Assembly: GCF_018100785.1 (NCBI RefSeq)
Contig: NZ_JAGJEC010000002.1
Coordinates: 1,178,001-1,242,000 of the forward strand
DNA: 64,000 bases
Direction: 5' to 3'
Source of the DNA: Maribacter sp. MMG018
Lineage (GTDB): Bacteria > Bacteroidota > Bacteroidia > Flavobacteriales > Flavobacteriaceae
In this document: positions 1 through 64,000 of the stretch, in pieces
Layout of the letters: each line of letters begins with the position of its first letter
How positions within the stretch are numbered: the stretch's first letter is position 1
Program-made: the position numbers and the translations under genes
The notes under the pieces: generated by a model
The model's input: the letters and a program-made list of their open reading frames with translations, nothing else
Database searches by the model: none
Told to the model about the DNA's origin: nothing

Positions 1-958
1 AAAAGTATTGGTTATCTATTTTTTTAGCCGTATCAAGTTCTATTTCCTCAATATGCCTATAATCATCAGGTGAAAGAATTACTTTATTTTCTCCTTTTGT
101 TTTAACTCCATAATTACCTGATTCATTTTTAAACATTTCCAATTCAGGATTTTTCTTAGGAGTAATATCACCCCAAAAATCATCTTTTGTATAAGTAGTT
201 TCTTTAGCAATCGTTTTTTCAGCAGCCTTTAATTCTTCAAATGGTGAAGGTTTTTCTTCTCCTTTTTCATAGCTTAAGAAAGTATCATATATACTTTCAA
301 TTTCATATTTAGGCCATTCCAATTTATCTATATGGGCTTTTAGATAAATTGTTTTACAGTTGTCGAACTTTGTCTTTAGTTTACCAAGAAGCTCGTTTTT
401 CTGTGTACTTGAGAGGTTTTTAAATTCAGATTTCGGTATATTATGTTCTTGAGAATTCGTAAGTCCCCAATTCCATTGCCAAAAATCATTCCAAGTTTCA
501 GGACTTCCAGGAGACAAGTTTTTCGATTGTACCCCTGCTTTCGAATATAGTATCTGCCAATCGGATAATTTATAGGTAAAGTCGGAATCAACTCTATTAT
601 CTTTATTTCCAGAAATAACCACACTTATTTTTGATGGTTGAATATTGTCAAACCTTTTTAATAGGTCTGGATACTTTTCTAAATCTTTTCGGTTTAATAT
701 TTTACCGGTACCAAGTATAATTGAACCGGATGCCTCCCATTTAAACGAGTAAAACTCCAAAGGTTCACCTAAAAAATCCCACCACTGGATGCCTAATGTA
801 AAACTATCCATTAAACCTTTAGGTTCTACTTCATTAGAAATCGCACTGCTGGTAATAGATCCAATAAATCTATTTTCTGTATCTCTATTAAATTCTGTCT
901 GCGAAAAACTACGTGTAAACATTAGTACACCAAATAACAGTAGTAATAGTTTATTCAT
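1..958 (-). CDS. Exported protein, partial (C-terminus outside window)
   Basis: This leftward gene runs off the left edge; 319 codons are visible and open. It starts MNKLLLLLFGVLMFTRSFSQ, a clear Sec signal peptide, so the product is exported. The mature part has no family I recognise. Near the left edge the run GNYGVKTKGENKVILSP loosely resembles a WG repeat (YGV...G..I.P), but one copy is not proof. The gene is the leftmost visible cassette; its 5' flank ends in an attC-like site at 1006. Frame openness over 950 bases and the signal peptide support it being real. Confidence 0.8.
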   Translation of the reverse strand, partial: MNKLLLLLFGVLMFTRSFSQTEFNRDTENRFIGSITSSAISNEVEPKGLMDSFTLGIQWWDFLGEPLEFYSFKWEASGSIILGTGKILNRKDLEKYPDLLKRFDNIQPSKISVVISGNKDNRVDSDFTYKLSDWQILYSKAGVQSKNLSPGSPETWNDFWQWNWGLTNSQEHNIPKSEFKNLSSTQKNELLGKLKTKFDNCKTIYLKAHIDKLEWPKYEIESIYDTFLSYEKGEEKPSPFEELKAAEKTIAKETTYTKDDFWGDITPKKNPELEMFKNESGNYGVKTKGENKVILSPDDYRHIEEIELDTAKKIDNQYF

Positions 959-1005
959 GTTTGGAGGAGGGGTTAACTTATAGCGTGTAAATTGTTTTTA
1001 AGCTT

Positions 1006-1139
1006 ATACAACGTGTTTGTATGTAGTTTGTTGCACGTGGGGGTGGCACTTAACTTAGCTAATACACACCAAACTTAAAATCCGCGAGGATTTTTAGAAG
1101 TAGGCGGGAACAAGCAATTACTTATAGCCATTGTTGGCA
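1006..1139 (-). other. attC-like recombination site 1
   Basis: Sites are read on the minus strand, from R'' (right end) to R' (left end). R'' is TGCCAAC followed by AA (1133-1139). R' is GTTGTAT preceded by C (1006-1012). Next to R'' lies TGGCTATAAG, the inner arm found in many of these sites. The R'' pairs exactly with GTTGGCA at 1631-1637 on the far side of the 1150-1605 gene, as expected for a cassette. Confidence 0.75.
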
Positions 1140-1149
1140 TTAGTTATTT

Positions 1150-1605
1150 TTAAATTCCGAATGTTTTGGTTATTAGCACTTTGTATTTTTCCGAATCTTT
1201 TTTAAATTTTCTAGCTGCCGTAATCCAAATAATTATTCCGAAAGCAATAACTAGTCCACCAAAAATATAAGTTAGAGGTTGATTGTTTGTCGTTAGGAAT
1301 AGTCCAAGAATAAGTCCCAATCCAAGAATAAGATGAGTTATTATTATTAATATTATTAAAAAGTGCTGTTTGAATGAAATTTTAACTTCTGTTATATTTT
1401 CAATATTATTTTCTACTAATTCACCATTAACAACAGTCCAATTTTGGAATGCATAATACCAAGGATACAAAATCCTCTTACGGAAACTAAAAGTATTAGT
1501 GTTTTTGTTATCAAATGAAAATCCTCCAATAGAGTTAAGTTCAGATGTTAGTTTTTCAATAACTTCTTTCGGTCGATTTTTTAACTTAAAATTCCAATTT
1601 TTCAT
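1150..1605 (-). CDS. Small membrane protein, unknown function
   Basis: 151 residues. A hydrophilic N-terminal part (1-80) is followed by two strong membrane helices, about 82-104 and 112-131, and a basic tail. The arrangement recalls bacterial PH-domain-like membrane proteins but I cannot assign a family. The gene is alone in its cassette, bounded by exact 7-base complements (GTTGGCA at 1133 and TGCCAAC at 1631). No signal peptide; inner-membrane location is inferred. Confidence 0.7.
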   Translation of the reverse strand: MKNWNFKLKNRPKEVIEKLTSELNSIGGFSFDNKNTNTFSFRKRILYPWYYAFQNWTVVNGELVENNIENITEVKISFKQHFLIILIIITHLILGLGLILGLFLTTNNQPLTYIFGGLVIAFGIIIWITAARKFKKDSEKYKVLITKTFGI

Positions 1606-1630
1606 ATTTTTCGCTATTGTTTTTAATGTT

Positions 1631-1877
1631 TGCCAACGTTTTAGCTATGAACAGTTCGGGGCACGCCGTCTGCCACAGTAGCGGGCGTGTTGGCGTGTTG
1701 GCATTGCTTTCCGCCACGCACATAGCGAAATCTTTTGGTTTTGTTTTTCTTTTTTTGTTCGAAAGCAAAAATTGAATATTTCGCTGACGCGTAATTTTCA
1801 ATTTTGCGACATCATAAATATACGCAGACCATTCTATTTAGCCCAAAAGCCCTATGTTTTCTTATATATTGTTATAA
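1631..1877 (-). other. attC-like recombination site 2 (long type)
   Basis: R'' TTATAAC+AA at 1871-1877 and R' GTTGGCA preceded by C at 1631-1637. The 247-base interior carries the block CATAAATATAC...AGACC near 1813, shared with the sites at 5236, 25384, 40527, 42439 and 45348. This is the long class of site in the array. R'' pairs over 10 bases with 2494-2503. Confidence 0.7.
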
Positions 1878-1889
1878 ATAAGTTTTCCA

Positions 1890-2477
1890 TTAATGAATTT
1901 TTGTCTCTACTAATCTTTCATCATCTGGCACATAAATGATTTCATCCCACTGGTCATATATGTTACCAGTTATTTTCTTAACTTTCTCACCACTCGAACC
2001 ATAACCAATGTCATAATAATCTTGTTTTTCACGAATTATGATTGATTCGTATACCTCATTAAGCCCAAGTGCCTTCTTAATAAACTTGATTTTTTCTATA
2101 TCTTGAGAATTTGGATGATAAAAAGATACATTAGTAGATGCAGAATCTTGATTCAAAACTAATATTCTATGAATGTCATTGTTTAGTAAATCTACATCCA
2201 AACCATAGTAATAATTTGAATTTAATGGCGCATATTTTATTATTTGCTCAAATCGAACAAAATACTTTTTCTTGTTTTTATAAACCCTAATGGTATCAAT
2301 CAAGCTATAGTTAAAACTTGTATCTCCTAAAAGGGTTAAATATTTATTGATTTCTTTTTTTGCTAATCTAATTGTTGTTACCCGGTCAAGCTTATCTAAT
2401 TTCTCGTAAGTCAATTTTTCTTGTGCTGATAAATCCAAGGTAATAAGAATTATGGCTAATATTAATAGTTTATTCAC
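1890..2477 (-). CDS. Exported protein, unknown function
   Basis: 195 residues beginning MNKLLILAIILITLDLSAQE, a typical flavobacterial signal peptide cut after SAQ. The mature protein is polar with several Tyr-rich strands and no recognisable motif. It is the sole gene of its cassette; the flanking GTTATAAATA (1871) and TATTTATAAC (2494) are perfect 10-base complements. Periplasmic or outer-membrane-associated location is inferred from the signal peptide only. Confidence 0.7.
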   Translation of the reverse strand: MNKLLILAIILITLDLSAQEKLTYEKLDKLDRVTTIRLAKKEINKYLTLLGDTSFNYSLIDTIRVYKNKKKYFVRFEQIIKYAPLNSNYYYGLDVDLLNNDIHRILVLNQDSASTNVSFYHPNSQDIEKIKFIKKALGLNEVYESIIIREKQDYYDIGYGSSGEKVKKITGNIYDQWDEIIYVPDDERLVETKIH

Positions 2478-2493
2478 TTTAACGTTTTTTAAT

Positions 2494-2631
2494 TATTTAT
2501 AACGGTCTAGTATAACCGTCAGTTACGGGTTAATATGCGTTAATTTTCGGTTAAGAACTGGTGTTAGCAATTCCAAGTGGATTTGGACGTAGTCGAATCC
2601 GCCGTAATTGCGGTTATACATTGTGGTGTGC
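2494..2631 (-). other. attC-like site 3 with altered R'' core
   Basis: R' GTTATAA preceded by C at 2497-2503. R'' at 2623-2631 reads GCACACCAC, so the invariant AAC has become CAC. The rest still pairs with the complement GCACACAAC at 3083-3091 across gene 2638-3063. The substitution probably weakens or kills this site. Confidence 0.6.
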
Positions 2632-2637
2632 AGTTTT

Positions 2638-3063
2638 TCATTCATAATTCAGTTCTTTTCTGTATTCCGATTTGGTTTTCAGTTTGATGTTCTCGACAGT
2701 TTTCATTCGAGTAAATTCCGTTGAATCAATTTCCGAAACATTTGACAATTCCATTATTGAGTTTTCCTTATAGCCCAATTCTTTAGATTCCGCTTTTTTG
2801 TCAATCCGCCAATACTTTTTTTCATCGTTGCTTTTTGAAGTCGCAAGAATATAGTTTTTATTAAATCCTAGAGTTTCAATATCTTTTATAATCGTAATAT
2901 TTGATTTGTAAGGTTCGTCTGGATTTACTGGGATTACAATACTGTTAAAAGCTGGTTCAACCATATAGTAAAAGTCAGAGCCTAAATCTATATCTCCATA
3001 CCAATTCATTTGGCAAGAGTTGAGAGAAATTAAGGTCAATAAAATCAGTAATTTATTTCTCAA
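2638..3063 (-). CDS. Lipoprotein, DUF3997-like
   Basis: 141 residues. MRNKLLILLTLISLNSC gives a lipobox with Cys17, so the product is an exported lipoprotein. The body (GDIDLGSDFYYM..., later YWRIDKK) resembles small DUF3997-type lipoproteins, an assignment made from memory of the family pattern and therefore tentative. It is the only gene in its cassette and directly follows repeat X, i.e. it is the first cassette of the left sub-array when read in the direction of transcription. Confidence 0.65.
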   Translation of the reverse strand: MRNKLLILLTLISLNSCQMNWYGDIDLGSDFYYMVEPAFNSIVIPVNPDEPYKSNITIIKDIETLGFNKNYILATSKSNDEKKYWRIDKKAESKELGYKENSIMELSNVSEIDSTEFTRMKTVENIKLKTKSEYRKELNYE

Positions 3064-3086
3064 ATTTCACGTTTTTTAAATTGCAC

Positions 3087-3199
3087 ACAACAATTGTATA
3101 AGCGTACCATGGTACGTTTATTTCTTTTTTAGGTGTAATTTATTAAATATCAATAAAACAGGTATTTATAGGGTATCGGTATACTAACCGTATACGATA
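3087..3199. repeat. Repeat X, copy 1 (attI-like leader candidate)
   Basis: About 113 bases nearly identical to 7920-8035. It contains the perfect palindrome CGTACCATGGTACG (3103-3116) and ends in TAACCGTATACGATA with an inner CGTATACG palindrome. It starts exactly at the AAC/GTT boundary of the 2638-3063 cassette, where a normal attC site should continue with G and a hairpin, and it ends 3 bases from the stop codon of the CPBP gene. It has no ORF. A primary cassette insertion site or a mobile fragment are both possible. Confidence 0.7.
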
Positions 3200-3202
3200 G
3201 GA

Positions 3203-3682
3203 TTACCAACCTAAAATATCATCCAAAATGAATACACTAAAATTATAAAGTGAATGAAGAACCCATATATACAAAAATTGAAATCTTTTTTTTTCTATTT
3301 TAAGGTATAAATAATATGACGCATAAATTGTTCCCGATAAAAAAGTGACTATGATATAAATTAAATTGTAATAGTGTATTAAGCTAAATGCAAGTGACGA
3401 AATAATTATAATAGTATTAACTTTTATCTTTTTAAAAAAGGAAAGTATTTCAATGATTAAGTATTGGAATAAAAAAGTTTCTATTAATGGTCCAATTATA
3501 ACTGAAAGAACAAAGATTTCAGTTAAAGACATATTTTCATCAAATACGTTTAATATTTCAGGATTATAAATTGTTACTATATATGAAACAATTAAATGAA
3601 AAACTAAATCTATACTAAAAACAACAAAAAAAAGAGGAACACGATTTGTTTTCCTCTTTAAATAGTAAATATATTTAATCAT
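3203..3682 (-). CDS. CPBP-family membrane protein, likely bacteriocin immunity/processing
   Basis: 159 residues, about five hydrophobic segments. It keeps the CPBP (Abi, glutamic-type intramembrane protease) signature in reduced form: Glu68 in PLIETFLFQ, His103 in FSLIHYYN and His143 in WVLHSLYN. The usual EExxxR first motif is ETFLFQ, so activity is uncertain. It lies 5 bases downstream of a double-glycine leader peptide gene; in other bacteria CPBP proteins next to such peptides act in bacteriocin self-immunity or maturation. That role here is inferred from context. Confidence 0.7.
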   Translation of the reverse strand: MIKYIYYLKRKTNRVPLFFVVFSIDLVFHLIVSYIVTIYNPEILNVFDENMSLTEIFVLSVIIGPLIETFLFQYLIIEILSFFKKIKVNTIIIISSLAFSLIHYYNLIYIIVTFLSGTIYASYYLYLKIEKKRFQFLYIWVLHSLYNFSVFILDDILGW

Positions 3683-3687
3683 ATTTT

Positions 3688-3873
3688 TTATGCATGACTT
3701 CCTGTTACATGCCCCAAAGCAAGATGGTTATCCATATCGGCGACAAACTCCTTTACTTTATACCATGCTTTACCTGCCATTCTTCCTAAATCTCTAAACA
3801 ACCCTCCTTCATTAATAAATTTCATTTCATTTGTATCTAATACAGAAACATTAAATTTTTCAATATTTTTCAT
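3688..3873 (-). CDS. Double-glycine leader bacteriocin-like peptide
   Basis: 61 residues. Residues 1-24 (MKNIEKFNVSVLDTNEMKFINEGG) form a classic double-glycine leader with the hydrophobic spacing V/L..L...EM..I..GG, of the kind cut by C39-peptidase ABC exporters. The 37-residue core starts LFRDLGRMAGKAWYKVKEFV, amphipathic and cationic at first. The gene is followed by a CPBP protein. No exporter is in the window, so export would need a transporter elsewhere. A secreted antimicrobial or signalling peptide is the best guess. Confidence 0.75.
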   Translation of the reverse strand: MKNIEKFNVSVLDTNEMKFINEGGLFRDLGRMAGKAWYKVKEFVADMDNHLALGHVTGSHA

Positions 3874-3903
3874 AATTTAAAATTATTTGTTGTTAACAAA
3901 TAT

Positions 3904-4069
3904 TTATTCGCAATTACCCTCAGCAAATCCTGCCTTAAACTCAGAAACAGCATCATAAACTCTTGCCCATTCTATAAATCTACCTCCCCGGAATTCTGCT
4001 TCCACCATCAATTTTAATAAGTTCTTCAGTATTCAATACTTGAACGCCAAAATTTTGTAAATTTTTCAT
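3904..4069 (-). pseudogene. Second double-glycine leader peptide, frameshifted
   Basis: ATG at 4069 opens MKNLQNFGVQVLNTEELI then KIDGG, an almost textbook Bacteroidetes double-glycine leader. The frame then stops at TAG (3980-3982), only 6 residues after GG. Moving one base restores an open core, EFRGGRFIEWARVYDAVSEF then KAGFAEGNCE, ending at TAA 3904-3906. The span is 166 bases, one more than a multiple of three, which fits a single inserted base in or near the GGGG run at 3986-3989. This may be a real mutation or a sequencing error. Confidence 0.65.
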
Positions 4070-4082
4070 AAAAAAGCGTTTT

Positions 4083-4814
4083 TTAATTAGTAAGATTCGT
4101 TATTATGAACTCATATATAGCTACAAGTCCAGCGATAATTCCAATTAACCAAGCTAATATTTCAACCCAAGATTTTTTCTTAGTTTCCTTAGCTGTTTTG
4201 TGGACAGTTTTTTGTGTAATCGGGCTTTTTAAATCCATTTTTTCAGATGACTGATTTACTTGTCCGATTGTTGAACCAGAAAAATCATTTATGAAATCAG
4301 ATTTGCTATTTTCGTTTTCCGACCAATCAAGGAACTTTTCCCAAGATTTAAGTTCTATTAACTTTGTTATATATTTTCTATTACTTAGATCGCAAGCATA
4401 CCCAAACCTAGTAGGCTTATGTAAAACTCCGAGGTTTTTAAGGTTAATAATCAATTCGGATATTTCATTCGGACTGTCTTTGGTTAAAGTAATGGATTTT
4501 CCGTTTTTTAAACTTTCTAAAGTTTGAATGGTATTTTCGTCCATTTTTAATGTTTCTCCCTTTAATTCAGTTATTTCTCTTTCGTATTTTTCGATTCCGA
4601 GTCGAGTTATTTCTAATTTAGGGTGTCCTCTAAAAGGCGGTGTTTTTCCAGACCCCATTAAGCGTTTTTGCTTAAAAATAATAAGTCCATCTTTTTTTAA
4701 TTCCTTGGCAATTCGAGTCGATTTTTCTTTATCTGGACATATATGCGAAATTTCTAAAAAACCTTTGTCTTGATTTTTATATAGGTACTCTAAAATTGAA
4801 TCGTATATATTCAT
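4083..4814 (-). CDS. Winged-helix-like protein with C-terminal membrane anchor
   Basis: 243 residues. Residues 1-75 (ILEYLYKNQDKGFLEIS...STRIAKELKKDGLI...LEITRLGIEKY) have the pattern of a MarR/winged-helix DNA-binding domain. A second similar module may follow (90-160). The C-terminus (about 214-240) is a single membrane helix after a Lys-rich stretch. A tail-anchored regulator is a reasonable reading but no family is recognised. It lies upstream of the bacteriocin-like genes in the same leftward unit and may be co-transcribed with them. Confidence 0.65.
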   Translation of the reverse strand: MNIYDSILEYLYKNQDKGFLEISHICPDKEKSTRIAKELKKDGLIIFKQKRLMGSGKTPPFRGHPKLEITRLGIEKYEREITELKGETLKMDENTIQTLESLKNGKSITLTKDSPNEISELIINLKNLGVLHKPTRFGYACDLSNRKYITKLIELKSWEKFLDWSENENSKSDFINDFSGSTIGQVNQSSEKMDLKSPITQKTVHKTAKETKKKSWVEILAWLIGIIAGLVAIYEFIITNLTN

Positions 4815-4823
4815 TTCAAATGG

Positions 4824-4892
4824 TTGCCAACGGTGTTGCTATGAGCAATAGCGTCCCGCAGGGCGTTATTGCGTATAGGTTTTGTTGGGCAC
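4824..4892 (-). other. attC-like recombination site 4 (short type)
   Basis: 69 bases. R'' GTGCCCAAC+AA at 4884-4892, R' GTTGGCAA preceded by C at 4824-4831. The interior folds into one long hairpin (arm CTATGAGCAATAGCG near 4840, loop around CCCGCAGGG), near-identical to the site at 50766. R'' pairs 8 of 9 with 5236-5244. Confidence 0.8.
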
Positions 4893-4935
4893 AGTTATTT
4901 TCATTTTCTTTTATTAATCCGGTTATAAGAATGTT

Positions 4936-5220
4936 TCAAGGACAACTCCAACATTCGTTTCCGAAAGCATTATTAGCAGCATCTTGGGCTGAATACCAAG
5001 CATTTGCTGCATTATCCGAAGCTTCGCTGGCATAATCAGCCGCATTCCTTGCATAACTCGCAGCATCGTCTGCATTGTTTGCGGCTCGGCTAGCTTCGTA
5101 TTCGGCATCTTGAGCAGCGTCAATTGCTTTTTCAACCCGCGTCTGCAAGTAAACATTATGGCCAATCAGTCCTACTACTAATAGTATCAATAGATTTTCT
5201 CTGTTAAATATTTTTTTCAT
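4936..5220 (-). CDS. Ala-rich membrane-anchored coiled-coil protein
   Basis: 94 residues. An N-terminal membrane helix (about 10-27, LLILLVVGLIGHNVYLQ) is followed by about 60 residues with Ala every third or fourth position (AAQDAEYEASRAANNADDAA...), a long helix or coiled coil of the kind seen in Lpp-like proteins, ending NECWSC P. A single-gene cassette between sites 4 and 5. Function unknown; a periplasmic helical rod anchored in the inner membrane is inferred. Confidence 0.65.
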   Translation of the reverse strand: MKKIFNRENLLILLVVGLIGHNVYLQTRVEKAIDAAQDAEYEASRAANNADDAASYARNAADYASEASDNAANAWYSAQDAANNAFGNECWSCP

Positions 5221-5235
5221 GGTTTGTTTTTAATT

Positions 5236-5467
5236 GTGCCTAACGGTTTGGCTATGAACAGTACGGGGCCCGCCGTCTGCGACAGTAGCGGGCGAGTTGA
5301 TGCGTTGGCATTTGCTTTCCGCCACACCCATAGCGAAATCTTTTGGTTTTGATTTATTTTTTTATTGTCCAAAGCGAAATCCCAAAGATTTTGCGGACTT
5401 CATAAATATACCCAAACATTAGCTTAAGCACCTAAGCCCATATTGTTTATAGGTTTTATTGTAAAAC
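5236..5467 (-). other. attC-like site 5 (long type, degenerate R'')
   Basis: R' GTTAGGCAC preceded by C at 5236-5244. R'' at 5458-5467 reads GTTTTACAAT, with the final core base changed (AAC to AAT), but still pairs 8 of 10 with GTTGTAACAC at 6757-6766. It shares the CATAAATATAC block with site 2. Confidence 0.6.
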
Positions 5468-5468
5468 G

Positions 5469-6737
5469 TTATTCGTTTGTCAGTCTACCGTAAAATGAAT
5501 TTTCACTAACATTGTTTAATGGAATTGACTCCGAATTTCCATTTTCAACATCAACTATTAATATATACTTATCTTCACTTTGGTCATTATCATAAAGACC
5601 TATTACTTTATTATCAGCACTATCAAACACGATATCTGTAAAATAAAGTGAGTCGAAATTTAATGTAGCAACAATTTGAGAAGTTCCGTTAGTTTTGTCA
5701 ATCTCTACAATTTGTTTGGGTTCAGAGCTGTTACCAGAACCAAAATATTTATATGAGTAGAGCTTATTATCGTTTCCAACAGTCAGTCCAACATATTTTG
5801 AATTTTCGCTAACATTGTTTAATGGAATTGACTCCGAATTTCCATTTTCAACATCAACTATTAGTATATATTTATCTTCACTTTGGCCATTATCGTAAAG
5901 ACCTATTACTTTATTATCAGCACTATCAAACACGATATGTGTCAAATAAATTGAATCGAAATCTAATGTTGAAACAATCTGAGAAGTTCCGTTAGTTTTG
6001 TCAATCTCTACAATTTGTTTGGGTTCAGAGCTGTTACCAGAACCAAAGTATTTATATGAATAAAGTTTCGCATCGTTTCCAACAGTCAGTCCAGCATATT
6101 TTGAATTTTCACTAACATTGTTTAATGGAATTGATTCCGAACTTCCATTTTCAACATCAATAATAAGTATATATTGGTCCTCCTCTCGATTATTGTCATA
6201 AAGCGCTATAATTTTATGATTAACACTATCAAACACAAGACTCTGTATATAAATGGTGTTGTAATTTAGTGTTGCAACAATTTGCGTGTTTCCGTTCGTT
6301 TTGTCAATCTCAACAATCTGTTTAGGGTTAGAACTGTCTTCAGAACCGAAGTATTTATATGCGTAGAGTTTTAACTCCAACTTAATTGTTATATTCCCAA
6401 TTACCGTTGAATTATCATTATTTATAAACACTATTTCTCCCGAAGTTGTATTGTTTGGGATTTGAACTTTAATTGTTGACGAAGTGATTTCGTTGATTAT
6501 TCCATTGACTCCATTGATTTGGACGACATAGTTATCATTTGGATCAAAGTGTTGTCCGTTAATTGTAATTATATCTCCAATTTTTGCTTCACTTGGAGAA
6601 ATACTGCTTACAATTGGTGCTTGTTCTTGTTCTTGTTCCTGTATCTGTTCTTGTTCCTGTTCAGTTTCTAAATTATTGTCGTTTGTACAGCTAATACAAA
6701 GAAGAATAAGAATAATAAAGTAATTAAATTTGGTCAT
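5469..6737 (-). CDS. IPT/TIG lipoprotein with three ~101-residue repeats
   Basis: 422 residues. Signal peptide with lipobox (...LILLCISC, Cys17), a Glu/Gln-rich linker (about 24-41), an IPT/TIG Ig-like domain (about 42-120), then three tandem repeats of about 101 residues, each starting LY(S/A)YKYFGS and ending NNVSENS. The repeat form (KQIVEIDKTNGxTQIVATL) suggests beta-propeller-like blades. Copies 2 and 3 are almost identical in DNA (period 303 bases), so the duplication is recent. It is probably a surface lipoprotein; ligand unknown. Confidence 0.8.
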   Translation of the reverse strand: MTKFNYFIILILLCISCTNDNNLETEQEQEQIQEQEQEQAPIVSSISPSEAKIGDIITINGQHFDPNDNYVVQINGVNGIINEITSSTIKVQIPNNTTSGEIVFINNDNSTVIGNITIKLELKLYAYKYFGSEDSSNPKQIVEIDKTNGNTQIVATLNYNTIYIQSLVFDSVNHKIIALYDNNREEDQYILIIDVENGSSESIPLNNVSENSKYAGLTVGNDAKLYSYKYFGSGNSSEPKQIVEIDKTNGTSQIVSTLDFDSIYLTHIVFDSADNKVIGLYDNGQSEDKYILIVDVENGNSESIPLNNVSENSKYVGLTVGNDNKLYSYKYFGSGNSSEPKQIVEIDKTNGTSQIVATLNFDSLYFTDIVFDSADNKVIGLYDNDQSEDKYILIVDVENGNSESIPLNNVSENSFYGRLTNE

Positions 6738-6756
6738 ATATTGCTATGGTTTTAAT

Positions 6757-6958
6757 GTGTTACAACGGTCTTGTATATGACTTGTACCGTGTGAATTAGC
6801 TATTATTTTTCGGTTTAATCACAAGCCATATTTTTTAATTTTACTATTTATATTTTTATTGGAAATCGTCAAATTTAAAAATTTGGGGTCTTTCCAAATA
6901 TGCCTTAAATTCGATTAAGCAGCTAATTAGTTATGAGCTACATACGTTGTTGTAGCAC
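6757..6958 (-). other. attC-like recombination site 6
   Basis: R'' GTGCTACAAC+AA at 6949-6958 and R' GTTGTAACAC preceded by C at 6757-6766. R'' pairs 10 of 10 with 7915-7924 across the TIR gene. The interior, with TTGGAAATCGTCAAATTTAA near 6859, is shared with the sites at 26340 and 30889. Confidence 0.75.
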
Positions 6959-6970
6959 GTTTTTTTATTA

Positions 6971-7909
6971 TTAAAATGGTAAACCATCATAATCTTCTTC
7001 TTTTTCTTTATCGAAAGATTTTAAACTCAAACCTTCAAGTTCGTATTTCCAAGCTATTTTATTGAATGGGTTCAAAAACCTTGTTTCTTTTAGGTTCTCG
7101 TTCTCCACTATTTTATCTTGTAAATATTCTACTTTTTCTTTGGGTAAATCTTTAATTTTTTCCAATGCTTTAAGTCTTTCAATTGCCTGATTAGCAGTGT
7201 TTGAAAGTAAAATCAATTCAACTAGAGTATTTAAATACTTGGTTTTTGTTTTAATGTTTGTTGATATTATCTCAAAAATTCCTTCGGCAACTTGTCCAAC
7301 ATTTTTACCAACAGCTTGAAATCCTTGAAATTTTCCAATGAAACCGTAAGGGTCAAGTTCTTTTCGAATTGGAATGATTAAAACATTTCGTCCAATAGCA
7401 ACTCCAACTTCTTGGTCAGTCCAATTACTGTCTTTAAATCCAGGCATAAGAACTGCACAAAGTGCATCCATTGAGAATAATCCTTTTTCAATTTCGTCTT
7501 GCCATTCTTTTGTCGGCTCGATATCTTCGTGAGCAACAAAAGAAGAAATTCCGTATTTCTCCAGTTCTTTTTTTAAAATTCCAATTGTCTTTTTAAAACT
7601 AGCTAAATGACTAACGAAAAGCTTAAAATGTCCAGGTTTCCAAAATGTAGCTTCACTTTCTTTTATAATTGGAATTTGAGAAACAGCAGGATGTTCAATA
7701 CCTAATTCTGATGCCATTTCTAGTATAATCTCATCTTTTACTTTTGGTAGAACTTCTTGAACATAAACATATTTGCTATTATATGTCGGCTGGTGATTAG
7801 TCGGAATTCCGTAACTTTCAAAATATCCATCAATTTCTACAAACTTCATTCGGTCTTGAAGTTCTCTTCCAATCAAATTGATAATTTCTATTTTCTGCAG
7901 TTTTTTCAT
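6971..7909 (-). CDS. TIR-domain protein
   Basis: 312 residues from ATG at 7909 (a TTG one codon earlier is less likely). Residues about 95-215 form a TIR domain: FKLFVSHLASFK (first strand), SSFVAHEDIEPTKEWQDEIE, and SNWTDQEVGVAIGR with Glu167 at the position of the NADase catalytic Glu. Residues 1-90 and 220-312 are helical and unassigned. Bacterial TIR proteins often degrade or modify NAD+ in phage defence (Thoeris, TIR-STING, short Argonaute). As a lone cassette gene a defence role is plausible but unproven. It is the first cassette after repeat X copy 2. Confidence 0.8.
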   Translation of the reverse strand: MKKLQKIEIINLIGRELQDRMKFVEIDGYFESYGIPTNHQPTYNSKYVYVQEVLPKVKDEIILEMASELGIEHPAVSQIPIIKESEATFWKPGHFKLFVSHLASFKKTIGILKKELEKYGISSFVAHEDIEPTKEWQDEIEKGLFSMDALCAVLMPGFKDSNWTDQEVGVAIGRNVLIIPIRKELDPYGFIGKFQGFQAVGKNVGQVAEGIFEIISTNIKTKTKYLNTLVELILLSNTANQAIERLKALEKIKDLPKEKVEYLQDKIVENENLKETRFLNPFNKIAWKYELEGLSLKSFDKEKEEDYDGLPF

Positions 7910-7919
7910 CAAATGTGCT

Positions 7920-8035
7920 ACAACAATTGTACAAGCGTACCTCGGTACGTTTATTTCTTTTTTAGGTGTAATTCATTAAATATCAACAAAACAGGTATTC
8001 CATAGGGTTTATCAGTATATTAACCGTATACGATA
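7920..8035. repeat. Repeat X, copy 2
   Basis: Near-identical to 3087-3199, including the inverted repeat CGTACCTCGGTACG and the end TTAACCGTATACGATA. It begins at the AAC core that closes the TIR cassette (GTGCTACAAC, 7915-7924), so both X copies sit at the 5' edge of a cassette in place of an attC site. No ORF of note. Confidence 0.7.
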
Positions 8036-8120
8036 ACGTTACAAACGACTAAAATTGTATTAAAATAGATCTCAACATCTTTCTACTATACCGGCATAAC
8101 CTTACTACCTAACCATAGCT

Positions 8121-8280
8121 TTGTTTTGTAAAGCGTATACATTTACAGACTTTCTATAAATAGAAAGCTCCCCTCAAATTAACTATTTTTTTGAAAAAAT
8201 CTTTTACGGAAAAGCGTAATCACCTAAAACATATTATTCATCCATAGGGTTTGCTTAAATCAATTATTCGTTTCAGGTAT
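8121..8280. repeat. Repeat Y, copy 1
   Basis: Starts TTGTTTTGTAAAGC, carries an 8-base inverted repeat CTTTCTAT/ATAGAAAG, then AAATTAACTATTTTTTTG and TTACGGAAAAGCGTAA (inverted arms TTACG/CGTAA). It matches 9567-9688 over most of its length and 53853-53968 over the right two thirds. It lies 85 bases right of repeat X copy 2, so X and Y may be parts of one leader. No gene is visible in 8036-8120. Confidence 0.7.
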
Positions 8281-8337
8281 TTGTAGGGTAGCTGGAATGG
8301 TGCGGTAGAGCCAGTCTTAGGTAAGCTCATCTAGTTC

Positions 8338-8487
8338 ATGGGGTTCAGGAAGATAAACACCATAGGATTTGAACAGGCCAACAAGGTGATGCACCTCTCG
8401 TCGATCTGTAACCTGAAGAAGTACCTGAAATTCGAACAAAAACGAGTAAAAAGTGGAGCAGGAAAGCTTGCTTTGTCATTTTTATAA
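8338..8487 (+). pseudogene. Transposase C-terminal remnant
   Basis: A 49-residue frame on the plus strand ending TAA. It reads GFRKINTIGFEQANKVMHL and then NLKKYLKF, closely resembling the C-terminal end of IS1182-type DDE transposases (GxRR...GxEKV.........NLKKL). An in-frame stop lies just upstream (8332-8334), and no other transposase part or terminal repeat is visible. It is an old IS fragment between repeat Y copy 1 and the 8652-9542 cassette. Confidence 0.55.
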
Positions 8488-8556
8488 AAAACAGGTGCCA
8501 AGAACCTGAAAGAACACTTGTAGGGTTGCCTAAAAATCCAGATCCCCCAGTGTCCT

Positions 8557-8586
8557 AAAAACAAAAAGCCCCTAAAAAAAGGGCTT
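8557..8586 (-). terminator. Rho-independent terminator for 8652-9542
   Basis: Hairpin AAGCCC (8566-8571) with GGGCTT (8581-8586). Read leftward it is followed by a T-rich run (rc of 8557-8565), so it would end leftward transcription of the cassette gene at 8652-9542. Confidence 0.5.
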
Positions 8587-8635
8587 AAAAGAGGTCTTTT
8601 TTTGCTGTTCAAGGGCTCGTTCAACAGTTACCATT

Positions 8636-8645
8636 GTTGCCCACA
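8636..8645 (-). other. Cassette-end R'' half-site
   Basis: TGTGGGCAAC+AA on the minus strand; exact 10-base complement of the R' at 9545-9554 across gene 8652-9542. Left of it there is no standard attC body, only the transposase remnant region, so the site is broken. Confidence 0.65.
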
Positions 8646-8651
8646 GTATTT

Positions 8652-9542
8652 TTAATTCGTAAGTGTTAATTCGATTGCCATAAGGCTATACTTTTCTTCA
8701 TTTTTTTTATTTGTTCCAACGTTTTTCCAAACTTTTTTCCACTTTCCTTGATTAAAAATCCAACTATTTTCGTCGGTTTCAGCAGGTATAGTTCCGATTG
8801 CAGGTTCATAAGAGATTCCATCTATTTTTTTCCTTGAACCTTCCATTGTATATTTATATTCATACTTATTATCCTCAATAATTAACCATTCAATTGCAAT
8901 AAAAAATCCATTTTCGGGAAATTCAATATTTAATTCAGAAATATCGATTTCAGTTGTTTTTTTTCCTTTTTTGGCAATTCCAATTATATTTTGGTCATAA
9001 ATATAATTTTCTGGCTCTCCTTTTTCGTTTGCTCCATAAAGTCGAATATTAAATTTTGAATCTTTTACATCACTTCTTGTTAGAACTCTTATTTTTTTTA
9101 GAAATGGTGTTTTTTCATATTTGTCATTATATTTAAAAAATCTAGCTGTAATCCACGGTTTTATTCCGCAACCAAAGTAATGATTGATTTTAGACTTTTT
9201 AAATTCTCCGATTATAAATTCTTGTGTTGATTTTTTAGAACTAATAATCACTTCGTCTAATTCAGTTGTTATGGGTTTTAATTCAAGTATCTCTTTTATT
9301 ACATCCGAGGATATTTTTTTTGTTTCAAAACCGATTGCAGAAAAAAGAATGATTTTCGTGCTATCAATTTCCAATTTAAATTCTCCTTTTTCGTTTGAAG
9401 TTGTTCCGACATTTTCATTTTCTACCCAAATATTTACGTAAGGTATCTTTTCTTTAGTTTCGCTGTTAATAATCACTGATTTCAACTGACAAAAACTAAA
9501 GTTTGAAATGAATAAAAATGTTATCGCAAGTAGTTGCTTCAT
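8652..9542 (-). CDS. Exported carboxypeptidase-regulatory-like domain protein
   Basis: 296 residues. Signal peptide (MKQLLAITFLFISNFSFCQ) followed by a CarboxypepD_reg-like beta domain at about 20-100 (VIINSETKEKIPYVNIWVEN..GTTSNEKGEFKLEI), the plug-less N-terminal module of many Bacteroidota surface proteins. Residues 100-296 are unassigned beta-rich sequence. Here the domain is not attached to a TonB receptor. It is a single-gene cassette with perfect 10-base flanking complements, isolated between repeat Y copies 1 and 2. Confidence 0.75.
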   Translation of the reverse strand: MKQLLAITFLFISNFSFCQLKSVIINSETKEKIPYVNIWVENENVGTTSNEKGEFKLEIDSTKIILFSAIGFETKKISSDVIKEILELKPITTELDEVIISSKKSTQEFIIGEFKKSKINHYFGCGIKPWITARFFKYNDKYEKTPFLKKIRVLTRSDVKDSKFNIRLYGANEKGEPENYIYDQNIIGIAKKGKKTTEIDISELNIEFPENGFFIAIEWLIIEDNKYEYKYTMEGSRKKIDGISYEPAIGTIPAETDENSWIFNQGKWKKVWKNVGTNKKNEEKYSLMAIELTLTN

Positions 9543-9566
9543 ATTGTGGGCAACAAGATCATAACC

Positions 9567-9688
9567 TTGTTTTGTAAAGCCTCTAATTTACAGACTTTCT
9601 ATAATTAGAAAGTCCCCCTCAAATTAACTATTTTTTAAAAAAAAATCTTTTACGGAAAAGCGTAATCACCTAAAACATACTATTTAAC
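9567..9688. repeat. Repeat Y, copy 2
   Basis: Same elements as copy 1: TTGTTTTGTAAAGC, the palindrome ACTTTCTATAATTAGAAAGT (9594-9613 region), AAATTAACTATTTTTT, and TTACGGAAAAGCGTAATCAC. It begins 12 bases right of the AAC core (9552-9554) that closes the 8652-9542 cassette and marks the right end of the first array. The rest of 9689-9797 holds nothing I recognise. Confidence 0.75.
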
Positions 9689-9797
9689 CCTTTATAGAAG
9701 ATCCATCATTTGGTTTTATAAAAACATTGATTGCCACCCTTCGTAAAAAACAGGAGGTATGGCCATAAAATGATGTGTCTCTACTTGTAGTAAAAAA

Positions 9798-11054
9798 TTA
9801 ATCTGTGCCCTTATACGTCAGGTTTTGGAGGTTTATTTCCCCAATTTTTTTGGTGAGCCCAGCATCGGAATACAGTTCCATAATAGGGTCCAGTAAATGA
9901 TAGGTGTATTTTGGCGCATAAATCGTGGGATTCTCGGGTCGGAACCCTTCATAAACGACCTTTACTTTTACCACCATTTGTGGGTTCTTTGTTTTATCGT
10001 TTATCAAAGCTTCGGCCGCGGCCGGATCCATTTTAAAGAGCACCTCGGCATTTATATGCTCTACCTGTTGTGTTTTATTAAAGATTTGCTGCCCATAAGG
10101 TGTCTTGGGAAGAAACTCAAAAAAATAATTATCCCTCGTACTTCCAAAATCCATACTATAACTAGACCTCCTTTTGGTGGGCAGTTGCACCCAAAATCCA
10201 TTTTTGTCGAAATCATAAGATCCTTTGAACTCCAACGGAACAACAAATTGAAAATCTTCCGTAGCATCCTCAAAAAATGTTTGGGTCCATTGCAGTATTT
10301 TATCCAGATACTTTTCTACAAATGCCACATATTTTTCATTCTCGGTAAAATCATCGGCATATTGCCCTCCCCATTTAGATACAATGGGAGCATTACCGTC
10401 ACCGTTGCGATCATTCATAAAATATTCCTTTTTCAAGGCATCCGTGCCCATTAAAAATGCAAAATTCATTAGGTAGCCTTGTGCCATATTGGATTTTACC
10501 TCATCTTCTACCAAGGGTTTACTAATGGGGGTGAGGGCCGTTCTGTCCATTACCTTAAAATGATTCTTTAGGGTATGCATTCGTGCCAATAACAAAAAAG
10601 CATTATAACCCATTTTCATTTTTACTCTTTTCTCATTGACCTCGGGAGTCGATACGGGTATTTTGGGATTGTTGGGCATGGTATAAAAATTACAGGAACC
10701 GAATCTTGGAAGCCCCTTAAATTTTTGAACGTACACATCATGAAACGCCGGATCTGGCGATTTATACACCAAATAATCCGATTCGTTAAAAGTGGTCGTC
10801 GATTGCGGTACGGTAGTAGGCGGTACGACTTTGTTTTCATCGGTTTTGACGGTTCCCAATTCTTTTGCCCCCTCCTCTTTCTTTGTTGTACCCTTGTTTT
10901 CGGTAAAAATATCATCTACCTCTTTATTGGCTTTCTCGGTAAGTTTTTCTTCAGCTTGCTGTTTCAGTTTTTTAAAAAACTGGGCATTGACCCGGGGTGC
11001 CATTATAAAGAACAACATTCCCATTACCACCATAATTGTACGACTGCTTCCCAT
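9798..11054 (-). CDS. Exported 'GLPRFG' family protein, paralogue 1
   Basis: 418 residues. Signal peptide (...GMLFFIMAPRVNAQF) then a basic KKLKQQAEEKL helix, a low-complexity linker to about 90, and a conserved domain. That domain opens LVYKSPDPAFHDVYVQKFKG with LPRFG after it and closes MELYSDAGLTKKIGEINL. The same opening and closing motifs occur in the next three genes, so four tandem paralogues form one leftward operon. Function unknown. It is 3 bases from the next paralogue and last in the operon. Location is probably periplasmic or extracellular. Confidence 0.8.
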   Translation of the reverse strand: MGSSRTIMVVMGMLFFIMAPRVNAQFFKKLKQQAEEKLTEKANKEVDDIFTENKGTTKKEEGAKELGTVKTDENKVVPPTTVPQSTTTFNESDYLVYKSPDPAFHDVYVQKFKGLPRFGSCNFYTMPNNPKIPVSTPEVNEKRVKMKMGYNAFLLLARMHTLKNHFKVMDRTALTPISKPLVEDEVKSNMAQGYLMNFAFLMGTDALKKEYFMNDRNGDGNAPIVSKWGGQYADDFTENEKYVAFVEKYLDKILQWTQTFFEDATEDFQFVVPLEFKGSYDFDKNGFWVQLPTKRRSSYSMDFGSTRDNYFFEFLPKTPYGQQIFNKTQQVEHINAEVLFKMDPAAAEALINDKTKNPQMVVKVKVVYEGFRPENPTIYAPKYTYHLLDPIMELYSDAGLTKKIGEINLQNLTYKGTD

Positions 11055-11057
11055 CGA

Positions 11058-12221
11058 TCAGTTTTTAAGATTTGTACTATTAATATCTACCTCTCCCATT
11101 TTATCGGTAAGTGCCACGTCCTTATAAATTTCAAGGATCGGACTCTCCAGTTCAAATTCCCATTTTACAGAGGTTGTATTGTTGGGCTTGGGGTTTACAA
11201 GCACCTTGAACACTACATATACCGGTGACCGAAGAGTTAACTTGTAGGTCTTCGCCTTATCGGCATCCATGGGCAGGAATATTTTTTTGCCCTGGTGCCT
11301 TATTGCTTTTTCGTTCTCGGTGTAGGGTAAAAAATTGGACTGATGTAGTATGAAGTCCCCTCCGATGGAAAATAGATTGCCTATCCAATATCCCTTTTCC
11401 TTAAAATCATATTTTTCGCCCACCAAACCCTTTGCCACATAATAGGCGACCTCGCTATCATTGGTATAAAACGATTGGCTCCAATTTTTAAGGGTATCGA
11501 AGTATTCCTTTACAAAGGTGGTATAGCTACGGTTCTGGGCAAATTCATTTGTAGACGTACCGCCCCAATACGAAACAAATATCCTCTCCCCTGCCCGATT
11601 GTAAAAACTACAGGGGGATGGTGCTTCGGAATCACAGAAATATTCTTTCAATTTTTCGTCGGATAGTGTTTCCCCAGCGAGAATCCTTAAACTATTTTGG
11701 GCAAATTCTGAATTCTTTTTGGCAAGGTCGCCTGCCGTATTTTTATGCTTGGTCAATTTAGACCGATCCATATCCTTAAAAGTATCCTCTAAAAATTTTA
11801 ACTCTAAAAGGGCTTTATAGGCATTATTGGTAATCAGGGCATTTGATCCACTTTGAAAATTGAGTTCACCATATCTTGGCAGGCCATTATATGCCTGTAT
11901 TACAATATCCCTAAAATCGTTGGAAGGTGCCTTGAACCTTAATACCTCTTGGTCTTGAAGACTTGGGTCTACCTTTTTCACCTGTGTTATCGTTGGTGTT
12001 GTTTTGGTATCGCCCCCTGTTTTTACATTATCGTTTACGGTAGTTTCCGTTTCCCCGTTTAATAGCTGGTCCGATTTTTCACCGGCGGCCTCTACTACCC
12101 TATCCTCTACATTCTTTTTTAATTTTTTTAAAAATTGGGCATGCACGGCGCTTGGTGCCAAGAAGCCCGTTATGGCAAAAAGTAGTACAAAACGTGCTTT
12201 TATATTTTTAATTTTCATCAT
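11058..12221 (-). CDS. Exported 'GLPRFG' family protein, paralogue 2
   Basis: 387 residues. Signal peptide ending SAVHAQF, then KKLKKNVEDRVVEA and a Thr-rich linker. The family domain begins about residue 90 (LRFKAPSNDFRDIVIQAYNG, then LPRYG) and ends LEIYKDVALTDKMGEVDINS. A conserved YWGG...FAQNRSYTTFVKEYFDTL.NWSQ segment in the middle is shared with paralogues 1 and 3. Third gene of the operon; unknown function. Confidence 0.8.
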   Translation of the reverse strand: MMKIKNIKARFVLLFAITGFLAPSAVHAQFLKKLKKNVEDRVVEAAGEKSDQLLNGETETTVNDNVKTGGDTKTTPTITQVKKVDPSLQDQEVLRFKAPSNDFRDIVIQAYNGLPRYGELNFQSGSNALITNNAYKALLELKFLEDTFKDMDRSKLTKHKNTAGDLAKKNSEFAQNSLRILAGETLSDEKLKEYFCDSEAPSPCSFYNRAGERIFVSYWGGTSTNEFAQNRSYTTFVKEYFDTLKNWSQSFYTNDSEVAYYVAKGLVGEKYDFKEKGYWIGNLFSIGGDFILHQSNFLPYTENEKAIRHQGKKIFLPMDADKAKTYKLTLRSPVYVVFKVLVNPKPNNTTSVKWEFELESPILEIYKDVALTDKMGEVDINSTNLKN

Positions 12222-12227
12222 TGTCTC

Positions 12228-13259
12228 TTATCTGGTTTTGGATACCATGGTGTTTATGTCAATTTCGCCTACTCTATTGGTAAGCGCATCATCGGTATAA
12301 ATTTCAATAACCGGACTGTTGAGGGTAAAGGTGGTCTTTAGCTGGTCGGCCCTATAGTTTTCGAGTCCGTTCAGCTGCCCCGTGACGTCAAAAACTAAAA
12401 ACAGGTATTGATATTTTTCCGAAAAGGTCTCCGCTTTTTCAGGGGACATTTTTAAGAGGATGGATGAACCGTTGGGATGCACCAATTTTCTTTCCGACGA
12501 ATTACTGGGCTGAAGGCCAAACCACCTCAACAAAAAGCCGTTGTTACTAAACTCACCGGTACGTAACCAGTAACCGCCCTCTTTAAAATCGTAGGTTCCC
12601 AAATATGTTTTGGCTACGTAATAACCGTTAATTTTATTATCGGGATATAGGGTTTTTGCCCATTCTTGCACCAACGGAAACTTCTCTTTTACAAACGAGG
12701 TGTATGCCCTTAACTTTTGAAACTCCGAAGCTCCCCTTCCGCCCCAGTACCTTATATTTCTAGGCTCATTGTAATACCCCTCTTTAGGGAATACCCTGCC
12801 ACAATCCTCTTCTTTTGTATTGCAGAAAAATTGGATCGCCTGTTCGGTAGTGCAAAGGGCATTCGCCAGGTTGAGCACGTGCTGCTGTGCGGTGTAGGAT
12901 TTCTGCTCCTTGTCGTACATGTTAGGTGTACGCACGGTGAAATAGTCTTTATCCATTGCCGCCAACATATCTTCTTTGAACCGTATCTTTAAAAGTTCGG
13001 TAAAGGCATGTCTGCTGGCATTGTTATGGCTAAAACGTTTATCCATTTCAAAATAGGACGCTTCGTTGTTCTTTACATAGCTACCATCCGATTTGACATA
13101 ATATCCATCTTGGAGGCCAAACCTCAGTTTGCCATTGTGGGTCTGTAGCGACAGGTCTATAAAACTTGAAGAAGGAGCGGCAAAAACTTTTTCTTCCCCT
13201 TGTCCCCAAACCGAAAAATGTACTGTTAGCAGTATTAGAATAATTAGGAACTGTTTCAT
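12228..13259 (-). CDS. Exported 'GLPRFG' family protein, paralogue 3
   Basis: 343 residues with signal peptide (MKQFLIILILLTVHFSVWGQ). The domain starts directly after it (VFAAPSSSFIDLSLQTHNG) and ends IEIYTDDALTNRVGEIDINT. It lacks the helix and linker of paralogues 1 and 2 and has several Cys residues around 135-155 (LCTTEQ...CNTKEEDCG) that could form disulfides. 6 bases from the next gene; same operon. Confidence 0.8.
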   Translation of the reverse strand: MKQFLIILILLTVHFSVWGQGEEKVFAAPSSSFIDLSLQTHNGKLRFGLQDGYYVKSDGSYVKNNEASYFEMDKRFSHNNASRHAFTELLKIRFKEDMLAAMDKDYFTVRTPNMYDKEQKSYTAQQHVLNLANALCTTEQAIQFFCNTKEEDCGRVFPKEGYYNEPRNIRYWGGRGASEFQKLRAYTSFVKEKFPLVQEWAKTLYPDNKINGYYVAKTYLGTYDFKEGGYWLRTGEFSNNGFLLRWFGLQPSNSSERKLVHPNGSSILLKMSPEKAETFSEKYQYLFLVFDVTGQLNGLENYRADQLKTTFTLNSPVIEIYTDDALTNRVGEIDINTMVSKTR

Positions 13260-13262
13260 AAT

Positions 13263-14270
13263 TTAATTGGTTAGGTCTGCCAGAGACAAAGTTTTAAAGT
13301 GTTGTGTCAGTGCCTCGTCCGTATACAATTCCAAATCGGCACTTTCGTGGGAGTAATTAAATTCTATGGCCTTAGAGACTGACTCCATGGGCTTGTTAGA
13401 CCGTTGTAACTTTATTTTTTTTACGGCATACAAGCGCTTTATGCCCTCTTTTTGAAATCGTTCTGCCGTTTGCTCATCTATGTGAAGTAAAAATTTCAGG
13501 GTCTTGCTCCTATCTACCGAGTTTTGAAGTGCCTCCTCGAACGGTTTCACCGGTTTGAAGACCACTTGATTTAAGATACCCTGCTTCCTAGTAAAAATGT
13601 TGTTGAGCATTAAAGAATGGTATGCGGTATATCCCTTTTTATCAAAATCATAATTATTACCAATGTTCAGCATAGAAACGTGGTAGCCGACCAGTTCATC
13701 GTTTTCCATTACATTTTTGCTCCAATCTAAAAGTGGATCTAAACAGTTATCTACAAAAGATGTATAATTACGAAGCCGTTCAAATTCGTTCTTGCCTTGG
13801 TTGGCATTCTTACATTCATCTGCCAAGCACAGGTTAGGTGCCACCTGACTCCGTAAAAACCGCTGTAAGAAGGCGGAATTGGATTCTTTTTCGGACATAT
13901 TGGAGGTCAATGTGGTTAACCGCTCCCGATCCAGATCCTCCATAAACGGCTGTAAATATTTTAAGCCGACCAATAGCGAAAGATTATTTTTGCCCGTAGT
14001 TACAAGCTTGTTTTTATCATTACTCACAGGATTTTTGCCCCCACGAACCGGTCTAACCGTTCGCATTCCCTGTCTTATACCGCCAGTTTGTTCGCGATAC
14101 ATATTCGGAACCCCAAAACGTGGCAAGCCCTTATGGGCCTGTAATGTGATGGAAGCAAACTTATCGGAAGGTGCTTGGTAGACCACCATCTCTTTATCAT
14201 TTATAGACTGTGCATTACCAGAAAGCACTCCCAAAAAACACAAAACAATCAACAAACATGACCTTACCAT
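13263..14270 (-). CDS. Exported 'GLPRFG' family protein, paralogue 4
   Basis: 335 residues with signal peptide (MVRSCLLIVLCFLGVLSGNAQ). The domain opens VVYQAPSDKFASITLQAHKG, then LPRFG, and ends LELYTDEALTQHF. It is the most divergent member, with the middle YWGG motif lost and a CLADEC pair around 150. It lies 3 bases upstream of paralogue 3 and 18 bases downstream of the lipoprotein that heads the operon. Confidence 0.8.
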   Translation of the reverse strand: MVRSCLLIVLCFLGVLSGNAQSINDKEMVVYQAPSDKFASITLQAHKGLPRFGVPNMYREQTGGIRQGMRTVRPVRGGKNPVSNDKNKLVTTGKNNLSLLVGLKYLQPFMEDLDRERLTTLTSNMSEKESNSAFLQRFLRSQVAPNLCLADECKNANQGKNEFERLRNYTSFVDNCLDPLLDWSKNVMENDELVGYHVSMLNIGNNYDFDKKGYTAYHSLMLNNIFTRKQGILNQVVFKPVKPFEEALQNSVDRSKTLKFLLHIDEQTAERFQKEGIKRLYAVKKIKLQRSNKPMESVSKAIEFNYSHESADLELYTDEALTQHFKTLSLADLTN

Positions 14271-14288
14271 AACTTTGCCTTTATATTT

Positions 14289-14825
14289 TTAATTCCAAGT
14301 AATGGTCCCATCCATGGTTAAAATGGTATCATCATCGGTGTTGATTACCGTAGTACCATCAAAAGTGACGCTCTTGCCCTCAAAATCAATTGCGAATCCA
14401 TCGCCACAGGCAGTAAAAAAGTTTAGATAGGGAGAGGAACAAGCATGCCTGTACTCTTCACCATCTTTTACGATGGTCATGGAAATACTTTTGTCGATAT
14501 CGGCTGAACCTCCGGTAGAAAAATCAGCCGCTACGATGACGAATCCGTTCTGGTCATCGTCATAAACAAATTCATCATCGACCACAGAAATATTCTCCGA
14601 CATGAGTATGACAGATTTATCGGTTCCTGTAAGAGAGGCATTGGCAACCTCAATATTTGCTACGGTTAACGAGGTTCCCAATTCAGACGTCTCATCACCG
14701 GACAATGTAATATTGCCCTGTGCCCCGTTGGAAACAACTTCCTCTTCTGTACTATCATCCGACCCACAACCAAAAATGAGAAAGAAGGTTGAACAGTACA
14801 GTACATTTTTAATGTTCTTTATCAT
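14289..14825 (-). CDS. Lipoprotein heading the 'GLPRFG' operon
   Basis: 178 residues from ATG 14825 (an upstream TTG frame is less likely). MIKNIKNVLYCSTFFLIFGC gives a lipobox followed by the Asp/Ser-rich GSDDSTEEE export tether. The body is beta-rich and acidic with two central Cys residues (HACSS...FTACG). Unknown function. First gene of the leftward operon and divergent from the sensor kinase at 15015, so a common control region of under 200 bases separates them. Confidence 0.75.
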   Translation of the reverse strand: MIKNIKNVLYCSTFFLIFGCGSDDSTEEEVVSNGAQGNITLSGDETSELGTSLTVANIEVANASLTGTDKSVILMSENISVVDDEFVYDDDQNGFVIVAADFSTGGSADIDKSISMTIVKDGEEYRHACSSPYLNFFTACGDGFAIDFEGKSVTFDGTTVINTDDDTILTMDGTITWN

Positions 14826-14986
14826 GTGGCTACTCAATTATACGGTTTGGTTATGCCCAAGCTATCAATTACGACCGGTTTGTGCCATAAGCAATTATTC
14901 TACGTATCCATTTGCCATTTTACCGTGGTAATTGTTCAAATATTCGTAAACACAGGTATAACAGTCTATTAATCGAACAAAAAGTT

Positions 14987-14994
14987 TAAATTTG
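14987..14994 (+). promoter_or_regulatory. Bacteroidota -7 box for the kinase gene
   Basis: TAAATTTG fits the TAnnTTTG -7 consensus and lies 20 bases upstream of the ATG at 15015. I do not see a good -33 TTTG at the usual distance, so expression may depend on an activator. Confidence 0.45.
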
Positions 14995-15014
14995 GATATA
15001 ACCAACCGCATAGC

Positions 15015-16814
15015 ATGCCCCGACCAACTAAAAACAAGTATTGTTTTATACTTATCTGTTTGGTACATTTTTTTGGTACCTCTCAGCAAAATAAACTAGA
15101 CTCCTTAAAGAACGAGTTACAAACTCACACCTTAAAAGATACCATACGAGCAGGCCTGCTTATTGAGCTAGCGAGTGAAATGACCTATTCCGAACCAAAT
15201 GAGGGATTTTCATTCATAGAAGAGGCCCTTACCATATCTAAAAAAAATGGATGGATCAAAGGTGAGGCCTTGGCCCAACGCCAAAAAGGAAATTTATATT
15301 ACGTTTTGGCGGATAATCTAAATGCTTTGGACGCCTACCAACAGGCTTTGGTACTCAGTAAAAAAATAACGGACAAACAACTGGAATCCAGCATTTTAAG
15401 CAATCTTGGAAATATACATGCAGATTTAAAGGAATACGACCGTGCCCTAGAAAATTACGGCGCCTATCTAGAAACGTCACAGGCAATGGGCAACCGGGCG
15501 GAAGAAATCAAGGCGCTTTCCAATATTGCCATTATCTACAATGACACTGAAAATTTTGAAGCGGGTGTATCTTACTTGAACAAGGCTCTCACATTGGCCA
15601 AGGAAGAGGGAAACGATTTGTTCATAGCGGCCATTACCAACAATTTAGCCTTGGCGTATAAAAATTTGGGGGAGCATCAAAAAGCTCTTTTCCACTATAA
15701 AGAAGCTATGGCCATGGCCCAAAAAATAGGCAATAAATACATAGAGGCCTCTGCGCTGAACAGTATCGGAAAAATAAACGTATTGTTGAAAAACTATGCC
15801 GTTGCCGAAACAAACGCTAGCAAAGCGCTTTCCCTTTCCAAAGAAATCGGGGCCGTGGAGTGGGAAGCCGATTCCTGGGAAGTCTTAAGTAAGGTTTATG
15901 AGCAAGATGGTAAAATGGCCGAAGCTTTGAATGCCTACAAAAAGCATATACAATTAAGGGACAGCGTACTAAACGAAGAAAAGAAATCGGAATTGACCCG
16001 TAAGGAAATGCAATTTCAGATGGAACGCCAGCAAGCGGTGGCCAACGAAGAGATCAAACGGCAGCAACTGGTAAAAAATATCTATTTGATCGGCGCCATT
16101 TTATTAGTGTTGCTGGCCGTCTTCGGTTATTATATTTACAAGCGTAGACGCGATGAGCTAGAAAAAAAGAAGACCGCCGAATTCAATGCCAGGGTATCGG
16201 AGACGGAGCTTAAGGCCCTGCGCTCGCAAATGAATCCCCATTTTATTTTTAACTCCCTCAATTCCATCAGCGATTTTATTTCTAAAAACGATATTCAACA
16301 GGCAGATGACTACTTGGTCAAATTCTCTCGGCTGACACGGGCAATTCTAGAAAACTCAGAGAAAAAATCGATTCCCTTAAACGAGGACCTTGAACTGATG
16401 GAACTATATATGCAGATAGAGGCCATACGTCTAGAAAACAAATTGCACCATCAAATTACGATCGACCCAGATATTGAACCCAACAATACGCTGGTTCCCC
16501 CACTAATTTTACAACCCTTTATAGAAAATAGTATTTGGCATGGTATTGCCCCTAAAAACGGAGATGGCCACATAGATATTAAAATTAAAAAAGAGGGCGA
16601 TATGCTAAAATATGTGGTGGATGACAACGGTGTAGGGCAACCCAAAAAGAATATGAGTGAGAAAAAATCGAACGGATCTTACGGCATTAAGATCACCAAA
16701 AACCGAATCGATATTCTGAGCCATCTAAAAAATAAAAAGGGATCCGTTAATTTGATGGATAAACCAGAAGGGGTACGCGTAGAAATAACACTTCCCTTAG
16801 AACTTCAATTTTAA
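15015..16814 (+). CDS. TPR-containing LytS-type sensor histidine kinase
   Basis: 599 residues. N-terminal signal/TM segment (about 8-22), then five to six TPR repeats (about 45-330), a coiled linker, a second membrane helix (about 355-375, IYLIGAILLVLLAVFGYYIY) and a His_kinase domain. The phospho-acceptor motif is LRSQMNPHFIFNSLNSI (about residue 400) and the ATP-binding part has ENSIWHGI and DDNGVG. The TPR region faces the periplasm and probably senses a protein partner. It is followed 7 bases later by its LytTR regulator. Confidence 0.9.
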   Translation: MPRPTKNKYCFILICLVHFFGTSQQNKLDSLKNELQTHTLKDTIRAGLLIELASEMTYSEPNEGFSFIEEALTISKKNGWIKGEALAQRQKGNLYYVLADNLNALDAYQQALVLSKKITDKQLESSILSNLGNIHADLKEYDRALENYGAYLETSQAMGNRAEEIKALSNIAIIYNDTENFEAGVSYLNKALTLAKEEGNDLFIAAITNNLALAYKNLGEHQKALFHYKEAMAMAQKIGNKYIEASALNSIGKINVLLKNYAVAETNASKALSLSKEIGAVEWEADSWEVLSKVYEQDGKMAEALNAYKKHIQLRDSVLNEEKKSELTRKEMQFQMERQQAVANEEIKRQQLVKNIYLIGAILLVLLAVFGYYIYKRRRDELEKKKTAEFNARVSETELKALRSQMNPHFIFNSLNSISDFISKNDIQQADDYLVKFSRLTRAILENSEKKSIPLNEDLELMELYMQIEAIRLENKLHHQITIDPDIEPNNTLVPPLILQPFIENSIWHGIAPKNGDGHIDIKIKKEGDMLKYVVDDNGVGQPKKNMSEKKSNGSYGIKITKNRIDILSHLKNKKGSVNLMDKPEGVRVEITLPLELQF

Positions 16815-16821
16815 GAACAGC

Positions 16822-17568
16822 ATGTTAAAAGCATTAATAGTTGATGATGAACAACACTGCATCGACCGCCTAGAGCGGTTGTTAGAATCCAGCACCTACG
16901 ATATACAAATTGTAGGTTATTGTAAAACCGTTGACGAAGCAAAAAAGGAAATTGCCAAAATTACCCCAGATATTCTGTTCTTGGACGTACAACTGGGAAA
17001 CGAGACCGGTTTTGATCTCTTGTCTCAATTAAACAGTATAGATTTTGAAGTGATTTTCACCACCTCTTATGACAAATATGCGTTAAAGGCCATTAAATTC
17101 TCTGCCTTGGACTATCTGTTAAAACCAATAGATAATACGGAGCTTGACAATGCCCTACAAAAGTTACGGCAACAAAGAAGCCTGAAAGAAGCTTCAAAAA
17201 AAATAGATGTCCTATTTCATAATTTTAAAGAGAGCAACGCGTCCTCTAAAAGAATAGCGATACCCACCGTAGAAGGTTTTACGATGATGGACACCAAAGA
17301 GATCATCAGGTTTCAATCGGATACAAACTACACCCATATACATACGCTATCGAAGAAAAAGATAACCGCCTCAAAAACCATCAAGTATTTTGAGGAAATA
17401 CTAGACGAAAACATGTTTTTTAGAGTCCATAAATCGCATCTCGTCAACTTGGGTTATATAAAAACCTACACCAAAGGAAAAGGAGGCTACATAACCTTGT
17501 CCGACAAAACCAAAATAGAGGTTGCCGTGAGAAGAAAAGACGAACTGTTGCAAAAACTACGGGCTTAG
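16822..17568 (+). CDS. LytTR-family response regulator
   Basis: 248 residues. Receiver domain 1-120 with acidic pair Asp8/Asp9 and phospho-acceptor Asp55 (ILFLDVQLG), switch residues in FTTSYDKYALKAI, and Lys in YLLKPID. A LytTR DNA-binding domain fills 145-245 (FQSDTNYTHIH...FFRVHKSHLVNLGYI). Cognate partner of the upstream TPR kinase by position and spacing. Likely target is the divergent secreted-paralogue operon, which is inferred. Confidence 0.9.
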   Translation: MLKALIVDDEQHCIDRLERLLESSTYDIQIVGYCKTVDEAKKEIAKITPDILFLDVQLGNETGFDLLSQLNSIDFEVIFTTSYDKYALKAIKFSALDYLLKPIDNTELDNALQKLRQQRSLKEASKKIDVLFHNFKESNASSKRIAIPTVEGFTMMDTKEIIRFQSDTNYTHIHTLSKKKITASKTIKYFEEILDENMFFRVHKSHLVNLGYIKTYTKGKGGYITLSDKTKIEVAVRRKDELLQKLRA

Positions 17569-17645
17569 ATGACCTTTTAGAAAAGAACTACTCGCATTAA
17601 GAAAAAAATGTATCGCTGTTTTTAGGATTGATTTATGTTTGCAAT

Positions 17646-20540
17646 ATGCTCAAAAAAGTGATTTTTGTAGTACTCACGGTGCTCTGTTCTTCTTTGGCCC
17701 GTGCACAGCTTCCGGTAACACTTCATCTTACAGAAAAAGATGGGCTTCCGGACCTGGAATGCTATAAAATAATTCAAGATCAAGATGATTATATCTGGCT
17801 CGCGAGTAACTCGGGACTCTACAGCTATAATGGGGAAGTCTTTTCAGAATATAAAATAACCGATCAAAAAGGACGATCTGTTTTTGGTGTTTCCGAAGAT
17901 GAACAAGGTACCATTTGGTGCAATAATCTGCACGGTCAAATTCTATATGCCCCCAAAGGACAAGATTTAAAGCTTTTCAAGGACCTAAACCCTAACTTAA
18001 AGGGAAATTTGGCCCAGTTGCACCATATGCAAAATAACCTCATCGTTATTTGGGAGGGCGGAATTCTAAGTATAGACAAAAGTACGGCCAACACCACTTT
18101 TAAATACACCATGGATATTCTCTACTCACAAGTGGTCGACGGCAAACTCTATTTCATAACCCTTACCGGGGATATCTATAAGCTCGTTGAAAATGAATTG
18201 TTGGCGTTGCATAAATCTAAACCCGTACAAAATATCCGAAATCCTTATTTCATTAAAATCGATGATCGGGTGGCCATCAGTTATATAGGAAACGGGGAGC
18301 GAAAAATTAACATTATAGACGAATCGCATGGCATACTGCCCTACGCTGGTTTTGATGCCATAGCAGATGCAAAAATAAACCAGGTTCGGTATCTAGACGA
18401 TGAACTTTGGTTTGCCACGGACCATGGTATTTTTATCTATCGAAAAAATAAAGAAAAATATCTTTTGGGCGAGCAACTGTTGGCTCCCTATTTTGTAACA
18501 AGTCTTTTGAAGGACAAAGATGATAATTACTGGATCTCTACTTTAAGAAACGGTGTTTTTTTGATTCCGAATATCGCCCTTAAAAAGATGCATCTAGATT
18601 GGCTGCAAGGAAGTATATCATCCATCATCAGGGCCAAATCGTTTTTGGTCATGGCTACTACAAAAGGTGAAATTGTTCTGATGGACCAACAAAGTAAAAA
18701 AATTACCGATACGTTCAATTTACCCAAACCAAATGCCATCGGAAAAATATTCTACGACCCGTTTTCACATACGGTGATCATTAGCATAAATGGCGAGGAA
18801 TCATACAAACTGGACCTAGAGACAAAAAAATTGTTCCCTTTGTATAAAAAATACAATGTCTGTAAAGATTTGGCTTTTATAAACGAATCTAAAAGCATCT
18901 ATCTTACATACAACAAAGCCGTTTTGTACGATCAACCAAGGTACGGTGCCCTTAATGCAAAAACTATTTTAACAAAACGGCCCTACTCGGTCGTATATGA
19001 CCATGATTCGAAAAACAGCTACATCGCCTATATCGATGAATTAATCCAGTACGATAGTATATGGAACCCCACTCCTATTACCTATAAAGACCGCTCTTTA
19101 TATTTGTCTAACTTGGAACAGACCACAAACGGCATTGTCTGGGGCACCAGCAATGAACATGGGTTAATAGGTATTAAAAACAAAAAGGTCGTAAAAAAGT
19201 ACGGAACAAAAAGTGGATTGTTGAGTACCAACATACAAAACCTAAAAAGCGATGGCAACATATTATGGATTACCTCACAAAAAGGAATTCAAAGAATAGA
19301 TACAGCTACAGACTCTGTAAAAAGTATCACCCAAAGAGACGGTATACCCAATAACCTAGGTGACCTTGAAATAACCGAAGACCATATTTTTGCATCATCG
19401 GAAAAAAGCCTGCTGATCTTAAACAAAAATGAACACTCAACTTTTAAGCAATTTAAAGTACCGAAAGTATATTTCACCAACATTAAACTCAACAAAAGAG
19501 ACACACTTATACAGAGTTCTTACGAATTGCCCTACCATATAAATGCAGTAAGTTTTGGCTTTCATGCCAACACGTTTAGAAGTCCTGAGTTCGTATCTTA
19601 CGAATACCAATTAAAAGGTTTGGATACCACTTGGCAGGTTACCAATAAATCGCAGGTAACATACGAAAGTTTGCCACCGGGCAATTATAAATTTAACATA
19701 AGACCAATATCTTCGAACAAAAAAGGAGAAACCTTATCAGTATCCTTGGTTATTACCAAACCGTTTTGGCAAACTTGGTGGTTCCGGGCATTAAGTATTA
19801 TCATAATCGGTTTATCGGCGTGGATGTTCTACAGGGGTAAAATGAAAAAAAACGAACGGGAAAAACAAAAAGAACTCGCCAATTTGATCAAGGACAAAAG
19901 GTTGACCAACCTTAAACTAGAGATCTTGAGATCGCAAATGAACCCCCACTTTATGTTCAATGCCCTAAACTCCATTCAACTGTACATCGTTAACAATGAA
20001 AAACACCTCGCCCGCACCTACTTGGTAAAGTTTTCGAGGCTGATACGAATCTATTTAGAACACGGACAAAAAAACGAGGTATCACTTGCAGAAGAACTAG
20101 AGGCCTTGAAACTATACCTACAGTTAGAAAAAATACGTTTTGAAGAAAAACTCGACTTTTCCATAAACGTTTCGCCAGAAGTTGATGTTCACCAAATCAA
20201 GATTCCGTCCATATTCATACAGCCCTATGTCGAAAATTCGATCAAACATGGTCTAAGAGGTGATTCTAACCAAAATAAACTAACTATTTCCTTTGACCTA
20301 GCTCCCCTATCGAACGAACTTGTATGTACCATAAAGGACAACGGTATCGGGATCAACGCATCTATGGCACAAAAAGGAAAAACAGAACACAGACCATTTG
20401 CCAGCAAGGCAAATATGGAACGTGTAGAACTTTATAACCTAAAGCGGAACAAAAAAATCCGTTTAAAGGTTATGGATCTACAGGAACAGGGCCAACAGGG
20501 CACATTGGTAACTATTAACATTCCACTACAAAAACATTGA
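17646..20540 (+). CDS. Propeller/Y_Y_Y LytS-type sensor kinase
   Basis: 964 residues from ATG 17646, which opens a proper signal peptide (MLKKVIFVVLTVLCSSLARA); the longer frame needs a TTG. Residues 25-590 are Reg_prop-like propeller repeats, 595-690 a Y_Y_Y beta domain (YEYQLKGLDTTWQVT...LPPGNYKFNI), then a membrane helix (WWFRALSIIIIGLSAWMFY) and a His_kinase domain with LRSQMNPHFMFNALNSIQ, ENSIKHGL and DNGIGI. Architecture resembles hybrid sensors minus the regulator, here encoded next to it. Confidence 0.9.
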   Translation: MLKKVIFVVLTVLCSSLARAQLPVTLHLTEKDGLPDLECYKIIQDQDDYIWLASNSGLYSYNGEVFSEYKITDQKGRSVFGVSEDEQGTIWCNNLHGQILYAPKGQDLKLFKDLNPNLKGNLAQLHHMQNNLIVIWEGGILSIDKSTANTTFKYTMDILYSQVVDGKLYFITLTGDIYKLVENELLALHKSKPVQNIRNPYFIKIDDRVAISYIGNGERKINIIDESHGILPYAGFDAIADAKINQVRYLDDELWFATDHGIFIYRKNKEKYLLGEQLLAPYFVTSLLKDKDDNYWISTLRNGVFLIPNIALKKMHLDWLQGSISSIIRAKSFLVMATTKGEIVLMDQQSKKITDTFNLPKPNAIGKIFYDPFSHTVIISINGEESYKLDLETKKLFPLYKKYNVCKDLAFINESKSIYLTYNKAVLYDQPRYGALNAKTILTKRPYSVVYDHDSKNSYIAYIDELIQYDSIWNPTPITYKDRSLYLSNLEQTTNGIVWGTSNEHGLIGIKNKKVVKKYGTKSGLLSTNIQNLKSDGNILWITSQKGIQRIDTATDSVKSITQRDGIPNNLGDLEITEDHIFASSEKSLLILNKNEHSTFKQFKVPKVYFTNIKLNKRDTLIQSSYELPYHINAVSFGFHANTFRSPEFVSYEYQLKGLDTTWQVTNKSQVTYESLPPGNYKFNIRPISSNKKGETLSVSLVITKPFWQTWWFRALSIIIIGLSAWMFYRGKMKKNEREKQKELANLIKDKRLTNLKLEILRSQMNPHFMFNALNSIQLYIVNNEKHLARTYLVKFSRLIRIYLEHGQKNEVSLAEELEALKLYLQLEKIRFEEKLDFSINVSPEVDVHQIKIPSIFIQPYVENSIKHGLRGDSNQNKLTISFDLAPLSNELVCTIKDNGIGINASMAQKGKTEHRPFASKANMERVELYNLKRNKKIRLKVMDLQEQGQQGTLVTINIPLQKH

Positions 20541-20542
20541 TC

Positions 20543-21295
20543 ATGAAAGCCATTGTAATAGATGACGAAGAAAAAGCAAGAGACCTATTGTTTCATTTAT
20601 TGAAAGAGTACTGTCCACAAATCCACCAAATAAGTCTTGCAAAAGATCTATTCGAAGGGGTGGAAAAAATAAAAAAAGAACGGCCCGACCTAGTTTTTTT
20701 GGATATTGAAATGCCGCAGGCCTCGGGGCTGGAACTGCTGGATCATTACACAGACGAGGTAAACTTCCAAATTATATTTACCACGGCCTATAGTTCGTAC
20801 GCCGTAGATGCCTTTAAGCTGAACGCCATAGACTATCTATTAAAACCAATAGATTCCGATGAGTTGAAAGTAGCCGTCGAAAAAGCGGAGGTACTCGCCA
20901 ATAGCGAGGCTATACATAGCAAAATAGAACACCTACGAACATCGTTGAAGATGATCAGCCTAAATAAAATTGCCCTGGAAGTACCCAAAGGAATTTTATT
21001 TGTCTCATACAACGACATACTTTATTTTGAAGCGGATGGCATGTACACTACCGTATATATGAAGAAAGAGGGCAATAAGACCATTTGCAAACCACTCAAG
21101 TTTTTTGCGGAACAATTAGCGGATAACAACCTATTTTTTAAATGTCACAGATCATATCTGATCAATTTAAAATATGTTGAGGAGTTGGTTCGTGAAGATG
21201 GTGATTACCTGTTAATGGAGAACAAGAAGAGAATTCCGGTATCAAAAAGCAAAAAGGAAGAATTTATAAGTGTTGTCAGAGAAACATTCTGGTAA
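20543..21295 (+). CDS. LytTR-family response regulator
   Basis: 250 residues from ATG 20543, two bases after the kinase stop; a TTG start overlapping that stop is less likely. Receiver with Asp8/Asp9 and phospho-acceptor Asp54 (VFLDIEMPQASG), then LytTR from about 145 (FEADGMYTTVYM...FFKCHRSYLINLKYVEEL). Second LytS/LytTR pair in tandem with the first, so this locus has two related systems that may cross-talk. Confidence 0.9.
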   Translation: MKAIVIDDEEKARDLLFHLLKEYCPQIHQISLAKDLFEGVEKIKKERPDLVFLDIEMPQASGLELLDHYTDEVNFQIIFTTAYSSYAVDAFKLNAIDYLLKPIDSDELKVAVEKAEVLANSEAIHSKIEHLRTSLKMISLNKIALEVPKGILFVSYNDILYFEADGMYTTVYMKKEGNKTICKPLKFFAEQLADNNLFFKCHRSYLINLKYVEELVREDGDYLLMENKKRIPVSKSKKEEFISVVRETFW

Positions 21296-21296
21296 A

Positions 21297-21326
21297 ACAA
21301 AAGCGACCAAAAAAGGTCGCTTTTGT
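21297..21326. terminator. Bidirectional terminator
   Basis: Perfect inverted repeat ACAAAAGCGACC/GGTCGCTTTTGT with a 6-A loop and flanking T/A runs, between convergent genes 20543-21295 and 21348-22517. Confidence 0.8.
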
Positions 21327-21347
21327 ATGCTATATCTATAGTTTTGA

Positions 21348-22517
21348 TTAGTTTTTGTATTTAAAGGCTTCTTCCTTTTTTACATAGTAAATACGTTGGT
21401 CGTTCATGAGCATATAGCTTTTTCCATAACCGCTACCGTTATATTTCTGTGCGATAAAAAAGCCTTCGCGCTTGTAATTGCCGTCGGGCGTTTTCATCAC
21501 CGCGATCAATTTTAACTCCCTTCTCAAGGGTACCCCCGTTAGGGCATGGGTAATAATATTCCAATCATTTGATTGTATGTAGGCATAGACGGGTTGTTCT
21601 TTCCATTTGTAATAAGCCGCCCTTTCTTTAATGAACTTTAGACCGTCGGCCTCTATACCCACATCTTTCATACCCCGTGCCGGCAAGGCAGGTGCATTGG
21701 CCAAGTTTTGTTCTTTAAGGTGCAACTGCAACATATCAAATACCTCGACACTACGTTTTTTTACATATTCGGGGGTCTGTAGCAAATTCTGAATATGTTC
21801 AAGATCTCTACCCATTAATAAATATTGGTCGCCCCCTACCCATTCATTGCCCAATTCTTGGCCCTTTATGGGCACAACCGGCGGTGCAACGATCAGTACA
21901 TCTTTTTCAATAGCATAGGCCCGTTTCATTTTCATGGCCTCGGGCCCCGCAAAATTTGCGAACTCTATAATAAAGGTTCCCCGGTCGACCAGCTCTCTAT
22001 ACTCTTCCAGAATCACAAAATGGTTCTTGGCCTCGTCCGACAAATGCATGGTACCGCTATATGCCTTAGGATCATATTCCAAAGAAAAACCGCCGTAGGC
22101 ATACAATGGAAATTCGGAAAAATGGTTTCCTACTTGATCGAACATTACCGCAGATAGGTAATAAGTTCCCGATAACCCTTTTTCATCTGTAAAATCTTTT
22201 TTATAGACCGGCCAGGCCTTTACCTTGTTTCTATTGTATACAAATGGGTATGGCTCCGTAATTTCATATAGGTTTATCGTTGCCTCTTCTGCCCCCTCGG
22301 CATCTGCCGATTCATTAGTAGTACTATTTTCATAAGTACCCTCATGGCCCGAAACCGGTTGCGAAGAAGTTTTGGTAGATGTTTCCGGATCGTTTTTATC
22401 CATTTTTTTGTTTAACTCTTTCTTTGCGACATTCTTTAGTTTTTTCATGAACTGGGCCTCTGCCGATTGGTACCCTAACATCACGCCTGCACAAAGCAGT
22501 AAATAAATTCTCTTCAT
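21348..22517 (-). CDS. Exported protein related at its N-terminus to the 'GLPRFG' proteins
   Basis: 389 residues from ATG 22517 (MKRIYLLLCAGVMLGYQSAEAQF). After the signal peptide comes a basic KKLKNVAKKELNKKMDK helix like that of paralogues 1 and 2 at 9798-12221, then a Ser/Thr/Glu linker and a beta-rich domain (about 85-389) without the GLPRFG motif. Unknown function. It is convergent with the second two-component pair and divergent from the cadherin-like lipoprotein gene. Confidence 0.75.
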   Translation of the reverse strand: MKRIYLLLCAGVMLGYQSAEAQFMKKLKNVAKKELNKKMDKNDPETSTKTSSQPVSGHEGTYENSTTNESADAEGAEEATINLYEITEPYPFVYNRNKVKAWPVYKKDFTDEKGLSGTYYLSAVMFDQVGNHFSEFPLYAYGGFSLEYDPKAYSGTMHLSDEAKNHFVILEEYRELVDRGTFIIEFANFAGPEAMKMKRAYAIEKDVLIVAPPVVPIKGQELGNEWVGGDQYLLMGRDLEHIQNLLQTPEYVKKRSVEVFDMLQLHLKEQNLANAPALPARGMKDVGIEADGLKFIKERAAYYKWKEQPVYAYIQSNDWNIITHALTGVPLRRELKLIAVMKTPDGNYKREGFFIAQKYNGSGYGKSYMLMNDQRIYYVKKEEAFKYKN

Positions 22518-22685
22518 TATTAAATTGGTTTGTTGTTGCCACAAAAAAAAAGATAGTTCCAAATACAAGGCTCAAAACTTTTCTAAACCCCGTGATTTTT
22601 TTTCTGAACATAAAACAGCGAAACGGCTTAGAAAAAAAAATCGCCATTTAAGAAAGAACCGGGTTATATAACGGCCCTACCGATA

Positions 22686-22693
22686 TAGTTTTG
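22686..22693 (+). promoter_or_regulatory. Bacteroidota -7 box
   Basis: TAGTTTTG matches TAnnTTTG, 29 bases upstream of the ATG at 22722. No clear -33 element. Confidence 0.4.
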
Positions 22694-22721
22694 AACTCCC
22701 AAAAAATTAATAATACCAATT

Positions 22722-24389
22722 ATGAAAAACACAAATCTTTTACTGATCTACGCATTGACCTTCGGGTCTCTAATTTCATCATGTTCTAAAGATGATGATA
22801 GCTCCACCGACGAAACGATTGAGGAGCAAACCACGGTATCCATTACCACAGAGGACATTTCAATTGAAATGGACGAGATCACCGAAATAGATAACGAAGA
22901 AGAGTTGACCCTAGATCTAGCCGAACTTACGGATTACATTACCATTGAGAACGGTGCAGATGTGTCGCCCACGTTCTCTATAAAATCACAGTCTGTAGAC
23001 GGGGCCTTCTCCATAGAGAACGGAGTATTGGTGCTTAACGATAAATCTGTATTGGATTATGAAACAAATCCGGAATTTACGGCCGTGATAACAGTGAGTG
23101 TCGGTGACGAATCTAAAGATTTCAACATAACCCTTACCCTGAACGATGTACTCGAATCCGTTTGGGCCATAGGCCCCATAGAGATCGGTATGTACGAAAA
23201 CCCGGATGCCGATGAACACTTGCTCACGATAGCACTTGGCGACTATGACGAAGAGCTATACGGAGAACCTACCATTACATTGAGTGAACAAAGTCACGAA
23301 GGTGCCTTGCGTGTAGAGGGCAGAGAGCTTTATGTAAACGACGCCAGTATATTCGATTATGAGACCAACCCTCTTATTACCTCAAAGTTTACCGTCACCG
23401 ATGGCAATGGAACATCCTTGGAAAACACCATTACCATTTCACTAATAGACGTTGACGAGGTTAGTTGGACGGCAGAGAACCTGACATTGACCATAGATGA
23501 ACATCCAAATAGCGGAACGATTATTGGTAACATTGCCCCAAACACAAATGCCTCGGATATCGTGTTTTCTTATTCCATTTCACAAATTACGACCGATTTA
23601 TTGGCTATAGACACCAATGGTGATGTTATTGTGAACCATGGTTACCTGATGGATTATGAAACGGGGGCCAAGACAGCTAACGTAACTATTTCCGACGAAC
23701 AAGGCCATACCCAAGACATTACAATATTAGTACAACTGAACAACATACAAGAAAGTTCATGGGGTTTTAATACGAGTATCGGCACTAACATTTCTATGGA
23801 CGAAAACCGTAATACTTCGTCCCCTATTGCCGATATAACCCAATATTTGGAAGATTACCATGAAGGCATGCATGGGGGACTTTCCTATACCGTATACAGC
23901 GAATCGGTTTCTGGTGCTTTCAGCGTAACCAATGATGGTATGCTAGAGGTAAGCGGTGCCTCTTTATTTGATTACGAAACAAACCCTACCCTCAACGTGA
24001 CCGTAAGGGCCACGGATGAAAAAGGAACTTCTAGGGATATATCATTGGTAGTTAGTCTAAACGATCTAAGCGAACTTTCTATGCCCAACAAAAGCGTAAC
24101 CCTAGGCGGTGGCTTTTCTCCTGGCGACATTGCTTTTACCGCCGAGGTATACCTAGACGGAGTCAGGATACAAGGAACCGATCTGTACAGCAATTATGTC
24201 GTCAACTTTAGTGACTATAAGATTAACGGCGTAGATACGGCCAGTTCAATTATAGAGCTCAACGCGTCGGGGCAAATAGTATTGCTCAATGTTCTAGGAT
24301 CTATGGATCATTTTACCACAACCATGAACGTTACATCTGCCAGTAACCAAAACCTAACAACTTCCGCCAATATTTTGATTCGTTTCTAA
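22722..24389 (+). CDS. Cadherin-like repeat lipoprotein
   Basis: 555 residues. Lipobox in LTFGSLISSC followed by acidic SKDDDSSTDE. Four cadherin-like Ig repeats of roughly 100 residues follow, each with (V/L)xxxxxxFDYETNP, then V(T/S)V.D..G..... and (I/L)...LNDV. The YETN and acidic turns are those of calcium-binding cadherin/CalX-like folds. A surface adhesin-type lipoprotein is likely. It is monocistronic with a strong terminator after it. Confidence 0.8.
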   Translation: MKNTNLLLIYALTFGSLISSCSKDDDSSTDETIEEQTTVSITTEDISIEMDEITEIDNEEELTLDLAELTDYITIENGADVSPTFSIKSQSVDGAFSIENGVLVLNDKSVLDYETNPEFTAVITVSVGDESKDFNITLTLNDVLESVWAIGPIEIGMYENPDADEHLLTIALGDYDEELYGEPTITLSEQSHEGALRVEGRELYVNDASIFDYETNPLITSKFTVTDGNGTSLENTITISLIDVDEVSWTAENLTLTIDEHPNSGTIIGNIAPNTNASDIVFSYSISQITTDLLAIDTNGDVIVNHGYLMDYETGAKTANVTISDEQGHTQDITILVQLNNIQESSWGFNTSIGTNISMDENRNTSSPIADITQYLEDYHEGMHGGLSYTVYSESVSGAFSVTNDGMLEVSGASLFDYETNPTLNVTVRATDEKGTSRDISLVVSLNDLSELSMPNKSVTLGGGFSPGDIAFTAEVYLDGVRIQGTDLYSNYVVNFSDYKINGVDTASSIIELNASGQIVLLNVLGSMDHFTTTMNVTSASNQNLTTSANILIRF

Positions 24390-24450
24390 ACTTGGACCCA
24401 GAGGTTGTAAGTAACATATAAAACCCTGTTGAGATAAAAATGCAACGAAG

Positions 24451-24485
24451 AGGCCCATATCCAGCATCGGATGTGGGCCTTTTTC
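24451..24485 (+). terminator. Rho-independent terminator
   Basis: AGGCCCATATCC (24451-24462) pairs with GGATGTGGGCCT (24469-24480), followed by TTTT. It ends the cadherin-like gene. The remaining sequence to 24722 shows no gene and no attC-like end for the neighbouring array. Confidence 0.75.
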
Positions 24486-24722
24486 AATGGTCCTTTTGTT
24501 TTACATATACCGGTCAAACCAGCGGAAATATCAGTTAATTTTTCGGCAAGTCTTCCATTATTAAATGATATTGGTCGATATGCCATATCAATTTCAAAAA
24601 CCTCTTGGTTACAGGGTTACCGTATTTATCTATATGAAGTCTATATGTTCAGGTTTTGTCCACGAGTAGCAGACTTTTTGAATCGGGGCGTTTATCATTG
24701 TTTTAACCGTGATCACAATTTT

Positions 24723-25364
24723 TTAATTTTCTAATTGTTTATGTGAGCCATCACAATTTGGTTTTCGTTTAGAAAGTCCGCAAACACAGTCATTCAACCC
24801 ATAACCATCCATTATTCTTTCCATATTTTTCTCAATTCGAGATATCTTTGTTTTAGATTGCTTTGGTTTATTAAAATGTAAAAGATAGCCTCGTTGGCGA
24901 CCCGCGGTCAAATTCTTAAACGCTTTTTCAAAGTCGGTATTTTCGAAAAAAAATTGTTCCAACTCTTCTGGCACATTAAATTCAGAAGTTTTCTTCTTTT
25001 CAACTTTCTTTTCAGATCTTTCAATTTCGATTGCTTCTCGAACGTACTTTTTTATGGTCGGTTCAAGTTCGTCGATTTCGGGTAAATCAGTAAACCGTAT
25101 TTGTCTAGCGAATTGAACGTTTTCAGTTTGTTTTACTAAAATATTTTCAGGGTCTTTTAGTAATGCACCCTTATAAAACAAAATCGCACAGTAATTTTTA
25201 AACTCGTGTAATAAAACTATATTTTTTCCATTGTCAGTATAGCACGGGTGCATCCATTTGAAGTCTTCATGTAATCCACAATCAATTATGATTTCACGAA
25301 GTCTGGACAATTCAGATTTCCATTTTTTAAGTCCGTTAAGGTATCCGTTTACGTCTTCGCTCAT
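24723..25364 (-). CDS. DUF1801/YdeI-type protein with CDGSH iron-sulfur tail
   Basis: 213 residues from ATG 25364 (an upstream start would place the N-terminus inside the recombination core). Residues 10-120 fit the DUF1801/YdhG fold (MHPCYTDNGKNIVLLHEFKNY), 130-180 the OmdA/YdeI helix pattern. The tail CVCGLSKRKPNCDGSH has Cys193, Cys195, Cys204 and His208 in exact CDGSH spacing, predicting a mitoNEET-like [2Fe-2S] site. Last cassette of the large array; no matching attC end is seen to its left. Confidence 0.8.
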   Translation of the reverse strand: MSEDVNGYLNGLKKWKSELSRLREIIIDCGLHEDFKWMHPCYTDNGKNIVLLHEFKNYCAILFYKGALLKDPENILVKQTENVQFARQIRFTDLPEIDELEPTIKKYVREAIEIERSEKKVEKKKTSEFNVPEELEQFFFENTDFEKAFKNLTAGRQRGYLLHFNKPKQSKTKISRIEKNMERIMDGYGLNDCVCGLSKRKPNCDGSHKQLEN

Positions 25365-25383
25365 TGGTTGTTTCCCCAAAATG

Positions 25384-25628
25384 TTGCACAACGGCAGTCT
25401 GTCTCAAAACCACCTTTGATTATTATTAAATTTAAGCAATTTGTGGTACAATGGATATCGGCCTGAAATAATGTCGAATTTTCACTTGAAGACGAAGCTA
25501 AAGCTTATTGTTTTGCTTTTACTTTTTTGTTCTAAAGCCGAATCCGTAGATTCAGCGACTTCATAAATATACACAGACCTTTCAACTAAGCCCGTAACCC
25601 CTATTGTTTATAGGTTTTGTTGTACAAC
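25384..25628 (-). other. attC-like recombination site 7 (long type)
   Basis: R'' GTTGTACAAC+AA at 25619-25628, R' GTTGTGCAA preceded by C at 25384-25392. Shares the CATAAATATACACAGACC block with other long sites. R'' pairs 10 of 10 with 26340-26349. Confidence 0.75.
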
Positions 25629-25629
25629 G

Positions 25630-26331
25630 TTATTTTATTAATCCACTATTGAAGTCACCTACGGTAAAGTACATATTGTTTTGAAATAAATGCTTGTACG
25701 GTTCCTTTGGTTCTAACAATAATCCCAATTGCAAATGCCTACTATGATTATATCCCATATATTCCGTTCCCACCAATCTAACAGATACTTTTCCGTATTT
25801 TTTGTCGTATTCCAAAATCGCAAAACTATTTAAATTAAATCTTACATCACCTAAACTATTAATACGGTCAAAAAAAGCTTTAACAGAGTTTATTAAGTGA
25901 AAATCAATTTTATTTTCTTCCATATTTCTCTTTATCCAACTATCATTTTTTAGGGCTTTGAGAATACTTTCTTCCAAAAACAGATCAGATATCGAGGTCT
26001 TTTTATTGTTCTCCAGATTTATCGTTTGCACGCTTAGCGAACTGCCAGGTACGCCACAGGCCAAAACTCCTCCTTCACCAGATTCATAGCTGTAGTAATT
26101 GCCAACTAAAGAAAGTGGATTGTAATAAAACCGATAAGAAACACCACATTCATCCGTTTTTTCTTTTTTAATTAAATTTTCTAATTCTCTATCTGCATTA
26201 TATATTTCATTGCCTTTATAGTAAGCGCTTTTTTTGCGGATAATAAGTTCCTGGTTCTCAAAAAGAGTGTCTTTTTGAGAAAATCCTTTTGTGCATAATA
26301 AACAAAGTATGATTAGTGCTAAAATTCTCAT
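25630..26331 (-). CDS. Exported protein, unknown function
   Basis: 233 residues with signal peptide (MRILALIILCLLCTKGFSQ). The mature part has a GEGGVLACGVPGSSLSVQTI stretch with two Cys in the precursor region and ends in aromatic beta strands. It could be a DUF3298/DUF4163-type secreted protein but no motif is decisive. Single gene in its cassette, with perfect 10-base palindromic ends (GTTGTACAAC at both sides). Confidence 0.7.
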   Translation of the reverse strand: MRILALIILCLLCTKGFSQKDTLFENQELIIRKKSAYYKGNEIYNADRELENLIKKEKTDECGVSYRFYYNPLSLVGNYYSYESGEGGVLACGVPGSSLSVQTINLENNKKTSISDLFLEESILKALKNDSWIKRNMEENKIDFHLINSVKAFFDRINSLGDVRFNLNSFAILEYDKKYGKVSVRLVGTEYMGYNHSRHLQLGLLLEPKEPYKHLFQNNMYFTVGDFNSGLIK

Positions 26332-26339
26332 TCTTTAAT

Positions 26340-26526
26340 GTTGTACAACGGCTCTATATGAAAAGTAGCGGTTTCTTTTTGGATGAACACAAGCCGAATT
26401 TTTACATTTTACTATTTATCTTTTTTATTGGAAATTGTCAAATTTAAAAATTTGGCGTATCTGCGAATACACCTTGAACTTTATACTAAGTAACTAACAC
26501 GATATGAACTACATACGTTGTTGCCG
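26340..26526 (-). other. attC-like recombination site 8
   Basis: R'' CGGCAAC+AA at 26520-26526, R' GTTGTACAAC preceded by C at 26340-26349. Interior TTGGAAATTGTCAAATTTAA matches sites 6 and 14. R'' pairs only weakly with the next R' (27834). Confidence 0.7.
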
Positions 26527-26534
26527 AACGTTTT

Positions 26535-27752
26535 TTATATCAGTTTCTTTTTTGTCAGAATAAGCTCATCTGTTTTCCCTTTTTGCGAAATTACAATGTT
26601 TAATTTTTCTGTGTCAGTTATTTGTTTCCATTCCATATTCCAAAAATCGCAAAGTTCTTGATGCGAAAAATTGGAAACATCAATTTCGTTAACCTTTAAT
26701 AAGATAGCTCCTCTTTCTATTTTATTTTGTTTGGTAAATTTTTTCAATCCTGTTGCAACTTCTATTTTGTTGTTTTCATAATTGGCTTTAAAATCCAATT
26801 CAAAACCAAATAGTTCGTCTGGCAGGATTTCCTTTACTGGCTCTAAAAAGACTTGGTGGTTTTCCCAATCAATTGTAACTATATAATTCTCAAAAAATCT
26901 ATTACCTAAAAGTTGATAGTTGCCAACTTCACTTTCTAAAGCTATAATTTGATTGTTGAGTTTTATGTCTCCTAAAGTTATGCTTTTAGCAATGAATTTA
27001 TAATCCTTGGCTGTTTTTTTAAGTCCATATTCTATAATTGAACCTTTATTATCGGATGTGAAATTTTTAATTTTATTGGGTTGCGAAACTATTTTCGATC
27101 GTCCATTACCAGTGTCAAAATCAAATTGAGAAGCGTAACCATCGACAGTTAGTTCTACAGTTTCAGTTCCCCAACCTTTTTCGGAAAGATTAGTTGTTAG
27201 GGTGTATTCAGGCTTTTCAGTGATTAGTTGCGTAATGTCGTTAGATAAACGAATAACTTTATTTTCATAATCTATTTGCCATTTGGCTTTTTTTAATAAT
27301 GTACTGCCTACTACACCATCTAATTTATCACAGAATTTAGATTTAAAAATTTGCAAATCAAATGCAACTGCCCCAATATTAATAAACTCTACGTCCGAAA
27401 CTTTAATTTCCAATAAGGTTATTGTATTTACATTTTCATTTGTAATTAACGGACCAGATATATCAGTTGTAGAAAAAGGTTCAAATTCAAACTCGTTAAC
27501 TATAGACTTGTCAATTAAAGTTGCTTCTGCTCCAGAGTCGAATAGAAAATTATACTTTTTATCATTTTGTACAATGTCTATAAAAATATATCCGTTAACA
27601 TATCGAAATGGAATTTCAGAATTGTAGTCTTCGTTTTTTACAGTACCTTGATTGGCCCATTCCATCAATTTATCATTTTGGGCGTCTGCATTTATGCTAA
27701 ATAATGCCATTAAAATTAATAGAATGCTTGTTTTAAACATGGCCATTTTCAT
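26535..27752 (-). CDS. Exported retropepsin-like aspartyl protease with PDZ domain
   Basis: 405 residues. Signal peptide ending NADAQ. First aspartyl motif FLFDSGAEATLI (Asp72), second QFDFDTGNG around residue 215, so both lobes of a pepsin-like pair are encoded in one chain. A PDZ-like domain fills about 325-400 (KIERGAILLKVNEIDVSNFS). Family: Bacteroidota aspartyl protease/PDZ proteins, periplasmic. Substrate unknown. Single-gene cassette. Confidence 0.85.
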   Translation of the reverse strand: MKMAMFKTSILLILMALFSINADAQNDKLMEWANQGTVKNEDYNSEIPFRYVNGYIFIDIVQNDKKYNFLFDSGAEATLIDKSIVNEFEFEPFSTTDISGPLITNENVNTITLLEIKVSDVEFINIGAVAFDLQIFKSKFCDKLDGVVGSTLLKKAKWQIDYENKVIRLSNDITQLITEKPEYTLTTNLSEKGWGTETVELTVDGYASQFDFDTGNGRSKIVSQPNKIKNFTSDNKGSIIEYGLKKTAKDYKFIAKSITLGDIKLNNQIIALESEVGNYQLLGNRFFENYIVTIDWENHQVFLEPVKEILPDELFGFELDFKANYENNKIEVATGLKKFTKQNKIERGAILLKVNEIDVSNFSHQELCDFWNMEWKQITDTEKLNIVISQKGKTDELILTKKKLI

Positions 27753-27833
27753 TAAATTTTGTTCGTTCTTATACTATAGACGCTTTTTTCCGTTAAATGG
27801 TTGTCTGAACGACGGATTTTTTCTCAAATGCAT

Positions 27834-27890
27834 GGTAACGGTTCGGCTATGCACAGTGTCTCGAGAGACATTGCGTACAAGTGTTGTCGG
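27834..27890 (-). other. attC-like recombination site 9 (minimal, 57 bases)
   Basis: R'' CCGACAAC at 27883-27890, R' GTTACC preceded by C at 27834-27839. The inner part folds around GTGTCTCGAGAGACA into a single hairpin. Length equals the shortest classical attC sites. Confidence 0.7.
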
Positions 27891-27892
27891 GG

Positions 27893-28504
27893 CTATTTTT
27901 TTCTTTTTTCATATTCTTCTTCCCACCGTTCTGAGGCACTATTAACCACAGACTGAAATGTACAAGAATCCAATTTCTCAAATTCATAAGTTGACTCCGG
28001 CATTATGTGACCTAGAATACCCGTGAATGTTCCTTTTGAGCAATTGCCCTCTTTAAAATCAATAGACACTGTCCATTTTGAATAAAGGTCGATACCATCG
28101 TCAAAGAGTAATTTTTCTTTGAAGATTCCATCTTTGACTCCGTTTTTAAATTTTCCTTGATACTCGATCTTAGATACCGAAACCCAAGTTGTATCGTATT
28201 CTTTGGTCATGGGATCGTAGAATGAAGAACTGTCCAAGTGGATAAATTTAAAATCTCCATTAAGAACTTTTTGACCTTGCTCGTTAGTCTCAAAAGTATA
28301 GTGGCCACTATATTTTTCGCCAAACTTGTTTCGAATTGGAACTTTAATCAATTCCTCAAGTTCATGTCCAGGAATGGAGTCAAGTCGCTCAATTGAATAT
28401 TCAACTTGTGATTCAATCACATTTTTAGTCTGAGTTTTTTTGGTCTTGGTAGAACAACCGATTATCAGAATCAATGTCAATAAGAAGAATGTAGTTTGTT
28501 TCAC
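27893..28504 (-). CDS. Lipoprotein, unknown function
   Basis: 203 residues from GTG 28504, chosen because the longer ATG frame runs through the attC body while this one starts VKQTTFFLLTLILIIGC, a lipobox. The body is beta-rich with RMxKEYDTTW and a FKNGVKDGIFKEK segment like a MORN repeat. Exported lipoprotein of unknown role. Single gene in the cassette, whose two ends do not match each other, suggesting a hybrid cassette. Confidence 0.65.
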   Translation of the reverse strand: MKQTTFFLLTLILIIGCSTKTKKTQTKNVIESQVEYSIERLDSIPGHELEELIKVPIRNKFGEKYSGHYTFETNEQGQKVLNGDFKFIHLDSSSFYDPMTKEYDTTWVSVSKIEYQGKFKNGVKDGIFKEKLLFDDGIDLYSKWTVSIDFKEGNCSKGTFTGILGHIMPESTYEFEKLDSCTFQSVVNSASERWEEEYEKRKK

Positions 28505-28514
28505 TTTTAAATTA

Positions 28515-28648
28515 GCCTTAACGGTTAATATATAAAAAGTAGGCGATTTAGATGCGCGAAACTTTCGGTTAAGCACAAAGTTTAATACGGGCCAAAAGCC
28601 TTGAATTTATTAATGTTTCGCCTATTTCTCATTTACATTGTTGTAAGC
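28515..28648 (-). other. attC-like recombination site 10
   Basis: R'' GCTTACAAC+AA at 28640-28648, R' GTTAAGGC preceded by C at 28515-28522. Its interior (GCGATTTAGATGC...GAAACTTTCGGTTAA...ACGGGCCAAAAGCC) is almost identical to that of site 15 at 31684, 3.2 kb away. Confidence 0.7.
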
Positions 28649-28657
28649 CGTTTTACT

Positions 28658-29239
28658 CTATCTAAATTGTTTCGGTTTCGTATTTTTACTTGCATTTTCT
28701 GCTATTTCAATAATTCTTTTTTGTTTTGTTTCAGGTCTTTTGTCAAGCACGATCCAGCTCAATAGAATTTTCTTTGCCGATTTACTTAAACTCTCATAAA
28801 ATTCCAGAGCTCCATTTCTTTTGTCAAATTCTTTTTTTAAATCTTTTGGAATAATAAGAGCTTCTACTTCATCTAAAATAAACCAAGATTTATTTTTTTT
28901 CGCAATTTCAATAGATTTATAACCAGCTTCTTGCATTAGGTCTTTTGAAATTAAATATTCTACTTTACCCTTATTTACCTTAGACCAGATGCTATTAGAC
29001 TTTCTTTTACTGAAATATTGCATATACCTTTCATTGTCTATCGTCTTTTTAGTACTGTCTATCCACCCAAAGCAAAGTGCTTCGTCAACAGCATCGCTCC
29101 AACTAATAGAAGCTACTTTTGTTGATGATTTATAAAAAATTAACCAGACAGATTGTTTTAACCGATGATTTTTCTTTAACCAGTTTCTCCAATCTGTCTG
29201 GTTTTTGGGGTAATATGTTTCTATTTCTTTTTTATTCAT
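28658..29239 (-). CDS. YdeI/OmpD-associated family protein
   Basis: 193 residues from ATG 29239 (TTG four codons earlier disfavoured). Residues 1-70 carry WRNWLKKNHRLKQSVWLIFYK and SISWSDAVDEALCFGWIDS, the hallmark of the YdeI/OmdA family; WSKVNKGKVEYL and LPKDLKKEF follow as usual, and the C-terminus has the family's RPETKQKRI helix. The family is cytoplasmic, linked in places to peptide or bacteriocin resistance, without a known reaction. Confidence 0.85.
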   Translation of the reverse strand: MNKKEIETYYPKNQTDWRNWLKKNHRLKQSVWLIFYKSSTKVASISWSDAVDEALCFGWIDSTKKTIDNERYMQYFSKRKSNSIWSKVNKGKVEYLISKDLMQEAGYKSIEIAKKNKSWFILDEVEALIIPKDLKKEFDKRNGALEFYESLSKSAKKILLSWIVLDKRPETKQKRIIEIAENASKNTKPKQFR

Positions 29240-29293
29240 TCTGTTCTTCAAACCATTTTAAAATCGTTTGATTAGTTTCTTATGGTTCTTCTT

Positions 29294-29395
29294 GTTGAAC
29301 GCAATGTCCTAAAGATTTTGCGACCTTATAAAAATACTCAAACCTTACGATTAAGCCCTACCCCACTTATAGTTAACAGGTTGTGTTGGGGTTTC
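29294..29395 (-). other. attC-like site 11 (degenerate)
   Basis: R'' CCCCAAC at 29385-29391, R' GTTCAAC preceded by C at 29294-29300. Interior keeps part of the long-type block (CTTATAAAAATACTCAAACC) but the site is truncated to about 100 bases, and its R' does not match the R'' of the flanked gene. Confidence 0.5.
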
Positions 29396-29404
29396 GTTAT
29401 TTAT

Positions 29405-29908
29405 TCATTCTTCTGTTGCTTTTTTGACACTTTTAATTATCTCCTCATAATCGAATTTTGAATACGAACCTTCGCTTAAAACCCTTTTACCTGTCTGCAC
29501 TATTTTATAGTCCTCCTTTTCCCAATCAAAAATGTGGATAGTCACTTTAAAAACTTCATTTAGTTCTTTAAAGTTCATTTTTCCATTTATGTAACCAAAG
29601 TTTTTCTCTGTTTCTATTATTTTAATTGGGATTCCGTTATTCAGATAAATAATTGTCCTTAAACGACCGTAAGAAAGTCCGGTTAACTTAACTATTTTGA
29701 AAATCTGTTTTTTATTGCCCCAAACTTTAATATATCCGCTACCATATTTAGTAACTCCCATTAATTGCCCCAAATCAAATTGAGTTTCCACAAGAGTGGA
29801 ATCCGATTCTATGGATTTTACTTCGTTATTAATTCGGTCAATGTCACTCTCTTGGCCAAAAGCTAAAAATCCGATTAAGGTCAATATGATTATAATTGTT
29901 TTTTTCAT
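29405..29908 (-). CDS. Exported protein, unknown function
   Basis: 167 residues from ATG 29908; the longer frame overlaps the recombination core. Signal peptide MKKTIIIILTLIGFLAFGQ. Mature part mixed alpha/beta with a KYGSGYIKVWGNKKQIFKI segment; no family recognised. Single-gene cassette. Confidence 0.7.
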   Translation of the reverse strand: MKKTIIIILTLIGFLAFGQESDIDRINNEVKSIESDSTLVETQFDLGQLMGVTKYGSGYIKVWGNKKQIFKIVKLTGLSYGRLRTIIYLNNGIPIKIIETEKNFGYINGKMNFKELNEVFKVTIHIFDWEKEDYKIVQTGKRVLSEGSYSKFDYEEIIKSVKKATEE

Positions 29909-29915
29909 AATTGAT

Positions 29916-30009
29916 GTCAACGCTTGGGTTAAACGTAGTACAGTTTTGTGTGCGAGGATTTTCCGAATGAAAATCGGACGTAGTAAACCCTCAACTACCT
30001 TTGTTTAAG
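29916..30009 (-). other. attC-like site 12
   Basis: R'' CTTAAAC+AAA at 30003-30009 and R' GTTGAC preceded by C at 29916-29921. The inner hairpin around GATTTTCCG...CGGA (29957-29979) is visible. Weak flank pairing. Confidence 0.5.
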
Positions 30010-30023
30010 CCCAAAATTGAGGA

Positions 30024-30872
30024 TTAATTTTTACTCAGATCCAATTCCATTTCTAATTGTTCTATATAACACTCAAAACCTAATGATTTAAAAAAACCGG
30101 TTAAATGATTTGACTTTTTATCTACATTAATTACAGAAAATGAGCTTCCATATTGTTCTGCCAAATCAGACATTAGTTTTGTGGCGATTCCCTTTTTCCT
30201 AAATGATTTATGAATGGCAATTTGTTGTATTTTTTTGCTTTTGGGGTTGTAAACTGCATAGCCTATCAATTGCCCATTAATATATGCGGCCCGAGCATCA
30301 TTATCCTTCTTCAAATCGTTCAAAACATTTTTAGAGTTTTGCCACGTTGTATGAATGTCCCAAAAAGATTCCATTAAATCCCAGTCATAGTTCTGTAGTT
30401 CGGTAGTTTCTACAATGGTATTAGAACTTTTAGACGTAAAAACACCTTTAAAACAAGCTAATTCCCTGGTTATCTTAAAACCAACCTTTTCATAAGATTT
30501 TATAGCAGGAGTATTTTTACTTATTACCTCGAGAACAATTTTGTCAATTCCTTTTTCCTTTAGAATGGGCAAAACGTAATCGTACATTTTTTTTGTAATT
30601 CCTTGCCCTCTGTTCTGGGACACAACACCGGTCCCTCCGTTATAGACCACTTTTTGATTGTTGATTGTGTCAAATCCGTGTAAAACAAAAGCGATTAGTT
30701 TTTCATTCTCAAAAACACCAACGGATAAATCAAAATTGATTTTATCTGAAGTCATTTTTGATACCAATTGATCTTCAGTTAATTTAAAAGGTACAAAATA
30801 GTCCGCAAATGATTTATTGAATACGTCTAAAATATCTTTGCTGTTGACACTTTCTAAACTCTTAAAATTCAT
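30024..30872 (-). CDS. Tandem-GNAT N-acetyltransferase
   Basis: 282 residues. Two GNAT folds in one chain: the first (1-145) has the acetyl-CoA loop QNRGQGITKKMYDYVLP, the second (about 150-282) has SFRKKGIATKLMSDLAE. Each is followed by the usual NxxSxxFFxxxGF type of end (KNTPAIKSYEKVGF; KSNHLTGFFKSLGF). Cytoplasmic acyltransferase; substrate unknown, small amines or antibiotics are possible. Single-gene cassette. Confidence 0.9.
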   Translation of the reverse strand: MNFKSLESVNSKDILDVFNKSFADYFVPFKLTEDQLVSKMTSDKINFDLSVGVFENEKLIAFVLHGFDTINNQKVVYNGGTGVVSQNRGQGITKKMYDYVLPILKEKGIDKIVLEVISKNTPAIKSYEKVGFKITRELACFKGVFTSKSSNTIVETTELQNYDWDLMESFWDIHTTWQNSKNVLNDLKKDNDARAAYINGQLIGYAVYNPKSKKIQQIAIHKSFRKKGIATKLMSDLAEQYGSSFSVINVDKKSNHLTGFFKSLGFECYIEQLEMELDLSKN

Positions 30873-30888
30873 TTATTTCTAAAATTAC

Positions 30889-31085
30889 CGTTAACGATCT
30901 TGTATATATAAATAGCATATAAATAGACACCAACTTTTAGGGTAAAATACAGGCCGAATTTTTAAATTTTATTACTTATTTAATGTTTGGAAATTTGTCA
31001 AATCTAAAATTTTGGCGACTTGGCAAAAATGTCCGAACCATAGTGTCAGAAGGCATTCAAGCTATTTTTCACATGGGTTGTTAGC
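30889..31085 (-). other. attC-like site 13
   Basis: R'' GCTAAC+AA at 31080-31085, R' GTTAACG preceded by C at 30889-30895. Interior GGAAATTTGTCAAATCTAAA relates it to sites 6 and 8. R'' pairs 5 of 6 with 31684-31689. Confidence 0.6.
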
Positions 31086-31161
31086 TATAGTTCTTTAGTC
31101 CGCTTCCAGGTTAAAACTACTTCTATTTCTGGATATTTTTATCAGAGAACCTTACGTAATG

Positions 31162-31638
31162 TTATGGAAAATCTTTTTTCAACTTTCTTCTCTCTAAAAA
31201 CTCTTCGGTAGTTTCCCAAATAGCGGGCATATATTCGAAACTGCCACTGTATTCAAATTCTATGATTTCACCAGAGCCTAGCTTTTCATTACCTAATAAA
31301 TAATAACTATCCCCAACATGATTGCTGAAATATTTTTTAGCCGAAGTGAAAATTATTGTATCACCAACTTTATATTTTTTAAGTATTGTTGTGTCATTTT
31401 CAAAAGCTTCTTCAGTAGAAACATCAATGTAATAATTACTAAATCTATTTAGGTTATCTGAATTTTGCCTTAACGCCGACGGTTGCTTGACTAAAAAAGG
31501 TTTATTTAAGTAATCTTTAAATGGTGATTCTTGCGAAATATTTTCTATTGACGAGTAACTTATAAACCAAAGGAACAAACCAACAAATAAGAGTACGGTA
31601 ATTAATATGCCTAATATGATTTTCTTGGATTTCTTCAT
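31162..31638 (-). CDS. Single-span membrane protein, unknown function
   Basis: 158 residues. One N-terminal membrane helix (about 7-29, IILGILITVLLFVGLFLWFI) without a cleavage site, then a 125-residue periplasmic part containing PFLVKQPSALRQ and KKYFSNHVGDSYYLLG. No family recognised. Single-gene cassette with a 75-base untranslated 3' end before the site. Confidence 0.65.
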   Translation of the reverse strand: MKKSKKIILGILITVLLFVGLFLWFISYSSIENISQESPFKDYLNKPFLVKQPSALRQNSDNLNRFSNYYIDVSTEEAFENDTTILKKYKVGDTIIFTSAKKYFSNHVGDSYYLLGNEKLGSGEIIEFEYSGSFEYMPAIWETTEEFLERRKLKKDFP

Positions 31639-31683
31639 TTCTTATTTTAATTCTAAGCAGTCAATAAGGTATTCATAGATGAA

Positions 31684-31832
31684 ACTAACGTTCAGCATAT
31701 AAAAAAATAGGCGATTTAGATGCGTGAAACTTTCGGTTAAACACAAAGCTTAATACGGGCCAAAAGCCTTGATCTTATTACTTTTTCCCTATATTTTTAA
31801 GTTTCTAATTTCAGATGAATTATGATAGTTAC
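31684..31832 (-). other. attC-like site 14
   Basis: R' GTTAGT preceded by C at 31684-31689; R'' GTAAC at 31828-31832 lacks the AA. The interior duplicates that of the site at 28515 with few changes. Confidence 0.55.
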
Positions 31833-31863
31833 AATTGGTTAATGGAAACAGTCTCTATAGTTT

Positions 31864-32307
31864 TCAATTTTGCAATTTATCTGAATTATCGATTCGTATA
31901 AAATTATAGACGCCTTTTCCTTCTGCTATTAATTCATCTTTTTGAAAGGCTTTCATTTTCGTTACAAGTATTCTATTGCCTAATCTAACGATTTTTCCTT
32001 CTACAATTATTGGTAATGCTTCTGCCCCTTTTAGATAATCTATCCTTAAATCAATTGTAGCTAACTTATCTTCAAAAGAAGTAAAGTGAGTACCACCGGC
32101 AATTCCGCCTACAGAATCCATTATGGTAGCAATAATTCCTCCATGCCATCTGTTTCGTCTAATATCTCCTACAACTTCATCTCTAAAAGGAACACTAACT
32201 CTAACAAATCCTTTTTCCAGTACTAATAGTTTTAGTCCTAAAAATTTGTGGATTGGAATTCCCTCTTCAATTGTCTTTTTAATAAATTCTATGTTTTTTT
32301 CTATCAT
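31864..32307 (-). CDS. PaaI-family hotdog thioesterase
   Basis: 147 residues. Hotdog fold with the PaaI signature WHGGIIATIMDSVGGIAGG, where Asp and the HGG loop line the active site, and LATIDLRIDYLKGA as the next strand. Expected to hydrolyse an acyl-CoA; substrate unknown. Cytoplasmic, single-gene cassette. Length is normal for the family. Confidence 0.85.
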   Translation of the reverse strand: MIEKNIEFIKKTIEEGIPIHKFLGLKLLVLEKGFVRVSVPFRDEVVGDIRRNRWHGGIIATIMDSVGGIAGGTHFTSFEDKLATIDLRIDYLKGAEALPIIVEGKIVRLGNRILVTKMKAFQKDELIAEGKGVYNFIRIDNSDKLQN

Positions 32308-32340
32308 TTATTATTGTTTTAAACCTCTAGGGATAGCTTG

Positions 32341-32473
32341 CAGGTAACGGCTCGGCTATGCCTAGTTGCGTGGTTTAGCACTTAACGTTACAAGTACACA
32401 CCAAACTGAAAATCCTCACGGATTTTCAGAAGTAGGCTAGCACTAGCAAAAAAATTTGGCCATTGTTATAGCC
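32341..32473 (-). other. attC-like site 15 (medium type)
   Basis: R'' GGCTATAAC+AA at 32465-32473 and R' GTTACCTG preceded by C at 32341-32348. Carries the medium-class interior (ACAAGTACACACCAAACTGA) with an internal hairpin TGAAAATCC/GGATTTTCA. R'' pairs 8 of 9 with 33185-33193. Confidence 0.75.
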
Positions 32474-32483
32474 AGTTTTTTTA

Positions 32484-33155
32484 TTATCCATTTAGTTGCT
32501 TTTTTAAGTCAAGTGTCAAACTATAATTTTCCTCAATTGGGACTAATTTTCTATCGACTTTTTCTATATCCTTACCTTCTTTAGTCCACAAAAATGGTAT
32601 GAAAGAAAACACTTGATTTCCATTTCCTTGTTGAATATCTCTTTCCCAATTCTCCCATCGAAATAGCTCATAAAATTTATCTAAGTCTCCTGTTAATGTC
32701 CAATATAAAAAGTCCGAATATCCAATGTCTAAACATTCCCATTCGAGTGTGTCTTGAGGTAAATAATATATTTTTCCGATTTCTGTTCCAATTCCACCTG
32801 CGTTGATTGCAAAATAACCTCCAATAATGTCATCAGCTATTAATAAATGAGAAGGTCGTTCTCCATAATTTTCAAAAGTTTTTCCTTTATTCCATTCGCT
32901 CAATCCTCTGTCAAGTTTTTCGCTTCCTGAACCCAGAATTCTGAGCCAGCCTTTACTAATCAAAATTCCGCCTGTTTCGTAAATGACAGCTCCCATTGGT
33001 GAGCGCGTAGTGACTTGAGTATTTATCAATTCTCTTTCAGCCCGTTTATCGTTTTTCGGCAATATTTCATATTCATTAGTCGCTTCTCCTAACCACTCAT
33101 TGACCAAATCCCAACCAGGTTCATTTAAATTGATTAGTTCAGTTAATTCTTTCAT
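32484..33155 (-). CDS. DUF2625 family protein
   Basis: 223 residues matching the DUF2625 pattern throughout: ELINLNEPGWDLV..WL, then QVTTRSPMGAVIYETGG and GWLRILGSGSEKLDR near 45-85, NAGGIG, and DFLYWTLTGDLDKFYELFRW near 150. Family of unknown function, cytoplasmic, scattered among bacteria. Single-gene cassette. Confidence 0.85.
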   Translation of the reverse strand: MKELTELINLNEPGWDLVNEWLGEATNEYEILPKNDKRAERELINTQVTTRSPMGAVIYETGGILISKGWLRILGSGSEKLDRGLSEWNKGKTFENYGERPSHLLIADDIIGGYFAINAGGIGTEIGKIYYLPQDTLEWECLDIGYSDFLYWTLTGDLDKFYELFRWENWERDIQQGNGNQVFSFIPFLWTKEGKDIEKVDRKLVPIEENYSLTLDLKKQLNG

Positions 33156-33184
33156 TTTGTTTTAATTCTCGATTTTGTCAAATT

Positions 33185-33318
33185 GGCTACAACTATCTCC
33201 GCTATGAGTAGTTGCATGATTTAGCCGTTAACTTTGCAAGTACGCACCAAACTGAAAATCCACGAGAATTTTAGTAAGTAGGCTATAACTAGCCATTACT
33301 TACCGCCATTGTTCGCAG
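33185..33318 (-). other. attC-like site 16 (medium type)
   Basis: R'' CTGCGAAC+AA at 33311-33318, R' GTTGTAGCC at 33185-33193 but preceded by A rather than C. Interior of the medium class (GCAAGTACGCACCAAACTGA). Confidence 0.65.
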
Positions 33319-33342
33319 TTGTTTTTTTATTCTTTTTTGACG

Positions 33343-33699
33343 TTAAACACTTTCTCCAAAAGTCAATAAATTACTGTCTGGGTCAAGTATTGCAAATTCC
33401 TTTTGTTTCCAAGGTTTTAATTCCAACTTGCCGTTCGGGTGAATTTTAGTTTTATTGTCCAATAATGATTTATAATATTCGTCAATATTGTCAGTCCGAA
33501 TATAAACTTGTCCATAATTTTCTTTCGGGTCAAGTTCTTTAAATTCAAAGAAATGGATTTGGATTTGGTCTTTTTCCATCATCAAATATCCGTCAAAATC
33601 AGCACTCCCAAATTCTTTAAACCCTAATCGTTTTGAGTAAAATTCCCGTGTCACATTTTTGTCACGCATTGGTAATTTTGGATTAATGTCTGTTAGCAT
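33343..33699 (-). CDS. VOC-family (glyoxalase/bleomycin resistance) protein
   Basis: 118 residues. Two beta-alpha-beta-beta-beta modules: LPMRDKNVTREFYSKRLGF at the start, IQIHFFEFKE and QVYIRTDNIDEYY, and EFAILDPDSNLLTFGE at the end with a metal/active-site Glu. This matches bleomycin-binding and related small VOC proteins. Resistance to a small molecule is possible; substrate not predictable. Single-gene cassette. Confidence 0.85.
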   Translation of the reverse strand: MLTDINPKLPMRDKNVTREFYSKRLGFKEFGSADFDGYLMMEKDQIQIHFFEFKELDPKENYGQVYIRTDNIDEYYKSLLDNKTKIHPNGKLELKPWKQKEFAILDPDSNLLTFGESV

Positions 33700-33781
33700 A
33701 ATATTCTATTCACTCTTTTAATTTTCCAAATAAGTTCAATATTAACCATTTCCCTTGTTCATGACGGTTTTCTTAAATCAC

Positions 33782-33976
33782 CACCAACGGTCTCGGCTAT
33801 GCGGAGTGCCGGACTGAACAGTGATAATGTTTGAGCAATCCGTAAAACTGAGCCAAACCAATTTCCGTGGCTTAAATTTATCGAAAATAAGACGTCAAAA
33901 CTTGTTTTGGCAGATGAATCCCGATAAACTTTCATCAACCATTAAAATCCGCATTATTTATGGTCATTGTTGTGCG
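33782..33976 (-). other. attC-like site 17
   Basis: R'' CGCACAAC+AA at 33969-33976 and R' GTTGGTG preceded by C at 33782-33788. Arms CGGCTATGCGGAGTG / CATTATTTATGG are weak. Interior unlike the main classes. Confidence 0.6.
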
Positions 33977-33983
33977 ATAGTTT

Positions 33984-34901
33984 TTAATTAAATGAAGCCC
34001 GAAATTCCAATGGTGTTTGATTGGTTTTGGATTTAAATAACTTGTTGAATGATTGTGAATGTTCAAACCCCAATTCATATGCAATTTCGCTTACCGATAA
34101 GTTTGTTGTAGATAACTTAGTCTTAGCTTTTTCTATTACTTTATTGTGGATATGTTGTTGTGTCGTTTGTCCTGTTAAACTTTTAAGCATGCTACTTAAA
34201 TAATCTGTCGTGAGATTTAAGTTTTGTGAAATGTATTTAACCGTAGGTAAGCCTTTATCAAAATCACCATCCCTTTTAAAATAATCTTCCAAAAGAATTT
34301 CCAATCTATCCAGTATTTGGTGATTGGATTTTTTACGAGTCAAAAATTGACGCTGATAAAACCGCTCGGCATAATTAAGTAATAATTCTAGTTGACTTAT
34401 TATAATGTGTTGACTGAACTGATCTAGGTTTGTTTGATATTCACCTTTTATATTTTGAAGAATCTCAAAGATTGTATTCTCTTCCTTTTCGGATAAAAAT
34501 AGCGCCTCACGAACGGAGTAATTCAGAAACGAGTACTTTTTTATGTTTGTTGCCAACGAAGTTCCAAACAAAAAATCAGGATGGATTGCTAGAATCCATC
34601 CTGAAGGATTGCTTTTCAAATCATCTTCGATCAATTGGACCGAAATAACTTGTTCTGGCGAGAAAAAAGTCATTAAGCCCTCATCAAAATCATACGATTC
34701 TTGACCATAGCGATATTTGCCAACAACATTTCGTTTTATTGAAATCGTATAAAATTCTTGCACCCATTTCAATTCATTATTCACCGGTGTTGGTTTTATT
34801 TCACTATAATCAATGAGGCTGATCAACGGATGATTTGGTGGGGCAATGTTGTTGAAACGATGCAATTCGTTTATAGTCTTTAGTCTTGTTAGATTTGACA
34901 T
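33984..34901 (-). CDS. AraC-family transcriptional regulator
   Basis: 305 residues. N-terminal cupin-like ligand domain and a C-terminal AraC double HTH (about 205-300: YISQNLNLTTDYLSSMLKSL..., then IAYELGFEHSQSFNKLFKSK). Encoded 57 bases downstream of the SDR gene on the same strand in the same cassette, so it likely controls that enzyme. Helper-type AraC/SDR pairs of this kind are common in Bacteroidota. Confidence 0.9.
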   Translation of the reverse strand: MSNLTRLKTINELHRFNNIAPPNHPLISLIDYSEIKPTPVNNELKWVQEFYTISIKRNVVGKYRYGQESYDFDEGLMTFFSPEQVISVQLIEDDLKSNPSGWILAIHPDFLFGTSLATNIKKYSFLNYSVREALFLSEKEENTIFEILQNIKGEYQTNLDQFSQHIIISQLELLLNYAERFYQRQFLTRKKSNHQILDRLEILLEDYFKRDGDFDKGLPTVKYISQNLNLTTDYLSSMLKSLTGQTTQQHIHNKVIEKAKTKLSTTNLSVSEIAYELGFEHSQSFNKLFKSKTNQTPLEFRASFN

Positions 34902-34958
34902 TAATAAATTATTGAAATTAATAATGACTTTTTATGCAATTCTTAGTGTTTTTACTGC

Positions 34959-35825
34959 CTAAAAAGGAAAATCTGCGTTTGTTGTTTCTTTAGCCCAATC
35001 CCAAAGCTTGGCATTTAAAGTTTCGTTTAAAGCGGCTGCATCAATTTTTGCTAAAGCTGGCTTTCCTTTTTGTTCATTTTCTCCGTCCGGCCCCCAATAT
35101 TGCCCTCCTTTTGCGTCTTCACGTAAACAAGCGGCCAATGTAGGTTGAGCGCCTTCCCTAGCAGTCATTAGTTCGAGTGAGGCAAGCATATCCTTGTCCA
35201 TATGTACTTGCAAGTCTGTTTTGCCGAACCCTGGATGCGCAGCTAAAGATTTAATTTGACTTCCACTTTGTTTCAATCGTTTGTCAAATTCTAGTGCAAA
35301 AATGATATCGGCCAATTTGCTCTGTCCGTACTCTCTCCAATTATTATATTCTTTTTCTAATCGGAAATTGTCAAAATCAATAGTTGCACCTCTATGCGCA
35401 ATACTACTTAATGTCACAACTCTAGCACCTTTAGTTGAATCCAATAAGTTAAAAAGGTGGCCTGTTAGGGCATAATGACCAACGAAGTTTACCCCGAACT
35501 GAATTTCAAAACCATCTTCTGTTTTTGCTGGTGGCGGAATCATGATTCCTGCGTTGTTAATCAATAAATCGAGACTTGATTCAGTTTGTATCACTTTGTC
35601 CGCAAAAGCTTTCACAGAGCTCAAATTAGCTAAATCCAGATGAGAATATAATAACTCACCTGTTCCTCCATCAGCTTCCATTCTTTGGATAGCATTTAGT
35701 GCTTTTTCTTGATTGCGACAAGCAATATAAACTTTTGCTCCCTTTTTATATAAGTCCAAGGCGGTTTCAAATCCAATACCTGTGTTAGAACCTGTTACGA
35801 TTGCCACTTTATCTGATAAATCCAT
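34959..35825 (-). CDS. Short-chain dehydrogenase/reductase
   Basis: 288 residues. Rossmann start VAIVTGSNTGIGFETA, NNAGI motif near 90, catalytic Ser in LSSIAHRG and YGQSK (YxxxK), typical of the classical SDR/retinol-dehydrogenase-like group that ends in a short C-terminal WDWAKE. NAD(P)-dependent oxidoreductase, cytoplasmic, substrate unknown. First gene of a two-gene cassette with the AraC regulator. Confidence 0.9.
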   Translation of the reverse strand: MDLSDKVAIVTGSNTGIGFETALDLYKKGAKVYIACRNQEKALNAIQRMEADGGTGELLYSHLDLANLSSVKAFADKVIQTESSLDLLINNAGIMIPPPAKTEDGFEIQFGVNFVGHYALTGHLFNLLDSTKGARVVTLSSIAHRGATIDFDNFRLEKEYNNWREYGQSKLADIIFALEFDKRLKQSGSQIKSLAAHPGFGKTDLQVHMDKDMLASLELMTAREGAQPTLAACLREDAKGGQYWGPDGENEQKGKPALAKIDAAALNETLNAKLWDWAKETTNADFPF

Positions 35826-35946
35826 ATTTTATTTTTTAATTTAATAATGAGACAAATTTATCAGCATCACTCATGACCAATGTATCCAAATCCTTTATAG
35901 TTGTAGCTAAAATTTGTTGATTACTTCGAAAGCTGTTTTTAAATGA

Positions 35947-36097
35947 CCCCTAACGTGTTCGTATAAGATTAGTTACGTTGTTTAAGTACCTAATTTAGCA
36001 AATACAAACCGAATAGAAAATCCACGAGAGATTTCGCAAGTAGGCGAGAACAAGCAATTAATTTTAACCAGTATTTTGAGGTGTTGTTAGTTCTAGC
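35947..36097 (-). other. attC-like site 18
   Basis: R'' ends CTAAC+AA (36086-36090); R' GTTAGGGG preceded by C at 35947-35954. Interior has AATCCACGAGAGATTT and AAGTAGGCGAGAACAAGC, a variant of the medium class. The rest of the gap 35826-35946 shows no gene. Confidence 0.6.
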
Positions 36098-36138
36098 TTG
36101 TTAACTGTTCTTCATAAGGTTTTTAATAAGCGCTCTAC

Positions 36139-36924
36139 TCAATAAGATTTATTGTTAACGCCTTTTAATAAATCTTTTCTCTTAATGTATAAGATCGTTA
36201 TCATCAGAACGGACAAGTATAGAATAAACAACCAGAATGTATTCATACTTCCAGTGTGTTCTGGCAATATAAGTAGATAATTAAAGGCGGCATTAGCACT
36301 AATATGAGCAAGTATGGATGTCAGCACACTTTTGGTATAGTAATAAATCCAACTTATAAAGAGTGTTCCCAGAACAATCCATAATAAAAACACTGTAAAG
36401 TCCATTTGCAACGGCACCCCTGTTCCAATCAGATATGCCGGAAAATGCCAGATTCCCCATATCGAACCAAGTATTATACTTGAATATAACAGGTTAAATT
36501 TATCCATCAATCTGGGAAGTAAAAACCCTCTCCAACCATACTCCTCACCTACTGCAATTAATACAATAACAACAATCTGTGGCAGCAGTTGAGTAGTTCT
36601 TAAATCAAATCTGGAGATATCGAAGTCCAAGGAAGTAAGCATGGCCAAAGAAGCAAGGACCGGAATTCCGATCATTGAAACAAGAAGCCATTTTAAGCCT
36701 GTTTTCTTCACCGTCTGTTTAACGAACAATTCATAGAGACCTTTCTTCCCATTTGTGATGGCCGTAAAAATCAGAGCAACTATTGATGGTGTGATAACAG
36801 TTAATATTGAAATATTTGGATCATCCAATTTATAAGAGATAAAACATATCACCGAACTCAAGGCTATAACAATTACCGAGAATAGAATGATTTCGCTTTT
36901 TCTATTTGGATTCAAATTTTTCAT
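36139..36924 (-). CDS. CPBP-family glutamic intramembrane protease
   Basis: 261 residues, about eight membrane helices. All three CPBP motifs are complete: GEEYGWRGFLLPR (Glu127, Glu128), GIWHFPAYL (His160) and ILAHISANAAFNY (His about 208). It differs in length and motif quality from the reduced CPBP protein at 3203. Cytoplasmic membrane; substrate unknown. Single-gene cassette. Confidence 0.9.
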   Translation of the reverse strand: MKNLNPNRKSEIILFSVIVIALSSVICFISYKLDDPNISILTVITPSIVALIFTAITNGKKGLYELFVKQTVKKTGLKWLLVSMIGIPVLASLAMLTSLDFDISRFDLRTTQLLPQIVVIVLIAVGEEYGWRGFLLPRLMDKFNLLYSSIILGSIWGIWHFPAYLIGTGVPLQMDFTVFLLWIVLGTLFISWIYYYTKSVLTSILAHISANAAFNYLLILPEHTGSMNTFWLFILYLSVLMITILYIKRKDLLKGVNNKSY

Positions 36925-37055
36925 AGTTCAACATAATTTGTTTTGTGGGTAGTGTTTGGTATTAGTAATCTTCCAAATTTTTTAATTCATTTAGTTCAAA
37001 GCCTTTACATGAAGACTCTTCAAAAGGATAAATGTTACATCTGAATGGAAATTAC

Positions 37056-37122
37056 ATACAACGTTTAGCTATGAGCAGTATGGTCCCACAGGGTGCTATT
37101 GCTTATAGGCTTTGTTGTGCGC
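37056..37122 (-). other. attC-like site 19 (short type)
   Basis: 67 bases. R'' GCGCACAAC+AA at 37114-37122, R' GTTGTAT preceded by C at 37056-37062. Single hairpin CTATGAGCAGTATGG...CTATTGCTTATAG, sister of the sites at 4824 and 50766. Confidence 0.8.
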
Positions 37123-37176
37123 AGTATTTTATGCGTTTATGAGATTTTTTATCAATGAAATTTGCCATAAATGATA

Positions 37177-37453
37177 CTAACTGTGTTCTATCATTCCGTC
37201 AATATTCCGTAAATAATTTCCGTATTTTTCGTCCACAGAATCCTCATTTAGTTACTCTTCGGACATTTTTTCTATTAATTCCGCAAGTTTTTCCGTGTCG
37301 TTCCAGAACTTATTTTGAAACTCTCTCCATTCGGTTTGCGATTCTATTGGCAAGAAAGTCATCCTTATCAAAATCGCAATTTACCTGTACAATGGCTTCT
37401 GATACATTATACATCAATTCTTTTGAGAAAAGGTTTTTAAATAATTCAGCCAT
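37177..37453 (-). pseudogene. Decayed cassette gene (frame changes)
   Basis: ATG 37453 opens MAELFKNLFSKELMYNVSEA then IVQVNCDFDKDDFLANRI and stops at TAA 37310. A different frame continues with EWREFQNKFWNDTEKLAELI to TAA 37252, and a third with DEKYGNYLRNIDGMIEHS to TAG 37177. Three overlapping readable pieces in order point to one broken gene rather than chance. The start is faintly like AlkD-type DNA alkylation repair proteins, but the family is not established. The plus-strand frame across it is a shadow. Confidence 0.5.
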
Positions 37454-37662
37454 TTGTTCTACTATATATCCAGCTTATACCGAATTTTAATTTCTATCTT
37501 TTTTTCATTATCCAATGATTTTAAATAGACTTTTCATCCTGGACAAAAGTTAATATGCCATCACCAAAATTTTCCAACCAATGATTTCGGTGACTTGTCA
37601 TATTTTGCTCTTAGTTTGCATTGGTCACACATATGTTTTTTTATGAATTATGTTTTAAAGAA

Positions 37663-37998
37663 TTAATACTGTCTGTTTCTTTTCTTCTGAATGGCCAAGG
37701 ATTCCTCTGCCCATTCGATAAACTCATCAGCATCTTCCAATACATCAGGAGGAATGCTGTAAAATGAAAGTACAGTAGCATTATTTTTAAAAGGTTTCAG
37801 CGGCGTTGAACCTACTGCTATGAACTTGTCTTTATTAGTGTCATCCACCTTTAGGTACACTATATCATTTACAATCATGGCAAAAGCTAAGTCTTCTTGA
37901 TAGAGTGCAGCACCACCAAACATCCTGTTTATATGTACATTGCCCCAACCCCAAAGTTGGTCAAGTACGTATTGTAGGAAATCTTTTGAAACAGCCAT
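37663..37998 (-). CDS. TfoX/Sxy N-terminal family protein
   Basis: 111 residues from ATG 37998 (MAVSKDFLQYVLDQLWGWGN); the longer start overlaps the upstream gene. The TfoX_N pattern is present: RMFGGAALYQEDLAFAMIVNDIVYLKVD and a final YSIPPDVLEDADEFIEWAEESLA. Only the N-terminal domain exists. In gammaproteobacteria TfoX controls competence; here no role is known. Last gene of a leftward operon of four. Confidence 0.85.
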   Translation of the reverse strand: MAVSKDFLQYVLDQLWGWGNVHINRMFGGAALYQEDLAFAMIVNDIVYLKVDDTNKDKFIAVGSTPLKPFKNNATVLSFYSIPPDVLEDADEFIEWAEESLAIQKKRNRQY

Positions 37999-38000
37999 AG

Positions 38001-38444
38001 TTATTTTTTTCTTGAATACAGCTTTAAAGCTATCCATGCTCCAATTACGAGCTCAATCCAAGCCAAGGGAAAGATTTTAAATGCAGCTCCCCATTCTCCA
38101 AGTCCTGAGTTTACATTGGCAATCCAAAATATACCGATAGTTGCAAAGGCAGTTACTGTACCTGAAATAAGAACCGATTTTCCGTTATTTCCAAAAACTA
38201 CTATACAAAGCCAAAGTATAAATACTAAAACTGCTGTAAGAATGGTATCCCACAATCCCCATACCAGTGCATGGCTTAATTGTATTTGCTGCATTCCTAT
38301 GAGTTGCACCTTACCTTCGAAAAAAGATTCCATTAACGGGAAAGCCACAAACATAGCCCTTGCAGTTTCTCCTATGTGAATCCAAACACTTGTAATTAAG
38401 GTGATAATTACGAATTGTTTTAAATTGAATTTTTTGTTTTCCAT
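38001..38444 (-). CDS. Four-helix membrane protein, unknown function
   Basis: 147 residues with four membrane segments (about 9-30, 55-80, 90-112, 122-142). It resembles small DoxX-like/DUF-type helical membrane proteins but I cannot name the family. It lies 2 bases upstream of the TfoX-like gene and about 100 bases downstream of the glycosylase gene, so part of the same operon. Confidence 0.7.
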   Translation of the reverse strand: MENKKFNLKQFVIITLITSVWIHIGETARAMFVAFPLMESFFEGKVQLIGMQQIQLSHALVWGLWDTILTAVLVFILWLCIVVFGNNGKSVLISGTVTAFATIGIFWIANVNSGLGEWGAAFKIFPLAWIELVIGAWIALKLYSRKK

Positions 38445-38543
38445 ATCTATAGTTTTTAATACAATGCAAAACTACAGACTGCAAAAAATTGTGACGTTGA
38501 TATTTGCTAAGAAACCGGTGCGACCGGAGAGAAATAGTATTTT

Positions 38544-39731
38544 TTATTCGAGAAAAGTCTTTTGAAATTCCTCTTTGAATAACAATGGTGTTGTTTTATG
38601 TAGTTGAATCTTGGTACAATTATTAAAGACCATAAAAGAGTTCAACTCCTTGAGAAAAGCATTATTAAATGAGTCGTTAATCTTGAACCGATTTTCAAAT
38701 GCTATGTGTAAAATATGAAAAATAGCTGTTTTTCTTTCTGCTTTGCAATCCATTCTAGCCACAAACTTGCCATTCCAAAGTATGGGTAAAACAAAGTAAC
38801 CGTATTTTCGTTTTGCTTCAGGTACATAGCATTCTATTTGATAATCAAAACCGAACAAGTTTTGCATTCGCTTTCGCTGAATGAGTAAGTTATCAAAAGG
38901 AGAAAGTATTTTTAATTGGGTTCGGTTAAGTCTTTTGTTCAATAACTGTAATGATTCTGGCAGGGCATAATATAACTGTTCATTCACGTTTATTTGAATC
39001 AGCTCATTATTTGAACACATTTCTTTCAATTCAGCGGTAACAAATCTTTTTGTGTTTTTTAATAAATATGCTATTTCAGTGTCTTGGCCTATACCGTTAG
39101 CCTTTAGGTAATTTGTTATGAGAAAACGAATGTATTCTTTTTGTGTAGGGGTACTTGTATCAATAGTGTTGGGTAGAACCCGTTCTGTAAGGTCGTATAC
39201 TTTATGGAAATTCTTACGGGATGAAACCATGAGTTCTCCCTGCATATACAAGTTTTCTAAGGCTCGTTTTGCAGGTTTGCTTCCCCATTCTGCAACTTTT
39301 TCATCGTGTGTAAAATCTTTAGCCATTAATGCACCCTCATTCTCAATGCGTTTTAGTACAGCGTTCATCAACTTTTTATCCTTTTCATACCAATGCTTTT
39401 CATCACCCCTAAAAATGGCCTGTTTGCGAGGTAAGGAAAACCGATAATCTTTTATAGGCAAGTAGGCTGCTGCGTGCGACCAATATTCAAACACTTTTTT
39501 CTGTTCAAGCAATTCATCAATATGGGAAGGCTGATATTTTGGATTTCTGTTCCATAGCGTATGATGATGGGCACGTTGAACGGCTGAAATGGTATCTATC
39601 TGTATATAGCCAAGGTGTTCAATTGTTGCCAATGTTCTATCTAAAGAGGTGCCTTTTGCTTTGACAGGAAATACTCTTTGAGATAGCAATAAGAGTTTTT
39701 GAGCTTCTGATATGGAAAGTTTTTCAATCAT
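38544..39731 (-). CDS. YcaQ/AlkX-type winged-helix DNA glycosylase
   Basis: 395 residues with the HTH_42 architecture. N-terminal LSISEAQKLLLLSQRVF, then IEHLGYIQIDTISAVQRAHHH with the catalytic QxD motif at Gln44-Asp46; VFEYWSHAAAYLPIKDYRF; and C-terminal PFDNLLIQRKRMQNLFGFDY and YGYFVLPILWNGKFVARMD, all typical. The family excises bulky or crosslinked alkylpurines from DNA. ATG overlaps the stop of the upstream Crp-like gene by 4 bases, so the two are translationally coupled. Confidence 0.88.
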   Translation of the reverse strand: MIEKLSISEAQKLLLLSQRVFPVKAKGTSLDRTLATIEHLGYIQIDTISAVQRAHHHTLWNRNPKYQPSHIDELLEQKKVFEYWSHAAAYLPIKDYRFSLPRKQAIFRGDEKHWYEKDKKLMNAVLKRIENEGALMAKDFTHDEKVAEWGSKPAKRALENLYMQGELMVSSRKNFHKVYDLTERVLPNTIDTSTPTQKEYIRFLITNYLKANGIGQDTEIAYLLKNTKRFVTAELKEMCSNNELIQINVNEQLYYALPESLQLLNKRLNRTQLKILSPFDNLLIQRKRMQNLFGFDYQIECYVPEAKRKYGYFVLPILWNGKFVARMDCKAERKTAIFHILHIAFENRFKINDSFNNAFLKELNSFMVFNNCTKIQLHKTTPLLFKEEFQKTFLE

Positions 39732-40303
39732 TCGGCATCACGTATTTCTTTGCGGATGCGACTAAGATGTTCTGCTGAAATACCAATAAATGACGCTATT
39801 TGATGTTGGGGCACTCTTGATATAACTTGTTTGTTATTCTTGAGCAGAGCAAGGTATCTTTCTTTCGGTGTTTTAACTAATAAATCCATGCGTTGCGATT
39901 CGGATTTAATAATATTCATTTTAAACATTTGATGGCTCATTCGATGAAACCCGATTACCTCAGACTGTAAAAAGTCGAGTGCTTCCATTGATAATTCTAT
40001 TGCCTCTATATTATCCAAGGCTTGTATTGTAATATTTCCTTTTTGTTGTTTTAAATAGTTGATATAATCGTAGGTGTGGTCATGTTCAAAGTAAAAGTTA
40101 GTGGTTACTTCTTTACCATCCACCACTACAAAACCTCTGGCACACCCTTGTAGAATAATGCGAATAACATTGCACTTATCACCTTCTTCCTGTAGATAAT
40201 CACCTTTTTTATATTTAACGGTCTCAAAACCTGAAAGGAATAAATCAGCATCGGTATTAGTCATACCAATTGTTTCTGCCAAATAACTTTTGTAAGCGTC
40301 CAT
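39728..40303 (-). CDS. Crp/Fnr-family regulator
   Basis: 191 residues. N-terminal cyclic-nucleotide-binding-like beta-roll (KKGDYLQEEGDKCNVIRIIL) and a C-terminal Crp helix-turn-helix (VPQHQIASFIGISAEHLSRIRKEI). No Cys cluster, so not an oxygen-sensing Fnr. First gene of the operon and overlaps the glycosylase gene by 4 bases, suggesting it controls the operon or acts as a stress sensor. Confidence 0.88.
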   Translation of the reverse strand: MDAYKSYLAETIGMTNTDADLFLSGFETVKYKKGDYLQEEGDKCNVIRIILQGCARGFVVVDGKEVTTNFYFEHDHTYDYINYLKQQKGNITIQALDNIEAIELSMEALDFLQSEVIGFHRMSHQMFKMNIIKSESQRMDLLVKTPKERYLALLKNNKQVISRVPQHQIASFIGISAEHLSRIRKEIRDAE

Positions 40304-40526
40304 TTCACAAATTTACAATCTTATTCATGGAGGGAAGGAAAAACAACTCTTTACAGTTTTGTTTAGCCATTAAAAAACAATATCCTAAAAACAAAACTAT
40401 AATGTGCTGTTGTGGGTGAGGTTTCAATTTTGTACTATCGCTTCAAAGCTGTGGGTGGGGAAAACAAAATAAATTCCCTTCATGTTTGCAATTAACTATC
40501 TACGCAGTGTGTTCTTTTTTGCCTTA

Positions 40527-40756
40527 TTGCTAACGGTTGGGCTAAGCGTAGTGCGGAGGTACGTCGTCTGCGCTAGCAGCGGGCGGGTTGGTGCGCTGGC
40601 CAGTTTCCGTCTGCGCACGAAGCTAAAGCTTATTATTTTGCTTTTAATCTATTCATTCTTAAAATCCAAATTTAAAAATTTGACGACATTATAAATATAC
40701 ATAGACCATTCGATTTAGCACAAACGCCCTATGTTCTTTATACCTTGTTGTGTGTA
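40527..40756 (-). other. attC-like site 20 (long type)
   Basis: R'' TACACACAAC+AA at 40747-40756 and R' GTTAGCAA preceded by C at 40527-40534. R'' pairs 10 of 10 with 42439-42448. Interior GGTACGTCGTCTGCGCTAGC is almost identical to the site at 43305. The gap 40304-40526 shows no gene. Confidence 0.8.
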
Positions 40757-40760
40757 GGTT

Positions 40761-41468
40761 TTATTTGATTCCACCGAATGCTCCAAAGCACATATTCTTA
40801 TGTAAAATTTCAGTCTTTTTAAAACCTACTTTTTTCATTAATTCTAACTGATAAGTCATAGACCTAGGAGAATCTTCTTTTTCTATATACTCAAACACTT
40901 TTTTTCTGTATTCTTTTCCATCCACACTTTCTAAATAATCTCCATAACGTTCCCAAATGTATTCATTTACTGCACTTGTATCTTGAGTTATTAAATCTGA
41001 AATCATTAAACATCCACCTGGTTTTAGTAAACGAAATAATTTACCAAATGTAGTTTCCCAGTCTTTGTCATCCCGTAAATGATGTAATACAGCACCAGCT
41101 AATATGATGTCAAAACCATTATCTTTTAAATTTACTTCTCGAATATCTCCTTGAATAATTTCTACCGTACTGTTTGTTTTAGCTGATACTCTTTCCTTTG
41201 CTTTGTCTAACATAGGTTTACTCAAATCAACTAGAGTGCAGTTAAGGTCTGCGATTTTAGTTAACATTTTTAGACTATAATTTCCTGCTCCACAGCCTAT
41301 GTCCAATAAATATTGTGCTTTAGGATTTATTCTCTTTGAAGCTTCGGTTAAAAGTTCAAGAGATATTTTGGCGTCAATTGTTGCTATTTGACCCGTATCT
41401 AGATTAGAAAATCGTTCAACATCATTATCAAATCGCTCTTTAATTTCTTTAACTGTTGATTTATTCAT
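40761..41468 (-). CDS. Class I SAM-dependent methyltransferase
   Basis: 235 residues. Motif I YLLDIGCGAGNYSLKML, motif II LVDLSKPMLD, IIQGDIREVN and the NxxLHHL-like AGAVLHHLRD, then LKPGGCLMISDLI, all of a Rossmann methyltransferase of the UbiE/Tam/small-molecule group. Substrate unknown. It stands divergent from the LysR gene 98 bases away; both lie in one cassette, so control by that regulator is likely. Confidence 0.9.
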   Translation of the reverse strand: MNKSTVKEIKERFDNDVERFSNLDTGQIATIDAKISLELLTEASKRINPKAQYLLDIGCGAGNYSLKMLTKIADLNCTLVDLSKPMLDKAKERVSAKTNSTVEIIQGDIREVNLKDNGFDIILAGAVLHHLRDDKDWETTFGKLFRLLKPGGCLMISDLITQDTSAVNEYIWERYGDYLESVDGKEYRKKVFEYIEKEDSPRSMTYQLELMKKVGFKKTEILHKNMCFGAFGGIK

Positions 41469-41565
41469 TTTTGTAATGCCTTATTTGTTATTTCAAATGT
41501 ATAGTTCTTTTGATTGTTTCAAAAAGACTTAATTTGTCAATTAATAATACCTATTAAGTATAGTT

Positions 41566-42429
41566 ATGGAATTAAGACACTTAAGATATTTTTTAGCGGT
41601 AGCAGAAGAATTGAGCTTTACAAAAGCTTCTGAAAAGCTTTGTATTTCTCAGCCTCCTTTGAGTAGACAAATAAAAGAATTAGAAAATGAACTAGGAGCC
41701 AGGTTGTTTGAAAGGAATAATAAAAAGGTTGCCTTAACTGAAGCTGGTAAATATTTTAAAGATAAAATAACTAATCAGTTACAAGACTTAGAGTCAGTAG
41801 TTTTAAAGACTAGAAAAATTTCAGAAAACGTTAATGGTGAATATAGAATAGGATATATTAGTTCAACATTCTCTGATAAGATGACAAAACTTGTTCAGTT
41901 TTTAACTGAAAAATATCCATTTTTAAAAATTAAATTATATGAGGTTTCTACAGTCAAGCAAATTTTAGCTTTGGAACAAAATAAATTAGATTTAGGAATA
42001 ATTAGAGCTCCTTTAATATCTACAAAGATAGCTTCTAAACGATGGTTTAAAGATTCTTATTCACTAGTTTTTAATAATAACCTAAATAAGAATGTTGGTA
42101 GTTTGGTTGATGTAAAAGATAACGTTTTCGTTTTTTTTAATAAAGATTATGCCCCTGTATATTATAATTCTCTTATTGAAATTTGTTCACATTATGGGTT
42201 TATACCTAATGTTGTTCACGAATCAAATAATGTTAATTCCATAATTCAATTGGTAAGAAATGGACTAGGAATTTCTATTGTGCCAAGTAGTTTGAAAAAT
42301 AACCATAAATATTCAGAATTATCATTTTTAGATTTAGATAATAAGTTTTTTACGGATGTTTTACTAGCGACCCCAAAGAGTGAAGAATCAGAAATAACTG
42401 ATTCGGCTGTATCATTCTTGTTGAGATGA
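41566..42429 (+). CDS. LysR-family regulator, reversed in its cassette
   Basis: 287 residues. N-terminal HTH (LRYFLAVAEELSFTKASEKL...ISQPPLSRQIKELEN) and a substrate-binding PBP2 domain (about 88-285). The only plus-strand gene in the array; it shares the cassette with the divergent methyltransferase, the LysR/target layout seen in self-regulating pairs. A LysR-box T-N11-A may lie in the 97-base gap but I cannot fix it. Confidence 0.92.
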   Translation: MELRHLRYFLAVAEELSFTKASEKLCISQPPLSRQIKELENELGARLFERNNKKVALTEAGKYFKDKITNQLQDLESVVLKTRKISENVNGEYRIGYISSTFSDKMTKLVQFLTEKYPFLKIKLYEVSTVKQILALEQNKLDLGIIRAPLISTKIASKRWFKDSYSLVFNNNLNKNVGSLVDVKDNVFVFFNKDYAPVYYNSLIEICSHYGFIPNVVHESNNVNSIIQLVRNGLGISIVPSSLKNNHKYSELSFLDLDNKFFTDVLLATPKSEESEITDSAVSFLLR

Positions 42430-42438
42430 TTTTGGACT

Positions 42439-42730
42439 TACACACAACGGTCTCGGTTATGAGTAGTTGCATGATTTAGCCGTTAACTTTGCAAGTACGC
42501 ACCAAACTGAAAATCCGATTAGCTAAACGTCGTACGGTTTTAGAGAAGCGATTCCCATTGCGCCACAACCCGAAGCTAAAGCTTATTGTTTAGTTTTATT
42601 TTTTCTTGTCCAAAGCAAATTTTGAATATTTCGCTGGCGCGTAATTTTCAATTTTGCGAACCTCATAAAAATACGCAAACCTTTCGATTAAGCCCGAAGC
42701 CCGTATTGTTTTTAGCCATTGTTACCAAAT
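42439..42730 (-). other. attC-like site 21 (long mosaic type)
   Basis: 292 bases. R'' ATTTGGTAAC+AA at 42721-42730 and R' GTTGTGTGTA preceded by C at 42439-42448. It starts as a medium-class interior (GCAAGTACGCACCAAACTGA) and continues as a long-class one (CATAAAAATACGCAAACC), so it looks like a fusion of two site types. R'' pairs 10 of 10 with 43305-43314. Confidence 0.8.
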
Positions 42731-42734
42731 GCTA

Positions 42735-43289
42735 TTACTCCGTTCGTTTTAGAAAGGTTCCATCATCATTTTTAATAAATACAATTCCCTTGGTAGGCGA
42801 GTAAATAATAAACCCCGAATGACTTCCTGAATTTAATACAAACACATTATCAAAGTCATATCCATCAGAAGAGAAGTTCATTAATTCGTCCTCTAAATTT
42901 TCAGTATTCAGATTATTAATTCCATAAAATCCGGAACTGCCGGAAATAACTATATGAGATTTATTATCACTTCTTTTTTCTATTTCTGTAGTATAAGTTT
43001 CTTCAAGTGTGCCGAATATCAAATCGTTTTCTTGGCTCTCGGCAAGTATTACAGTACAACTGTCATCATTTGAAGAGTTTAGGTCACGATTTTCTATTAC
43101 TTTGGCAGTAGACCTAGCACTTAATAGTTCTTGTTCGGAATTAATAAACTGAATGTTATCCTCCGCCATAATTGGCATAGCAGAGCTTTCAAATTCGTTT
43201 AATACAAAGTTTATTGTTTCGTCGTCAGAACAACCACAACTGTTTAACATTATAAAACATAAAATTCCCGTTAGCGTTTTAATCTTCAT
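42735..43289 (-). CDS. Lipoprotein, unknown function
   Basis: 184 residues. MKIKTLTGILCFIMLNSCGC has a lipobox ending in two Cys, followed by an acidic SDDETINF. The body is acidic with ESQENDLIFGTLEETYTTEI; no family recognised. Single-gene cassette with perfect 10-base complementary ends. Confidence 0.75.
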   Translation of the reverse strand: MKIKTLTGILCFIMLNSCGCSDDETINFVLNEFESSAMPIMAEDNIQFINSEQELLSARSTAKVIENRDLNSSNDDSCTVILAESQENDLIFGTLEETYTTEIEKRSDNKSHIVISGSSGFYGINNLNTENLEDELMNFSSDGYDFDNVFVLNSGSHSGFIIYSPTKGIVFIKNDDGTFLKRTE

Positions 43290-43304
43290 TTCTATTTTTT
43301 TAAT

Positions 43305-43594
43305 ATTTGGTAACGGTTTAACTATGCGCAGTGTAGAGGTACGTCGTCTGCGCTAGCAGCGGGCGAGTTGGTGCGCTGGCCAGTTTCCGTCTAGTCTACG
43401 AGCCAGAGCTTTTTGCTTTGTAATTATCTTTTCTTTTTTAATTGCCAACTTAGCGCAGCGTTATCACGAATTCCTTATTAAAAAAATAGAAATTACATGA
43501 GTAGATCCAAAAGATTTGGTGGACTTAGTAAATAAACCCAAGCCATTACATTTATTACTTTATGCCCTCTTTGCTATAGGCATTGTTAGGTGTA
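43305..43594 (-). other. attC-like site 22 (long type)
   Basis: R'' TACACCTAAC+AA at 43585-43594, R' GTTACCAAAT preceded by C at 43305-43314. Shares a block of about 75 bases with site 20. R'' pairs 10 of 10 with 44113-44122. Confidence 0.8.
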
Positions 43595-43610
43595 GTAATT
43601 TTTTGTTTTA

Positions 43611-44096
43611 TTAAACTGCACTAATTATTGCTAAATATAAGTTTGCTGCATAACCACAATAAATCAATAGTTCCTCAATTTCAAACTCCGAATTATAGTC
43701 AGCCATTTCAACATCATAGTCATAATTTAATTTTGTCCATTTATTTACTGAGTTTAGTGAAAATTGTTGTATCTCAGATTCATTAAAAATTTCAAATCTT
43801 AGTTTCCATTTCGCTTTGTTCTTCAACAGATAGTTAAATTCTTTTCCATTTGGTTTTTCTAGTCTAATAACCATATGACCTTTTAGATTAAAGGTAATGT
43901 CTCCTATTTGGCTTCCATTCTTAAAAATATCGACTTTACTTGTCCAAATATTTTTTGGCTTGATTACAATATCGTTTCCGTTCAATGCGGCTTGAGCTTT
44001 TTCCGAAAACCAATTAGTATAAATTAATTCACAAATTTCATCATCTTCCTTAATTAATTTAAAATTACCTTTTCCAGAACTTGATATTATTTTCAT
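43611..44096 (-). CDS. Cytoplasmic protein, unknown function
   Basis: 161 residues, no signal peptide. Regular beta-strand pattern (KLIKEDDEICELIYTNWF, ITFNLKGHMVIRLEK, AKWKLRFEIFN) like LURP/tubby-type or other beta-barrel folds, ending in a short hydrophobic segment (LLIYCGYAANLYLAIISAV) that could be a membrane anchor. Not recognised. Single-gene cassette. Confidence 0.7.
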   Translation of the reverse strand: MKIISSSGKGNFKLIKEDDEICELIYTNWFSEKAQAALNGNDIVIKPKNIWTSKVDIFKNGSQIGDITFNLKGHMVIRLEKPNGKEFNYLLKNKAKWKLRFEIFNESEIQQFSLNSVNKWTKLNYDYDVEMADYNSEFEIEELLIYCGYAANLYLAIISAV

Positions 44097-44112
44097 TGCA
44101 TTTGTTTTTTAT

Positions 44113-44216
44113 TACACCTAACGGTCTAGTATATGAAAAATTTGGCGGACTTTTCAAATAAGCACAAGCCTTTGTTTTAGCACTTTCTTCCTATTTTTTA
44201 TATCCTTTGTTACCTG
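44113..44216 (-). other. attC-like site 23
   Basis: 104 bases. R'' CAGGTAAC+AAA at 44209-44216, R' GTTAGGTGTA preceded by C at 44113-44122. R'' pairs 8 of 8 with 45348-45355. Confidence 0.75.
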
Positions 44217-44233
44217 CGGTATTTTTATTTTTT

Positions 44234-45328
44234 TCATTTAAGGAATTCGTTTAAAAATGCCATTGCAAATTTTGAGTTCAATACATTTCCTTTTCCTAAA
44301 TCAAATGGTTCGCTTAAATCTTGGCTGTTTGCTAAAATCACTAAAGTCAAATCCTTTTCAAGAACTTTGAGGTATAGTCCCGAATAAGCGTTTGGTTGTA
44401 ACCCATAATGCCAAACCAAAGTGTATCCTTTATATTTCTGTATAAACCAACCATAACCGTAGGGCGAAAGACTTTTGTCTGCCAATTCAAATGGCTTTAG
44501 TACTTTCTCTCTACTTTTTTTTGAGATAATTTTGTTATTGTCAAAAGCTTTGTCAAACAGTAATAAATCATAGGTTGAAAAAACAAGTCCAGCTCCTGCG
44601 TTTAAATCAGGGTCAGGAAATTCAACTCTTTCAAAAATTTCGTTATCATCAATTTTATAAGGCAAGGCAATTTTATCCAATATCGTTTTTTTTGATTCGT
44701 CCAATTGCGAGGATGCTGAATTTTGTAAATTCAGTTTTTCAATTATCAAACTGTCAACCCATTTATCAAATTTTTGATGCGTTGCAACTTCTACGGCATC
44801 AGAGAGCATTCCATAAAGAAATCCATTGTACTTATAAGCTGTTCCGGGAATATTTTCAGCCGTGTGTGATAGATGGTGTTTGAGCAAGATGTCATCTCGT
44901 TCAGGACGATACTTATTTAAGAGAAAGGAATATTCTGGCATTTCTTCATCGAAATATCCAAGTATCCTTGTACAACTACCTAAATAATCTGGATAATAGT
45001 CTTTTATTTTCCAATTTAAATCAATCTTTCCTTCTTCGGCCAGGTGCATAAAGATTGTTGAAAAAATCGGTTTAGTCAATGAAGCTATTCGTAAAGGTGT
45101 ATCTCCTGTCATTGGAATTTTTTGCTCAACGTTGGCCAGTCCAAAACCTTTGATTAATTGTATTGAATCATTGATAGAAATGCCTACGCTAATTCCTGGG
45201 ATTTTATATTCTGTTCGTAAAGAATCAACTTGCTGCTCAAACTTTGCAATTTTATTTATTTCATTTTTTTTCTGCGATTTACACGAAACAAAAAGAATGA
45301 CACAAAAAAGTAGGATTAATTTATTCAT
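44234..45328 (-). CDS. Beta-lactamase-related serine hydrolase lipoprotein
   Basis: 364 residues. Lipobox in LILLFCVILFVSC. Class C-like fold: SxxK motif SLTK (Ser83, Lys86), Tyr in YKYNGF (YxN), and HxG as WHYGLQ in the C-terminal part. Related families are esterases, DD-peptidases and class C beta-lactamases; the sequence does not tell which. Exported lipoprotein. Single-gene cassette with 8-base complementary ends. Confidence 0.88.
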   Translation of the reverse strand: MNKLILLFCVILFVSCKSQKKNEINKIAKFEQQVDSLRTEYKIPGISVGISINDSIQLIKGFGLANVEQKIPMTGDTPLRIASLTKPIFSTIFMHLAEEGKIDLNWKIKDYYPDYLGSCTRILGYFDEEMPEYSFLLNKYRPERDDILLKHHLSHTAENIPGTAYKYNGFLYGMLSDAVEVATHQKFDKWVDSLIIEKLNLQNSASSQLDESKKTILDKIALPYKIDDNEIFERVEFPDPDLNAGAGLVFSTYDLLLFDKAFDNNKIISKKSREKVLKPFELADKSLSPYGYGWFIQKYKGYTLVWHYGLQPNAYSGLYLKVLEKDLTLVILANSQDLSEPFDLGKGNVLNSKFAMAFLNEFLK

Positions 45329-45347
45329 TGTTGGTTTTTTCCTATTT

Positions 45348-45568
45348 CAGGTAACGGTTGCCCTATGAACAGTACGGGAGCAAACTAGCGTTTACTTTCC
45401 GTTCAGCGATTAGCCAAAACCTTTTGTTTTGGTTTTTCTTTTCCTTGTTTAAAGCTAATTTTGAATATTTCGCTGACGCGTAATTTTCAATTCAGCGACT
45501 TCATAAATATACACAGACCTTTCGGTTTCGCCCTAAAGTCCGCATTACGTTTAGGTTGTGTTAGGCAA
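45348..45568 (-). other. attC-like site 24 (long type)
   Basis: R'' TTGCCTAAC+AC at 45560-45568, R' GTTACCTG preceded by C at 45348-45355. Contains CATAAATATACACAGACC. R'' matches 46278-46285 apart from one inserted base. Confidence 0.7.
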
Positions 45569-45570
45569 CG

Positions 45571-46266
45571 TTATTTATAATATTCGATTGTAACATCCGT
45601 GTCTTCATATTTGATACAATTTTGATTTTGGTCAAATTTTAAACAATCGTATTGAATCGAGCTCCATATGCTATTATCTAATAGGCTGACTGTTTTTCCT
45701 TTTACCATTTTCCCATCTTGGTATTCAATAACATTTTTGAATGAAGTATTTCGTTGATAAAGGTTTTGTTGAATCAGGTTCCCGTTTTTGTCATATAAAA
45801 ACTCAATTATTTCTTCGGGAAATATTCGATATCGAACTTTTATTGAATCAGACAAAGGTCTTTCCCAAGCTCTGAATTCCATTTGTCTGTAAAGTTTTCC
45901 CTTGTTATTGAGTTTGTTTTCAAATATTGATTTGGTTACAATTTCCCTTTCTGAATTATAATAGTCTTTAGATATTAAAAAGTTTTTTTTGTCATACGAG
46001 AAAACGAATATTTGACTTAATTCATTTGAACTGTACTGTCTTTGTTCTTTAATCATTCCATTCTTGTTGAAGAAATATTCATTATCAATAAATCCGAGTT
46101 CTTCATCTGAATCTTCAGGCTCTCTTTCCTCATTATTTTGATTAATGAACTTTAAATATTTGACATTTCCCAACAATCCAATTTTGCTGAGATCGGTCAG
46201 ACAATTTTTCTTTGCCGCACAACTTGATAAAAAAACAAGAATTATAATCAGGATTAGATTTCGCAT
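45571..46266 (-). CDS. Lipoprotein with YD/MORN-like repeats
   Basis: 231 residues from ATG 46266 (MRNLILIIILVFLSSCAAKK), chosen for its lipobox over an upstream start that overlaps the site. The body has repeated FxKNGxxxEQxxYxxN / YDKNGNLIQQNLYQ units resembling YD/RHS or toxin_YwqK-like strands. Exported lipoprotein, unknown role. Single-gene cassette. Confidence 0.7.
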   Translation of the reverse strand: MRNLILIIILVFLSSCAAKKNCLTDLSKIGLLGNVKYLKFINQNNEEREPEDSDEELGFIDNEYFFNKNGMIKEQRQYSSNELSQIFVFSYDKKNFLISKDYYNSEREIVTKSIFENKLNNKGKLYRQMEFRAWERPLSDSIKVRYRIFPEEIIEFLYDKNGNLIQQNLYQRNTSFKNVIEYQDGKMVKGKTVSLLDNSIWSSIQYDCLKFDQNQNCIKYEDTDVTIEYYK

Positions 46267-46277
46267 TTGTTTTAATG

Positions 46278-46410
46278 TTGCCAACGGTAACGTATAAGAA
46301 TAGTAGCGGATTTTATGCACTTACTTTTCGGATTGTTACTGTCGTTTGATTTATATATTTCACTTTCGTTTTAGCGATTAAACCACTATTATTATACAAT
46401 GTTGTGCCCA
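46278..46410 (-). other. attC-like site 25
   Basis: R'' TGGGCACAAC at 46401-46410, R' GTTGGCAA preceded by C at 46278-46285. 133 bases; interior unlike the main classes. Confidence 0.65.
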
Positions 46411-46415
46411 GTAAT

Positions 46416-47714
46416 TTATTCAAATTTAGAATTTAAAAACTCTTTTAAACCTTTAAAATTATCTCCACCACCACAAGTTCGATACAAGATGTTTAATTCA
46501 GAGTCCATTATAATAAAAGTTGGGAAGCATTCAACTCTTAAGCCATTAATGATTGGTGATGACATATCTCCAGATTTTGGTTTCCCTCTAATTATTCCAT
46601 TATACCAATCCATTTCGTTTTTTTCGGTATATTCAATTACAGGTTTTGGGTCTAATTCAAAAGCTAAACTAACAAACTGCATTTGGTTGTTGAATTGTTG
46701 ATGTAATTTTACTAAATCAGGTGTAAGTTCTTTACAAGGTGCACACCAAGTACCCCAAAAGTCAAGAAATAAAAATCCTTTTTGTTCTGCTAAGTCTTTA
46801 ATGTTTGTTGAGTTGCCATATAGGTCATTGACCAAATAGTTTTTTGAAACCTCATTTGTTCTGAATCCATATATACTTCCAATACTATCAATTTCGTTAA
46901 TTATTAAACTTGCTGGATTACTAGTCAAACTGTCTATTTTGAAATATTTATCGTATAGTTTCACTGTATCTTTTAGCTTAAATTTAGAAAACAACGGATG
47001 ATTTGGTGGATAAAAAACGGTATCGGATTTTTTAAAAATGATTTCATTTCCAAAAAGACCTTTGTTTACACCTACACCATATTCTTTTTCGTCCACATTA
47101 AACGTCCCATACAAAAAATCGTGTTTTAAAGCAGCTAATTGTAAACTATGCTTAAACTTTTCTTTTTCTGTTTCTTGTTTATATGTAAAATAATCTGGTG
47201 CTGGTAAAAATTGTAGATAGGTTTTTTGCTTGTAAAATTTGTTTGCTGAAAATTTTGTTACGATGAATTTTTTTACATCAAATGAATCACGATAATTTTC
47301 TTTTTCAGTAACGTTTTTACTAAACTCTACTATTTCATCATCACTAAAGTCCTTGTTGTTGTTAAGGTCTATGACATAATACTGCTTGCCTTTATTGAAA
47401 CCACTTAATAAATAAATTTTGTTATTTGCTGAATCTACGGTTTCTTGATTTATTTCTCCTTTTTTAATAGCGTTTTTCATATCACGATAGTTAATCGTGT
47501 TTAAATACATTACAAAAGAGCTGTCATTGTTTATAATTCCTTTAAATTCATTTTTTATAGAACCTACATATTGTAGTGGACTCATTGATTTAGAGAATGG
47601 GTTGTCAATTTTACTGACACTTAAATCCGCAACTATTGTGGATGAAATGTTTTCTTTTTTAGAACAGGAAATTATAATCAAAAAAAATCCTAGTAAGAAT
47701 ATTTTAGTTTTCAT
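46416..47714 (-). CDS. TlpA-type thioredoxin-fold lipoprotein
   Basis: 432 residues. Lipobox FFLIIISC, a long unassigned N-terminal part (20-290), then a thioredoxin-like domain with FLDFWGTWCAPCKELTPDLV (CxxC at Cys324/Cys327) and the cis-Pro loop VECFPTFIIMD. Periplasmic disulfide reductase of the AhpC/TSA-TlpA group, as found in many flavobacterial lipoproteins. Partner protein unknown. Single-gene cassette. Confidence 0.88.
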   Translation of the reverse strand: MKTKIFLLGFFLIIISCSKKENISSTIVADLSVSKIDNPFSKSMSPLQYVGSIKNEFKGIINNDSSFVMYLNTINYRDMKNAIKKGEINQETVDSANNKIYLLSGFNKGKQYYVIDLNNNKDFSDDEIVEFSKNVTEKENYRDSFDVKKFIVTKFSANKFYKQKTYLQFLPAPDYFTYKQETEKEKFKHSLQLAALKHDFLYGTFNVDEKEYGVGVNKGLFGNEIIFKKSDTVFYPPNHPLFSKFKLKDTVKLYDKYFKIDSLTSNPASLIINEIDSIGSIYGFRTNEVSKNYLVNDLYGNSTNIKDLAEQKGFLFLDFWGTWCAPCKELTPDLVKLHQQFNNQMQFVSLAFELDPKPVIEYTEKNEMDWYNGIIRGKPKSGDMSSPIINGLRVECFPTFIIMDSELNILYRTCGGGDNFKGLKEFLNSKFE

Positions 47715-47740
47715 TTAATCGATTTGGTAGTTTTTATTGT

Positions 47741-47873
47741 GTACAACGGTCTCGGTTATGCCTAGTTGCGTGGTTTAGCACTTAACGTTACAAGTAAACA
47801 CCAAGCTGAAAATCCGCGAAGATTTTCAGAAGTAGGCGATAACAAGCAATTACCTATAGCCATTGTTGTAGCC
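47741..47873 (-). other. attC-like site 26 (medium type)
   Basis: R'' GGCTACAAC+AA at 47865-47873, R' GTTGTAC preceded by C at 47741-47747. Interior ACAAGTAAACACCAAGCTGA and arms TGGCTATAGG; near-identical to the site at 49933. Confidence 0.8.
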
Positions 47874-47883
47874 AGTTATTTTA

Positions 47884-49926
47884 TTAATTCAATATTTTTC
47901 CGTTCTCATCAAATAATTTAAAGCTTTTATATGATGTTGATAGAAATGATTTTTCTTCTTTAGTCATTAAGTCTTCGAATTTATAACCTGGTAACTCAAA
48001 GCCTTTAGGTATTCCTAACATCAATAAGTTTCCATTATTTAATAAAACAAAGCGTACATATTTTCTTTTCGGAAATGACACATATAAAGAAATTGCATTT
48101 TCAAAGTCTAATTCGTCTACTAATTCCATTGGCATATCTTCGGTCACTCTGTTTCTGTGATTAACAAATGACTTGTCGGTTGTGAATTTTATGTAAACCC
48201 TATTTTCTTTATTATCGTTGATGATTTTTTGTAAGAATGAATGTTCCTCAACACGAGATTTCAATTCGCTTTTTTTGTCTATAAAATTTTGAAGTGGTGT
48301 TATTTCTTCTCCAATTGCCATTGTCAAGTCGTAAATAATCTTTCCGTCAGATTTTTTGTCAATAAGTTCAGCTTGCCAGCAATCGCCATCAAAACTGTAA
48401 GAGCTAATGTGTGCTATAATTGACGATTTAACATCAAAATTATCTAGCTCTTCTTTCTCACGATAAAGTAAATCGTAAAGTTGTTTGTTTGGGTTTTCTA
48501 TTCGAGATTTTAATTCTATTGGAAGTAATGGTACTAAATTTTGAATATCTTTTTCCAACTCTGTTTTTTTGATACTATCTTTTATAAAGTATTGATAGTT
48601 TTTGAGTGTATTATAAAAATGTAGCTTGTTAAAAGCATCAATTTCTTCGTCTTTAATTATTTCGAAAGTTTTATTCTCGAAATATTCTTGTTTGTCAGAA
48701 TTTAAGTTAGCATATGCTTTTGCGATTTTGCTACCATCTGAAAAATAGTGTTTTCGAGTTGCATCTTCAATTCTAACATTGGAACCCAATAAGATTTTAT
48801 CAATATCTAAACCAAGTTTTGCAAGCTCTTCGATATAAGTTTTTCTAACGTTCGAAGCAATATTACTATTTGCATTTCTAGAAACGTTATCATTCATCAC
48901 ATTTAAGAATGACTTAATAAAAACGTCCCAATTTTGAGTTTTGGAAGCTAAACTTGCAATCCTTTTTTGTTGAATGATTGGACCATTATCGAAACTACAA
49001 GTTCCAACCTGTCTATTTAGTCTCATTAATTCTAAAGCTCTTTTTTTGGAAATTAATTGTGCGGTAAAGTCCTCTAAATCTCCATTAGAAACTTTATTTT
49101 CTTCTGCATATTCTAACGCCTCAATTAAGAGTTTTTTGAAATTTTGGTCATTAGTATAAAGGCTATCTGCAAATATTTCTTTTTTAGATTGCCACTCATT
49201 TAATTCCTTTCTTCGGGTAATGAAATCTTGCTCTTTTTTGTAAGGTGGTTTGTTGGTTTTTAGTTCGTAATAATTTACTAATGAGTCAATGATAGTTCTT
49301 TTATATGTTCTAAATCCATTTGATTTATTGTCACTATCATAAAAAATAGAGGTTTCTGGCCTCACTATTAAATCAGTATAGTTAATCCAATCCGAAAGTC
49401 TTTTTGGAAGGTTAATCGAATTGAATTGATTATTCAAATAAAAGCCACGAATTGTGGTTATACTATCTCTTTTGTTTGTATAACTAGAGTAAAAATATTT
49501 TAAGTTATTTTGGTTAAGGGAATCATTAAATGACAGTATAATGCCGTGGTTTTGATTGTTCGCAATTTCAAAAGATTTTATTTCTAATTTCTTTTCATTT
49601 TTATAATCGGAATAAACGTTTTTTATTACCAGTAAATCATTGTCAATTTGTAATCCTTTGAATTTATTTTGTATTTGTTCTAGGTTCTCTGATTTTTTTA
49701 ATTCGGCAAGAAAATTTTTTGGGTCTTTAGTAATGATTTCAAAATAACTAGCTGATGCTTGTGGTAGAGAGTAAAAATTAGGTATTTCACTTCGACTGTA
49801 ATTCCCTTCCAAGTCATTAATAATGGAATCAAGTTTTGGAATATCACTTTCGCTAATTATTGAATTTTGACAGAAAACATTTCCTGAAATCAATAATATT
49901 AGTAGTATGTAAAATGATTTTCTCAT
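47884..49926 (-). CDS. Large exported protein, unknown function
   Basis: 680 residues from ATG 49926 (MRKSFYILLILLISGNVFCQ), the first start with a proper signal peptide; the longer start overlaps the core. Mature part is helix-rich in the middle (about 240-450) and beta-rich at the end (AISLYVSFPKRKYVRFVLL). No family recognised. It is the longest gene in the arrays. Single-gene cassette. Confidence 0.75.
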   Translation of the reverse strand: MRKSFYILLILLISGNVFCQNSIISESDIPKLDSIINDLEGNYSRSEIPNFYSLPQASASYFEIITKDPKNFLAELKKSENLEQIQNKFKGLQIDNDLLVIKNVYSDYKNEKKLEIKSFEIANNQNHGIILSFNDSLNQNNLKYFYSSYTNKRDSITTIRGFYLNNQFNSINLPKRLSDWINYTDLIVRPETSIFYDSDNKSNGFRTYKRTIIDSLVNYYELKTNKPPYKKEQDFITRRKELNEWQSKKEIFADSLYTNDQNFKKLLIEALEYAEENKVSNGDLEDFTAQLISKKRALELMRLNRQVGTCSFDNGPIIQQKRIASLASKTQNWDVFIKSFLNVMNDNVSRNANSNIASNVRKTYIEELAKLGLDIDKILLGSNVRIEDATRKHYFSDGSKIAKAYANLNSDKQEYFENKTFEIIKDEEIDAFNKLHFYNTLKNYQYFIKDSIKKTELEKDIQNLVPLLPIELKSRIENPNKQLYDLLYREKEELDNFDVKSSIIAHISSYSFDGDCWQAELIDKKSDGKIIYDLTMAIGEEITPLQNFIDKKSELKSRVEEHSFLQKIINDNKENRVYIKFTTDKSFVNHRNRVTEDMPMELVDELDFENAISLYVSFPKRKYVRFVLLNNGNLLMLGIPKGFELPGYKFEDLMTKEEKSFLSTSYKSFKLFDENGKILN

Positions 49927-49932
49927 AATTGT

Positions 49933-50064
49933 GTACAACGGTTGGGCTAAGCGTAGTTGCGTGGTTTAGCGATTAACTTTGCAAGTACACACCAAACTGA
50001 AAATCCGCAAGGATTTTCAGAAGTAGGCGATAACAAGCAATTACCTATAGCCATTGTTGTAGCC
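49933..50064 (-). other. attC-like site 27 (medium type)
   Basis: R'' GGCTACAAC+AA at 50056-50064, R' GTTGTAC preceded by C at 49933-49939. The left arm is GGGCTAAGCG as in site 20. Right half identical to site 26. Confidence 0.8.
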
Positions 50065-50066
50065 AG

Positions 50067-50744
50067 TTATTTTTCTGTTCTGTATTCTCCCTCTTTCAAT
50101 TCAGGAAGCCCAATTTTTTTTCGTTCAATGTTTGTACTGTCAATATTTTCAATAAATGGTGGAACAATAGAGTTTGTTTTAGGATCAAATTCATCTCCTG
50201 TTCCATAAAGTTGATTTTTTCCAAAAGCTTTTTTTCTCATATTATCAACATAAGTTGCAAATTTGATAGGTTCCATTCTATTTGCTTTTACTTCTTCCAT
50301 AAGTAAAGCTTGCATTTTATCAATAGTTTCTTTTGGTGTATGGAATAGAAATAACATTGGGTCAATTACAGAGTCTAATTTGGTTTTGCTCAACCATCCA
50401 TATTCTTTTGTTATTTCGTAAAGACGATTAGTATTTCTCAAATCAATTTTGTTCTGAATATTCCAAAGTGAATCCTCTTGTTTTTTAGTTAATTCTGATT
50501 TATGTGATTGCATAAAAGAGATATATTCTTGAGTAGTTAGTTCTTTTGTGCTGTCAATTAACTTTTGGTCAAATGTTCCTAATGAAACATAAGATCTATT
50601 TAGTTGATCTTTTTCTTTCATCTCTTTGAATTCAGCTATTAATTCTGCCTTTATGGAATCCGTTAGTTCTTTTTTATTTTCCTTTTTCTCTTTACAGGAA
50701 ATAAGAGAAATTAAAATGGTTGAAATCAATATTATTTTTTTCAT
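50067..50744 (-). CDS. Lipoprotein, unknown function
   Basis: 225 residues. MKKIILISTILISLISC lipobox followed by a Lys/Glu-rich charged tether (KEKKENKKELTDSIK). Body largely helical, with DSLWNIQNKIDLRNTNRLYE and GDEFDPKTNSIVPPF. No family recognised. Single-gene cassette. Confidence 0.75.
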   Translation of the reverse strand: MKKIILISTILISLISCKEKKENKKELTDSIKAELIAEFKEMKEKDQLNRSYVSLGTFDQKLIDSTKELTTQEYISFMQSHKSELTKKQEDSLWNIQNKIDLRNTNRLYEITKEYGWLSKTKLDSVIDPMLFLFHTPKETIDKMQALLMEEVKANRMEPIKFATYVDNMRKKAFGKNQLYGTGDEFDPKTNSIVPPFIENIDSTNIERKKIGLPELKEGEYRTEK

Positions 50745-50765
50745 AATCTGCGTTTTATAATTACT

Positions 50766-50832
50766 TACAACGTTTTGGCTATGAGCAGTAGCGTCCCGCA
50801 GGGCGCTATTGCTTATAGGTTTTGTTAGCTGC
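50766..50832 (-). other. attC-like site 28 (short type)
   Basis: 67 bases. R'' GCAGCTAAC+AA at 50824-50832, R' GTTGTAA preceded by C at 50766-50772. Arms CTATGAGCAGTAGCG (50780-50794) and CGCTATTGCTTATAG (50805-50819) pair with two wobble positions; inner CCC/GGG closes a tiny loop. The R'' core also supplies the TAA stop of the gene 50825-51781. Best example of a short site. Confidence 0.85.
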
Positions 50833-51781
50833 TGGCTTTTTTTAGCTCTGATATTTGATTTAAAAGTTTAATAGTAATTTCTCCTAAACAAATTGAGTCA
50901 GAAGGTTTAATTATGATGCGTTCTCCCACTTGATATTTGTTGTCTCCAGTTTTTTCGATATACTTTGAGTCTACAATTCCACCTTTGTGTTCTAACAAAT
51001 GTCTTTTTTGTGTGTAAAAATGGAGATGCTTTATTTCAGATTGTGTTAACCAATCCTTGTAGCCCTTTCCAAGCAACGAAACCCATAGTTTATTGCTTTT
51101 TTCAACATTCTGAAATGCATTAAATGGAGCATTTTTTTCCGATAATGAGTTGTAGATTGACTCACTATAATTTTGGAGAGTACCTACTATTTCTGATATG
51201 GATTTTTCAACAATAGACTTGGTTATAATTGTTGCTTCATCTTTATTCAAGCTCGTCTCCAGAGTTTCTTGGATTATTGCTATGTTATTAGCATTTGATA
51301 TTATTTTTTCAATAGCTTTTCTAGCATTAACTTCAATATTATTATCCCCACAAGATGGACAAAAATAGGCAGAGCCAACTACTGAGTATCTGCAATTACA
51401 TTTTTCACATTTTATGTTTAATTCAAATTCGGGTCTTGGTTTTATGGAAATATTTTTTCCAGTTGTTGAGTAGCCATAATCCCAAAGTTCTTTTATTGAT
51501 TTTTTTAAATCGCCAATCACTTCATTGTTTTGTTCAATAGTTAAATAGCTTTTAGCCTCTGAGTTATTCTTGCAAAAAGGACAAAAAACCTCTTCATCTC
51601 TTACAATGTTTAACCAATCTTCTTTGTGTATTTTAAAAAGAGATTCACATTCACTTTTGGGACATTGCCTATCAATCATTCCATTTTTGTCAGGGGTAAT
51701 TGGGATTGATATTTTGGATATATTTTCAATGTCTTGTTGAAACCTTTCCATTTTTTTTAGCATATCCTTTATTGTGCCCAT
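50825..51781 (-). CDS. Double zinc-ribbon protein, unknown function
   Basis: 318 residues, cytoplasmic. Two Cys4 zinc ribbons: Cys40/Cys45 with Cys67/Cys70 (CPKSEC...CPFC), and CEKCNCRYS with FCPSCG at about 125-148. The C-terminal half (170-318) is helical with a conserved-looking SEIKHLHFYTQKRHLLEHKG (HxxxH-type) and ends in leucine repeats. The function is not recognised; similarity to nucleic-acid or RNA-processing ribbons is only general. Cassette next to the GHKL-nuclease fusion. Confidence 0.75.
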   Translation of the reverse strand: MGTIKDMLKKMERFQQDIENISKISIPITPDKNGMIDRQCPKSECESLFKIHKEDWLNIVRDEEVFCPFCKNNSEAKSYLTIEQNNEVIGDLKKSIKELWDYGYSTTGKNISIKPRPEFELNIKCEKCNCRYSVVGSAYFCPSCGDNNIEVNARKAIEKIISNANNIAIIQETLETSLNKDEATIITKSIVEKSISEIVGTLQNYSESIYNSLSEKNAPFNAFQNVEKSNKLWVSLLGKGYKDWLTQSEIKHLHFYTQKRHLLEHKGGIVDSKYIEKTGDNKYQVGERIIIKPSDSICLGEITIKLLNQISELKKASS

Positions 51782-51809
51782 TTTCTAATTTTAGTTCTGT
51801 TTTTAGGTT

Positions 51810-51944
51810 GCATATAACGTCTCGGCTATGCGTAGTGCGGGATTTCAAGGCACTTCACATTCCGTTTAGCACTTAGCTTATTTAATGTAATCACTTTCAT
51901 ATTAGCACTTTTGCCCGCATTACGTATAGCCGTTGTTGGGGCAT
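51810..51944 (-). other. attC-like site 29
   Basis: R'' ATGCCCCAAC+AA at 51935-51944, R' GTTATATGC preceded by C at 51810-51818. The clearest long hairpin: CGGCTATGCGTAGTGCGGG (51823-51841) pairs with CCCGCATTACGTATAGCCG (51914-51932), 17 of 19 Watson-Crick. Confidence 0.85.
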
Positions 51945-51950
51945 CGTGTT

Positions 51951-53696
51951 TTATTCTTTTTTCAATTCTTCTAACATCCATTCTAGTCGATTCCTTGCTG
52001 AACTTATACAGTCCAAATAACTCATATAAATAATATCTGACTGAACGGATTTAATTGTTTTGTCAATCTTCCCTCCCATGAGAATTATATCTATGGGTTG
52101 ATTGCCAAAATATTCTGCTAACTCGTCTTTGTATTTTAATGCTTGGGCTTCTGTATCTCTAGTTAACGTGAAACTTGGTCTTTTAAATTCTATAAGAAGT
52201 AATCTTCGACTGACTGTCCTTGAAAGAAATAAATCTGGTCTTTTCTTAGAGTTTTTACCCTTATACTTTTTATCAAGCATGTTTTTAATAGCAGTCTTCA
52301 AATTAGTGTCAGAAAAGAGTACGGAATAATCATCTCCAAGAATCCAAGTACTTTTCTCTAAAGCTTCATGAATATGTTTTTCCAATGTCTTTGGGTCGTG
52401 TATGAGAATGGAAAGTTCATCCAAGTACTTTAGTCTATTAATTGCTTGACTCGTGACAATACTCATTTCTAAAAGCCCGAATTCTGAAAGAGCACCCGCA
52501 AATTTTTCTATATCATGGTTTTCAGTTTCTTTGATATTTGAAACGATATCCCAATAATGGTCTTTTTCCATTGCAGAAACCATAACTGAAATTACAGTAT
52601 TTATTCGGTCTTCAGTTTCGCCATAGAACTTTTCAAGAGTCTTGTATAATGCCTTTTTGGCGAATGGTTGCTTAAATTCGGGAAGCTTTGATAGTTCTTT
52701 ATTTATTTTCCTTTGATACCTGGCTCTAGCCATTTTCATGTCTGTTGCAAAAACTTCATCAACAGATTTTTTAACGTTTTTAGTGGCATCGTCTAGAATA
52801 GTTTTATAGAGTTTGCTATTCTCAATAATAGCACCATGATCAGCTGTAACATCGTCTTCCAAATCATCACAAATTATTTCGCCATAAATTCGATTCTTTA
52901 ATTTCTTGGGAATTAAATCATCATCATTTAATAGATTTTGAGGTCGACCTATAATCTTGTTATTTACTCTTGTTACAATTCCTGCTTGTTTTATTGGCTT
53001 TGGTGTTATGGTATATTTTAAAACAGCTTCCTTTCCTTCGTGAATAATTTTCTTTTCATAAGTTTTACCAGCTAAGTCTTCAACTCCTAGCTTTTCATTG
53101 TTAATGAAAAGTTCAAAATCATGTTCCCGACCGTAGTCCCACATAAGAATTTCGCCTAGTCTAGTTGGATTTGGAAAATCTAAGTTTTGATTAAGTCCAA
53201 ACAGAGTTATTATAGTTCCGTGTTTTTCTTTGTCGCAAGATTCTGTCTCTATGAATAAAGGCACTTTTTCAAGGTCATAATTTCCTTTAGCAAGTTCGGA
53301 CTTATTAATTTTAAGTGTTGTTTTTACTCCATTAGAAAAAGTCTCAATCTGCATTATTTCAGCGACCATAAGACCTGAGAATTTACCGATACCTTTTCTG
53401 CCTTTTACTTTTCGTTTCTTCTTGAATGTCGTATCACCTTTTCTACTTGTCCGACTATTAGCAACGTTTAAATATTCTGAACGAACTTCATTTTCTTTCA
53501 TGCCTGAACCATTGTCAGCAACAATTATTTTCGGGTCTGGTGTCAATTCTTTTGGCAAGAAAATTTCAACCTTTTCAGAGTCCGCATCATATGCGTTGTC
53601 GATAAGTTCTTTAATAGCATCTTCGGTCGAACGATACGTTTCACCTAACAGTTCGGCTAATTTGGTGTCTACTTTGAAGAATGCTTGTTTACTCAT
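51951..53696 (-). CDS. GHKL ATPase fused to PD-(D/E)XK-like nuclease domain
   Basis: 581 residues. N-terminal Hsp90/MORC-type ATPase: N-box KELIDNAYDAD (Glu30, Asn34), G1 DNGSGM (61-66), G2 GRKGIGKFSG (99-108) then a transducer-like region. Residues 300-460 are helical. The C-terminal 95 residues have RPDLFLSR then LLLIEFKRP (Asp488, Glu503, Lys505) and a following Gln/Tyr helix, the pattern of a PD-(D/E)XK nuclease of the Shedu/DUF4263 type. An ATP-regulated nuclease, possibly anti-phage, is inferred. First cassette of the large array. Confidence 0.8.
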   Translation of the reverse strand: MSKQAFFKVDTKLAELLGETYRSTEDAIKELIDNAYDADSEKVEIFLPKELTPDPKIIVADNGSGMKENEVRSEYLNVANSRTSRKGDTTFKKKRKVKGRKGIGKFSGLMVAEIMQIETFSNGVKTTLKINKSELAKGNYDLEKVPLFIETESCDKEKHGTIITLFGLNQNLDFPNPTRLGEILMWDYGREHDFELFINNEKLGVEDLAGKTYEKKIIHEGKEAVLKYTITPKPIKQAGIVTRVNNKIIGRPQNLLNDDDLIPKKLKNRIYGEIICDDLEDDVTADHGAIIENSKLYKTILDDATKNVKKSVDEVFATDMKMARARYQRKINKELSKLPEFKQPFAKKALYKTLEKFYGETEDRINTVISVMVSAMEKDHYWDIVSNIKETENHDIEKFAGALSEFGLLEMSIVTSQAINRLKYLDELSILIHDPKTLEKHIHEALEKSTWILGDDYSVLFSDTNLKTAIKNMLDKKYKGKNSKKRPDLFLSRTVSRRLLLIEFKRPSFTLTRDTEAQALKYKDELAEYFGNQPIDIILMGGKIDKTIKSVQSDIIYMSYLDCISSARNRLEWMLEELKKE

Positions 53697-53714
53697 GGTT
53701 TCGTTTTTTACATG

Positions 53715-53830
53715 TGCCCCAACTCGGGCTATCCGTACCTGTAAAGTTTACTACCTGCATTTGTAAGTACGCACCCAACCTAAAATTCCAGTGAATTTTT
53801 AAAGCCAAGCATGCACCAACATGTATATTA
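53715..53830 (-). other. Degenerate attC-like site 30 at array start
   Basis: R' GTTGGGGCA at 53715-53723 is intact and pairs 9 of 9 with 51935-51943, followed leftwise by GGATAGCCCGA. The interior keeps TGTAAGTACGCACCCAACCT of the medium class, but no R'' AAC+AA can be found at its right end, so the outer half has decayed or been replaced. Confidence 0.6.
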
Positions 53831-53852
53831 TTACAGGGTTACACTGGTTAAA

Positions 53853-53968
53853 CACCTACAAATTAACTATTTTTTTGAAAAGATCTCTTACAGAAAAGCG
53901 TAATCACCTAAGACATATTATTTATCCATAAGGCTTACTTAAATAAAGTATTCGATTCGGGTATATGA
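53853..53968. repeat. Repeat Y, copy 3
   Basis: AAATTAACTATTTTTTTGAA, then CAGAAAAGCGTAATCACC and ATTATTTATCCATAAGGC, matching copies 1 and 2 with a few changes; the outer part with the CTTTCTAT hairpin is missing. It marks the right end of the second array, as copy 2 marks the first. From 53969 to 54134 I see nothing else. Confidence 0.75.
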
Positions 53969-54134
53969 TGGGTAAGTGACAGAGTCCTGTATTCTATACT
54001 TTCAACTTATAGATAGAAGAACCACTTTTGATCTTAAAACAGCATTAAAAAGAAAGGTTACCCTAGGTTTTCGCTATTACCCCATTTTACCAATGCAACG
54101 TGGCATTCCTTCAGAATACGGGTCTTAAAAAACA

Positions 54135-54172
54135 AAATCCCGTCAAGAAAACTTGACGGGATTTATTTTTTC
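54135..54172. terminator. Terminator between array and tRNA
   Basis: AAATCCCGTCAAG / CTTGACGGGATTT with AAAA loop; T-rich run on the right and A-rich on the left, so it can act on either strand. It lies downstream of the tRNA gene in its direction of transcription. Confidence 0.8.
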
Positions 54173-54199
54173 AAGCTCAACCGAAGTGGCGCTTGATCG

Positions 54200-54284
54200 C
54201 GGAGGAAGAGGGATTCGAACCCCCGGAGGTGTGACCCTCAACAGTTTTCAAGACTGCCGCATTCGACCACTCTGCCATTCCTCC
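54200..54284 (-). tRNA. tRNA-Ser (UGA)
   Basis: 85 nt on the minus strand. Acceptor stem GGAGGAA/TTCCTCC, discriminator G, D-arm with GGCAGAGTGGT, anticodon loop CTTGAAA with anticodon TGA, a long variable arm (GTTGAGGGTCACACCTC) that identifies class II, and the T-loop GGTTCGAATCC. CCA is not encoded. Its 3' end faces the cassette array, as at many integration hot spots, but I find no repeat of the 3' end within the window. Confidence 0.95.
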
Positions 54285-54396
54285 TAAGCGGGTGCAAATA
54301 TAGAAAGCTTTTTCTTTCTATTAAAATCTTTTTTCCATAATTATTTTTAAAATCCATTTTTAGGCCGTGTTACCACCTTTTTTATAAATTGCCGGC

Positions 54397-55404
54397 ATGA
54401 AAAATCCGTTGGTCAGTATTCTCGTTCCGTATAAGAATACCGAAGCTTATTTACCTGCCTGTATTTCTTCCATTCTCGAACAGACCTATGATCAATGGGA
54501 AGTAATTGCCGTAAACGACCACTCTACCGACAACAGCCCCGAAGTAGTGGCCGAATTCTCAAAAAAGGACCATAGGATCACTCATATAAACAACCAAGGA
54601 AAAGGTATTATAGCGGCCTTGCGCACCGGTTTCGCCCACAGCAAGGGCCACTTTATTACCCGTATGGATTCTGATGATATTATGGCGCCCCACCGGTTAG
54701 ATCATATGGTAAATGCCTTACTAGAACATGGTACGGGCCATGTGGCCGTGGGCCAGGTATCCTATTTTTCAGATAGGGGTATCAGTAACGGTTATGACCG
54801 CTACGAAAAATGGTTGAACAAGCTTACCGCCCAAGGCACCAACTACAGCGAGATCTACAAAGAATGTGTGATCCCCTCCCCTTGCTGGATGACCTATAGA
54901 GAAGATTTTATAAAATGTGGCGGTTTTACGCCCGATAGGTACCCCGAAGATTACGACCTTACTTTTCGTTTTTACGAAAACCACCTTAAAATAATACCCT
55001 GCGACCAAGTATTGTTGTTATGGCGCGACTATGATACCCGAACCTCTAGAACAAGTGAACACTACGCCCAGAATTATTTTTTAGACATTAAACTGTTCTA
55101 TTTTTTAAAACTGGATCACGACCCCAATAAAACATTGGTGGTATGGGGCGCAGGTAACAAAGGAAAAAAAATTGCCCGAGAGCTATTAAATAATGACATC
55201 GATTTTTATTGGGTATGTGACAACCCCAAGAAAATAGGAAAAGATATATACGGTAAAGAAATGCTACCTTTTAAAATATTGGAAGAGCTACCCAACACAC
55301 AAAGCATTATAACGGTGGCCAATGAAGAGGCACAAAAAGAAATAAAAGATTATTTTAAGGATAGAAACATGCAACCCATGACCGACTATTTCTTCTTTTG
55401 TTAA
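54397..55404 (+). CDS. Family 2 glycosyltransferase with C-terminal nucleotide-binding-like domain
   Basis: 335 residues. GT-A fold opening VSILVPYKNTEAYLPACISS, with NDHSTDNS and the metal DSD of RMDSDD (about residue 92), and PEDYDLTFRFYE as acceptor-side motif. After residue 240 a Rossmann-type unit LVVWGAGNKGKKIARELL follows, like the PglD/sugar-epimerase N-terminus, making this a fusion. Probably transfers a sugar in surface polysaccharide synthesis. First gene after the tRNA. Confidence 0.88.
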   Translation: MKNPLVSILVPYKNTEAYLPACISSILEQTYDQWEVIAVNDHSTDNSPEVVAEFSKKDHRITHINNQGKGIIAALRTGFAHSKGHFITRMDSDDIMAPHRLDHMVNALLEHGTGHVAVGQVSYFSDRGISNGYDRYEKWLNKLTAQGTNYSEIYKECVIPSPCWMTYREDFIKCGGFTPDRYPEDYDLTFRFYENHLKIIPCDQVLLLWRDYDTRTSRTSEHYAQNYFLDIKLFYFLKLDHDPNKTLVVWGAGNKGKKIARELLNNDIDFYWVCDNPKKIGKDIYGKEMLPFKILEELPNTQSIITVANEEAQKEIKDYFKDRNMQPMTDYFFFC

Positions 55405-55469
55405 ATGCCCCGTTTTTAATTTTAACCAAAGAATAGAACTTTGGGCCGATCTTCTAATTACAAAATAAG

Positions 55470-55477
55470 TATCTTTG
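55470..55477 (+). promoter_or_regulatory. Bacteroidota -7 box
   Basis: TATCTTTG fits TAnnTTTG, 18 bases before the ATG at 55495. A TTTG at 55440-55443 is too far (26-base spacer) to be a standard -33 element. Confidence 0.45.
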
Positions 55478-55494
55478 ACTAATCAATAACAGGA

Positions 55495-57414
55495 ATGCAG
55501 TTTAAACATCCAGAAATTCTTTGGGCCCTTCTACTCCTCATCATTCCCATTATTGTTCACCTTTTTCAACTTCGCAGGTTTAAAAAAACGCCTTTTACGA
55601 ACGTAAAATTGCTTAAAAAGGTAGTTTCTGAATCACGAAAGAGCAGCTCGCTAAAAAAATGGTTGATCCTACTTTGTAGATTAGGGCTATTTGCCGCATT
55701 GATCGTCGCTTTTGCACAACCCTTTAGTGCCAACAACGAAGCGCTGAAACCACAAGAGACCGTTTTTTACATTGACAATTCCTTTAGTTTACAGGCAAAG
55801 ACACCGAACGGTACCTTGCTACAGAACACCATTCAAGATTTTATAAAAGAAACCCCTGAGAACAGTACATTCTCTCTATTTACAAATGATAGGGTGTTCG
55901 AAAATGTAGCCATCAAAGATATTAGAAACGACCTTATAGACCTTGCACCAAGTGTAGGGCACTTACAATTGGATCAAATTATATTAAGGGCCAATAGTTT
56001 GTTTTCTAACCGAAAAGAGACATTGAAAAAAACGATTCTCATCTCCGATTTTCAAACATCGATGGGACCCTTACCTACCGATTCGCTGCCATCGGATCTT
56101 TATTTTATTAAATCACCGACGCAAGATATTACGAACATCTCCATTGATTCTGTTTTCATTTCAAAATCGAACAATGAGATTATAGAGCTTACCTCTTTGC
56201 TGTCGTCCAATAAAAGTATGGATGCCACCCCGGTTTCGCTGTACAACGGCGACAAACTTATTGCCAAGACCGCCGCAACATTCGATACCGACAAAAAGGC
56301 CGCCGTTACTTTTTCGGTGCCGGCCGGCGAGGCGATCTTGGGCAGGATCGTCATCTCCGACACAGGGCTTTTGTACGACAACCAGTTTTACTTTAACCTT
56401 AATACGGTAGCAAAAATAAAGGTACTGGCCATTTCAAATGCCGAGGCGGAATACCTGCAACGGATCTATACCGAAGACGAATTTGATTTTACGAATACCG
56501 ACCTGGCCAATTTAAACTATGGCAGCCTTGAAGATTATAACCTGATCGTTCTGAACGAATTGGAACAAATTCCGACCGGATTGTCGACCGTACTGAACAC
56601 CTTTACAAAAAATGGGGGCAGTATCGTCATTATTCCCGCAACAGAGATCCAAGTAGATTCATACAACCAACTGTGCTCCACTTATTTTAATACGACCTAC
56701 ACAAAAAAAATAGAGCAGCCGGTGGCCATCTCCGAAATTGCCTTTGACCATAACATCTATACCGATGTTTTTGAAAGAAACGTTGCCAATTTTCAATACC
56801 CAAAGGTGAACGGTTATTATGGTTTACAAACCAATGCACAAATAGCCCTTGCACTACAGAACAAGGCTCCGTTTTTAGCGGGCAACGATAACGTTTACTT
56901 TTTTAGCGCCGCTATATCGGACGACAACGCCAACTTTAAAAACTCGCCGTTGATCGTACCTACCTTTTACAATATTGCCAAAAGCAGTTTAAAACTGCCG
57001 TCTCTATACACCACCTTGGGCGAATACACCGAGTTGGAAATACCCATATCACTATCAAAGGACAACATACTTACCGTTGTTAAAGACGACTATGAGTTTA
57101 TTCCCCAACAAAGGTCCTTACCAAAAAAAGTACGGCTTATTTTTGAGGAAAACCCCACCACCGACGGTATTTTCGAAATACGGGACAACGGCCAAAGTTT
57201 ACAGAACATTAGTTTTAACTATAACAGAACAGAAAGTCGTTTGTCATATTTAAATCTAGAAAACCAAGAGAACATCAACTATTACGACACTATTCTCAAT
57301 TTCTTTGAGGATACGCAAAAAACAAATCGCATCAACGAATTTTGGAAATGGTTTGCTATTTTAGCGCTGGTATTTGTAGTGTTAGAAACCATACTCCAAA
57401 GACTATTAAAATAA
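55495..57414 (+). CDS. BatA N-terminal domain membrane protein
   Basis: 639 residues. The N-terminal double membrane segment (HPEILWALLLLIIPIIVHLF and LKKWLILLCRLGLFAALIVA, with LRRFKKTPFTNV between) is the BatA/TIGR02226 signature. A vWA-like region follows (TVFYIDNSFSLQ..., near 88) and a C-terminal helix (613-635) anchors it. In Bacteroidota such proteins sit with Bat operons of unknown job; here it is 8 bases upstream of the dihydroorotase-like gene. Confidence 0.85.
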   Translation: MQFKHPEILWALLLLIIPIIVHLFQLRRFKKTPFTNVKLLKKVVSESRKSSSLKKWLILLCRLGLFAALIVAFAQPFSANNEALKPQETVFYIDNSFSLQAKTPNGTLLQNTIQDFIKETPENSTFSLFTNDRVFENVAIKDIRNDLIDLAPSVGHLQLDQIILRANSLFSNRKETLKKTILISDFQTSMGPLPTDSLPSDLYFIKSPTQDITNISIDSVFISKSNNEIIELTSLLSSNKSMDATPVSLYNGDKLIAKTAATFDTDKKAAVTFSVPAGEAILGRIVISDTGLLYDNQFYFNLNTVAKIKVLAISNAEAEYLQRIYTEDEFDFTNTDLANLNYGSLEDYNLIVLNELEQIPTGLSTVLNTFTKNGGSIVIIPATEIQVDSYNQLCSTYFNTTYTKKIEQPVAISEIAFDHNIYTDVFERNVANFQYPKVNGYYGLQTNAQIALALQNKAPFLAGNDNVYFFSAAISDDNANFKNSPLIVPTFYNIAKSSLKLPSLYTTLGEYTELEIPISLSKDNILTVVKDDYEFIPQQRSLPKKVRLIFEENPTTDGIFEIRDNGQSLQNISFNYNRTESRLSYLNLENQENINYYDTILNFFEDTQKTNRINEFWKWFAILALVFVVLETILQRLLK

Positions 57415-57421
57415 CCCTTAA

Positions 57422-58681
57422 ATGAACGTACTCTTAAAATCGGTCAAGATAGTAAATGCTGAATCGAAAGAATTTCATCTAAAGAAAAGAGATATTTTAA
57501 TTAAAAACGGAGTGATAGAAAAGATTGCTCCCAGCATTGAACCTCCCAGCAAAACAAAGGTTTTAAGTCACAAGAACATGCATGTTTCGGTAGGTTGGTT
57601 AGATACCGGGGTAAGTTTTGGCGAACCCGGATACGAAGAAAGGGAAACGATAACCAATGGACTTAAAACTGCGGCAAGTAGCGGTTTTACAGATGTGATA
57701 CTGAACCCCAACAGTTTTCCGTTGCCCGACAGTAGTTCTGATATCGTATTCTTTAAAAATGCGGCCAAAGACCATTTGACCGATCTGCACCCACTCGGAA
57801 ACCTTACCACCAACGGAAAGGGCGAGGACCTAGCGGAGCTTTTTGATATGAAAAATGCAGGTGCGGTCGGGTTTTACGATTTTAAACACGCCATCGCCAA
57901 CCCGAACCTTTTAAAGATCGCCCTACAATACGCACAAAATTTTGATGCCATCGTTTTCTCTTTTCCCTTGGACCAGCATATCGCGGGAAAAGGTATCGTA
58001 AACGAAGGTATTGTTAGCACACGCCTTGGTCTAAAGGGTATACCCGCCATGGCAGAAGAGCTGCAGGTGGCTAGAGACCTTTTTATTTTAGAGTATACCG
58101 GCGGTAAACTGCATATACCCACCATTAGCACGGCACATTCGGTAAAACTGATCGCCGCGGCCAAAAAGAAAGGCTTAAACGTGACCTGTAGTGTGGCGGT
58201 CCATAACTTATTTTTTACCGATAAGGTTCTAGAAGAATTTGAGACCGATTATAAGGTGCTTCCCCCTTTAAGAACCAATGCCGACACAAAAGAATTAATA
58301 AAAGGTGTTAAAAACGGCACCATCGATTTTGTAACCTCCGATCATATACCATTAAACATTGAAAGGAAGAACGTAGAGTTCGACAATGCCGATTATGGCA
58401 CCATTGGCCTAGAAAGCAGTTACGGGGTCTTGAACCAAATATTCGATACTGAAGAGACCATTGAAATATTGACCCGTGGAAGGGAACATTTCGGATTGGA
58501 GATTCCAGAATTAAAAGAAGGGGCGAAAGCAAACCTGAGCCTTTTTGAACCGGAAGCAACTTATAATTTTACTACCGAACATATTTTGAGCAGTTCTAAA
58601 AACGCTCTTTTTATAAACCAGCAATTAAAAGGAAAAGTGTTGGGAACACTCGCCAACAATAAAATGGCCGTAAACTTTTAA
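57422..58681 (+). CDS. Dihydroorotase-family protein lacking metal ligands
   Basis: 419 residues of amidohydrolase/dihydroorotase layout (VLLKSVKIVN...DILIKNGVIEKI; C-terminal NLSLFEP). The metal motif DxHxHxR before EPGYE is replaced by DTGVSFG (61-67), the lysine stretch is GAVGFYDF and the third His motif is CSVAVHN. With HxH gone it should not bind the usual zinc pair, so a pseudo-DHOase is likely, perhaps structural for aspartate transcarbamylase. Between the BatA-like and DUF4870 genes, all closely spaced. Confidence 0.85.
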   Translation: MNVLLKSVKIVNAESKEFHLKKRDILIKNGVIEKIAPSIEPPSKTKVLSHKNMHVSVGWLDTGVSFGEPGYEERETITNGLKTAASSGFTDVILNPNSFPLPDSSSDIVFFKNAAKDHLTDLHPLGNLTTNGKGEDLAELFDMKNAGAVGFYDFKHAIANPNLLKIALQYAQNFDAIVFSFPLDQHIAGKGIVNEGIVSTRLGLKGIPAMAEELQVARDLFILEYTGGKLHIPTISTAHSVKLIAAAKKKGLNVTCSVAVHNLFFTDKVLEEFETDYKVLPPLRTNADTKELIKGVKNGTIDFVTSDHIPLNIERKNVEFDNADYGTIGLESSYGVLNQIFDTEETIEILTRGREHFGLEIPELKEGAKANLSLFEPEATYNFTTEHILSSSKNALFINQQLKGKVLGTLANNKMAVNF

Positions 58682-58683
58682 CT

Positions 58684-59013
58684 ATGGAAACAAACCAAAA
58701 AATTCCAGGAAAGACCACGGGCATCATCGCCTACCTTACCATTGTAGGGGCCATTATCGCCATAACGATGAACGTTGAACCAAAGCACGATTTTGCACGT
58801 TTTCACACACGCCAGGCATTTGGCATCCACTTATTGTTTCATGCCTTTGCCCTGTTTTCAAGTGTGTGGTACAACCAATACGGACTTTACGGATTATACC
58901 TGTGTTACATTGTACTTTGGGTATACGGCTTCATTGGCGCCCTCAACAATAAAAAACAATTAGTACCTATAGTCGGACCCTATTTTCAGAAGTGGTTCAC
59001 CTTTATACAATAA
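58684..59013 (+). CDS. DUF4870-like small membrane protein
   Basis: 109 residues with three to four membrane segments. GKTTGIIAYLTIVGAIIAITMN, KHDFARFHTRQAFGIHLLF and YIVLWVYGFIGALNNKK follow the Tic20-like/DUF4870 pattern (RFHxxQA). Inner membrane, function unknown. It lies 2 bases after the dihydroorotase-like gene and 6 before the esterase gene, so in the same operon. Confidence 0.85.
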   Translation: METNQKIPGKTTGIIAYLTIVGAIIAITMNVEPKHDFARFHTRQAFGIHLLFHAFALFSSVWYNQYGLYGLYLCYIVLWVYGFIGALNNKKQLVPIVGPYFQKWFTFIQ

Positions 59014-59019
59014 TATATT

Positions 59020-59679
59020 ATGACTACCGCTCCCCTATCTTTAGAACACCTTATAAGACCCTCATCATCGACCCAAGAAAAGGCTCCCGTGCTTTTTATG
59101 CTGCACGGTTACGGCAGTAACGAGGAAGACCTATTTTCTTTTGCTTCAGAACTACCGGCAGACCTATGTATTATATCGGTTAGGGCACCATATGCGCTTC
59201 AACCCTTTGGTCATGCATGGTATGCCATAAATTTTGATAATGAAAAAGGCAAGTGGAGCGACGATGAACAGGCGATAGAATCTAGGGAAAGGATCGTAAA
59301 ATTTATAGACGAGGCCTGTGAGGCCTATTCGTTGGACAAAAACAATGTAAGCCTTTTAGGGTTTAGCCAAGGTACTATCCTCAGCTATTCCATAGCCCTG
59401 TCGTACCCAGAAAAGATAAAAAGGGTCATTGCGCTAAGTGGTTATATCAACGAGAATATCTTGGCCGAAAACTACCGGAACAACAACTTTGAACAATTAA
59501 AGATTTACACCTCCCATGGTCAGGTAGATCAAGTGATCCCGATTGAATGGGCACAAAGAACCCCGGCATTTCTAGATAAACTTGGTGTAGAAAACGTATT
59601 TGAAGAATTCCCTACAGGCCATGGGGTATCGCCACAAAACTTCCATTCCTTTAAAAAATGGATGATAGCGAATTCTTAA
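59020..59679 (+). CDS. Phospholipase/carboxylesterase-family hydrolase
   Basis: 219 residues of the PF02230 alpha/beta hydrolase group. Oxyanion HGYGSNEEDL, nucleophile Ser116 in LLGFSQG, Asp in HGQVDQVIPIEWA and His in PTGHGVSPQ. Cytoplasmic carboxylesterase, substrate broad. Overlaps the stop of the convergent gene 59676 by 4 bases. Last gene of the rightward operon that starts at 55495. Confidence 0.9.
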   Translation: MTTAPLSLEHLIRPSSSTQEKAPVLFMLHGYGSNEEDLFSFASELPADLCIISVRAPYALQPFGHAWYAINFDNEKGKWSDDEQAIESRERIVKFIDEACEAYSLDKNNVSLLGFSQGTILSYSIALSYPEKIKRVIALSGYINENILAENYRNNNFEQLKIYTSHGQVDQVIPIEWAQRTPAFLDKLGVENVFEEFPTGHGVSPQNFHSFKKWMIANS

Positions 59680-60170
59680 TTGTTTCTGGTATACAACAGA
59701 TGGTCGACTAACGTAAAATCTACGCCCAAATCATCTTTTAGTTCGTACTTGATCAGTAATTCGCCCCAATATTTACCATCTGAAAAATCGGTCAGGATCC
59801 ACTTATGGTTCAACACCTTGATCTTGTTGATCTTAAAATCGTTCTGCATTCCCTCGTAGGGCACCAAAGGGTTATCACCTTCAGACTCATTGGTCTCCAA
59901 CAATTTATCGGAAATATATCTCGACGGGTTTTCTAAATCTAGATGCTCATAGTACGCCAAGGCATCATCATTATTTTCTAAAGAAAAGTATTGCATTTCC
60001 AATACACTGAGTTCTGCCTGTTGCAGCGAATCCTTTAAATTTTCCACCTTGGTTTCCAAGGCCTGGATCCTGGCATCACTTGCCGCTGTCATTTTATTGG
60101 AACTGACAAACAGATAAAGGCATATTAAAGCCGTGAAAATAAATAAGTACAGATATATTTTATTCTTCAT
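59676..60170 (-). CDS. Membrane-anchored coiled-coil protein
   Basis: 164 residues. One N-terminal membrane helix (about 5-23), a heptad-rich coiled coil (about 30-70, ALETKVENLKDSLQQAELSVLE) and a beta-rich end (KILNHKWILTDFSDGKYWGELLIKYEL). Conserved-looking flavobacterial hypothetical. It follows the MBL-fold gene by 3 bases on the same strand. Confidence 0.75.
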   Translation of the reverse strand: MKNKIYLYLFIFTALICLYLFVSSNKMTAASDARIQALETKVENLKDSLQQAELSVLEMQYFSLENNDDALAYYEHLDLENPSRYISDKLLETNESEGDNPLVPYEGMQNDFKINKIKVLNHKWILTDFSDGKYWGELLIKYELKDDLGVDFTLVDHLLYTRNN

Positions 60171-60173
60171 AAT

Positions 60174-60950
60174 TTAAATTTGTATGCTAAGATTATCATA
60201 GGCCAAATGTACATTATCTGGCAAACTTTGTTCTACTTCTTCATGAAAGCCCAATAAATGGCTTATATGGGTAAAATATGTTTTTTCAGGTTTTACCTTG
60301 TTCGCAAAATCCAGGGCTTCCTCCAAATTAAAATGTGAGTGGTGGGGCTCTATCCTTAAAGCGTTTACGACCAAGACCTTGGTGCCCTTTATTTTTTCCA
60401 ACTCTTCATCTTCCATAGATTTTACGTCCGTTAAATAGGTGAAATCACCTATTCTATACCCTAAAACCTTTAACCTATTGTGCATTGCCTCTATTGGCAC
60501 GACCGTTTTACCGCCCAACTCCATAACCATATCCTTATCCACATAATTAATGGCCACGGCGGGCGCTCCGGGATAACGGTTCTTTGTTTCAAAGATATAA
60601 TCGAATCTTTTCTTTAACGACTTCACTACCCTTTTATGCGCATAGATAGGAATGTCGCCCTGCCTAAAAAAAAACGGGCGTATATCGTCTATACCGGCCG
60701 TATGATCCGAATGCTCGTGGGTAAAAAGAATACCATCCAATCTGTTCACCTTGTTCGTCAACATCTGTTGGCGAAAATCGGGCCCACAATCTATAACATA
60801 GTTGTAATCGCCCCAAGACAACAGAACCGATACCCTTAAACGTTTGTCTTTAGAATCGGTACTTAAGCAAACAGGGTGATCACTTCCAATAATCGGAATG
60901 CCTTGCGACGTGCCCGTACCTAAAAATGTTACCTTAAAATCTCGCTTCAT
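60174..60950 (-). CDS. MBL-fold metallohydrolase (PhnP-like)
   Basis: 258 residues. TFLGTGTSQGIPIIG at the start and FTHEHSDHTAGIDDIRPF (His78, His80, Asp82, His83) with later Asp and His (LTDVKS, AMHNRLK, THISH) form the two-metal site of the beta-lactamase fold. Closest in pattern to PhnP and RNase Z-like phosphodiesterases; the exact cyclic or nucleotide substrate is unknown. Cytoplasmic. Confidence 0.88.
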   Translation of the reverse strand: MKRDFKVTFLGTGTSQGIPIIGSDHPVCLSTDSKDKRLRVSVLLSWGDYNYVIDCGPDFRQQMLTNKVNRLDGILFTHEHSDHTAGIDDIRPFFFRQGDIPIYAHKRVVKSLKKRFDYIFETKNRYPGAPAVAINYVDKDMVMELGGKTVVPIEAMHNRLKVLGYRIGDFTYLTDVKSMEDEELEKIKGTKVLVVNALRIEPHHSHFNLEEALDFANKVKPEKTYFTHISHLLGFHEEVEQSLPDNVHLAYDNLSIQI

Positions 60951-61090
60951 TGCCCCAAATTTAATTCTTATTCCTTAAAAATTAGTGCGATTATTTAGAA
61001 GATAGATGGGAATGGTTGGTTTAAATAAACGATTAACGAAACTTATAGTATTTTTTTGTCCGTAATGCCCGTAAGATAACCCATTCTTTA

Positions 61091-61098
61091 TAACTTTG
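61091..61098 (+). promoter_or_regulatory. Bacteroidota -7 box
   Basis: TAACTTTG matches TAnnTTTG, 20 bases before the ATG at 61118. No -33 TTTG at standard spacing. Confidence 0.45.
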
Positions 61099-61117
61099 CT
61101 CTAAACAACAATTTATA

Positions 61118-62578
61118 ATGGCTTCAATTTTAAAGAGAGAAAGTGTCTTTGAGAATATCCCTTCGATTAAAGCTAAAACTTTAAGAATAAACTTAAATCC
61201 CGATATCTACGGAACATTTGCAGAGATCGGAGCGGGACAGGAAACAGCGCGACATTTCTTTAGATCTGGAGGTGCCTCCGGTACCATTGCGAAGGCCATG
61301 AGTGCCTACGACAAAGATTTTAGTGATGCCATATATGGTATCGAAAATGATGGAAGATACGTTTCACAAGCTCGTTTAAAGACTATGCTGCAGTACGAAA
61401 TGCAGTTGATGGAAGAACGTATCAGTAAAAAAAAGCATCCGGAAAGGGTCTTTTTCTCTTATGCCAATACCGTAGCTACCATTGATTTTTCTAAACGATA
61501 CAAAGGTCATGGATGGGTAGGAATACGTTATCAACTGGATCCGGACCAAAAAGAATACGACGAAATTGTACTGCACATTCGTTTTAAACAGAACGAAGCC
61601 AGACTACAGCAAGAAACATTGGGTATTCTTGGTGTAAACCTAATTTACGGTGCTTTCTACAAATATCACAAGCCCAAAAAGATGCTTAAATATTTGTACG
61701 ACCATATTGACAAGGATACCTTGGAAATTGATATGATCAATTTCTCTGGCCCTAACTTTAAAGAGGTGGACAACAGGTTGATGAGCCTTCAGTTGATTAA
61801 AAATGACATGACCGATGCGGTGATGTTCGGCCCTGACGGAAACAACCTTTTACCAGCCTCTGTGCTCTACAAGAAAAATATCTTGGCCATGCGTGGTAGT
61901 TTTAGACCTGTTACCAAGGTGAACAGCGACATGTTTCACAAGTCGTACGATATTTTTATACGAGACCCGCAAGTAGAAGAAAAAAATACTATCGTAATAT
62001 TTGAGATAACCCTATCTAACCTAAAAGCGTCTGGAGAAATAGATGAGGAAGATTTTATGGGCAGGGCCGAACTTTTATGCTCCCTTGGGCACTCTGTAAT
62101 GATTTCAAAATTTCAAGAGTATTACCGATTGGTAGAGTACTTTAACAACTATACAAAAAACAGGATCGGCCTTACTATGGGGGTCAATAATTTGGTGGAT
62201 ATTTTTGACGAAAAATACTATCGCCATCTAAGCGGTGGTATTCTCGAAGCCTTTGGTAAACTCTTTTTCAAAGACCTTCAGGTATATCTTTACCCAATGA
62301 AGAACCCTGATACAGGGCAGATCATGACCAGTAACAACATAAAGGTACACCCAAGAATGAAAGAGCTTTACAAGTTCTTTAAGTACAATGGCAAAGTAAT
62401 GGACATTATAGATTACGAGCCAGAGATCATGCATATTTTCTCTAGGGATGTATTAAAGAAAATTATGAACGGTGAAGATGGTTGGGAAGAAATGCTACCT
62501 GAAGGTATTGCAGAGATCATAAAAGAAAAGAAGCTGTTCACTAAAAAGGAACTGGCACCAAAAGAAGAAGATAAATAA
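61118..62578 (+). CDS. Conserved cytoplasmic protein, unknown function
   Basis: 486 residues, no signal peptide or membrane segment. Opens with IPSIKAKTLRINLNPDIYGT followed by FAEIGAGQETARHFFRSGGAS, a striking conserved-looking block, then alternating alpha/beta. I believe it is widespread in Bacteroidota but cannot give a reaction. Monocistronic, with its own -7 box and a strong terminator after it. Confidence 0.8.
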   Translation: MASILKRESVFENIPSIKAKTLRINLNPDIYGTFAEIGAGQETARHFFRSGGASGTIAKAMSAYDKDFSDAIYGIENDGRYVSQARLKTMLQYEMQLMEERISKKKHPERVFFSYANTVATIDFSKRYKGHGWVGIRYQLDPDQKEYDEIVLHIRFKQNEARLQQETLGILGVNLIYGAFYKYHKPKKMLKYLYDHIDKDTLEIDMINFSGPNFKEVDNRLMSLQLIKNDMTDAVMFGPDGNNLLPASVLYKKNILAMRGSFRPVTKVNSDMFHKSYDIFIRDPQVEEKNTIVIFEITLSNLKASGEIDEEDFMGRAELLCSLGHSVMISKFQEYYRLVEYFNNYTKNRIGLTMGVNNLVDIFDEKYYRHLSGGILEAFGKLFFKDLQVYLYPMKNPDTGQIMTSNNIKVHPRMKELYKFFKYNGKVMDIIDYEPEIMHIFSRDVLKKIMNGEDGWEEMLPEGIAEIIKEKKLFTKKELAPKEEDK

Positions 62579-62580
62579 AA

Positions 62581-62603
62581 AAAAGCCCCTGACAGGGGCT
62601 TTT
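62581..62603. terminator. Bidirectional terminator
   Basis: AAAAGCCCCTG / CAGGGGCTTTT with flanking A and T runs, serving the convergent genes at 61118 and 62606. Confidence 0.85.
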
Positions 62604-62605
62604 TT

Positions 62606-63061
62606 TTATTCTGCCAATAATTGGGCAGCGTGATCTTTTGTCTTGACCTTATCTATTACCTTGGTCACTACCCCTTCTCCATTTACCACAAAGGTTTTTC
62701 TATGAATTCCGTCATACTCCCTACCCATGAACTTTTTTGGGCCCCATACGCCAAACGTATTTATTACCGTATGATCTTCATCGGCCAATAACGGGAACGG
62801 AAATTTATATTTGTTTTTAAAGTTCTGTTGTCTTTTTTCAGAATCGGCACTAACCCCCAACAGCTCGTATCCTTTATCCTGCAGCTCTTTATAATTGTCG
62901 CGTAAATTGCACGCCTCGGCCGTACAACCTGGGGTACTTGCCTTCGGATAGAAAAAAACAATTAAATTTTTACCGGAATAATCCGATAAATTAATAGTAT
63001 TGCCATCTTGATCTTTGGCTGAAAATGAAGGTACCTTGTCCCCTACCTTTAATGTATTCAT
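62606..63061 (-). CDS. bcp: Thioredoxin-dependent thiol peroxidase (Bcp)
   Basis: 151 residues from ATG 63061 (MNTLKVGDKVPSF); an upstream frame start is not peroxiredoxin-like. Peroxidatic Cys46 in FYPKASTPGCTAEACNLRD and the resolving Cys51 five residues on give the atypical 2-Cys Bcp/PrxQ arrangement. Reduces peroxides with thioredoxin in the cytoplasm. Divergent from nth with a 51-base gap. Confidence 0.92.
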   Translation of the reverse strand: MNTLKVGDKVPSFSAKDQDGNTINLSDYSGKNLIVFFYPKASTPGCTAEACNLRDNYKELQDKGYELLGVSADSEKRQQNFKNKYKFPFPLLADEDHTVINTFGVWGPKKFMGREYDGIHRKTFVVNGEGVVTKVIDKVKTKDHAAQLLAE

Positions 63062-63112
63062 AGTCAATTTCTTTAAAGTCGTTAACTTATAGACCGTAAA
63101 ATTAAACAATAT

Positions 63113-63775
63113 ATGACGAAGGCAGAAAAAGTGTCATTTGTAATTTCAACGCTACAGGAGCTTTACCCCGAAATACCGGTGCCCTTAGACCATAAAGACC
63201 CCTATACCCTATTGGTGGCCGTTCTTTTGTCCGCCCAAAGTACCGATGTTCGCGTAAACAAGATAACACCGTTACTTTTTGAAAAAGCGGACAATCCTTT
63301 TGATATGGTAAAATTGACCGTTGAAGAAATTAGGGAAATTATAAAGCCCGTGGGCTTGTCTCCCATGAAATCGAAAGGTATATACGGACTCTCTAAAATT
63401 CTTATCGAAAAATATAATGGCGAAGTACCCAAAGACATCGAACTTTTAGAAGAATTACCGGCAGTAGGCCACAAAACTGCAAGTGTGGTCGTTTCACAAG
63501 CCTTCGGAATACCTGCTTTTCCGGTAGATACGCATATTCATAGACTGTTATATAGATGGGGATTTAGCAATGGCAAAAACGTGGTACAGACAGAAAAGGA
63601 TGCAAAAAGACTTTTTCCAAAAGAACTATGGAACAACTTACACCTACAGATTATATGGTACGGTCGTGAATATTCGCCAGCGAGGGGCTGGGATCTTGAA
63701 AAAGACATCATTACCAAAACTATAGGTAGAAAAACGGTACTGAAAGAATATTATAACAAAAAAAAGACCCGCTAA
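63113..63775 (+). CDS. nth: Endonuclease III-like DNA glycosylase without iron-sulfur site
   Basis: 220 residues. HhH-GPD fold with LLSAQSTDVRVNKITP, helix-hairpin-helix LPAVGHKTA (catalytic Lys121) and VDTHIHRL (catalytic Asp139). The C-terminal Cys-x6-Cys-x2-Cys-x5-Cys cluster is absent; the tail GREYSPARGWDLEKD has no Cys. Excises oxidised pyrimidines. Its TAA stop is the loop of the downstream terminator. Confidence 0.92.
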   Translation: MTKAEKVSFVISTLQELYPEIPVPLDHKDPYTLLVAVLLSAQSTDVRVNKITPLLFEKADNPFDMVKLTVEEIREIIKPVGLSPMKSKGIYGLSKILIEKYNGEVPKDIELLEELPAVGHKTASVVVSQAFGIPAFPVDTHIHRLLYRWGFSNGKNVVQTEKDAKRLFPKELWNNLHLQIIWYGREYSPARGWDLEKDIITKTIGRKTVLKEYYNKKKTR

Positions 63776-63786
63776 TGCGGGTCTTT
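63763..63786. terminator. Bidirectional terminator, loop contains nth stop
   Basis: AAAGACCCGC (63763-63772) and GCGGGTCTTT (63777-63786) with loop TAAT, whose TAA is the nth stop. A/T runs on both sides. Confidence 0.85.
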
Positions 63787-63787
63787 T

Positions 63788-63931
63788 TTAGTTTAAAAAG
63801 GTTTCGAACCTTAATTCTTTATATTCAATTTCATAAAGTGCTTGCGAATAACTTAACAAAAAGTTTATTGTCTTTGGACATACTTTGCTAAATTCTGCCT
63901 TTTCCCGATAATTAGTGTAAATTTTTTCCAT
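63788..63931 (-). CDS. Small conserved-type protein, 47 residues
   Basis: ATG 63931 to TAA 63788, too short for usual ORF lists. It reads MEKIYTNYREKAEFSKVCPK then TINFLLSYSQALYEIEYKEL and ends FETFLN. The VxPKTINFLLxYSxAL pattern resembles a short protein I have seen in flavobacterial genomes, from memory only. No domain known. Convergent with nth across a shared terminator. Confidence 0.7.
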   Translation of the reverse strand: MEKIYTNYREKAEFSKVCPKTINFLLSYSQALYEIEYKELRFETFLN

Positions 63932-64000
63932 ATTTCCATTGTTGTTACATTAAATTAACGCAACTACATCAGAAATATTGTTTTAACCGTATACGGTCTA

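Follow-up and report, generated by a model that had tools for sequence, protein, structure and literature searches.

In the long chromosomal integrons of Vibrio, the integrase IntI is accompanied by an attI site and by arrays of attC sites that fold from the bottom strand. An extra domain of IntI, I2, recognises the extrahelical bases of the folded attC. Integrons are known for spreading antibiotic resistance, and the Bacteroidota arrays described here appear to consist of similar swappable cassettes, which may belong to a separate kind of integron. From this phylum integrons have been reported as such, according to passages of two papers (PMC8618304, PMC2426708). For Bacteroidetes, passages of the IntegronFinder 2 paper list only integrase genes without cassettes, taken from an earlier survey, and one complete integron, that of Salinibacter ruber (PMC9024848).

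The DNA analysed here, referred to as the window, is a stretch of 64,000 nucleotides from Maribacter sp. MMG018. It was searched with the covariance model R1, trained on 58 sites, of which 57 originated from other genomes, one from contig C5 of the same genome and none from the window. R1 disclosed 22 sites at E<=1, 19 of them at E<=0.01, all located on the minus strand and residing between genes or at gene ends. Controls of 177 kb, comprising 77 kb of the own genome and 100 kb from five canonical IntI loci, did not yield any site at E<=1. Thus, the array of integron-type sites that the original prediction had placed at 24723 to 53723 is real. Its number of 23 sites between the genes is also fair, because the R1 sites of this interval (17, of which 14 at E<=0.01) are joined by half-decayed ones recognised only by eye at approximately 29290-29390, 33788-33985, 40531-40750, 42723, 43314-43587 and 45355-45560. 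The proposed bounds did not hold, since five more sites were detected at 999-6962 and others on contigs C1, C5, C10 and C11, to which the listed matches of the genome belong. Genome-wide there were at least 63 matches at E<=0.01 when 150 of 2326 candidates were scored. The array of the window is decayed.

All parts of the window given in the following refer to the minus strand. In the left array, attC-like sites were found at 999..1146 (R1 70.1 bits), 2490..2636 (95.6 bits), 4818..4897 (short, 36.3 bits), 5231..5471 (long, 41.1 bits) and 6753..6962 (long, 37.9 bits). The R' and R'' ends of the cassette at 1135..1637 (gene 1150-1605) were partly complementary (7/12, A.C at position 8), and those of the cassette at 1873..2503 (gene 1890-2477) at eight consecutive positions. 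A cassette for a TIR-domain protein (6951..7924; Pfam TIR_2; R'/R'' 10/12) adjoins a leader at 7924..8240, whose attI-like end is composed of the palindrome CGTACC..GGTACG followed by CAATTGTTG; two matches to this leader (87-89%) exist in the sister genome G515. Beyond it lies a further cassette at 8638..9554 (gene 8652-9542; R'/R'' 10/12). The sites of the main interval are 25523..25632 (weak, 17.6 bits, E 0.06), 26336..26533 (32.1 bits), 27826..27899 (short, 27.4 bits), 28509..28653 (54.3 bits), 29908..30037 (29.4 bits), 30882..31093 (weak, 15.9 bits, E 0.14), 32335..32478 (73.5 bits), 33180..33324 (69.9 bits), 35941..36086 (94.1 bits), 37049..37127 (short, 44.7 bits), 42436..42561 (weak, 17.2 bits, E 0.08), 44109..44222 (43.5 bits), 46273..46414 (54.3 bits), 47734..47878 (99.9 bits), 49926..50069 (109.9 bits, the top score of the window), 50758..50837 (short, 52.2 bits) and 51805..51949 (56.7 bits). 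One cassette of this interval (32467..33193, R'/R'' 9/12) harbors a DUF2625 gene (Pfam) at 32484-33155. The rightmost one (51937..53723; the first six R'/R'' positions pair) contains gene 51951-53696, the product of which has a HATPase domain (Pfam) and a Shedu-like C-terminus scoring below the Pfam cut-off. By-eye comparison of the sequences revealed a truncated copy of the leader at 53840..53990, in which the attI-like end is absent. As in integrons in the broad sense (integrase, attI and cassette array), the cassettes of a gene and an attC are arranged in tandem and mostly in one direction.

The predicted layout R''/L''/L'/R' and the order of gene and then attC were both found in the cassettes. 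The R stem was studied in 143 units, chosen by positions 1-7 only, from those integrase loci that carry at least four clear units, which were only 20 of 40. Position 8 was A.C in 106 of these units, while positions 9, 10 and 11 paired in 111, 120 and 103, respectively. This mismatch is conserved; read on the bottom strand, it is a G.T wobble. Out of 128 sites tested, 118 had an L stem, and in 117 of them the spacer on the R' side was 2-3 nt longer than that on the R'' side. Compared with the sites beside canonical IntI, those described here have a longer R stem with the conserved A.C at position 8. For this reason, and because R1 found none in the five canonical IntI loci, they cannot be regarded as standard attC sites.

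A profile search of the own genome gave no IntI (TIGR02249) over the cut-off of 265 bits; the attI sites of the other arrays are adjoined by a recombinase without patch III. This protein, encoded intact on contig C5, scored 195.8 bits against TIGR02249. It narrowly exceeded the cut-off of NCBIfam NF040815 (221.2 vs 220 bits), the description of which already reads 'site-specific tyrosine recombinase/integron integrase'. The named relatives of this integrase point to the family Flavobacteriaceae. Contig C5 comprises only 5.4 kb; its assignment to the genome is supported by the end of contig C10, where the end of this integrase recurs in decayed form (83% over 250 nt). The I2/patch III insert is missing from the C5-type recombinase: two catalytic motifs are about 91 residues (90-92) apart in 39 of 40 and in 76 of 76 measurable proteins, compared with 133 in all 18 IntI. 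R236, K261, H325, R328, H351 and Y360 were invariant across 31 alignment rows, XerC/D among them, and represent the catalytic R-K-H-R-H-Y set of the tyrosine recombinase family. Among solved structures, XerA is the closest one. Most aligned members possess an extra N-terminal domain, which gave consistent but weak profile and structure matches to the HARP domain of SMARCAL1 and the damage recognition domain of XPB. A related integrase of 305 aa devoid of this domain (L077) still has an array of 11 units; therefore, the domain cannot be generally essential.

The arrangement of an I2-less recombinase gene, an attI-like site and then cassettes recurs in other Bacteroidota. Of the close-clade loci, 15 of 20 and 50 of 59 had a relaxed attI motif no more than 200 nt from the integrase stop (the strict form in 14 and 39 of these loci, and elsewhere three times in 340 kb and not at all in 687 kb); the other five and nine loci, respectively, were devoid of the relaxed motif. 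Two attI sites of the own genome and one of the sister species were identical in 74-75 of 75 nt through GTT and thereafter, where different first cassettes follow, matched at 22-28 of 60 positions. Chains of at least four units were situated downstream of the integrase in 20 of 40 loci and upstream in none of the 40 (median upstream sequence covered, approximately 3 kb), whereas canonical IntI loci of the phylum carried such chains upstream and divergent in 11 of 20 cases and downstream in one. The other arrays of the own genome begin at an attI behind the intact (C5) or decayed (end of C10) integrase. Hence, for C5 and its relatives, and not for the array of the window, attI probably serves as the entry point adjoining the integrase gene. 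The window and its 20-kb flanks did not contain an integrase, nor did tblastn at the leader (7924..8240) reveal an integrase remnant. The intact C5 integrase might serve the array of the window in trans; since the attI-like end of the leader is of a different type from the attI of the C5 integrase and the array is decayed, it may not do so.

Relatives of the C5 integrase were found in 49 of 199 genomes of the sampled family at E<=5.1e-86, a cut chosen by us that approximates the clade of this integrase, and in 89 at E<=1e-60. Within the genus, three of the six additional genomes (G508, G514 and G515) harbored 40, 21 and 17 sites, respectively, and no integrase relative at E<=1e-50, a remnant being present in G515. 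We concluded that the window very probably contains parts of an integron-type cassette collection, belonging to an integron class that occurs in Bacteroidota and is run by an I2-less integrase. The original prediction had considered a CALIN or part of a chromosomal integron. The term CALIN, for at least two attC sites without an adjacent integrase, may fit the array of the window, which has attC-like sites and no integrase in the window or the 20-kb flanks; the other arrays of the genome are associated with attI and an I2-less recombinase instead of IntI. It is improbable that the array is an ordinary CALIN, whose canonical patch III IntI was lost or acts from another host and to which the nearby recombinase is unrelated. 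The missing integrase beside the array would agree with this explanation, as would the frequency of canonical IntI elsewhere in the sampled phylum (over the cut-off in 84 of 296 genomes) and, in passages of PMC9892861, the recombination by IntI1 of a predicted attC from a Polaribacter phage, so that canonical IntI may be able to use part of the sites in this host group. However, the own genome has no IntI over the cut-off, and G233 (same class) is the only one to have it among the sampled genomes marked as belonging to the same class, order or family. An attI-like junction directly behind the I2-less integrase, and a site architecture and array direction different from those at canonical IntI of the phylum, likewise argue against an ordinary CALIN.

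Complementarity across the genes was also determined. The two ends of one gene were complementary at 4.07 of 10 positions on average, compared with 2.77 for ends of different genes, and the two halves of one site as present in the array gave 3.19. The predicted complementarity of the bases outside AAC/GTT across each gene was far above chance: in the interval (27 genes), none of 20000 permutations reached the observed mean, while in the left part (six genes) 188 of 20000 did so. Complementarity of 10 out of 10 had been claimed for four cassettes; pairing was not perfect, as position 8 is A.C in all of them. Ten of 11 positions pair in 25619..26349 (gene 25630-26331) and 43585..44122 (gene 43611-44096), and nine of 11 in 42721..43314 (gene 42735-43289) and 40747..42448. 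The latter is a two-gene cassette encoding a methyltransferase (minus strand) and a LysR regulator (plus strand; both Pfam) with one R' and one R'', R' at 42448 pairing with R'' at 40749. The bases that pair reside at opposite ends of one gene, which is the arrangement of an excised circle. In the circle form, the predicted bottom-strand fold lay below that of the top strand in 125 of 128 sites, and the circle form lay below the array form in 123 and above it in four, these statistics counting related sites and not independent events. The sites of the window folded less clearly (bottom below top in six of nine). Folding of attC from the bottom strand of the excised cassette is therefore reflected by the predicted folds, more weakly for the window's own sites. 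These data bear on Xer/dif-like exchange of modules between short double-stranded core sites, in which the palindromes would be incidental. The structural proximity of the integrase to XerA and the resemblance of the attI core to a short double-stranded site are in line with this; we nevertheless consider it improbable, since the variable bases 1-7 pair more between the ends of the same cassette than across a site in the array. From such pairing the excised circle is expected to fold, whereas a double-stranded core would have no need of it. The bottom-over-top bias also speaks against this kind of exchange.

A fixed gene order in relatives was not found, and turnover of cassettes was observed in a sister species. 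Sister species G515 has kept both flanks of the array and, among matches of at least 150 bp, only one cassette in common. This cassette (47860..49939, gene 47884-49938; 2080 bp, 97.9%) ends at AAC and GTT and is the first one after the leader in G515. Eight further loci also contained an 850-bp cassette (75-91% identity). In all 16 comparisons of shared cassettes, for which 500 nt of flank were supplied (in one case, one side had 191 nt), the alignment started within 33 nt of GTT and ended at most 131 nt past AAC; six of them ended at 121-131 nt, which corresponds to the length of an attC. Sequence comparison shows exact borders, gain, loss and shuffling of cassettes, and exchange between genera. 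Static intergenic repeats (REP- or MITE-like palindromes), with a gene order due to ordinary recombination, would explain why the sites are palindromic, intergenic, repeated and in several cases decayed, but this explanation, of negligible probability, is already contradicted by shared units that across genera start near GTT and stop between AAC and the attC end, by three compared attI junctions ending at the same base, and by pairing between cassette ends.

For the I2-less integrase system, we envisage that a cassette consists of one gene, sometimes two, with an attC-like site downstream. In the excised circle, a hairpin would form from the bottom strand. It has an R stem of approximately 11 paired positions between R'' and R', one of them a conserved G.T wobble, an L stem of L'' and L', and an asymmetric internal loop of 3 versus 5-6 nt. 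The tyrosine recombinase, a relative of XerA and IntI with R-K-H-R-H-Y and without the I2/patch III insert, would cut this hairpin and the double-stranded attI directly behind its own gene (ATATAACNAGTT in one clade), and the cassette would be inserted into attI at GTT. The I2-less integrase would catalyse cassette exchange, with the single-stranded bottom strand as its likely substrate. We favor, with some reservation, a separate Bacteroidota integron class, whose integrase never acquired the I2 helix or replaced it and would recognise the folded bottom-strand attC via the longer R stem with its conserved G.T wobble and the asymmetric loop, in most members with the help of an N-terminal XPB/HARP-like domain. 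A role of this domain as a substitute for I2 that assists in hairpin recognition is more speculative.

According to the part of their paper considered here, Escudero et al. regard the origin of I2 and attC as a chicken-egg paradox (PMC4792948). Cassette arrays with folded sites and without I2 make this question directly testable. The arrays also add a large cassette pool. If our interpretation is true, cassettes can recombine as single strands without the help of I2, and the system would show in living bacteria how attC sites may have existed before this domain.

Like the integrons of the Vibrio type, the Bacteroidota system comprises gene-then-attC cassettes, the R''/L''/L'/R' layout, the AAC/GTT core, insertion at attI and long arrays; in both, the bottom strand folds better, and in several arrays the attC length is fairly constant. 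In contrast to the Vibrio type, the integrase is devoid of the I2/patch III insert and in most aligned members has an extra N-terminal domain, the array lies behind the integrase stop in the direction of the integrase, and the R stem has about 11 positions with the conserved A.C at position 8 (G.T on the bottom strand). With a CALIN the window shares many attC-like sites and the lack of an adjacent integrase, whereas in other arrays of this genome the cassettes begin at an attI that follows an intact or decayed integrase, and R1 finds no sites in five canonical IntI loci of the same phylum. Archaeal integrons, as described in the relevant passages of PMC9668308, resemble the system by an attI immediately downstream of intI and by arrays outside the classical taxa, but their IntI is stated to carry, around patch III, the extra domain specific to IntI. 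XerA and XerC/D are likewise recombinases without I2 (PMC4792948). CTXphi, the site of which has a stem without extrahelical bases, differs in that it is not a cassette system and, having no integrase of its own, hijacks the XerCD of the host (same source).

A covariance model was trained on 58 sites; 57 came from other genomes and one from the genome's own contig C5, while none was taken from the window. With this model, 22 window sites were identified at E<=1, 19 of them at E<=0.01, and none in 177 kb of control DNA. The original prediction placed about 23 attC-like sites between 24.7 and 53.7 kb of the minus strand. It was borne out by the model and by the strand (22/22 minus), but five of the 22 matches resided further left (999-6962). 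The entire interval 24723-53723 was read by eye, as was some of the window's left end. Read on the minus strand, a site typically begins with the gene end, followed by (A/T)AAC-N7-AAC, a 3-nt spacer and L'' (GGCTAT, GTGTATA or similar); then come a long middle, L', a spacer of 5-6 nt, GTT-N7-A(A/T)T and the start of the next gene. The simple palindrome pattern GTTGTRYACAAC was discarded as a site signature. It gave 13 matches versus a mean of 7.34 and was reached by three of 100 shuffles, barely above chance because its seven bases vary. At gathering scores, tRNA-Ser was the sole match in Rfam; a tRNA-Ser gene (54199-54284) is located just right of the array.

Complementarity across each gene was scored by comparing the ten bases after the upstream GTT with the ten before the downstream AAC and taking the best agreement. 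For the 27 genes of the interval, agreement averaged 4.07 between the two ends of the same gene and 2.77 between ends of different genes, and the real sum was reached in none of 20000 permutations, which affirmed that such complementarity exists. The two halves of one site, which belong to neighbouring genes, agreed at 3.19. Since own-end agreement exceeds both same-site and cross-gene agreement, the pairing joins both ends of one unit, as would be expected if the unit had once been a circle. In the left part of the window (six genes), the real sum was matched in 188 of 20000 permutations. The test was built on automatic windows; the 16 curated cassettes are the better set but no random sample. 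Chains of at least three units were found in 21 of 40 integrase loci, versus 7 of 200 dinucleotide shuffles.

Folding was predicted with DNA parameters for 128 sites, both in the circle form (excised cassette) and in the array form (site as it lies between neighbours). Mean energies of the circle form were -28.0 kcal/mol for the bottom and -23.6 kcal/mol for the top strand, those of the array form -21.6 and -18.6 kcal/mol. The bottom strand was lower than the top in 125 of the 128 sites, and the circle lower than the array in 123, with the reverse in four. The window's own sites were less clear (bottom lower in 6/9, circle lower in 8/9); here a partner site was found for only nine of the 16 curated cassettes. 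The substrate of recombination is probably the single-stranded bottom strand.

The window array contains no integrase, is partly decayed and has a truncated leader (53840-53990). One of its cassettes (40747-42448) carries a divergent pair, a methyltransferase (-) and a LysR regulator (+), between one R' and one R''. In the left array, a leader with a palindrome and an attI-like end (attI being the entry site of an integron) is present in two copies (3092-3190 and 7924-8240), and part of another copy resides at 9560-9774, a pattern resembling array duplication or capture of a leader. Short reading frames between cassettes at 3690-4080 resemble consecutive genes for small peptides. The cassette gene 51951-53696 encodes a HATPase with a Shedu-like end (below the Pfam cut-off) and the cassette gene 6971-7912 a TIR domain, which suggests phage-defence cargo.

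Turnover of cassettes in a close relative was confirmed by comparison with the sister species (G515). Its flanks correspond to 9793-24518 (92.6% identity) and 54199-63999 (89.7%) of the window, while the gap between the flanking genes amounts to 31.7 kb in the window genome and 15.3 kb in the sister species. Within this gap, the only common stretch of at least 150 bp is 47860-49939 (97.9%), whose ends are the AAC and GTT of a cassette; in the sister species this is the first cassette behind a leader with an attI-like end. To the left of 9793, the two genomes further have in common the stretch 1-1149 (97.5%) and several leader-like stretches.

Cassettes were also shared over larger distances. 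An 850-bp cassette of one locus (L082) recurs in eight further loci with nucleotide identities of 75-91%, and a cassette in another locus (L048) shows 98.2% identity to the first one of Zunongwangia mangrovi. In 16 comparisons, shared cassettes were aligned together with 500 nt of flanking DNA (only 191 nt on one side of one of them). Alignment starts range from 29 nt ahead of GTT to 33 nt past it, and alignment ends from 34 nt ahead of AAC to 131 nt past it. In six comparisons, four concerning the 850-bp cassette, the alignment spans from 0-13 nt ahead of GTT to 121-131 nt past AAC, which corresponds to the gene plus attC. Cleavage presumably takes place between G and TT, a position with which the borders agree but which they do not resolve. 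Sequence comparison shows the units to be cassettes with paired ends and exact borders that turn over and are exchanged between genera.

The original prediction left room for an IntI, the canonical integron integrase with the I2/patch III domain, elsewhere in the genome; no match over the cut-off of its model TIGR02249 was obtained there. Instead, the 5.4-kb contig C5 encodes a tyrosine recombinase of 400 aa (L009:515-1717) with Phage_int_SAM_4 and Phage_integrase domains. Its score with the integron-integrase model was 195.8 bits (cut-off 265). With NF040815 (cut-off 220), the NCBIfam entry 'site-specific tyrosine recombinase/integron integrase', it reached 221.2 bits; by the description of this entry, XerA-like enzymes are already tied to the term integron integrase. 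The first of four cassettes on C5 starts 27 nt past the integrase stop in the same direction. Two further Xer-like recombinases are encoded elsewhere in the genome, in our reading XerC and XerD.

The distance between the motifs G.R..E and HxLRH was 133 residues in 18/18 IntI proteins of the phylum (20 loci, two without a usable frame), and 90-92 residues in 39 of 40 locus integrases and in 76/76 measurable named members, a motif being absent in four of 80. We take the remaining spacing of 209 as a stray motif match. The genome's own two Xer proteins gave 96-98 residues. An alignment of the C5-type integrases revealed no insert at the I2 position. In a tree retaining 82 of 83 rows, IntI (100/99) was set apart from the C5-type family (99/91). 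That this family is the sister of IntI was not established, as the tree was midpoint-rooted, had a long XerC branch and left out archaeal XerA. IntI exceeded the cut-off in 84 of 296 phylum genomes and, among the sampled genomes of the same family, order or class, in a single one (G233). A profile search of the PDB with the N-terminal domain of the integrase yielded nothing useful. When Pfam HARP was run against 199 genomes, the best match was an integrase (G131, 2.3e-4) and another integrase (G148) ranked fifth, none over the cut-off; most other matches look like chance.

Within the family, relatives of the C5 integrase occurred in 89/199 genomes at E<=1e-60 and in 49/199 at E<=5.1e-86. At E<=1e-50, 79/296 phylum genomes had matches, many shorter proteins among them, so that this is no prevalence figure. 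Among the matches listed, the 80 named loci belong to Bacteroidota by record title, including Maribacter, Leeuwenhoekiella, Gillisia, Polaribacter, Lutibacter, Winogradskyella, Cyclobacterium, Algoriphagus and Marinilabilia. Judged by these named relatives of its integrase, the genome of the window probably belongs to the Flavobacteriaceae. In plasmid and phage records, all relatives were below 60% identity at the limits used; plasmids H3-H12, nearly all of Acinetobacter, encode a tyrosine recombinase with about 46% identity to residues 145-377 of the C5 integrase.

Forty loci were analyzed, i.e. 40 fetched regions minus L056, which had no matching open frame of at least 200 aa, plus the own locus L009. 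In the close clade, ATATAACNAGTT follows the integrase stop, its relaxed form being present in 15 of 20 of these loci and in 50 of 59 named close-clade loci (the first 59 of 80; the other 21, weaker matches, were excluded). Elsewhere in these loci the strict form occurred three times in 340 kb and not at all in 687 kb. Other clades have, e.g., a palindrome ending in CAATTGTTG behind the integrase. Sequence comparison thus places an attI directly behind the I2-less integrase. Chains of at least four units lie downstream in 20/40 loci and upstream in 0/40, the median upstream DNA being only about 3 kb. Of the 59 named loci, 37 have a contig end no more than 3 kb downstream of the integrase and two have one equally close upstream, as expected for assemblies breaking in arrays. 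Exchange of cassettes is probably catalysed by the C5-type integrase.

The genome contains at least 63 sites at E<=0.01 (covariance model, 150 candidates scored). Those listed reside in the window, on C1 both at its start (8-48953) and at 1676529-1680337, at the C10 end (1322011-1329112), on C11 (1707-13862) and on C5. Site numbers in six further genomes of the genus range from 17 to 53, and three of these genomes (G508, G514, G515) lack an integrase relative at E<=1e-50. Three attI sites were compared, of C5 (intact integrase), the C10 end (decayed integrase end) and the sister species (82-residue remnant). They are identical at 74-75 of 75 nt through GTT and at 22-28 of 60 thereafter. Decayed 3' ends of C5-type integrases (L214:2852-3092 at the C10 end, L219:456-735 in the sister species) precede intact attI sites and arrays; platforms therefore lose the integrase and keep the array. 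The C5 integrase may serve the window array in trans. In the single-contig genome G490 of the same genus, two long site runs directly adjoin two integrases (C1:3444904-3475717 and C1:3593297-3638482, each beside its own), making it a good complete reference for this integron class. The strict chain rule yielded only two units beside the tested G490 integrase and thus overlooks many sites.

In the open literature, leaving aside preprints and most subscription journals, we found no description of Flavobacteriaceae integrons or of integron integrases without the extra domain. The site architecture differs from that of the canonical IntI loci used for comparison. In 20 loci, whose 143 units were chosen on positions 1-7 only (counted outward from GTT/AAC), position 8 was A.C in 106 units and paired in ten, while positions 9, 10 and 11 were paired in 111, 120 and 103. 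By contrast, of 89 units of canonical IntI arrays of the phylum (12 of 20 loci, those with at least four units), 56 had a pair at position 8, and 29, 35 and 30 had one at positions 9, 10 and 11, respectively; A occupied R' position 8 in just 17 of them, so that A.C cannot exceed 17. Coding-strand A (R') and C (R'') correspond to bottom-strand T and G, and the bottom strand thus keeps a wobble where the top strand has a mismatch. An L stem was present in 118/128 sites, the R'-side spacer being longer by 2-3 nt in 117 of these 118. Canonical IntI loci also differ in direction, at least four units lying upstream and divergent in 11/20 and downstream in 1/20. Systems of this kind are already known; the present one is a variant in integrase type, array direction and site architecture.
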